Shown piece after piece: positions 1 to 28,645 of a DNA stretch of 28,645 nt. Every line of letters begins with the position of its first letter. The stretch's first letter is position 1. This DNA comes from Deinococcales bacterium. Its GTDB lineage: Bacteria; Deinococcota; Deinococci; Deinococcales; JAAFIG01. The notes under the pieces are model-generated. The model worked only from the letters and a program-made list of their open reading frames with translations, ran no database searches and was not told the origin of the DNA. The stretch covers positions 1 to 28,645 of the forward strand of contig JAAFIG010000048.1 of assembly GCA_013298595.1 (NCBI GenBank), given 5' to 3'. The translations under genes and the position numbers were made by a program.

Positions 1-113
1 GGCAGAATTTTAGTCCAACCACTCGAGAAACTGTAAATTAAAGTCATTAAAATTGGCATGGTTAAATACAGCAACAACGCAATTAAAATGCCGCGTCGCA
101 AAAAGTTCATCAT
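1..113 (-). CDS. ABC transporter permease, second subunit (N-terminal fragment)
   Basis: This is the first 37 codons of a second inner-membrane permease, cut by the window edge. It begins MMNFLRRGILIALLLYLTMP, a short basic stretch followed by a hydrophobic first membrane segment, as in PotC/ThiP/FbpB-type permeases. Its first ATG (113-111) overlaps the TGA stop of the upstream permease (112-110) as ATGA, so the two are probably translationally coupled and form a heterodimeric channel. A second ATG directly follows, so the exact start is uncertain by one codon. The ATPase gene would be expected further left, outside the window. The permease role rests on context and hydrophobicity, since no EAA loop is visible in the fragment. 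Confidence 0.75.
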   Translation of the reverse strand, partial: MMNFLRRGILIALLLYLTMPILMTLIYSFSSGWTKIL

Positions 114-943
114 CCTGCACCACCTTGTAAAGCTGCCGACCAGCGTCTTGAGCTGCGATAAAGCACCAAGCAGACCAGTAAAACCACTGCCATCATGCAA
201 GAAAGAGCTGCGGCTGCACCTGGGTCGTAACCCACTTGCCCAGAAACCTGAAAACCAATTTGGGTTGGTAACAAATTAATACTGCCTTGCGATAAAGCAT
301 ACACCGTGGCATAGGCTCCAAAAGAATTAGCAAACAGCAATGCCAACGAACCCAACAACGAAGGTAACAACACAGGAATACCAACTCGCCACCAGAATAA
401 CAACGGTGATGCCCCAAGCCCTCGAGCTGCCTCGAGCCAATCTTTTTGAATCGCGGCGAAGGCGGGTAGCATTAACACAGTCATCAGGGGCCATTGAAAA
501 TACAAGTACACCAAATGCAAATTCTGTCGTTTATAAATATCTATTGTCTCGAGATTTAAAGCTTGTAACACAGCATTAAAAACCCCAGTTGTACCCAGTA
601 ACACCACAAAAGCAAATGCCAATGGAACACCAGCAAAATTGGCAGCAACACCACTCAAACCAGCTAATAAACGCTGAGTTAAAGCTTTACTACGCCATAA
701 CGCCCCAGCCGTTAATGTTCCCAGAATTCCACCTTCAAGTGCACTTTGAAAACTTAGTGTCACACTATTGCCTAGTGCTCGAAAAAAAAGTGTTTTAGTG
801 GCTTCTGCCCAATGCTCGAGTGTAAAACCAGTTTTGTTGGTAAAAGCTGTTAAAACCAAAAAAGCCCCTGGTAAAACCAGAAACAGTATTAAAAAAAGCA
901 TAAAACTAAAGGCTATCAGTATCGAAACAAAACGTAAATTCAT
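110..943 (-). CDS. ABC transporter permease, binding-protein-dependent importer
   Basis: This 277-residue integral membrane protein has about six hydrophobic segments. It carries the cytoplasmic EAA coupling loop EAARGLGASPLLFWWRVGIP near residues 171-190, the site that contacts the ATPase in type I importers. Length and motif fit the permease family used for iron(III), polyamine, thiamine or phosphonate uptake; the substrate cannot be told. The ATG at 943 has a Shine-Dalgarno GAGG that is part of a CTCGAGG sequence 6 nt upstream. The gene follows the binding-protein gene, with a strong hairpin between them that probably lowers permease expression relative to the binding protein. Its stop overlaps the start of the next permease. 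Confidence 0.88.
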   Translation of the reverse strand: MNLRFVSILIAFSFMLFLILFLVLPGAFLVLTAFTNKTGFTLEHWAEATKTLFFRALGNSVTLSFQSALEGGILGTLTAGALWRSKALTQRLLAGLSGVAANFAGVPLAFAFVVLLGTTGVFNAVLQALNLETIDIYKRQNLHLVYLYFQWPLMTVLMLPAFAAIQKDWLEAARGLGASPLLFWWRVGIPVLLPSLLGSLALLFANSFGAYATVYALSQGSINLLPTQIGFQVSGQVGYDPGAAAALSCMMAVVLLVCLVLYRSSRRWSAALQGGAG

Positions 944-966
944 AGGATACCTCGAGCTGAATAAAG

Positions 967-1000
967 AAAAGAGGATGAGATTTTTAGCTCATCCTCTTTT
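967..1000 (-). terminator. Intra-operon terminator/attenuator hairpin after the binding-protein gene
   Basis: A perfect 13-bp stem (967-979 with 988-1000) with an 8-nt loop lies 10 bp past the binding-protein stop codon. Read on the minus strand it ends in a T-rich tract. In its place between binding protein and permease it probably gives partial termination or 3'-end protection of the binding-protein mRNA. Confidence 0.8.
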
Positions 1001-1009
1001 CTCGAGATT

Positions 1010-2071
1010 TTATTGTTCTACAACATTGGTTGCCCACAGTTCGCCAATATTTTTAACGATGTCAGGCATTTGCTTCCAAGCTTTAATTGGTACGACTTTG
1101 TTGTATTGGAAAGCAGGAATCATTTTTGCACGAATGCTGGCGGGTAAGTTCTTACGGATTTTCTCGCGGATAGGTTGAGCGCCGCCTTCGGCGTACATAC
1201 GTTGACCTTCGTCGGAGAAAAGGAATTCCATAAACAACTTAGCCACATTTGGACGAGCCGTAAAAGCATTAATGACTGGGGCATACGGTCCTGTGGTGGT
1301 GGCATCCAGAGGGATACGGATTTCGATATTGATATTGTTATCGGCTAATTGGCGCTTAAAGTTTAAGCCGTTGTAATCCCAGTTAATACCAATGGCCACT
1401 TCGCCTTTTTGAATATTTGCCAGCGATGGCACAGTGGGTAATAAATTACCTGATTTTTGTAATTTTGCAAAGAAATCAATACCCGGTTTGACATTGGTTT
1501 CCGAACCACCAAATGCCATAGCTGCTGCAATCACAGCGTATTGTGCATTGGCGGCTTTACGAGGATCGTTAACTGCAATTTTGCCTTTGTATTCGGGGCG
1601 TAACAAATCGCGCCAAGTACGAGGAATGGTTTTGACCAATTTAGGATTTACGACAAAAGCTATTGCGCCATAATAAGCAGCCGCATAATGACCATCTGCA
1701 CCTTTTGCCCAATCAGGGATTTCACTCCACTTACTGTTTTTATATGGCATAAACGCGCCTTGCTCGGTACCAATTGGACCAAATGCCAAGCCGACATCGC
1801 CAACATCGGCAACGGGTGCATTTTTCTCGGCTAAGAATTTAGCGATTTCCTCAGCACTGCTCATATCGGTATCGGTTTGTGTAACACCATATTTGCTGGT
1901 GAATACCTGCCACATCTTCTCGTAATTTAACCAATCATTGGGAATGCCATAACTGACGATTTTACCTTCTTGCTTAGCTTTGGCTGCTAATTCAGAAATG
2001 GTATCACCTGCCATGACTGCACCAAGACCTGTGAATAAAACTGCGCCGAACAACATCGTGGATTTCTTCAT
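1010..2071 (-). CDS. ABC transporter periplasmic substrate-binding protein
   Basis: This 353-residue protein opens with a Sec signal peptide: basic MKKS, a hydrophobic core, and likely cleavage after AVMA near residue 21. There is no lipobox Cys, so it is probably a soluble periplasmic protein. The body has the bilobal family 1 extracellular solute-binding pattern, with the TWRDLLRPEYKGKIAVNDP hinge segment near residues 152-170 that is typical of iron(III)/polyamine/phosphonate binding proteins. The ligand is not predictable here. The start ATG at 2071 has a strong Shine-Dalgarno GAGGAGG, overlapping a CTCGAG site. It is the first gene of the minus-strand importer operon. Oddly, the gene has no internal CTCGAG, unlike nearly every other gene in the window. 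Confidence 0.88.
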   Translation of the reverse strand: MKKSTMLFGAVLFTGLGAVMAGDTISELAAKAKQEGKIVSYGIPNDWLNYEKMWQVFTSKYGVTQTDTDMSSAEEIAKFLAEKNAPVADVGDVGLAFGPIGTEQGAFMPYKNSKWSEIPDWAKGADGHYAAAYYGAIAFVVNPKLVKTIPRTWRDLLRPEYKGKIAVNDPRKAANAQYAVIAAAMAFGGSETNVKPGIDFFAKLQKSGNLLPTVPSLANIQKGEVAIGINWDYNGLNFKRQLADNNINIEIRIPLDATTTGPYAPVINAFTARPNVAKLFMEFLFSDEGQRMYAEGGAQPIREKIRKNLPASIRAKMIPAFQYNKVVPIKAWKQMPDIVKNIGELWATNVVEQ

Positions 2072-2191
2072 ACTTCCTCCTCGAGCTTGTACCCAACCGT
2101 CAGTCTAAAATTGTGTTGTCAGCACTTTATCATGGAATCTTCATTGAATGCTTGCTCTTGCGGGAAGGCTGGGTGAGCGGTGTAGCATACA

Positions 2192-2199
2192 AGAGGAGG
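2192..2199 (+). promoter_or_regulatory. Strong Shine-Dalgarno of the MIP channel gene
   Basis: AGAGGAGG lies 7 nt before the ATG at 2207 and fixes that start. No convincing -35/-10 pair is visible between 2072 and 2191. Confidence 0.7.
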
Positions 2200-2206
2200 A
2201 ATTTAT

Positions 2207-2857
2207 ATGGCAGCTTTTATAGCAGAATTTATTGGCACATTTGCACTAACACTGATTGGTGCAGGCGCAATTATCAATGGCGGAGCAGGATTGGTTGGTG
2301 TGGCACTGGCACATGGTTTAGTGATTGTGGTTTTTGGTACGGCACTCGGTGCAATCTCAGGAGGACATTTCAACCCAGCTGTCAGTGTGGCGATGCTGGC
2401 AACAGGTCGAATAGACCCGATTAAAGCCCTTGGTTATATTGTCTCACAAGTGCTCGGAAGCATTGTTGCTGCCTTTATCCTGACCCAAGTATTCCCAGCC
2501 GAAGCCATCACCACCGCAAAACTTGGGACACCACTGCTCTCGAGTACGACTTCGGTTGGTGCAGGCATTATTCTCGAGTTTATCACCACATTTTTCCTAG
2601 TCACTGCAATTTTTGGTACGGCTGTTGATGCTCGAGCACCTAAACTCGGCGCATTATTTATTGGGCTAACTGTCACACTAGATATTCTGTGTATTGGACC
2701 AATGACAGGCGCTGCTATGAACCCAGCCCGGCAAATTGGACCTGCGTTAATTGGTGGCTATCTCGAGAATTTCTGGTTGTATTGGATTGCGCCAATTGCT
2801 GGTGCGGTAGCCGCCGCCTTTTTATACGATGGTTTGTTTCATAAGCGCACCGATTAA
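2207..2857 (+). CDS. MIP-family channel (aquaporin-type)
   Basis: This 216-residue, six-helix major intrinsic protein carries both half-helix motifs: SGGHFNPAV with NPA at 56-58, and MNPAR with NPA at 172-174. It would sit in the inner membrane as a tetramer passing water or small neutral solutes. Aligned by hand to E. coli AqpZ, the aromatic/arginine filter positions Phe43, His174, Thr183 and Arg189 correspond to His36, Ile160, Ala169 and Arg175. That set is unlike AqpZ and resembles plant tonoplast intrinsic proteins, some of which pass ammonia, urea or hydrogen peroxide. Hence no aqpZ symbol is assigned. The gene is divergent from the importer operon and convergent with murA, with which it shares a terminator. 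The ATG at 2207 is fixed by a strong Shine-Dalgarno. Confidence 0.92.
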   Translation: MAAFIAEFIGTFALTLIGAGAIINGGAGLVGVALAHGLVIVVFGTALGAISGGHFNPAVSVAMLATGRIDPIKALGYIVSQVLGSIVAAFILTQVFPAEAITTAKLGTPLLSSTTSVGAGIILEFITTFFLVTAIFGTAVDARAPKLGALFIGLTVTLDILCIGPMTGAAMNPARQIGPALIGGYLENFWLYWIAPIAGAVAAAFLYDGLFHKRTD

Positions 2858-2873
2858 TGGTTCGAGTCAACAA

Positions 2874-2900
2874 AAAAGAGCAGCCGCAAGCTGCTCTTTT
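2874..2900. terminator. Bidirectional terminator between the MIP gene and murA
   Basis: A perfect 11-bp stem (2874-2884 with 2890-2900), loop CGCAA, has an A run on the left and a T run on the right. It lies between the convergent stops at 2857 (plus) and 2913 (minus) and can serve both genes. Confidence 0.9.
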
Positions 2901-2912
2901 AATTTCTCTTGA

Positions 2913-4223
2913 TTATGCAACTTGGGCAAAGGCTAGTTCATCACGGACAACATGCACACCAATGCTGGTCAAGCGTTCAACGAGGCGCTCGTACCCACGG
3001 TTAAGATATTGCACACCTTCGATATGGGTTTCGCCTTCGGCAGCCGATGCAGCAATCACCAAAGCAGCTCCAGCCCGAATATCAGCAGCTTTGACAGGAG
3101 CACCTGTTAATCTCGAGCCTTCGATCAAAATGCTGTGATCTAAGACTTCGGTTTTTGCGCCTAAACGGTTGAGTTCGGCGCTGTACCCAAAGCGGGTGGT
3201 GTAGACAGGGTCGGTGATGCGGCTATGCCCTGATACAGTAGCGAGGTACGCTGCCATCATTGGTTGTAAATCGGTGGGGAAACCAGGGAAACTCGAGACC
3301 GTTACTGAGACGGGTTTTAAGTGATTAGAACGAGCATCCAAGTAAATGGTGGTATTGTCTAACTCGAGGATTTTGACACCACTTTCAGTTAACTTAGCGG
3401 TTAAAGCACGCATGTGGTCAACATTGGCATTGGTCAGGGTTAACTCGCCGCGAGTAGCGGCGGCTGCCAGTAAGTAGGTGCCAGCTTCAAGCCGATCTGG
3501 TATGACTGTGTATTCGCCACCTGTTAACGCTGCTACGCCTTCGATCTCGAGGGTATGACTGCCAACACCGCGAATTTTTGCGCCGAGAGTATTGAGGAAG
3601 TTGCAGAGATCTACAACGTCGGTGTCTATGCTGCAATTTTCTAAACGCACCATGCCAGTGCCGAGCACCACAGCACAAACAGCATTTTGGGTACCGCCAA
3701 CAGTCAACAGATCAAAAACAAAACGCCCAGAGAATGGGCGGTCGCGGACAGCAATAAAATCGCCGTTGTTTTCGACAATGGTAGCGCCTAATGCCCGTAA
3801 AGCTTTGATGTGTTGATCGACTGGGCGAACCCCGAAGGTGCAACCGCCTGGTTGTGGCACGCGAGCTTCACCAACTCGAGCTAGGAGTGGTCCCATGACG
3901 TTAAAACTGGCTCGCATCTTAGAAACAAGGCTGTATGGCGCTTCAACACTGGTAATTTCTGGGGCGTGAATGGTCAGGGTGTGTTCGGATTGCCACGCAA
4001 ATTTGACACCTAAGCTCGAGACGATACTGAGAATCACTTCGACATCAGATAAACGAGGAATGCCATGTAAGGTGACAGGTTCGCCGCATAGGATGCTGGC
4101 TGCAAGGATTGGTAAGGCAGCATTTTTACTTGGGTTGACGGGCAAGGTTCCCGAGATGGCGTTGCCGCCACGTATGAGTAATGGTGCGCTGGACATGGTT
4201 TTTGATTCAAATAGTGGTGGCAT
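2913..4223 (-). CDS. murA: UDP-N-acetylglucosamine 1-carboxyvinyltransferase
   Basis: MurA transfers enolpyruvate from phosphoenolpyruvate to UDP-GlcNAc, the first committed step of peptidoglycan synthesis, in the cytosol. The N-terminal loop NPSKNAALP carries the conserved Lys (about residue 33). The active-site loop PGGCTFGVRPVD has the catalytic Cys at about residue 128, so the enzyme should be fosfomycin-sensitive. The C-terminal half has the expected PDRLEAGT and FPTDLQPMM motifs. At about 436 residues it has normal length. I chose the ATG at 4223 because AAGGA lies 8 nt upstream; the ATG at 4229 would leave only 2 nt of spacing, and in-frame codons up to 4262 have no ribosome site. A promoter lies at 4301-4328. 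It is a monocistronic minus-strand gene. Confidence 0.96.
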   Translation of the reverse strand: MPPLFESKTMSSAPLLIRGGNAISGTLPVNPSKNAALPILAASILCGEPVTLHGIPRLSDVEVILSIVSSLGVKFAWQSEHTLTIHAPEITSVEAPYSLVSKMRASFNVMGPLLARVGEARVPQPGGCTFGVRPVDQHIKALRALGATIVENNGDFIAVRDRPFSGRFVFDLLTVGGTQNAVCAVVLGTGMVRLENCSIDTDVVDLCNFLNTLGAKIRGVGSHTLEIEGVAALTGGEYTVIPDRLEAGTYLLAAAATRGELTLTNANVDHMRALTAKLTESGVKILELDNTTIYLDARSNHLKPVSVTVSSFPGFPTDLQPMMAAYLATVSGHSRITDPVYTTRFGYSAELNRLGAKTEVLDHSILIEGSRLTGAPVKAADIRAGAALVIAASAAEGETHIEGVQYLNRGYERLVERLTSIGVHVVRDELAFAQVA

Positions 4224-4300
4224 CTTCATTATCCTTTTCTCCCAAATCGGTCTGGATACCATAGTGCGAGGGAATTGCTCTCTTCGAGCAGTATGTGAGT

Positions 4301-4328
4301 ATTATACACATCAACAGCAAAATGTGAA
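4301..4328 (-). promoter_or_regulatory. Predicted murA promoter
   Basis: On the minus strand, TTCACA (4328-4323) and TATAAT (4306-4301) are separated by 16 bp, five and six matches to the sigma-70 consensus. A start near 4294 would give a leader of about 70 nt. The rest of the 190-bp intergenic region 4224-4413 holds only this and the -10 of the next plus-strand gene. Confidence 0.65.
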
Positions 4329-4402
4329 AGTGGGTGATATCATACTATTACTCGAGATTACGTAGACACACAACCGTCACACGCATAGCATCAAACTCGT
4401 GG

Positions 4403-4408
4403 TACTAT
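4403..4408 (+). promoter_or_regulatory. -10 box of a probable leaderless transcript
   Basis: TACTAT ends 5 nt before the GTG at 4414, and no Shine-Dalgarno is present. This is close to the 6-nt spacing seen at ten other genes here. Confidence 0.5.
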
Positions 4409-4413
4409 AGCTT

Positions 4414-4638
4414 GTGCCTAAGAAGGAAAAAAAGCGTTTACAAGTTGTTATCAGCGATGAACAAGACGCATTACTGACCAAAGCTGCCTACGAACTGAGT
4501 AGTGCAGAACGACTTGTTTCCAAATCCGAAGTGGTTCGGTTGGCAATCGAAAAAATCAGTGCAGAACTCGAGAACAGCAGTGCACTCGAGCCATTACTGC
4601 GTCAACTTCTAGCCGAAGAAAAAGACGACGACGAATAA
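4414..4638 (+). CDS. Small ribbon-helix-helix-like protein
   Basis: This 74-residue protein has a Lys-rich N-terminus, then a short strand QVVISDEQ, then two helices ending SKSEVVRLAIEKI. That is the order of a ribbon-helix-helix (CopG/Arc/MetJ-like) DNA-binding fold, in which the strand pairs in a dimer and the SxSEVVRxAI helix is typical. The C-terminus is acidic (EEKDDDE). It starts with GTG at 4414, preceded by a TACTAT -10 and no ribosome site. No toxin gene is adjacent, so an antitoxin role is not supported; a small regulator is more likely (inference). The next gene is 46 bp downstream on the same strand. Confidence 0.7.
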   Translation: MPKKEKKRLQVVISDEQDALLTKAAYELSSAERLVSKSEVVRLAIEKISAELENSSALEPLLRQLLAEEKDDDE

Positions 4639-4670
4639 TCCAGTTTCATCGTTCTCGAGAAAAGCCCAAG

Positions 4671-4676
4671 TATAGT
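4671..4676 (+). promoter_or_regulatory. -10 box before the lipoprotein gene
   Basis: TATAGT ends 8 nt before the ATG at 4685. No Shine-Dalgarno is seen, so the leader would be at most 1-2 nt. Confidence 0.4.
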
Positions 4677-4684
4677 AACAAGCG

Positions 4685-5059
4685 ATGCGCGGCTTTTTAC
4701 TAGCTATTAGTTTGGGACTGCTCTCGAGTTGCAGTTTTACCTTTTTACCTTTTACACCACGCCCACTGGATATTCCACCCGCTATTATTATAGCCAACGA
4801 CAGTGTTTTAACTCGTAGCCAGAACAGTATTGTTTTACGGGTGAACTTGATTAAAGTACCTAACGAAGGCTATCTCAGTGCCAGCTTGTACTTAAAAACC
4901 GATCGAACTGAACGCCGCATCGCCGAAGACAGCAAACTGATTAGCACCGACTCAAGAAATCTCGAGTTTAGTTTCCCAGATGCCAAACTTGGTTCGTACC
5001 GCGCTTATTTGTTCTGGCAAGGTAGCATTGTGCGTCAATTTGAATTTACCCTCGAGTAA
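4685..5059 (+). CDS. Small predicted lipoprotein of unknown function
   Basis: The 124-residue product starts with a short hydrophobic signal and a lipobox LSSC at residues 13-16, so Cys16 would be acylated after signal peptidase II cleavage. The mature part is about 110 residues, rich in beta-prone stretches such as SIVLRVNLIKVP and YLSASLYLKT, and ends in a segment with YRAYLFWQG. It may be a small Ig-like or beta-sandwich domain, but I do not recognise a family. It lies between the ribbon-helix-helix gene and proS. A TATAGT -10 is 8 nt upstream of the ATG. Its last codons form CTCGAGTAA. Confidence 0.72.
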   Translation: MRGFLLAISLGLLSSCSFTFLPFTPRPLDIPPAIIIANDSVLTRSQNSIVLRVNLIKVPNEGYLSASLYLKTDRTERRIAEDSKLISTDSRNLEFSFPDAKLGSYRAYLFWQGSIVRQFEFTLE

Positions 5060-5077
5060 ATGCCATCTATCTGCTAA

Positions 5078-6556
<1,479 letters not shown>

Positions 6557-6680
6557 GCTGTTCGGCTGAAGCCAAAGTAATCGGAACTCGAGTACATTGC
6601 ACCTATGTTTTGCGACCTCGAGTTTCGAGAATCTGGGATTGAATAATTTCATCCGTCCCCATTCTTTTCTCGAGGTCCTT

Positions 6681-8099
6681 ATGATAAAAACCCGTATAGC
6701 CCCAAGCCCAACTGGAGATCCACACGTCGGCACGATATACCAAGCCCTATTTAACCGCGTTTTTGCCCATCAGAACAATGGCAAATTTATTCTTCGTATC
6801 GAAGATACCGACCGCACCCGTTTCAACCCAGAATCACAACGTCGTTTACTCGAGATGCTCGACTGGGTGGGGCTACCAGCCGATGAATCACCAACAGTGG
6901 GCGGACCAGCAGGCAGTTACATCCAAACCGAACGCGTAGCAAATCATCAAAAGTACGCAGCCCAAATGCTCGAGGCTGGCACTGCGTACCGAGCCTTTGA
7001 CACCAGCGCCGAACTCGAGGAACGACGCAAAATTGCCGAAGCTGCCAAAGCCAGTTACCGAGGCTATGACCGCCGTGACCGCGACTTGTCAAAAGCCGAA
7101 TCCGATGATCAAGCCGCTAACGGCGAACCTTTTGTCATTCGGATTAAAGCACCACTCGAGGGTGAAGTGATTGTTCAAGATCGTTTGCGAGGCGCAGTCA
7201 CATTTAAAGCCACCGAACTTGACGACAAAGTGCTGCTCAAAGCCGATGGATTCCCCACCTATCATTTAGCTGCCATGTCCGACGATCACGATATGGGCGT
7301 AACCCACGTGATTCGTGCCGAGGAATGGCTGACCAGCACACCAATCCATAAACTCATTATCCAAGCCATGGGTTGGCAAGAACCCGAATGGATTCACACA
7401 CCACTTTTACGAAACCCAGATAAATCTAAACTCTCAAAACGAAAATCCAACACCAGTGTCGAAAGCTACAAAGACATGGGCATCACCCCAGAAGCCCTTG
7501 TCAATTACCTTGGCATGATGGCATTTAGTATGCCCGACGGACGCGAACTGTTTAATTTTACCGATTTACTCGAGCATTTTACATGGGAACGTGTTTCACT
7601 CGGTGGACCCGTTTTTGATATTGGAAAATTAACTTGGCTCAACGGGCGTTACATCCGCGAAGTGCTCACGCTCGAGGATGTCGTTGTCAGAGCCAAACCA
7701 TACCTCGAACAAGCAGGTTACGATTTATCCGACACAGCCAAACTGACTCGGGTGATTGATGCTCTCCGACCGCGTTTTGATACGTTTAGCGAAGTTGCCG
7801 AAAAAGCCTCATATTTTTACCAAGACATTGTTCTCGAGGACAAAGCCAAAGCCAAACTCGAAGAGGGGAGAGGTCATTTAGCTTCATTGCTCCCGCTGCT
7901 CGAGCCTGTGGCTTGGACTTGGGATGTCATAGAACCAATCATCAAAGGGTATGCCGAAAATGCAGGAGCAAAACTTGGTGCAGTCATGCAACCAATCCGA
8001 GCCGCGCTCACAGGTAAACTCGAGAGTCCTGGCATGGGCGAATTGCTCGAGGCACTGGGCAAGGAACTTTGCCTAACACGAATAAAGAATGCTGTCTAA
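6681..8099 (+). CDS. gltX: Glutamyl-tRNA synthetase
   Basis: This class I synthetase attaches glutamate to tRNA-Glu (and to tRNA-Gln where an amidotransferase exists). The HIGH-type motif is HVGT at residues 15-18 within APSPTGDPHVGT, and the KMSKS-type motif is KLSKRK at about 250-255. The protein is 472 residues, the normal length for the bacterial enzyme. The reading frame extends upstream to 6597, but the motif and a Shine-Dalgarno GAGG 5 nt before the ATG at 6681 fix this start; that GAGG is part of a CTCGAGG sequence. The upstream extension has no conserved sequence. It lies 124 bp after proS and ends 28 bp from the convergent CIA30 gene. Confidence 0.96.
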   Translation: MIKTRIAPSPTGDPHVGTIYQALFNRVFAHQNNGKFILRIEDTDRTRFNPESQRRLLEMLDWVGLPADESPTVGGPAGSYIQTERVANHQKYAAQMLEAGTAYRAFDTSAELEERRKIAEAAKASYRGYDRRDRDLSKAESDDQAANGEPFVIRIKAPLEGEVIVQDRLRGAVTFKATELDDKVLLKADGFPTYHLAAMSDDHDMGVTHVIRAEEWLTSTPIHKLIIQAMGWQEPEWIHTPLLRNPDKSKLSKRKSNTSVESYKDMGITPEALVNYLGMMAFSMPDGRELFNFTDLLEHFTWERVSLGGPVFDIGKLTWLNGRYIREVLTLEDVVVRAKPYLEQAGYDLSDTAKLTRVIDALRPRFDTFSEVAEKASYFYQDIVLEDKAKAKLEEGRGHLASLLPLLEPVAWTWDVIEPIIKGYAENAGAKLGAVMQPIRAALTGKLESPGMGELLEALGKELCLTRIKNAV

Positions 8100-8127
8100 A
8101 AGAAATTGGTCGGCTCGAGTTAGATTT

Positions 8128-8652
8128 TTACTGTCCTTTAATCCAGTCCAACTCGAGCTTAAAGCGCTCTGCTCGACCATTGCCAAAAGTCAGTCCAAAA
8201 AATGCTATTCGGCTCGTATCTAATGGATCGGCACGAATAAATTCTCCTGAACGCATGGCTCGAAAGGTATTGAAAGGTAACCGAACTTCTATCCATTTCC
8301 CTACCACCGTATTAAACTGCATTCGGTACGTAATTCGGCTGTTGGAGTCCATGCCAAGTTGCAGACCATAGCGTTTGCCATCGCCGCGTACCCGAAGTAC
8401 CAAACTCGAGAAATTTGATAAATCGTAACGACCTGCCACTGAACGAATTCCAGAAAAACCACCACCGTTTTCTAAACGAACCCGTCCTGTAAACTCGAGT
8501 AAACCATTGCGAAACGCAATCTGACTCCTCGAGATGCCACCCATGACGGCATCGTTGCGAAGATACCAAGTGGTTTCTTTGGGTTGAAATTCAAAAATGG
8601 TGGCAGCAACAGCTGAGCTAAGTAGCGCAAAGATGAGGGCAAAAACTTTCAT
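8128..8652 (-). CDS. Secreted CIA30-domain protein
   Basis: The 174-residue protein starts with MKVFALIFALLSSAVAA, a Sec signal peptide. A single CIA30-like beta-sandwich follows: WYLRNDAVMGGISRSQ, then FTGRVRLENGGGFSGIR, then LVLRVRGDGKRYGLQ. This pattern is known from complex I intermediate-associated protein 30 and its bacterial homologues. The fold resembles carbohydrate-binding modules, and the bacterial function is not established. The frame runs back to 8724, but I chose 8652 because it opens the signal peptide and has TACCCT exactly 6 nt upstream, as at other leaderless genes. There is no link to respiratory genes here. Confidence 0.85.
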   Translation of the reverse strand: MKVFALIFALLSSAVAATIFEFQPKETTWYLRNDAVMGGISRSQIAFRNGLLEFTGRVRLENGGGFSGIRSVAGRYDLSNFSSLVLRVRGDGKRYGLQLGMDSNSRITYRMQFNTVVGKWIEVRLPFNTFRAMRSGEFIRADPLDTSRIAFFGLTFGNGRAERFKLELDWIKGQ

Positions 8653-8658
8653 ACTAAA

Positions 8659-8664
8659 AGGGTA
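8659..8664 (-). promoter_or_regulatory. -10 box of the leaderless CIA30 gene
   Basis: On the minus strand TACCCT is followed by 6 nt (TTTAGT) and the ATG at 8652. The remaining region up to 8856 shows no RNA gene or clear repeat beyond two CTCGAG sites. Confidence 0.55.
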
Positions 8665-8856
8665 TACGAAACGTGTCACGGCAAATAGCGATAACTGACC
8701 ATTTTTTTCGTATGTTACGCTCAAGAAGATGAAAACTCGAGAATTAAAGATTTTGGGTTGCGCGGAGCTTACTCGAGACCGTTGGCAATACTTTATCTGT
8801 TGAATGGTTCAAAGCACTGCTCTAATCTGTCAATACACCAAAACCTTAAAACCGCG

Positions 8857-8862
8857 TAAACT
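8857..8862 (+). promoter_or_regulatory. -10 box of the leaderless aldehyde dehydrogenase gene
   Basis: TAAACT is followed by 6 nt (AAGCCC) and the ATG at 8869; no Shine-Dalgarno is seen. The same box, TAAACT-N6-ATG, recurs before the Uma2 gene at 20528. Confidence 0.6.
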
Positions 8863-8868
8863 AAGCCC

Positions 8869-11256
8869 ATGCCAACTGTTGCTGAAATTTTTGATACCCT
8901 CGAGTATGGTGCTGCTCCTGAATCCGCTGCGGAAGCTTTTGCGTGGCTTACGTCGCATAAGAATTCGTTTGATTTGTTCATTGCAAATAAATGGGTGAAA
9001 TCAAAATCTGGGCGTAAACTCGAGACGATTAACCCTGCTAACAAAACAGTTTTGGCGCAATTTTCTCAAGGCTCGAGTGAGGATGTGGATGCTGCCGTAA
9101 AAGCGGCACGGAAGGCTTTGCCGCAGTGGAAGGCGTTGTCGGGTCATGCTCGAGCGCGGTATTTGTACGCGTTGGCACGGCTTATTCAAAAATACGGTCG
9201 GTTATTTGCTGTGCTCGAGACTTTGGATAATGGTAAGCCAATTCGGGAAACAAGGGATATTGATATTCCTTTAGTGGCGCGGCATTTTTATCATCATGCG
9301 GGTTGGGCGCAATTGCTCGAGTCCGAATTTACGGGCTTTGAAGCGGCTGGTGTGGTTGGACAGATTATTCCGTGGAATTTTCCGCTTTTAATGTTGGCGT
9401 GGAAAGTTGCACCTGCTTTGGCTGCGGGTTGTACCGTGGTTTTAAAACCTGCGGAGTTTACACCTTTAACAGCGTTGTTATTTGCCGAAATCGTTACCGA
9501 AGTTGGTTTGCCACTTGGGGTTTTCAATATTGTCACTGGTGATGGTGAAGCAGGTAAGGCTTTAGTAGAGCATGCTTTGGTGGATAAAATTGCTTTTACA
9601 GGCAGCACTGAAGTCGGTAAGTTTATTCGTCAGGCAACGGCTGGTTCGGGTAAAAAACTCTCGCTCGAGTTAGGTGGTAAATCTCCATTTATTGTTTTTG
9701 ATGATGCTGATTTGGATAGTGTAGTTGAGGGTGTTGTGGATGCAATTTGGTTTAACCAAGGCGAGGTTTGTTGCGCTGGTAGCCGAATTCTTGTCCACGA
9801 AAGTATTCATGATGCATTGCTATCTAAACTCAGGGCACGTATGGAAACCCTGCGAATTGGTAATCCGCTCGAGAAAAACATTGATATGGGTGCTTTGTGT
9901 AGCCTTGAGCAATTTGAACGTGTTTCTAAACTGGTGCAACAAGGTGTGGATGAAGGCTCAAGTTTATGGCAACCATCGTGGACTTGCCCAACCAATGGCT
10001 ATTTTTACCCGCCGAGTGTTTTCAGTGCTGTATCACCAAGTAGTTCCGTGGCACAACTCGAGATTTTTGGTCCTGTGGTCATTATGATGCCGTTTAGAAC
10101 CATCGAAGAAGCCATTGGGCTTGCTAATAACACCGTGTACGGACTTGCCTCGAGCCTCTGGACAGATAATATTAATCTTGCTCTCGAGGTTGCACCGCGT
10201 ATTAAAGCTGGCATTGTCTGGGTTAATTGCACCAATCAAATGGATGCCGCCGCTGGGTTTGGTGGGGTCAAGGAAAGTGGTTTTGGTCGTGAAGGTGGTC
10301 GTGAAGGGATGTATGAGTACTTGCGAAAAGAGGAAGGTGGAAAGAAGAAGGCTAAACCTGTAGCGGCGAAGCATTCCTTGCCCTTGCCTGCCAACGATGA
10401 TTGGGAAATGCCAGCGATAGATCGCACGGCAAAATTGTTTATTGGGGGTAAACAAGTCCGACCTGATTCTGGGTACTCGAGAGTCGTGTACTCAACTTCT
10501 GGCGTGTTGCGAGAGGAAGTTGGTGAAGGCAATCGCAAGGATATTCGCAATGCCGTTGAAGCTGCTCATGCCGCTTCAGGTTGGGGTAAAGCTACAGCGC
10601 ATAACCGAGCACAGATTTTGTACTATATTGCCGAGAATCTGAGTGCTCGAGCAGATGAATTTGCTAAACGCTTAGTATCTGCTTCTGGGGATGTTAAAGC
10701 AGCGAAACTCGAGGTTGAACGCAGTATCGAAACCCTGTTTACCTTTGCAGCGTGGGCGGATAAGTTTGATGGTGTAGTGCATAGCATTCCAATGCGTGGT
10801 GTGGCACTTGCCATGAACGAAGCGATTGGTGTGATTGGTATTGTTTGCCCGAATGAGCAACCGCTGCTTGGCATGATGGCTTTGCTCGCCCCTGCCATTG
10901 CGCTTGGTAACACAGTGGTACTTGTACCAAGCGAAACCAACCCACTTGCTGCTACTGATTTTTATAGTGTCCTCGAGACTTCAGATGTTCCCGCTGGTGT
11001 GGTTAATATTGTAACTGGCGACTCGAGTAGTCTAGGTAAAACCCTTGCCGACCATCTGGATGTGGATGCCATTTGGTTTACAAGTAACGCAGATGTTCTC
11101 GAGAAAGCCAGTGCTGGTAACTTAAAACGCACTTGGAATCTCGAGGGTTACGATGTTAGTGCGCTCGAACCAAAAACAGCTTTGCGTGAAGCCAGTCAGG
11201 TGAAAAATATTTGGATTCCGTATGGTGAAAGTCTCGAGGGTGGTACAAAATACTAA
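8869..11256 (+). CDS. Fused double aldehyde dehydrogenase, second half truncated
   Basis: This 795-residue protein oxidises an unidentified aldehyde with NAD(P)+. Residues about 30-500 form a complete aldehyde dehydrogenase: PWNFPLLM with Asn170, general base Glu267 in LELGGKSP, and catalytic Cys301 in FNQGEVCCAGSR. A basic linker (KEEGGKKKAKPVAAK) leads to a second region from about residue 525. That region repeats the NAD-binding half (FIGGKQVRPDSG, IGIVCPNEQPLL, VVNIVTGDSSSLG) but ends before any catalytic Cys segment, so the C-terminal part is probably structural or regulatory. Similar long forms are known in Deinococcus-Thermus genomes (recollection). It stands alone, with a leaderless -10 and a bidirectional terminator. 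Confidence 0.92.
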   Translation: MPTVAEIFDTLEYGAAPESAAEAFAWLTSHKNSFDLFIANKWVKSKSGRKLETINPANKTVLAQFSQGSSEDVDAAVKAARKALPQWKALSGHARARYLYALARLIQKYGRLFAVLETLDNGKPIRETRDIDIPLVARHFYHHAGWAQLLESEFTGFEAAGVVGQIIPWNFPLLMLAWKVAPALAAGCTVVLKPAEFTPLTALLFAEIVTEVGLPLGVFNIVTGDGEAGKALVEHALVDKIAFTGSTEVGKFIRQATAGSGKKLSLELGGKSPFIVFDDADLDSVVEGVVDAIWFNQGEVCCAGSRILVHESIHDALLSKLRARMETLRIGNPLEKNIDMGALCSLEQFERVSKLVQQGVDEGSSLWQPSWTCPTNGYFYPPSVFSAVSPSSSVAQLEIFGPVVIMMPFRTIEEAIGLANNTVYGLASSLWTDNINLALEVAPRIKAGIVWVNCTNQMDAAAGFGGVKESGFGREGGREGMYEYLRKEEGGKKKAKPVAAKHSLPLPANDDWEMPAIDRTAKLFIGGKQVRPDSGYSRVVYSTSGVLREEVGEGNRKDIRNAVEAAHAASGWGKATAHNRAQILYYIAENLSARADEFAKRLVSASGDVKAAKLEVERSIETLFTFAAWADKFDGVVHSIPMRGVALAMNEAIGVIGIVCPNEQPLLGMMALLAPAIALGNTVVLVPSETNPLAATDFYSVLETSDVPAGVVNIVTGDSSSLGKTLADHLDVDAIWFTSNADVLEKASAGNLKRTWNLEGYDVSALEPKTALREASQVKNIWIPYGESLEGGTKY

Positions 11257-11263
11257 AGTTGAT

Positions 11264-11288
11264 AAAAGCGCCAGTTTTGGCGCTTTTT
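11264..11288. terminator. Bidirectional terminator between the aldehyde dehydrogenase and DedA genes
   Basis: A perfect 10-bp stem AAAAGCGCCA/TGGCGCTTTT (11264-11273 with 11278-11287), loop GTTT, is followed by T residues. It separates stops at 11256 (plus) and 11287 (minus); its T run overlaps the DedA stop codon. Confidence 0.9.
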
Positions 11289-11895
11289 ATTTGGTTTCTA
11301 CTTTTGGTTTACGTAACAAATGAATGGCACTTGGTACAACGCCTGCTAAAATACCCACGCCAATAAATGCCAGCAAGTATTTCTCGAGTGTAGAAGCCCC
11401 AATTACTTGTCCTAGGAAGTAGCCCAGTGATGTGACACTTGTGCCCCAAAGAATACCTCCAATACAACTAAGCATAAGGAATTTATTGTAAGGCACAGCC
11501 GAAACACCTGCCATTGTTGGCGCAAAAGCTCGGATAACAGGAATAAATCTGGCAATGATGATGGTTATCATGCCGTATTTGTCAAAGAAAGTTTTGGCTT
11601 TGGTGACATTTTCAGGGTCGAAAAATCTGGATTGAGGGCGACTAAAGACTTTATTGCCAAAGGTTTTACCAACCCAATAGCCAAGTTGATCGCCGCAAAT
11701 ACTGGCAATCGAACAAACCAGCATCACGTACAGTAACTCGAGTTTGCCGCTGGCAGCGATGACTCCGGCTGGCAGTAGCAGCGTATCGCCAGGTAAGAAA
11801 AAACCTGCTAGTAAACCCGTTTCAATAAAAATAATGGCGAACATGCCAATATAGCCGATGGTAGGAATCAGTTCTTCAAGATTTAATCCAAGCAC
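11287..11895 (-). CDS. DedA-family membrane protein
   Basis: The 202-residue inner-membrane protein carries the DedA/SNARE-associated core: FIETGLLAGFFLPGDTLLLPAG, GDQLGYWVGKTFG, and FIPVIRAFAPTMAGVSAVPY with the conserved Arg residues. Members transport undecaprenyl phosphate or other lipids across the membrane. The frame is open to a TTG at 11946 that overlaps the previous gene. I chose the GTG at 11895 instead: it has TACACT exactly 6 nt upstream, like the other leaderless genes, and removes an uncharged tail not typical of the family. It would then be transcribed from a promoter inside the intergenic side of the upstream gene's end rather than by read-through. Confidence 0.93.
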   Translation of the reverse strand: MLGLNLEELIPTIGYIGMFAIIFIETGLLAGFFLPGDTLLLPAGVIAASGKLELLYVMLVCSIASICGDQLGYWVGKTFGNKVFSRPQSRFFDPENVTKAKTFFDKYGMITIIIARFIPVIRAFAPTMAGVSAVPYNKFLMLSCIGGILWGTSVTSLGYFLGQVIGASTLEKYLLAFIGVGILAGVVPSAIHLLRKPKVETK

Positions 11896-11901
11896 GGCAG
11901 A

Positions 11902-11907
11902 AGTGTA
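11902..11907 (-). promoter_or_regulatory. -10 box that decides the DedA start
   Basis: On the minus strand TACACT is followed by 6 nt (TCTGCC) and GTG at 11895. This supports a leaderless mRNA and the shorter DedA protein. Confidence 0.6.
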
Positions 11908-11938
11908 CCAGTTGATGCGTGAAGGCAGTGAGAAGAAC

Positions 11939-12427
11939 CTACCCAAGCAATTTTGTTAAAACACTCGAGAGTTGAGTTGGTGCACATGCCAACACAGCTT
12001 TGGTTTGTATGGCAATTGCACTGGCAAATACGCTCGAGTCAAGCGTACCAATAATATTCAGGCTCGATTGCCAAGCAGGAAAGGTCTTGCCTTCTTGGTA
12101 TGTCAGTCCAGAGCTGCTGGTTTCTGAACTTGATTTTATGGTCAGCGCATTGCCATTGGTGGTTATTGCAGTTGCATCCAAAGCCAGTACTTGATGTGGC
12201 TCGAGATCATGTAGTAATGCCAAAGCTGGGGTGGCATGAATTTGCTCGAGAACCGCGAGGGTAATCCGTCCTTTGAAATACGGAAGGGCTGTTAATACCT
12301 CAAGACTGGCAACATGATGCTCGAGCGGGCAGAGTATCAGGGTGTGCAAGCCACCAGTGCCACCTTCAAGGGCGATACAAAGACTACCGAAGGTATCTGA
12401 CCAACTTCTCGAGAAAACAGGTTTCAT
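11939..12427 (-). CDS. Uncharacterised protein coupled to the amidotransferase
   Basis: The 162-residue product is not recognised. It has no signal peptide or membrane segment. It begins MKPVFSRSWSDTFGSLCIALEGG and looks like a mixed alpha/beta soluble domain, with hydrophobic strands GLHTLILCPL and HHVASLEVLTAL. Its ATG overlaps the stop of the amidotransferase gene as ATGA (12424-12427), so the two are probably co-translated and may share a substrate or complex (inference). A search with this sequence against family profiles would decide. The gene contains several CTCGAG sites, like its neighbours, so it does not look recently acquired. Confidence 0.75.
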   Translation of the reverse strand: MKPVFSRSWSDTFGSLCIALEGGTGGLHTLILCPLEHHVASLEVLTALPYFKGRITLAVLEQIHATPALALLHDLEPHQVLALDATAITTNGNALTIKSSSETSSSGLTYQEGKTFPAWQSSLNIIGTLDSSVFASAIAIQTKAVLACAPTQLSSVLTKLLG

Positions 12428-13134
12428 GCGGCAACTGGTTGCAACATTGCAATCAAAGCTTTGAACGGGGCAAGATGCTCTGGGTGCGTTTCAAATAATA
12501 ATTCTGGATGCCATTGCACGGCAATGATGCCGTCCCCCTCGAGACCTTCTACCAAACCATCTGGCGAGTACGCACTGACCGATAAACTCGGGGCAACATC
12601 TTTGATACCCATATGATGATACGAATTAACCCGCAATGTTTCCACGCCGTACTCGGCAGCTAAAACCGAACCAGCCACAACCCGAACCCGATGCCCTAGG
12701 GTCGGAGGTAACGCCAATTGCCGATGGTCAGCCCAAATACCTTGCGAATGAGGAATATGCTGCAGCAAAGAACCACCTTCAGCCACATTAATTAACTGAA
12801 TACCACGACAAATCCCAAGAATCGGTTTTTTCGCCTCTCGAGCTGCTGTGTACAGTTCTAATTCAAAAGCATCTCGAATGGCATCTATTTCACCCAGACC
12901 TGCTTCATGGTCGGCTCCCCAAATTTCGGGGTCAGGGTCAACACCCCCAGAAAACAACACGCCATCTAAAGACTCGAGCTGCATTAAAGAAGTGCCCAGC
13001 AAAGTTGGCAACATAATTGGTAAGCCACCAGCCGCATAGACCGCTGCTGAGTACGCCAATGCCGTGCCATTCCAAGCACGTTGCAACGACGAATCCTTAG
13101 TACTACTGACCGTAATTCCTATGCGAGGTTTCAT
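12424..13134 (-). CDS. Class I glutamine amidotransferase, gamma-glutamyl-GABA hydrolase (PuuD/peptidase C26) family
   Basis: This 236-residue cytosolic hydrolase has the class I triad: nucleophile Cys109 in ILGICRGIQLINVAEG, His209 and Glu211 in AVQWHPE, and the oxyanion-side GVLFSGGVDPDP loop. Family members cleave gamma-glutamyl amides such as gamma-glutamyl-GABA or act as glutaminase modules. No synthetase partner or polyamine genes are adjacent, so the substrate is open. The frame runs back to 13257 through the tRNA-Leu gene, which cannot be coding. The ATG at 13134 opens the conserved MKPRIGIT strand and has AGGA 9 nt upstream, which may equally be a TAGGAT -10 box at 8 nt. The next gene overlaps its stop by 4 bp. 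Confidence 0.92.
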   Translation of the reverse strand: MKPRIGITVSSTKDSSLQRAWNGTALAYSAAVYAAGGLPIMLPTLLGTSLMQLESLDGVLFSGGVDPDPEIWGADHEAGLGEIDAIRDAFELELYTAAREAKKPILGICRGIQLINVAEGGSLLQHIPHSQGIWADHRQLALPPTLGHRVRVVAGSVLAAEYGVETLRVNSYHHMGIKDVAPSLSVSAYSPDGLVEGLEGDGIIAVQWHPELLFETHPEHLAPFKALIAMLQPVAA

Positions 13135-13161
13135 GACACGGTATCCTAACAAAAAACGGGG

Positions 13162-13190
13162 TTGACAAACACGCCTTACCTCTGTATATT
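13162..13190 (+). promoter_or_regulatory. tRNA-Leu promoter
   Basis: TTGACA (13162-13167) and TATATT (13185-13190) are separated by 17 bp, a near-consensus sigma-70 promoter. The tRNA 5' end lies 14 nt after the -10. Confidence 0.9.
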
Positions 13191-13204
13191 TTGGCGCTGA
13201 CCTC

Positions 13205-13291
<87 letters not shown>

Positions 13292-13297
13292 AAATAG

Positions 13298-13327
13298 AAA
13301 AGCGTTCCTGCAAAGGAGCGCTTTTTT
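13298..13327 (+). terminator. tRNA-Leu terminator
   Basis: An 11-bp stem (13298-13308 with 13315-13325, one G-T pair) and loop TGCAAA is followed by a T run to 13327. It begins 7 nt after the tRNA. Confidence 0.9.
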
Positions 13328-13329
13328 GC

Positions 13330-13335
13330 TAAGCT
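13330..13335 (+). promoter_or_regulatory. -10 box of the leaderless LRR gene
   Basis: TAAGCT is followed by 6 nt (AATAGC) and the ATG at 13342, immediately after the tRNA terminator. Confidence 0.55.
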
Positions 13336-13341
13336 AATAGC

Positions 13342-14265
13342 ATGTCATTCTCCGAGCATCGGTTTTCGTTTGCGGGCAAAAAAGTTATTGAATTCAAAGA
13401 CAAACTCTTTGACCTCGAGAAATACGCTTTCCGAGTGCGCCGCGAATATGAAGCAGAAACTTCTTGGCTCGAGATGTTCACCAATTTACTCGAGCAACCC
13501 GAAGCCGCTAATCTCGAAGCTTTAGTGATTGGAGCATGGTCAGATGAACAATTTGACGATGATTCTCAACCAATTATTGAAGCGCTGGTTGCCGCTAAGG
13601 ACACCTTAAAAAACCTTAAAGCCATTTTCCTAGGCGATATTGTTGGCGAAGAATGCGAAGTTTCATGGATTCACCAGTCTGATGTTAGCCCAATTTTCCA
13701 TGCCTACCCAAATCTCGAGGTGTTTGCGGTGCGTGGCTCGGAAGGATTGCAATTTGGTAATACCAGCCACTCGAGCCTACGGCATTTAACAGTGCAATCA
13801 GGCGGTTTAGATGTTGGTGTTGTCCGAGATATTCTTGGTTCTGATTTTCCAAACCTCGAGCATTTAGACTTGTACCTTGGCACAGATAATTACGGAGCCA
13901 ATACCGCAGTTGATGATCTTGCCCCACTTTTTCGCGGCGAGGTTTTCCCAAAACTGACTTACCTTGGTTTACGCAACAGTGACCTCTCGGATGCGCTTGC
14001 GGCAGTGCTGGTTAATGCACCGATTCTCGAGCGAATCAAAACCCTCGATTTATCCTTGGGAACATTGTCTGACGAAGGTGCCAAGATATTCTCGAGTAAG
14101 GAAAAACTAGGCAGTCTCGAGAAGCTTGATTTGCATTACCACTACGTTGGCGAGGAAGCTTTGCGTGAACTCAAAGCGCATTTGCGAAAACTCAAAATTA
14201 AAATAGATGCTGCTGATGCTCAAGACCCAGATGATGATTGGCGCAGTCCGCAAATTGGAGAGTAA
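13342..14265 (+). CDS. Leucine-rich-repeat protein, STM4015-like
   Basis: This 307-residue soluble protein carries irregular leucine-rich repeats, for example LKAIFLGDI, NLEVFAVRG, LRHLTVQSGGL, NLEHLDLYLGT, LTYLGLRNSDL, IKTLDLSLGTL and LEKLDLHYHYV. The conserved blocks GDIVGEECEVSWIHQSDVSP and VVRDILGSDFPNLEHL match what I recall of the STM4015 family, named after a Salmonella protein. The N-terminus SFSEHRFSFAGKKVIEF also fits. Function is unknown; in other bacteria the gene sits with an ATP-grasp gene (STM4014) and radical SAM genes. Here an ATP-grasp gene follows 84 bp downstream and no radical SAM gene is in the window. The start is leaderless. Confidence 0.85.
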   Translation: MSFSEHRFSFAGKKVIEFKDKLFDLEKYAFRVRREYEAETSWLEMFTNLLEQPEAANLEALVIGAWSDEQFDDDSQPIIEALVAAKDTLKNLKAIFLGDIVGEECEVSWIHQSDVSPIFHAYPNLEVFAVRGSEGLQFGNTSHSSLRHLTVQSGGLDVGVVRDILGSDFPNLEHLDLYLGTDNYGANTAVDDLAPLFRGEVFPKLTYLGLRNSDLSDALAAVLVNAPILERIKTLDLSLGTLSDEGAKIFSSKEKLGSLEKLDLHYHYVGEEALRELKAHLRKLKIKIDAADAQDPDDDWRSPQIGE

Positions 14266-14348
14266 AAATCAATGCGTGCTGTATTTCATTACCAAAGTGA
14301 CTTTTATTTGAATTGATACACCATCGATTTTGGGTTTTGGGGATAACT

Positions 14349-15464
14349 GTGGATTTGCTTGTCATTGCTCCACCCGAAAGCCGTCGTGCTCGAGCGATTC
14401 AAAACAGTTTACTCGAGCGTAATTTACCGCCTGCTCGAGTGCTTTCATGGCTCGAGATTATCAACGGTGCACCACTCGAGAATCACGTTTCTGAAAATAC
14501 AATCATCAAACTTGATTCACCATCTGAGGATTGGGAAACTGATAAAAAATTGCTCGAGCTTGGGTATAACTTGTCCGACCCAGACCGCGATTATGCTCGA
14601 GTGAACACACAAAATCTCGAGTACGACCTTGGTGCGATTCTTTCCTCCAGACAGTGGTATTTGGGTTTTAACCATGTGCTCGAGAATATTAAGGCGCAAC
14701 TCGAGGTAATGGGTAAAACAGCGATGAACCACCCAGATGATATTGCTTTGATGTTTGATAAACGTGCAACTCATACCGAACTCGAGGCTGCTGGGATTCA
14801 GGTACCACCTGCGTTACTGCCAATTCACAGTTTTGATGAATTGGTTGAAGCGATGGAATTGCGGAGTTGGAATAGGGTTTTTATCAAACTCGCACATGGT
14901 TCTGGTGCGGCTGGAGTGATTGCCCTCGAGACACATAAAGGAATTTGGCAAGCCACAACCACTGTTGAAATGGCAAATGCTGGCAAGTTATATAACACTA
15001 AATGCTTGTGGAAGCATCGTAATCTCGAGATGATAAAACACCTTGTGAATGCAGTTTGTCAGCAGCGTGTGCATGTTGAAAAATGGTTACCCAAAGCCAG
15101 TTTTGAAAATAGAATCTTTGATTTGCGGGTTGTGGTGATTGCTGGAATGGCTAAGCATGTTCTGGTGCGTTCCTCGAGTGGAACAGTCACCAATCTACAC
15201 CTTGGCAACGAACGTGGCAATTGGGCTGGTGTGCGAGAAAAACTCGGGGAGACATGGCTCGAGATTCAACAAACCTGCGAAGAAACCATGATGCTTTTTC
15301 CAAATAGTTTGTATGCAGGTGTGGATGTGCTGGTACAAACCGATTGGCAGCGTCATGCCATACTCGAGGTCAATGCTTTTGGAGATTATCACCGAAATGT
15401 TTTTGTGGATGGTTTGGATACATACCAAACCCAACTTGAGTTAATCGGAATGAACAAATTTTAA
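14349..15464 (+). CDS. ATP-grasp ligase-like protein, STM4014-like
   Basis: This protein of about 371 residues has the ATP-grasp layout. The lid/ATP-binding strand VFIKLAHGSGAAGVIALE lies in the middle, EKWLPKA and DLRVVVIAG follow, and the metal-binding end is AGVDVLVQTDW and ILEVNAFGD with the conserved Glu and Asn. Such enzymes activate a carboxylate with ATP and join it to an amine or thiol. Context with the LRR gene suggests the STM4014 family of unknown substrate (inference). The start is uncertain: I chose GTG 14349, with GGGGA upstream and a clean DLLVIAPP strand; a TTG at 14313 is possible. Its stop overlaps the stop of the convergent fabH gene by 3 bp. Confidence 0.82.
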   Translation: MDLLVIAPPESRRARAIQNSLLERNLPPARVLSWLEIINGAPLENHVSENTIIKLDSPSEDWETDKKLLELGYNLSDPDRDYARVNTQNLEYDLGAILSSRQWYLGFNHVLENIKAQLEVMGKTAMNHPDDIALMFDKRATHTELEAAGIQVPPALLPIHSFDELVEAMELRSWNRVFIKLAHGSGAAGVIALETHKGIWQATTTVEMANAGKLYNTKCLWKHRNLEMIKHLVNAVCQQRVHVEKWLPKASFENRIFDLRVVVIAGMAKHVLVRSSSGTVTNLHLGNERGNWAGVREKLGETWLEIQQTCEETMMLFPNSLYAGVDVLVQTDWQRHAILEVNAFGDYHRNVFVDGLDTYQTQLELIGMNKF

Positions 15465-16432
15465 TATGCCCAAGTCAGGGCAGCGGCGCTCCAAGCTAAG
15501 CCGCCACCAAAGCCAACCAGCACCACTTTGTCACCTTGTGTAATCAAACCTTGGTTGATGCCATGCTCGAGTGCTAATGGAATGGTGGCTGCACTGTTAT
15601 TGGCGTGGCGTTCGATGCTGACAATAAATTTGTTTGGGTCGAGTTTAAGGCGTTCGCTGGCAGCTTCGATGATTCTGGCATTGGCTTGGTGTGGCACAAT
15701 CCGAGTGACTTCCTCGAGTTCCCATCCAGCGTTTTTGACTGCCCCTAAAATGGCTTCTGGCATGACTCGAGTGGCAAATTTGAAGACTTCACGTCCGTTT
15801 TGTACGACAAATGGCTCGAGCGGTTCGCCCGTCGGGAGGCGTTTACCAAGTGCGCCTGCGTGCAGGTATTTTGCGCCACTGCCATCTGCGCCCCAGTAGA
15901 AACCTGCAAAACCAAAACCGTTTGGGACGGCTTCGAGAATGGCTGCTCCTGCGCCATCACCAAAAAGTACGGCGGTGTTGCGGTCGTACCAATTGACAAT
16001 TTTTGAAAATGTCTCTGCACCAATCACTAAAACTTTTTGGCTTGTCCCTGCAATGATTTGTGCTCGAGCCACGTTTAAGGCATAAACCCAACCTGCACAT
16101 GCCACCATGATGTCAAAGGCAGCGGCTTTTAAGCCAAAATGGGTTTGGACTAAAGCGGCAGTACTGGGAAAGTAAGCATCTGGGGTGGCAGTGGCAACAA
16201 TCACTAAATCGACACCCTCGAGTATAGCTGCGCCATGCTTGGCGACCAGGTTTTCGACTGCTCGAATGGCAAGGTGGCTGGTGAATTCGTCATCGGCAGC
16301 AATGTGTCGTTCCCGAATACCTGTACGGCTTTGAATCCATTCATCGGTGGTCTCGAGGGTTAATTCGAGGTCTGTGTTATGTAAAACTTTTTCGGGCAAG
16401 TAGGTGCCAATTCCGCTAATGCCAACATTCAC
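15461..16432 (-). CDS. fabH: Beta-ketoacyl-ACP synthase III
   Basis: FabH condenses acetyl-CoA (or a branched acyl-CoA) with malonyl-ACP to start fatty acid synthesis. The 323-residue thiolase-fold protein has the full catalytic set: Cys112 in MVACAGWVYAL, His248 in PHQANARI, and Asn278/279 in RHANNSAATIPLAL. The ending GFGGGLAWSAAAL is typical. It starts with GTG at 16432, which has TAGGCT exactly 6 nt upstream and no ribosome site. It is not in a fab cluster here. No terminator lies between it and the convergent ATP-grasp gene: the two stop codons overlap at 15461-15464. Confidence 0.96.
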   Translation of the reverse strand: MNVGISGIGTYLPEKVLHNTDLELTLETTDEWIQSRTGIRERHIAADDEFTSHLAIRAVENLVAKHGAAILEGVDLVIVATATPDAYFPSTAALVQTHFGLKAAAFDIMVACAGWVYALNVARAQIIAGTSQKVLVIGAETFSKIVNWYDRNTAVLFGDGAGAAILEAVPNGFGFAGFYWGADGSGAKYLHAGALGKRLPTGEPLEPFVVQNGREVFKFATRVMPEAILGAVKNAGWELEEVTRIVPHQANARIIEAASERLKLDPNKFIVSIERHANNSAATIPLALEHGINQGLITQGDKVVLVGFGGGLAWSAAALTWAY

Positions 16433-16438
16433 TTCTCG

Positions 16439-16444
16439 AGCCTA
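16439..16444 (-). promoter_or_regulatory. -10 box that decides the fabH GTG start
   Basis: On the minus strand TAGGCT is followed by 6 nt (CGAGAA) and GTG at 16432. Its last bases run into a CTCGAG site. Confidence 0.6.
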
Positions 16445-16511
16445 ACACAATGCAGTCGTGTCTCGTGGAAAAATCTTTGAGTTTGAACGCGGTTCAGTGA
16501 TTTAAGTATCC

Positions 16512-16525
16512 CTAAAATATTTTAG
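16512..16525. repeat. Perfect 14-bp palindrome between fabH and the Fur-family gene
   Basis: CTAAAATATTTTAG is fully self-complementary and is flanked by TTTAAG (16501-16506) and CTTAAA (16535-16540) in inverted orientation. It lies about 70 bp upstream of the fabH -10 box. It could be an operator or a weak hairpin. The rest of 16445-16671 shows no other supported feature. Confidence 0.35.
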
Positions 16526-16671
16526 CGTTTTTTGCTTAAACATTTCCGACTAACAGGAGTAAGGTCTGTGTATCTCAGGCTGTGATGATAGAATTGCCGC
16601 TTTTTGAAAATTCTAAAATGAGCGACCCTGCCCGTGAGGTGCGTCTTAGGGTTAAGAAAAGCGCGAGATAC

Positions 16672-17058
16672 TTAATTTTGTCGACAGCGTTTGCATTGCC
16701 CATGAAATTCAACTCGAGCCGAATTCACATCAAATCCCTCAAGAGCTTGGGCGGCTAATGGGGTAACATCGGGTAATTTGGTCAAGACATCAAAGACTTC
16801 TCCGCAGGAATCACAGACAAAATGGGCATGATTCTCGAGTCGAGCGTCGTACCGAGTTGGCATACCAGGTTGCTGAATTTGCAGCAAATGCCCTTCTGCA
16901 ACCAGTGCCTCGAGTGAACGGTAGACTGTGCCAAGGGAAATACTGGCAACCACGTGGCGTACTTCATCAAAGATTTTAGCAGCATCAGGATGTTCGGTGC
17001 TCTGTTGCACCGCCTCGAGAACTGCTTGTCGCTGACGCGTAAATCGAACTATTGCCAT
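16672..17058 (-). CDS. Fur-family regulator, PerR-like
   Basis: This 128-residue protein has an N-terminal winged helix (ISLGTVYRSLEAL recognition region) and a C-terminal dimerisation domain with two CxxC pairs (Cys82/Cys85 and Cys122/Cys125) for structural zinc. The regulatory metal ligands match Bacillus PerR by hand alignment: His23, Asp71, His77, His79 and Asp90. PerR has Asp at the last position and Fur usually Glu, so a peroxide sensor is more likely than an iron sensor. It is short at the N-terminus compared with typical Fur. A TATAAT box lies 26 nt before the start, with an inverted repeat between them that may allow autoregulation. No peroxide-defence gene is in the window. Confidence 0.9.
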   Translation of the reverse strand: MAIVRFTRQRQAVLEAVQQSTEHPDAAKIFDEVRHVVASISLGTVYRSLEALVAEGHLLQIQQPGMPTRYDARLENHAHFVCDSCGEVFDVLTKLPDVTPLAAQALEGFDVNSARVEFHGQCKRCRQN

Positions 17059-17062
17059 AATC

Positions 17063-17090
17063 GTCAGGGGTTGCTGACAATTTGATTATA
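17063..17090 (-). promoter_or_regulatory. Candidate promoter and operator of the PerR-like gene
   Basis: On the minus strand TATAAT (17090-17085) is followed by the inverted repeat GTCAG-N6-CTGAC (17078-17063), which ends 4 nt before the ATG. A dimeric repressor bound there would block transcription. The repeat is short and does not match the Bacillus Per box, and there is no convincing -35. Confidence 0.4.
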
Positions 17091-17124
17091 CAAGGTTAAG
17101 TTTAAAAGTGCATGTGGCAAAGAG

Positions 17125-18792
17125 CTAATCTAAACCTAGCGAAGCAAGGAAGGCAGCCACCACTCGAGGATCAAAGTGGGTACCAGCTAAGTGTCTGATT
17201 TCAAGAATGGCAGCTTCTCGAGTCCAAGCATTTTTGTAAGGGCGTTGTGACAATAAGGCATCAAAAACATCAGCAACAGCGGTGATGCGTCCTGATAATG
17301 GAATACTTTCGCCCATTAAGCCAAGTGGGTAGCCAGTGCCGTCCCATCGTTCGTGGTGACTGAGGGCTATTTCTTCGGCTAAGCGCATCAGGCTTGATTG
17401 GCTTCCCTCGAGCATTTTTGCGCCAACAATGGTGTGGGCGCGGATGGTTGCCCATTGGGTGCTGGTTAATTCGTCTCGGTTGAGTAAAATGGCATCAGGG
17501 ATCGAAATTTTTCCAATATCGTGCAATCGAGCAGCTAATTGCAAACGTTGCACTTCGGCTTCGGGTAAACCAAGTTGTTTGGCAATTCGCCCAGTGCATT
17601 CACCAACCCGCTGGGTGTGTGTGCCTGTATCATAATCACGGTACTCAGCAGCAATGGCTAAGCGTTCAAGCATTTCGAGTTGGGCTTGTTCGAGTTCAAG
17701 GGTGCGAGACTGTACACGTTGCTCAAGTTCGACGCTGCGTAAATGTTGAAGTTCGTGCTGATTTTTAATTTGCTCGAGTTCTAGTTGGGTTGCCAGCATT
17801 TGGGTGCGTCGTTCGGCTTTTTCGGAACGGATTTGGCGTTCAAGCAAATGGAATTTTTTATAGGCTTCAAGGGCTTCTTGTGGTTTGTTTTGTGATTCAT
17901 AAATCTGGGCTAAGTTATCCCAACAAGTTAGTGCGGCTTCACGATGACTATTTTGTTCAGCAATTTCTAAGGCAGCTTGTGTCCATTGTAAGGCAGTCTC
18001 GAGGTCTTGGCGCTTTAAGGCATAATGCCCTAAGTTGATTTGGCATGACATTTGATGGCGCAAATCGTTTAGTTGTACAGCTTCGGCAAGCAATTCGCGG
18101 TGCATTTTTTCAGATGTTTCTGTGCGCCGAATTAAACCGTATAAAGCTGCAATATTGTTTCGCATGGCAAAAACCAAGGCGGCATTACTGATTTGCCAAG
18201 AAATCCCTAATGCTTTTTCGATGTAATTCTCGCAATTGATGCTGTACTCGGGTTGTTCGGGATGCTCTTGACTGAGCAAGGCATGGGCATGGGCTGCTTC
18301 AAAATACACCCGTAACTGTGTCTCGGGAGTAATCTCTGCGTGGGTTTGGCGGATCACAGACTCGAGCAATTCAAGAGCTTGAGGTGTTTGTCCAAGATTG
18401 ATTTCTAGCCGAGCAATGCGGGCAACTGTTTCAGCCTCACCCGAAACATCTTGTAATGTTTGATATAAACGCTGGGCTTGATGAAAATGCTCGAGGGCAG
18501 ATTCGTAATCACCAAGTGGTACTTGGACTTGCCCTAAAGCCAGCAAGGCAATGGCTCGAGTGGCTGGGTGTTGATGACCAATCAAATCTAAGGCTTGCAA
18601 GCCAGTGCGAAGGGCTTCTAATAAGTTACCTGCATCAAAAGCTTGCTGGCAGGTAGCCACCAAAGCAGTACCCTCGGCGAAGGTATCTGTATGAGGCGTA
18701 AAATTGGGTTCAGCAGCTATTTTTAATGATGAAAACAACGACAAATCCTTATCACCTGATAAAGCTGATTCGTTGCGGCGCGACGCATTCAC
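17125..18792 (-). CDS. TPR-repeat HD-GYP phosphodiesterase
   Basis: This protein of about 555 residues joins a helical tetratricopeptide-like region (residues about 40-350) and a short coiled coil (about 325-375) to a C-terminal HD-GYP domain. The HD-GYP signature is complete: LHDIGK, HHERWDGTGYP and VADVFDALLSQRPYK. Such domains hydrolyse cyclic di-GMP. There is no signal peptide or membrane segment, so it is probably cytosolic, with the TPR part sensing a partner. The frame runs back to 18840, but I chose GTG 18792 because TACAGT lies exactly 6 nt upstream. It is divergent from ftsE and upstream of the PerR-like gene. Confidence 0.92.
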   Translation of the reverse strand: MNASRRNESALSGDKDLSLFSSLKIAAEPNFTPHTDTFAEGTALVATCQQAFDAGNLLEALRTGLQALDLIGHQHPATRAIALLALGQVQVPLGDYESALEHFHQAQRLYQTLQDVSGEAETVARIARLEINLGQTPQALELLESVIRQTHAEITPETQLRVYFEAAHAHALLSQEHPEQPEYSINCENYIEKALGISWQISNAALVFAMRNNIAALYGLIRRTETSEKMHRELLAEAVQLNDLRHQMSCQINLGHYALKRQDLETALQWTQAALEIAEQNSHREAALTCWDNLAQIYESQNKPQEALEAYKKFHLLERQIRSEKAERRTQMLATQLELEQIKNQHELQHLRSVELEQRVQSRTLELEQAQLEMLERLAIAAEYRDYDTGTHTQRVGECTGRIAKQLGLPEAEVQRLQLAARLHDIGKISIPDAILLNRDELTSTQWATIRAHTIVGAKMLEGSQSSLMRLAEEIALSHHERWDGTGYPLGLMGESIPLSGRITAVADVFDALLSQRPYKNAWTREAAILEIRHLAGTHFDPRVVAAFLASLGLD

Positions 18793-18798
18793 CCAATC

Positions 18799-18804
18799 AC
18801 TGTA
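18799..18804 (-). promoter_or_regulatory. -10 box that decides the HD-GYP protein start
   Basis: On the minus strand TACAGT is followed by 6 nt (GATTGG) and GTG at 18792. Confidence 0.6.
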
Positions 18805-18857
18805 CGACACTTTGCACAGAATCCTTGGCATTTTGCACACAGGTAGTCAACAGACCT

Positions 18858-18886
18858 TTAGACATCTCACTCTGGCAGGTTAGACT
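18858..18886 (+). promoter_or_regulatory. Predicted ftsE promoter
   Basis: TTAGAC (18858-18863) and TAGACT (18881-18886) are 17 bp apart. The -10 ends 7 nt before the GTG at 18894, so the mRNA is probably leaderless. Confidence 0.5.
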
Positions 18887-18893
18887 AGGGAAC

Positions 18894-19577
18894 GTGGTTG
18901 AGTTTCACCGTGTCTCGCTCGAGTACCCAAATACCAAAACCCTTGCTTTAGAGGAAATTAATCTCTCGATCAAAAAGGGTGAATTTGTCTATTTAACAGG
19001 GCATAGTGGTGCGGGTAAAAGTAGCTTCCTTGGCTTAATTATTAAAAGCATTGTGCCAAGTACAGGTCAGGTCTATATTGCTGGCGAATCGCTTGCTAAG
19101 TACAAAGGTGGGCGAGTAGCCTATCATCGGCGGCGTTTAGGCATGGTTTTCCAAGATCATTCTTTGCTCGATCACCTCAGTGTTTACCAAAATCTCGAGT
19201 TTGCTTTACGTATCACGGAAGCCCCACAAAAAGATTGGAACGAACGAATCACCACTATTTTACGCACTGTAGGACTTGCCCATAAAAGCAATGTTTTCCC
19301 AATTCAACTCTCGCAAGGTGAACGTCAGCGTGTAGCAATTGCTCGAGCGGTTGTAACCAATCCAATGCTACTGTTAGCCGATGAGCCGACAGGTAACTTA
19401 GACCCTGATGTCAGTTGGGAAATCATGGAACTTTTAAGCGAAATTAATCTCAAAGGAACCACCATTATTTTAGCCACACACTCAAAAGAAATAGTCGAAC
19501 AACAACGCCGCCGAACCATCACATTGCGTAAAGGTAAATTGGTTCGTGATGACCCAAATGGTGGTTATGCCATTTAG
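18894..19577 (+). CDS. ftsE: Cell-division ATP-binding protein FtsE
   Basis: FtsE is the ATPase of the FtsEX complex, which couples septal constriction to activation of cell-wall hydrolases outside the membrane. The 227-residue protein has Walker A GHSGAGKSS, a Q-loop in VFQDHSLLDHLSV, the ABC signature LSQGERQRVAIARA, Walker B LLLADEPTGNLDP and the H-loop LATHSKE. The frame is open from 18726, but the domain begins at VVEFHRVSLEYP. The GTG at 18894 has a TAGACT box 7 nt upstream, whereas upstream codons have neither motif nor ribosome site. ftsX follows after 36 bp. Confidence 0.96.
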   Translation: MVEFHRVSLEYPNTKTLALEEINLSIKKGEFVYLTGHSGAGKSSFLGLIIKSIVPSTGQVYIAGESLAKYKGGRVAYHRRRLGMVFQDHSLLDHLSVYQNLEFALRITEAPQKDWNERITTILRTVGLAHKSNVFPIQLSQGERQRVAIARAVVTNPMLLLADEPTGNLDPDVSWEIMELLSEINLKGTTIILATHSKEIVEQQRRRTITLRKGKLVRDDPNGGYAI

Positions 19578-19613
19578 TTTCCTCCTTGCCCCTCGTCCTT
19601 TTGGAGTTCTTGC

Positions 19614-20498
19614 ATGATGTATCACTTTCGCCAAGCATGGCTGGCTTTCCGCGCAAATATCACCGCTGGTGTAGCAACCCTATCCACAATGACCTTAACC
19701 CTGACACTACTGGCATTGGTTGCCTTAGTGACAATTAACCTCGAGACAATTGTGCGTGGACTCGAGAAAGATGTACAAATCACGGCTTTTTTAGCAGTGA
19801 CAGAAAATGCCGCCCTCAGTAAAAGCCAAGGTGAGGCTGTATTGACTGCATTATCGGGTATTTCGGGAATTGAAAGTTCGACTTTTGTTTCTAAAACCGA
19901 GGCATTTGAAAAACTCAAACTCGATTATGCTGCGCTTGAAGGTACCAGCAAACTGATTGATAATCCGCTGGCGGACAGGGTTATTATCAGAGTCAATAAT
20001 CCCAGAATCATTGAAGAAACCGCTAAGCAAGTCAAAACTATTCCAGGGGTAATTGATCTGGAGTATGGTGCTAATTTTGTCAACACTGTGCTTTCTACCC
20101 TCGAGACAGTGCGAAACATTGGTTATGCCTTGGTTTTGCTGCTGGCATTAAATACTTTGTTAAATATTCTTAATACCATCCGAGTTGCGATGTTTGCTCG
20201 CCGTGACGAAATTAAAGTGATGCGAATGATTGGTGCCACCAGAGGTTTTATTCGCGCACCTTATGTGCTTGAAGGTCTCACCTTGGCATTGTTGGCCTCC
20301 TTATTTACTTTACTTATTATTTTCCCAACCTATCAAATCATTGCTGCTCGAGTGATTGAACTGGTGCCATTTATTCCAATTGTGCAAGATAATTTCTTGA
20401 TTTTACAAGTTATGGCAGTGATTACAGGACTTGGCTTGGTGCTTGGTTTACTAGGCAGTGTTTGGGCAGCCAATCGGTACTTACGTGAAGCTGAATAG
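19614..20498 (+). CDS. ftsX: Cell-division membrane protein FtsX
   Basis: FtsX is the membrane half of FtsEX. The 294-residue protein has one N-terminal membrane helix (TLSTMTLTLTLLALVAL, residues about 20-43), then an extracytoplasmic domain of about 130 residues (DVQITAFLAV to GVIDLEYGANFV) that contacts the hydrolase activator, then three membrane helices. The cytoplasmic loop IRVAMFARRDEIKVMRMIGATRGFIRAPYVLEG is the family hallmark. The ATG at 19614 has GGAG 7 nt upstream; a second ATG follows immediately. It is co-transcribed with ftsE and probably works with the LytM protein two genes downstream. Confidence 0.96.
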   Translation: MMYHFRQAWLAFRANITAGVATLSTMTLTLTLLALVALVTINLETIVRGLEKDVQITAFLAVTENAALSKSQGEAVLTALSGISGIESSTFVSKTEAFEKLKLDYAALEGTSKLIDNPLADRVIIRVNNPRIIEETAKQVKTIPGVIDLEYGANFVNTVLSTLETVRNIGYALVLLLALNTLLNILNTIRVAMFARRDEIKVMRMIGATRGFIRAPYVLEGLTLALLASLFTLLIIFPTYQIIAARVIELVPFIPIVQDNFLILQVMAVITGLGLVLGLLGSVWAANRYLREAE

Positions 20499-20515
20499 TT
20501 TTTCATAATTTGCGC

Positions 20516-20521
20516 TAAACT
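20516..20521 (+). promoter_or_regulatory. -10 box of the leaderless Uma2 gene
   Basis: TAAACT is followed by 6 nt (ACACCC) and the ATG at 20528, so the gene can be transcribed independently of ftsEX. Confidence 0.55.
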
Positions 20522-20527
20522 ACACCC

Positions 20528-21109
20528 ATGAATAACACCCTCGAGACACAAAACACCATACTCGAGCCGCATCGTTTTAGTGTTGCGGAGTACCGTCGTA
20601 TTTTTGAAAATGGTATTTTGCCATTCGAGCCTCGTAGCCAATTGATACAAGGGGAAATTTATTTTATGGCGGCTATGAATAAAGCGCATTTTGATGCGCT
20701 GAGAATACTCAATAAGTTACTGCTAAAAACATATGGTCATCTTGTTGAAGTCTCCAATCAAGCACCTGTTCAGACATGGGATGACTCGCAACCAGAACCA
20801 GATTTCGCTTTGCTACACCAAGATTATCCTGGAGGTATTCCTGTTGCCGCAGATGTGTTACTGGTGATTGAAGTCAGTGATTCCAGCTTAAAATTTGACC
20901 GAGAGAAAAAACTACCCGAATATGCAAAAAGTGCTATCCCCGAAGCTTGGATTCTTAATTTAATTGAACGTCAACTCGAGGTGTATCGCCAACCTAGTGG
21001 CGAGCAGTATTTGCAACGCCAAATTGTTTTGGACGGTACGGCTTTTGCCCCTGCTTTTGCCCCTGAAAATAGCATCGAATGGTTTTTAGGACTCGAGGAA
21101 AAACAATGA
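20528..21109 (+). CDS. Uma2-family (DUF820) restriction-endonuclease-like protein
   Basis: This 193-residue soluble protein has the Uma2 pattern of a PD-(D/E)xK nuclease fold: Glu43 in LIQGEIYFM, Asp92 in PEPDFALL, Glu115 in LVIEVSDSS, and Lys127/128 in FDREKKLPEYAKSAIPEAWILN. Family members are abundant in cyanobacteria and Deinococcus-like genomes, and their biological role is unclear. All putative active-site residues are present. It lies between ftsX and the LytM gene, has its own -10 box, and its TGA overlaps the ATG of the LytM gene (ATGA), so translation of the two is coupled. No methyltransferase is adjacent. Confidence 0.9.
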   Translation: MNNTLETQNTILEPHRFSVAEYRRIFENGILPFEPRSQLIQGEIYFMAAMNKAHFDALRILNKLLLKTYGHLVEVSNQAPVQTWDDSQPEPDFALLHQDYPGGIPVAADVLLVIEVSDSSLKFDREKKLPEYAKSAIPEAWILNLIERQLEVYRQPSGEQYLQRQIVLDGTAFAPAFAPENSIEWFLGLEEKQ

Positions 21110-22443
21110 AAAAAATCCTACCTATTTTTGTGATCATTGCCTTAGCTTTGGTCAGTGCTTTTGCCCAAACCACCAGCCCACAATTACAGCAATTACAACG
21201 CGACTTGCGCGAACAACAACGAATCCGAGATCTTTCCACAGCTCGAGTGGGTAGTTTAGCGGCTGAAATCAAAAACCTTGGTGCTCGAGAACGCAACTTT
21301 AGTAATCAAGTGCAAACCTTATCAAAGCGCTTAACTAAACTCGAGCAGGAACGGGTGATTACGCAACAGCAATTAGCTAAAACCGAGGATAAAAGCCAGA
21401 GTTTATCGCTCGAGATTCAAATGCTTGAAGCAAAAATTGCTTACGGCAAAGAGCAACTGGCTAAATTAATTATTACTTTAGATCGTGAACGCAGTAATCG
21501 GTACGTCAAACTTGTGGTCAGAGCCGAAAATGCTTTTGATTTAGCAGTCAAAGCCAAGGATTTAGATACCATTCAAGATGTCAACTTAAACGTAATTAAC
21601 GAATTACAAGTCAATACTGCTTTGCTGACCAATAAAAACCAGCAATTTATTGCAGTCATTGCCAAACTTAACCAATACCAACGTATTCTCGAGCAGAAAA
21701 AAGCCGAAATCAATAAGAACCGTGCCACCTTAAATGCCAATATTGTAGAGTTACAAAAAACCAGAGCGGGTCGTAAATCCTTACAACTCCAAGCCATTGA
21801 AAGTGCCCAAGCTGCCAGTGCTAATGCCTCGAGTTTATTCTCGGGTATTGTTTCCGAGCGTAACCGCTTAGCCGAAATTCGTCGGCAAAAAGCCCTTGAA
21901 GCCCAGCGTCGCCGCGAAGCCGAAGCTCGCCGCCAACGTGAAGAAGCAGCCCGAATTGCCCGAATCCGAAGCGAGAATGCTCGGCAAAGAGCCGCAGAAC
22001 TCGAGAAACGCAGACAAACACAAGCTCAAGTACAAATTGCGCGAGTTGAACCAATTGCCTTGCCAGCCAGTGTCTCAAGATTTCAGTTTCCAATGCCTGG
22101 TGGCAGTATCGCCTCTGATTTTGGTTCAGAAGGCAATGATTACATGACCATTCAAGGGTCGGCTGGTAGTAGTGTGACAGCGGCGGCTGATGGCACAGTA
22201 TCTCGAGTCACCACGATTGGGGCTAATTATGGGTATTTTGTGGTGATTGCCCATACCAGCGATTTGACCAGTTTGATTACCTATTATGGCAATTTACAAT
22301 ACCCAATTGTTGAAGTTGGACAAAGTGTTCGTGCAGGGCAAGTGATTGGCAATGTTGGTGGTGGTGCGTTATTTCCGAACAACGAACTGCATTTTTATGT
22401 GGCACGTAATGGGTACAACGTCAACCCAAGACCATATCTATAA
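21106..22443 (+). CDS. EnvC-like murein hydrolase activator (coiled coil plus degenerate LytM/M23)
   Basis: The 445-residue protein has a Sec signal peptide (MKKILPIFVIIALALVSAFA) and a long Gln/Glu/Arg-rich coiled coil at about residues 20-310, with a highly basic stretch near 255-300. A C-terminal LytM domain begins FPMPGGSIASDFGSEGND. The zinc-binding pattern of active M23 peptidases is broken: the first His-x(3)-Asp motif is absent, with DYMTIQG in its place, and the second motif reads TYYGNL instead of an HLH-type sequence. Only ELHFYV is kept. This matches EnvC, which is not itself a hydrolase but activates amidases under FtsEX control. The ATG at 21106 overlaps the Uma2 stop and has GAGG within CTCGAGG upstream. 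Confidence 0.9.
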   Translation: MKKILPIFVIIALALVSAFAQTTSPQLQQLQRDLREQQRIRDLSTARVGSLAAEIKNLGARERNFSNQVQTLSKRLTKLEQERVITQQQLAKTEDKSQSLSLEIQMLEAKIAYGKEQLAKLIITLDRERSNRYVKLVVRAENAFDLAVKAKDLDTIQDVNLNVINELQVNTALLTNKNQQFIAVIAKLNQYQRILEQKKAEINKNRATLNANIVELQKTRAGRKSLQLQAIESAQAASANASSLFSGIVSERNRLAEIRRQKALEAQRRREAEARRQREEAARIARIRSENARQRAAELEKRRQTQAQVQIARVEPIALPASVSRFQFPMPGGSIASDFGSEGNDYMTIQGSAGSSVTAAADGTVSRVTTIGANYGYFVVIAHTSDLTSLITYYGNLQYPIVEVGQSVRAGQVIGNVGGGALFPNNELHFYVARNGYNVNPRPYL

Positions 22444-23212
22444 TCGAGTACGATTCTGGTTTGCCTTCCTTAAATGCCAACACACTGTCATAACCAACAG
22501 CTCGAGCCATGCTTAAAGCTTGGTTGAAATCGGCACCCACATGTTCGGGTTGATGAGCATCCGAACCCAATACCAATGGAATGCCTCTCTCAAAGGCAGC
22601 TTGTAAAATATGAGCGCTTGGATGTGGCGCACCAACTTCGCCACGCAACCCAGAAGTATTAAAATCTAAAGCTAAACCATGCTTGGCAATGACATCCAGC
22701 ACAGGTAAAACCAACTCGAGATGTTCGTCAGGTGCGACAGTCCAACGCAAAGGTAAGTCCAAATGCCCAATGGCATTGTATAAACCAGTTTGTGCGGCTT
22801 GTGTCACCAAATCATAATAGGTTGCCCAGTACGCTTGTAAATCTGCGGCTAGAGGTGCAACGCCATACATTAAATCGGCAACTTGGTGAACACTGCCAAT
22901 ACAATAATCCCAGTTGTACTGCTCAAGTAAACTTGCACTAAAAGCTTCAATACCAGGGATAAAATCCATTTCTAAACCACAACGCACCTCGAGTTCTTCG
23001 GCATTCATCACTCGAGCGGCATAAATCATTTCGCGGTATTTGAGGAGTTCATCATCTCTTAGCCGAACATGGGCATTGGCATTGTTAGGTAAAGGCATAT
23101 GTTCAGTAAAGCAAATACCAGTAAACCCCTGACGAATAGCACTAAAGGCATACTCGAGTGGGCTACCAATTGCATGGTGACAAAGAACAGTGTGCATATG
23201 AGAGTCGAACAT
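22421..23212 (-). CDS. PHP-domain phosphatase, histidinol-phosphatase (HisJ/HisK) type
   Basis: This 263-residue cytosolic enzyme has the PHP metal-ligand series in order: DSHMHT at the N-terminus, FTEHMP, GLEMDF, IGSVHQ, NAIGHLD and GSDAH near the C-terminus. This trinuclear site is typical of polymerase and histidinol-phosphatase family hydrolases, and the size fits histidinol-phosphatase (histidine biosynthesis) best. No other his gene is present, so another phosphoester substrate is possible. The ATG at 23212 has TACACT exactly 6 nt upstream. Its 3' end overlaps the convergent LytM gene by 23 bp (22421-22443). Confidence 0.9.
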   Translation of the reverse strand: MFDSHMHTVLCHHAIGSPLEYAFSAIRQGFTGICFTEHMPLPNNANAHVRLRDDELLKYREMIYAARVMNAEELEVRCGLEMDFIPGIEAFSASLLEQYNWDYCIGSVHQVADLMYGVAPLAADLQAYWATYYDLVTQAAQTGLYNAIGHLDLPLRWTVAPDEHLELVLPVLDVIAKHGLALDFNTSGLRGEVGAPHPSAHILQAAFERGIPLVLGSDAHQPEHVGADFNQALSMARAVGYDSVLAFKEGKPESYSIIDMVLG

Positions 23213-23218
23213 AGTGGT

Positions 23219-23224
23219 AGTGTA
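23219..23224 (-). promoter_or_regulatory. -10 box of the leaderless PHP gene
   Basis: On the minus strand TACACT is followed by 6 nt (ACCACT) and the ATG at 23212. Confidence 0.6.
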
Positions 23225-23307
23225 CTCGAGAAAAGCGGTATCTCTTGTGCATTTTCAGTTTGCGCGATAATTTTGGACTCGAGATAAAAGAGTGGTAACT
23301 AAGCCAT

Positions 23308-23336
23308 TTGTCATACAGTTAATGTGTGTTTAGAAC
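23308..23336 (+). promoter_or_regulatory. Candidate folE2 promoter
   Basis: TTGTCA (23308-23313) and TAGAAC (23331-23336) are 17 bp apart. Transcription from near 23343 would give a leader of about 210 nt before the ATG at 23554. Confidence 0.45.
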
Positions 23337-23429
23337 AGCAAATGCTCAGGTCTGCATGATGGGCTACAAGAAACTTGTATTGGTAGCATCTGTGTTTGGG
23401 GTTGTAAAGGCGCACAATACCGCTCGTGG

Positions 23430-23548
23430 CTTGAGTTCAAGACACTCAAGTTTTGTGAAAAACTTGGCATCCTTCACCCAGTTCACTTGACTTCCCGAGG
23501 TTGCAGGTGAACGAACCCCGATGGGCGCATTTCCCATCGAGAAAGAGG
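23430..23548 (+). promoter_or_regulatory. Structured folE2 leader, possible cis-regulatory RNA
   Basis: The 341-bp gene-free stretch 23213-23553 ends in a series of perfect stems. Stem 1 is CTTGAGT/ACTCAAG (23430-23450). Stem 2 is AAGTTTT/AAAACTT (23448-23465), which shares 3 nt with stem 1 so the two exclude each other. Stem 3 is GTTCAC/GTGAAC (23481-23512). Stem 4 is CGATGGG/CCCATCG (23519-23539), 4 nt before the Shine-Dalgarno AGAGG (23544-23548). I do not recognise a known riboswitch class. From 23225 to 23429 I see only the candidate promoter and two CTCGAG sites. Confidence 0.45.
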
Positions 23549-23553
23549 TTCTT

Positions 23554-24570
23554 ATGAGCGTTTTGCAAATCCTCGCTAGTCAACAAATAACGTCTCCGAC
23601 CTTCAAAAAAGCGTATTTGTTTAAAAATACCAGTGGTGCCGAACCTGTAATTGCTCGCAGTTACGATAAAGCATTCCGCCCCACACCCAGCTACATTGCT
23701 GGTTTGCCAGACATGACCGAAACAATTAACGGCATAGATGGCGCAAACGTTGCCATTCAACAAGTTGGCATTAGCGGCTTTAAGTTACCCCTCAAATTTG
23801 CCACCCAAACAGGCGAAACCCTGACTCTCGAGGCTCGAGTTACAGGTACGGTTTCGCTTGAGGCAGATAAAAAAGGTATCAACATGAGCCGCATCATCCG
23901 TAATTTCTACGGACACCGCAACGAAGTCTTTAGCCTCAATACATTAGAAACTATTTTGCGTGACTACCACGAGAATATCGGTGGTTTCCAAGCTCGAGTT
24001 AAAGTTGGATTTTCTTATCCACAACTTGTACCCAGCCTGCGCAGTGGACTCGAAGGGTACCAATTTTATGCTGCCAGTTACGAAGCCAGTTTAGATAGGC
24101 ACGGACGTATCCGCAGATATATCGAACTGGATTTTGTTTACTCGAGTGCCTGCCCATGCAGTGCCGAACTTGCCGAGCATGCCCGCGATACCCGAGGCGC
24201 ATATGCCATTCCTCATAGCCAACGCAGCAAAGCCCGAGTCCGTGTTGAAGTTAGCCCCGATATGGAATTATCACTCGAGGACTTAATCCAACACCTTCGC
24301 AACGGCTTAGTCACCGAAACCCAAGTGATGGTTAAACGCGAAGACGAACAGGCTTTTGCCGAGCTGAACGGTGCACATGTCAAATTTGTTGAAGATGCCG
24401 CTCGTTTGATCTACCAAGAACTCGAGCAAGACATTCGCATCCGCGACTTCCAAGCAGTTTGTAGCCACCTCGAGAGTCTGCACTCACATGATGCCGTCAG
24501 TGTCATTGCCAAAGGCGTACCAGGTGGTATGAGCGCCGAATTTACCGATTTTGCCACGCTTGTTTGCTAA
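23554..24570 (+). CDS. folE2: GTP cyclohydrolase I, FolE2 type (type IB)
   Basis: FolE2 converts GTP to dihydroneopterin triphosphate, the first step of folate (and, in some bacteria, queuosine) synthesis. The 338-residue protein has the FolE2/MptA tunnel-fold pattern, with the metal-binding [13 protein letters not shown] (CPCS at about residues 200-203), FGxH-like segments YGHRNEVF, and a C-terminal [12 protein letters not shown] region. The frame is open from 23521, but ATG 23554 has AGAGG 5 nt upstream and opens at [11 protein letters not shown]; upstream codons lie in the leader hairpin. FolE2 can use metals other than zinc and is often made under zinc limitation. I see no clear Zur site. 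A strong terminator follows. Confidence 0.95.
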
Positions 24571-24586
24571 TTACAGTTCACAATAG

Positions 24587-24616
24587 AAAAGACGAAGGTT
24601 TATGCCTTCGTCTTTT
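24587..24616 (+). terminator. folE2 terminator
   Basis: A perfect 12-bp stem AAAAGACGAAGG/CCTTCGTCTTTT (24587-24598 with 24605-24616), loop TTTATG, lies 17 bp after the stop codon. The MITE-like element begins right behind it. Confidence 0.9.
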
Positions 24617-24754
24617 AATTCAATAGTTCGGTAACTTTCCAAGGGGAAATTAAATTTATATCGTCCTATAGGGCGAATACAGAGGTTCGCCCCTACGAAG
24701 CCTAAATGCGTCACAGACGCAAAAAATCAAAAACTTACCGAACTATTGTTAATT
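24615..24754. mobile_element. MITE-like element with 18-bp inverted repeats and a 6-bp direct repeat
   Basis: CAATAGTTCGGTAACTTT (24621-24638) matches the reverse complement of 24731-24748 at 17 of 18 positions. TTAATT flanks the 128-bp unit on both sides (24615-24620 and 24749-24754), as a target duplication would. Inside are two hairpins: GGGCGAA/TTCGCCC (24671-24692) and TGCGTC/GACGCA (24708-24721). There is no coding sequence, so any movement would need a transposase elsewhere. The unit contains no CTCGAG. It sits between the folE2 terminator and the stop codon of the minus-strand fusion gene. The AT-rich direct repeat could be chance, so the mobile nature is likely but not proven. Confidence 0.65.
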
Positions 24755-26497
24755 TTAATTCACACTGCTCGAGCTTCGCACCAATTCAATTGGCACAGCG
24801 GGAGCATCTACCCGCTCGAGTACTGTAAACCCGAGTCGAGCAGCTTCTTGAACGAAGTAATTAATATTCTCGGTTTTGGTGGTTTCGCCCAAAGAAACCC
24901 GCTCATAGGCTTTATTGGCTGCAATAATCAGGGTTTCTGCTAAACAAGCAGGCACATTCCCCTTACCAAAATCGAGCTTGCCATCTGCCCAACCATTAGG
25001 TGCATTCATACTGCCGGGGGGTTGCACCACACCACCAGGAATTAAACGCACACCAGGCACAGATAACACACTGATATCCACATCAGCAGGGCGACCCTCA
25101 TCATAAATCCAAGCTCCCGGTTTGACATCCTTAGCAAACACCACAGGGTCAGGGTCAGACGTAGCCGTAAAAATCAAATCAGCCTCGAGACAATCGTGCG
25201 GATCTAAACTGGTCACAAACTTGGTATTTGGATAGGCTCGCTCGAGTGTGCCACGGCTTTTATCTAAACGCTCGAGATCCCGACCAATCAAAATGACTTT
25301 ACCAACTTCACCAGCCACCATTCGTGCCATACCAAACGCCACCACACCATTCGCCCCAACCACTGCCGCAGTTAAATGCTGTAAATCCTGCCCCTTGGCA
25401 CGCCAATGCTCGAGAATTTGCGGAATCGCCGCCCGAATGCTACCAGCTGTATAAGCACCACCATTTGTCACATAAATTTCGGGTACAGCCGCTTGAATAT
25501 CTAAACCCTTACGACCCACAGTGCCCCAAAAAGCCCCTAAGCCATATACACTTGCGCCGAGTTCCTTAGCTAAACGCGCCCCTTGAATAGCTCGTTTAAC
25601 TGCTAAATCGGGATTTGACTTAAAGGTTTGCGGCAAAATTGGTGCAGACAACAAAATACAACGAATTTCTTTACCATCTGAAGTGTACATACCACGCAAC
25701 TCGCCAAGTTTAAACGGACGAATAAACAAAGCCAGTTTCTCGAGATGCGAAACAGAAATAATTTTCAGATCGTACAAAGGTTTTAACCAACCAATCCGCA
25801 CCGACTTAAAAATATATTCAGGAGCCAGCGGATGAATAATAAAAGCAGCCACCACTTGGTCATCACGTTCACCAGCCACATGATGCACTTCACCAACTCG
25901 AGGTTCTGCTTGCTCGAGAATCCGTCCAATGTTTTCCTTAAATCGCCAAGCTGCCGCTGCTAATAAGCCCAGTACAGCCCAACGTGCACCCTGTGCAGAA
26001 GGTGTTAACATCACAATAACCGCAAAAGCAGTTAGAGCCGATAAAGTCCCCACAGCCACATACCGAGACCAACCAAGCATGGCAGCAAAAACAATCATTG
26101 GAATAACCGATAACCAAAAAGGCATCGCGGCAAACACAGCTAAACCAGCCAACATACCAAGCAAATACACATTGCCTCGACCGCGCACGGGGTAATATTT
26201 CTTGAAAAATAATGAAGGCGGATATTGATGCCCAATAAACCCAGCAAAAGCAGCTACCAATGCCAATTCGTTCCCCTCAAAAGGTGCAACCAAACCAACC
26301 ACAATCGCACCTTTAATAAAATCCAAAGCAAACGAAACAATCACAGCTTCATTACCCAAAATTCGTAAGGCATTCTCAAAACCAATGTTATACGAAACAG
26401 CCCGCATCGGCTCGAGACCACGGTACTTGGTGTACCAATACCCCAAAGGCAAAGCACCAACAGCATACGCCAGCAGCAAAATCAGCAGAATATCCAT
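24755..26497 (-). CDS. Fusion of a PlsY-like membrane domain and an acyl-ACP reductase-like domain
   Basis: This 580-residue protein joins two lipid-related modules. Residues 1-190 have several membrane helices and a PlsY (glycerol-3-phosphate acyltransferase) outline: ALPLGYWYTK, NIGFENALRILG, DFIKG and GHQYP. The third PlsY motif GGKGVA is replaced by RGRGNVY. Residues about 215-560 resemble cyanobacterial long-chain acyl-ACP reductase: TNGGAYTAG, Rossmann VVGANGVVAFGMA, IYDEGRPADV, IPGGVVQPPG, and ACLAE with Cys518 where the reductase has its acyl-thioester Cys. A membrane-bound fatty acyl reductase or acyl-transfer enzyme is inferred. TATAAT lies 6 nt before the second of two ATGs, so I start at 26497. 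It is divergent from the gene at 26553. Confidence 0.82.
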   Translation of the reverse strand: MDILLILLLAYAVGALPLGYWYTKYRGLEPMRAVSYNIGFENALRILGNEAVIVSFALDFIKGAIVVGLVAPFEGNELALVAAFAGFIGHQYPPSLFFKKYYPVRGRGNVYLLGMLAGLAVFAAMPFWLSVIPMIVFAAMLGWSRYVAVGTLSALTAFAVIVMLTPSAQGARWAVLGLLAAAAWRFKENIGRILEQAEPRVGEVHHVAGERDDQVVAAFIIHPLAPEYIFKSVRIGWLKPLYDLKIISVSHLEKLALFIRPFKLGELRGMYTSDGKEIRCILLSAPILPQTFKSNPDLAVKRAIQGARLAKELGASVYGLGAFWGTVGRKGLDIQAAVPEIYVTNGGAYTAGSIRAAIPQILEHWRAKGQDLQHLTAAVVGANGVVAFGMARMVAGEVGKVILIGRDLERLDKSRGTLERAYPNTKFVTSLDPHDCLEADLIFTATSDPDPVVFAKDVKPGAWIYDEGRPADVDISVLSVPGVRLIPGGVVQPPGSMNAPNGWADGKLDFGKGNVPACLAETLIIAANKAYERVSLGETTKTENINYFVQEAARLGFTVLERVDAPAVPIELVRSSSSVN

Positions 26498-26503
26498 CAT
26501 CAG

Positions 26504-26509
26504 ATTATA
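26504..26509 (-). promoter_or_regulatory. -10 box of the leaderless PlsY/reductase fusion gene
   Basis: On the minus strand a perfect TATAAT is followed by CTGATG and ATG at 26497. The first ATG (26500) is only 3 nt from the box, too close to be transcribed. Confidence 0.6.
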
Positions 26510-26540
26510 GCCCTAAACTATGAAGCCAAAACGAATAGGC

Positions 26541-26546
26541 TAGAAT
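26541..26546 (+). promoter_or_regulatory. -10 box of the leaderless gene at 26553
   Basis: TAGAAT is followed by 6 nt (ACTGCC) and ATG 26553. It lies 31 bp from the divergent TATAAT, so the -35 regions of the two promoters must overlap. Confidence 0.6.
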
Positions 26547-26552
26547 ACTGCC

Positions 26553-26783
26553 ATGACAACTCTCGAGAAAATCAGTAGCCACGAATTGGGCATGGAATTG
26601 CGGCGCAGAGGACACGCAGTGATTATTTGGTCAGCAGAAGATGTGCTCGAGACAGCACCAACATGGTCGTTTGAACAGGCAGCAAGTTGGTTAATCAAAA
26701 ACCAAAAAGCTTTTCAGGAACTCCAAGTGCAAGCAGGCAACGAAATGTTAGCTGATTTAACCTATGTTGCTGCTGCCGAGTAG
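26553..26783 (+). CDS. Small uncharacterised protein
   Basis: This 76-residue acidic soluble protein begins MTTLEKISSHELGMELRRRGHAVIIWSAEDVLETAP. It is predicted mostly helical, with one central hydrophobic strand (HAVIIW) and no signal or membrane segment. I do not recognise the family. The start is supported by a TAGAAT box exactly 6 nt before the ATG, and two in-frame CTCGAG sites (Leu-Glu) fit the coding pattern of the window. It is divergent from the PlsY/reductase fusion and convergent with the aminotransferase gene. No terminator hairpin is visible in 26784-26832. Confidence 0.65.
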   Translation: MTTLEKISSHELGMELRRRGHAVIIWSAEDVLETAPTWSFEQAASWLIKNQKAFQELQVQAGNEMLADLTYVAAAE

Positions 26784-26832
26784 CTTTCTGCAAAATGAAA
26801 TAAGAACTCCCCCAAATATTCTGAGTTTTGTT

Positions 26833-27987
26833 TTATACCTCGAGTGCCGCCCACAATGCCGCTACCCCAACCCCTCGAGTGAACTTTGCCCCACAATCTA
26901 GTAGCGCTTCCTCGAGTAATCCTGCAAAGCTCAGTGCGTCGTAACGATCAAAATGCCCCATGAATGAAATGCGACAAATTTTGTCTTTGATGCCATCTTG
27001 CCCAGTTTGTGCTCGAGCGCCGCGTTTGAGTAAGGCTTGCCAGAGTTCGCGCCCAGAAATTGGGGCTGGTGGTACGAGGGTGACACAGGCGGGACTGGGG
27101 TGCTCGGCGAAACTGCTGCAACCCAGTGCTTTGGCACACTCGAGTAAAGCATTGTTCATGGCTTTTTTATTTGCCCACCACGCCGTTATTCCGTGCTCGA
27201 GAATTTCGGCTGCAATTGGCTCGAGGCTGGCGTTTAAACCGACAATTAAATTGATGGCTGGGGTGAAGGCGGTTTCGCCACTGGCTTGGACTTTCAGTTC
27301 ACGGCGTAAATCAAAGTAATACGCCGTTGCTTGACTCGACTCGAGAATTGCTAAGGCACTTGGAGCAAGATACACAAAGGCTAATCCAGGAGGTGCACCC
27401 GTGGCTTTTTGCGAACCACTAATCACGGCATCTAAACCCCACGCCTCGAGTTGCAATTCTGCCATGCCAAGGCTGGTGATGGCATCTACCAGAATCAGAA
27501 TTTTTGGATTGACCGCTCGAGCAGCTTTGGCAATGTTCTCGAGATCGTGGAGTGCACCTGTACTGGTTTCGGAATGGGTAACAAGCAAGGCTTTGCTGTT
27601 TGGATTTGCCTCGAGCAAGGTTGTAACAGCACTGACGGGAATACTTGTACCCCACTCGAGCCGCGTTTGATGGGTGGTGTAGCCAAGGGTTTTTGCCATA
27701 TCGCCCCAGCGTTCACCGAATTTACCAGCGCTAACACTGGCAACTTCGCTACCTCGAGCAACAAGGCTGGTAAGAATCGCTTCAAATGCCCCTGTACCGC
27801 TAGCAGTCAAAATCAGGGGTTCAATCGCCTCAGAAACACCTGCCACAATACGAAGCAGTTCTCGAGCGCGTTTGACCACCACTTTGGCTTCAGGACTACG
27901 ATGATGCAATTGGCTTTGCGCCATAGCAAGTTGCACAGCAGGGCTGATTTCGACAGGACCGGGGGCGATCAGGCGTTGACGAAACAT
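26833..27987 (-). CDS. Class V aminotransferase (serine/alanine-glyoxylate type)
   Basis: This 384-residue PLP enzyme has the class V pattern: LIAPGPVEISP at the N-terminus, the SGTGAFEAILTSL cofactor-phosphate loop, LLVTHSETSTGALHDL, the VDAITSLGM strand, and Lys194 in SGSQKATGAPPGLAF as the Schiff-base lysine. Family members transfer amino groups among serine, alanine, glyoxylate and pyruvate, and some replace SerC in the phosphorylated serine pathway. The close link to serA (1 bp between stop 27989 and start 27987) makes a phosphoserine or serine transaminase likely (inference). The start is ATG 27987, with a GGTGGAG ribosome site inside the end of serA; upstream in-frame codons lie within serA. 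Confidence 0.92.
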   Translation of the reverse strand: MFRQRLIAPGPVEISPAVQLAMAQSQLHHRSPEAKVVVKRARELLRIVAGVSEAIEPLILTASGTGAFEAILTSLVARGSEVASVSAGKFGERWGDMAKTLGYTTHQTRLEWGTSIPVSAVTTLLEANPNSKALLVTHSETSTGALHDLENIAKAARAVNPKILILVDAITSLGMAELQLEAWGLDAVISGSQKATGAPPGLAFVYLAPSALAILESSQATAYYFDLRRELKVQASGETAFTPAINLIVGLNASLEPIAAEILEHGITAWWANKKAMNNALLECAKALGCSSFAEHPSPACVTLVPPAPISGRELWQALLKRGARAQTGQDGIKDKICRISFMGHFDRYDALSFAGLLEEALLDCGAKFTRGVGVAALWAALEV

Positions 27988-27988
27988 C

Positions 27989-28645
27989 TTAGAACTCCAC
28001 CACAAAAGCACTTTCAATAAAATCTTGTGCCCGAATTTGCTCGAGAATTTCGGCTGGTGGACGAGCATCTAAACCAATAGCAAATAAGGCTTTACCGCCC
28101 GGCGCATCACGTCCAAGTTGCATTCCTGCAATATTGACATTGGCTTCGCCGAGCAAACTACCGATTTTACCAACCACACCCGGTTGATCAAAGTTCGTGG
28201 CAATTAAAGCAAAGCCTTCTGGTGCAATCTCGAGGCGATAATTGCGAATACGGGTGATGCGTGGTTGGCGACCAAAGCATGTTCCTGACAAGCTGCGAAC
28301 CCGTTTGCCATCGGTGATGGTGACTTTAATTTCGTTGGCATAATCCTCAGATTCGTCAGTTTGTTTCATCGAAACAGAAATACCTGTTTCTCTGGCTAAT
28401 GCTCGAGCATTGACAAAATTTGGTACTTCAGTTGTCACCCGTTTTAAGTAACCAATCAGCACACTGGCAAACACTGGCTCGAGTTCGCTTGAATTCGCTC
28501 CACTGATATTGGTGCTGGGGAATTTGCCAGCAAATTCGACTTCAATTTCGCTGGCACTGCCAATCTCGAGTTGAGCCAGCATTGTTCCCATACGCTCGGA
28601 TAAGACCATATACGGTCCGAGTTTCTCGAGGGTATCAGCGTCAAG
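27989..28645 (-). CDS. serA: D-3-phosphoglycerate dehydrogenase, C-terminal part (partial)
   Basis: The visible 218 residues are the C-terminal third of a long-form SerA, which oxidises 3-phosphoglycerate in serine synthesis. The frame runs off the window edge with no stop; reading from 28645 it gives LDADTLEKLGPYMVLSERMG, which is the start of the intervening (ASB) domain. That domain follows (IEVEFAGKFPSTNI to RVRSLSGTCFGRQPRITRI), and then a C-terminal ACT domain at about the last 70 residues (FALIATNFDQPGVVGKIGSLL, VNIAGMQLGR). The ACT domain suggests feedback control by serine. The catalytic NAD-binding part lies outside the window. The aminotransferase gene follows by 1 bp. Confidence 0.95.
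   Translation of the reverse strand, partial: LDADTLEKLGPYMVLSERMGTMLAQLEIGSASEIEVEFAGKFPSTNISGANSSELEPVFASVLIGYLKRVTTEVPNFVNARALARETGISVSMKQTDESEDYANEIKVTITDGKRVRSLSGTCFGRQPRITRIRNYRLEIAPEGFALIATNFDQPGVVGKIGSLLGEANVNIAGMQLGRDAPGGKALFAIGLDARPPAEILEQIRAQDFIESAFVVEF

Follow-up and report, generated by a model that had tools for sequence, protein, structure and literature searches.

Introduction

HIP1 (GCGATCGC) and the alternate HIPs are palindromes of cyanobacteria, most of which occur at ~500-2500 copies per Mb, and the G-methyl-C repair model requires that the methylated site contain or overlap a GC step (Elhai 2015, PMC4390886). For CTCGAG, an orphan methylase has been described in Nocardia, where the sites are clustered near dnaA (Blow et al. 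2016, PMC4752239). Here we describe CTCGAG as a highly iterated palindrome in a family of Deinococcales without cultured members, starting from one stretch of 28,645 nt (the window). Like the cyanobacterial HIPs, it occurs in vast excess throughout a clade, both within genes and between them, and to a degree that is graded between relatives. It differs from HIP1 in its core, in its phylum and in having no GC step, while its density of ~5,900-6,600 copies per Mb exceeds that of most cyanobacterial HIPs; and, unlike for HIPs with a methylase link, a search of five Pfam families found no cognate methylase in the CTCGAG-richest genomes. With the Nocardia system it shares the hexamer and a solitary methylase, but the copies are spread genome-wide instead of lying near dnaA, and the window's own genome yielded no candidate CTCGAG methylase.

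What HIP1 does has been a puzzle for decades, and one tied to cyanobacteria. The XhoI and PaeR7I systems, which recognise CTCGAG, consist of a PF04555 nuclease and a gamma-type N6-adenine methylase. Solitary relatives of their methylase do exist in a sister genus, but no intact PF04555 nuclease was found in 36 relatives, and where restriction would predict avoidance of CTCGAG, enrichment is seen. The Neisseria DUS and Haemophilus USS are likewise short words over-represented genome-wide, but they are non-palindromic, longer and far sparser than CTCGAG is here. Within the part of the literature covered by our search, there was no report of CTCGAG iteration in Deinococcota.

Results

Abundance of CTCGAG in the window and the genome

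The window holds 192 copies of CTCGAG between positions 22 and 28630, at a mean spacing of 150 bp, where base composition predicts 6.0; a first, sequence-only reading, which had arrived at about 190 copies against five to six expected, was accurate on both. Shuffles preserving dinucleotides (n=100) gave a mean of 3.4 copies (sd 1.9, maximum 8). A maximal-order Markov model does predict 166, but this figure is circular and an unfair null, because nearly all of its 5-mers come from CTCGAG itself (2,621 of the 2,913 CTCGA 5-mers in a 429-kb genome sample). The whole genome carries 27,159 copies in 4,582,226 bases on 68 contigs, one per ~165-169 bp and ~30-fold above base composition, which bears out the strong enrichment claimed from the window; GAGCTC, of equal composition, occurs only 15 times in the entire 4.58 Mb. 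Several of the genome statistics below refer to samples of 0.43-0.55 Mb of these 4.58 Mb. The flanks of CTCGAG carry at most 0.08 bit per position, and the iterated unit is therefore exactly six bases. The features of the window are as follows.

22..28630, no strand: array of 192 copies of the CTCGAG palindrome
14389..15368, no strand: dense stretch; the gene at 14313-15464 has 16 copies, one per 72 bp
1010..2071, minus strand: gene of 353 aa without any CTCGAG, which looks like a transporter substrate-binding protein
431..436, no strand: example of codon phase 0 (Leu-Glu), in the minus-strand gene 110-943
421..426, no strand: example of codon phase 1 (nCT CGA Gnn), in the minus-strand gene 110-943
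2539..2544, no strand: example of codon phase 2 (nnC TCG AGn), in the plus-strand gene 2207-2857
4567..4659, no strand: extragenic examples, copies 4567, 4585 and 4654, ahead of the gene at 4685

The longest CTCGAG-free stretch of the window is 1001-2080. At 16503-16624 lies a copy, itself without CTCGAG, of a ~120-bp interspersed repeat that is present in more than 20 copies, at 78-92% identity, in the same-genus genome G001.

Codon phases and the effect on proteins

Within the window, 120, 33 and 22 copies lie in codon phases 0, 1 and 2, and 17 outside the listed genes, in keeping with the earlier claim that the motif occupies all phases as well as the space between genes. A 548-kb sample of the genome agrees, with 1611, 647 and 485 genic copies in the three phases and a density of one per 166 bp in coding against one per 178 bp in intergenic DNA. 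While the Leu-Glu phase makes up 59% of the genic copies in this sample, 41% are in the other phases. Furthermore, CTC and GAG are both rare codons outside CTCGAG, and GAG accounts for just 20% of Glu codons when the preceding codon is not CTC, a scarcity already remarked upon in the sequence-only reading. Codon choice was rightly excluded there as the cause, since the enrichment is not confined to Leu-Glu pairs.

The drive towards CTCGAG is strong enough to add Leu-Glu dipeptides to proteins. Our own-genome sample contains 2334 of these against 997 expected, and 1611 Leu-Glu codon pairs spelled CTCGAG against 14.8 expected, whereas the reverse dipeptide Glu-Leu is at 0.98 of expectation; Ser-Ser, which phase 2 copies encode, is at 1.5. 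From genome to genome the Leu-Glu excess tracks CTCGAG enrichment, being 2.1-2.7 where the motif is abundant and 1.5-2.0 where it is intermediate. Other genomes mostly lie close to 1, with GC-rich Rokubacteria reaching 1.4.

Two side observations concern leucine codons. Those ending in G before Glu (CTG or TTG followed by GAA) are at 0.2-0.3 of expectation in G000, a depletion exceeding what the CTCGAG drive obviously explains. The window also carries, at 13205-13291, a tRNA-Leu with anticodon GAG, which reads CTC and is conserved, with several copies in relatives.

Magnitude of the drive and the changes it opposes

The strength of the drive was taken as the odds of the site-completing synonymous codon in a near-site context relative to the same codon elsewhere, in four independent contexts (GAG after CTC, CTC before GAG, CGA in nCT_G, and TCG in C_AG). 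This gave odds ratios of 30-62 for the own genome, 23-69 for G002 and 23-44 for G003; a separate measurement put the intergenic excess over local base composition at 36-, 37- and 34-fold, respectively. Since the synonymous odds ratios match the intergenic fold in three genera, the drive acts per site and is blind to coding, and a single per-site factor accounts for both compartments. Transitions and transversions are opposed at all three distinct base-pair positions (lnOR ~2-5.8 in four genomes, against -0.04 to 0.87 in the control context, GAG after YTG). The best tolerated variant is usually A5-to-G/T2-to-C (CTCGGG/CCCGAG), and the opposition to transversion variants exceeds that to transitions by about one log unit. 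A DNA-level drive of uniform strength (log odds ~3-4) pushes sequences one step away towards CTCGAG everywhere; in population-genetic terms its size is a 2Nes of ~3-4, or an equally large conversion bias. The pressure on the site itself that had been proposed from GAG usage is supported by the densities per phase and between genes, by these odds ratios and by the lnORs of the substitution classes.

Of the gaps between copies, only those shorter than 24 bp are clearly depleted (33 of 6-15 bp, with 84 expected), which can be explained by hairpins between nearby palindromes or by steric exclusion. Beyond this, the gaps fit a site-by-site drive, and spacing as a density-controlled function was dropped.

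Spread and turnover among relatives

CTCGAG was counted in 61 genomes of the order. All four genomes of the window's family f1 (G000-G003, three genera) have 26,600-28,200 copies and, together with genus g11 of a second family f2 (G012 and G016), which is as rich, are enriched 20-30-fold. Within f2, enrichment is ~10-fold in a second genus (G008), and in a third (G004) the count matches expectation, so that the motif, as among HIPs, is shared by relatives and lost or replaced in some. Deinococcota other than the richest genomes are graded from none to ~10-fold, with up to ~9-fold in genus g13 of family f5 and ~3-fold in g7, which is probably Thermus. Named Meiothermus and Calidithermus loci show 3.6-8.2-fold enrichment, and for this reason g13, a sister genus, is probably Meiothermus or a close relative. 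The likeness to HIP1 noted from the window thus holds descriptively, for a palindrome that is ~30-fold enriched, both coding and intergenic, not codon-driven and common to relatives. Outside the phylum, several Anaerolineae/Chloroflexi loci (L206, L215, L231) have CGGCCG as their leading palindrome, at 6-9-fold, possibly a further HIP-like word.

In DNA alignments with G001, G002, G003 and G012, 56-65% of the window's CTCGAG sites are identical in the relative, compared to 12-23% of other 6-mers in the same alignments, and partners that differ by one mismatch show a several-fold deficit relative to control hexamers (5-8% versus 24-33% in the larger comparisons). At aligned Leu-Glu pairs of a same-genus pair, the phi of site presence is 0.20 (95% 0.04-0.35), with reference synonymous sites at 0.04-0.22; the presence of CTCGAG at conserved Leu-Glu pairs relaxes at roughly the pace of ordinary synonymous sites. 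The state of a site in one genome barely predicts that in the other, which shows that copies keep turning over and are re-made, not merely protected. Because synonymous divergence is near saturation, however, this result rejects strong protection only and does not discriminate between selection and biased creation.

Methylases and restriction genes

A link to methylation, and with it a solitary CTCGAG methyltransferase gene, had been envisaged from the window, and the search for one divided by clade. In the own genome neither of two candidate CTCGAG methylase families has a close relative; the XhoI/PaeR7I-type methylase has no match in G000, G001 and G003 and a distant one (31%) in G002; and a search of PF07669, PF01555, PF00145, PF02384 and PF02086, with clustering, turned up no methylase orthologue common to the CTCGAG-rich genomes (the PF05063, MT-A70, profile matched nothing, controls included, and carries no information). 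As the MAGs are 91-94% complete, the absence from all of them of a shared methylase of the scanned families is unlikely to be a gap. What does stand is a solitary XhoI/PaeR7I-type candidate in the less enriched sister genus g13, where it neighbours a Na/Ca exchanger or an amidase. In three g13 genomes these solitary enzymes are 61-69% identical to a plasmid methylase adjoining an XhoI-family nuclease (PF04555, E 1e-106, 246 aa). The other three g13 genomes tested instead have a solitary methylase of another family, whose C-terminal domain is that of M.Eco57I. Across the six genomes the two families are perfectly complementary, which suggests that they share CTCGAG specificity.

Several candidates were rejected. 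The second methylase family (L043/L266) was dropped as the sole cause, being sporadic and showing no correlation with enrichment in family f3. The solitary C5 methylase L066 (G000:C15, with relatives in G001 and G012) is unlikely to write CTCGAG, as it is ~58% identical to methylases of which one adjoins an HpaII-family nuclease, making CCGG its likely target; CCGG is avoided in the genomes that carry L066 and its relatives. Among the other own-genome methylases, several adjoin nuclease-like genes (NotI-like, GmrSD-like, PADLOC type II REase), and the remainder comprise a type IIG fusion and a D12 enzyme without known partner. The XhoI-family nuclease is absent from the own clade, and the only one in the 36 relatives is a broken one in G009 (L262, G009:C1:1090001-1100000), interrupted by in-frame stops and next to an XhoI-type methylase that looks intact, a restriction system in decay.

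Palindrome avoidance and CTCGAG-free islands

Leaving CTCGAG itself aside, the genomes rich in it (samples of G000-G003 and G012) have GC-rich 6-bp palindromes at 0.13-0.38 of Markov expectation, against 1.25-1.47 for matched non-palindromes and 0.52-0.99 for GC-rich palindromes in more than 35 other genomes. Among the rich genomes this extreme avoidance extends to nearly all such palindromes and is conserved between genera, and it correlates with CTCGAG enrichment (Spearman -0.79 over 16 Deinococcota samples, whose phylogenetic relatedness deprives the p value of independent weight). The obvious cause of the avoidance is a large number of restriction systems. The own-genome sample has 13 GGCC and 103 CCGG, with 1115 expected of each; the HpaII-like L066 may relate to the scarcity of CCGG.

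CTCGAG-free stretches above ~1.1 kb are mostly AT-rich (e.g. GC 0.27-0.39), and some hold restriction genes. These islands appear to be recent acquisitions, and their retention without CTCGAG suggests that the motif builds up after arrival and is not needed for entry. Among the viral contigs listed, mostly of GC-rich background, no phage of this clade with dense CTCGAG was recognised.

Discussion

CTCGAG very likely belongs to a HIP-like class with a DNA-level, site-autonomous drive. Whether weak selection on the individual copies is its main component, with the hexamer as a recognised genome-wide mark, we consider evenly balanced, and it is the reading we prefer. Weak selection (2Nes ~3-4) would then act on every copy, and a symmetric DNA-binding protein would read CTCGAG as a genome-wide mark; this reader would most plausibly belong to the DNA methylation, repair or recombination apparatus. 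In the sister genus the solitary XhoI/PaeR7I-type adenine methylase would be the likely writer. The opposition to every substitution class and the observed turnover are better accounted for by continuing weak selection of this size than by frozen protection or by a repair system specific to one mismatch. Counting against a selected mark is that no shared methylase or reader was found in the window's own clade. Moreover, equal coefficients in and between genes at ~27,000 sites would be unusual for selection, context-blind biased repair or conversion would yield the same odds ratios, and a strict selection equilibrium does not predict the extra log unit or so against transversions.

It is possible, though on the unlikely side, that creation is biased instead, in that methylation-linked or very-short-patch-like repair resolves mismatches to CTCGAG and the copies are a useless by-product, as in Elhai's view of HIPs. 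The uniform strength in coding and intergenic DNA agrees with this, as do the cognate-type methylase of the sister genus and the link of alternate HIPs to methylases (Elhai 2015, PMC4390886). Known short-patch repair, however, acts on one mismatch type, while here every substitution class is opposed, transversions most, and in five Pfam families no methylase shared within this clade was found. The role in mismatch repair raised from the window does not fit in its G-methyl-C form either, as CTCGAG is without the required GC step and 29-51% of copies are without a flanking GC. Rather doubtful, in turn, is a methylase-independent self mark, in which ~27,000 sites under continuing selection would be read by a symmetric DNA-binding protein and, in genomes cleared of nearly all other GC-rich 6-bp palindromes, the one that is permitted would serve as an identity tag.

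It is improbable that CTCGAG serves a competent bacterium for DNA uptake or self-recognition in the manner of DUS and USS. The density of CTCGAG is high, and Thermus and Deinococcus, related genera, are naturally transformable; but a six-base palindrome at ~6,000 copies per Mb is unlike known uptake words, and the AT-rich, apparently acquired islands are kept without the motif, restriction genes included, which leaves the preferential uptake suggested earlier with little support. Slimmer still are the chances of protection, where existing copies would be mutation cold spots, e.g. bound by protein, and so persist. This would explain the high positional conservation, but strong protection should exceed the phi of ordinary synonymous sites, and the Leu-Glu site state is nearly independent between genera, with an upper 95% limit of 0.35. 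Finally, codon usage, amino-acid pair bias or an assembly artefact is hardly credible, since despite the majority of genic copies in the Leu-Glu phase, and a mild effect being plausible in Thermus-like genomes, the equal intergenic density already refutes such bias, Glu-Leu is not enriched, CTC and GAG are rare outside the hexamer, and independent assemblies agree.

The doubling of Leu-Glu by CTCGAG has a bearing on any analysis of proteins or codons in these genomes, which also raise the question of why one palindrome is exempt and favoured while others are avoided. Deinococcota provide an independent instance that is denser, is built on a core of six bases and comes with graded relatives, and CTCGAG thereby permits tests beyond cyanobacteria alone. 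Its drive can be measured as a synonymous-codon odds ratio and set against intergenic DNA, and the agreement of the two in three genera makes the question of whether such palindromes are selected or a by-product a numerical one.
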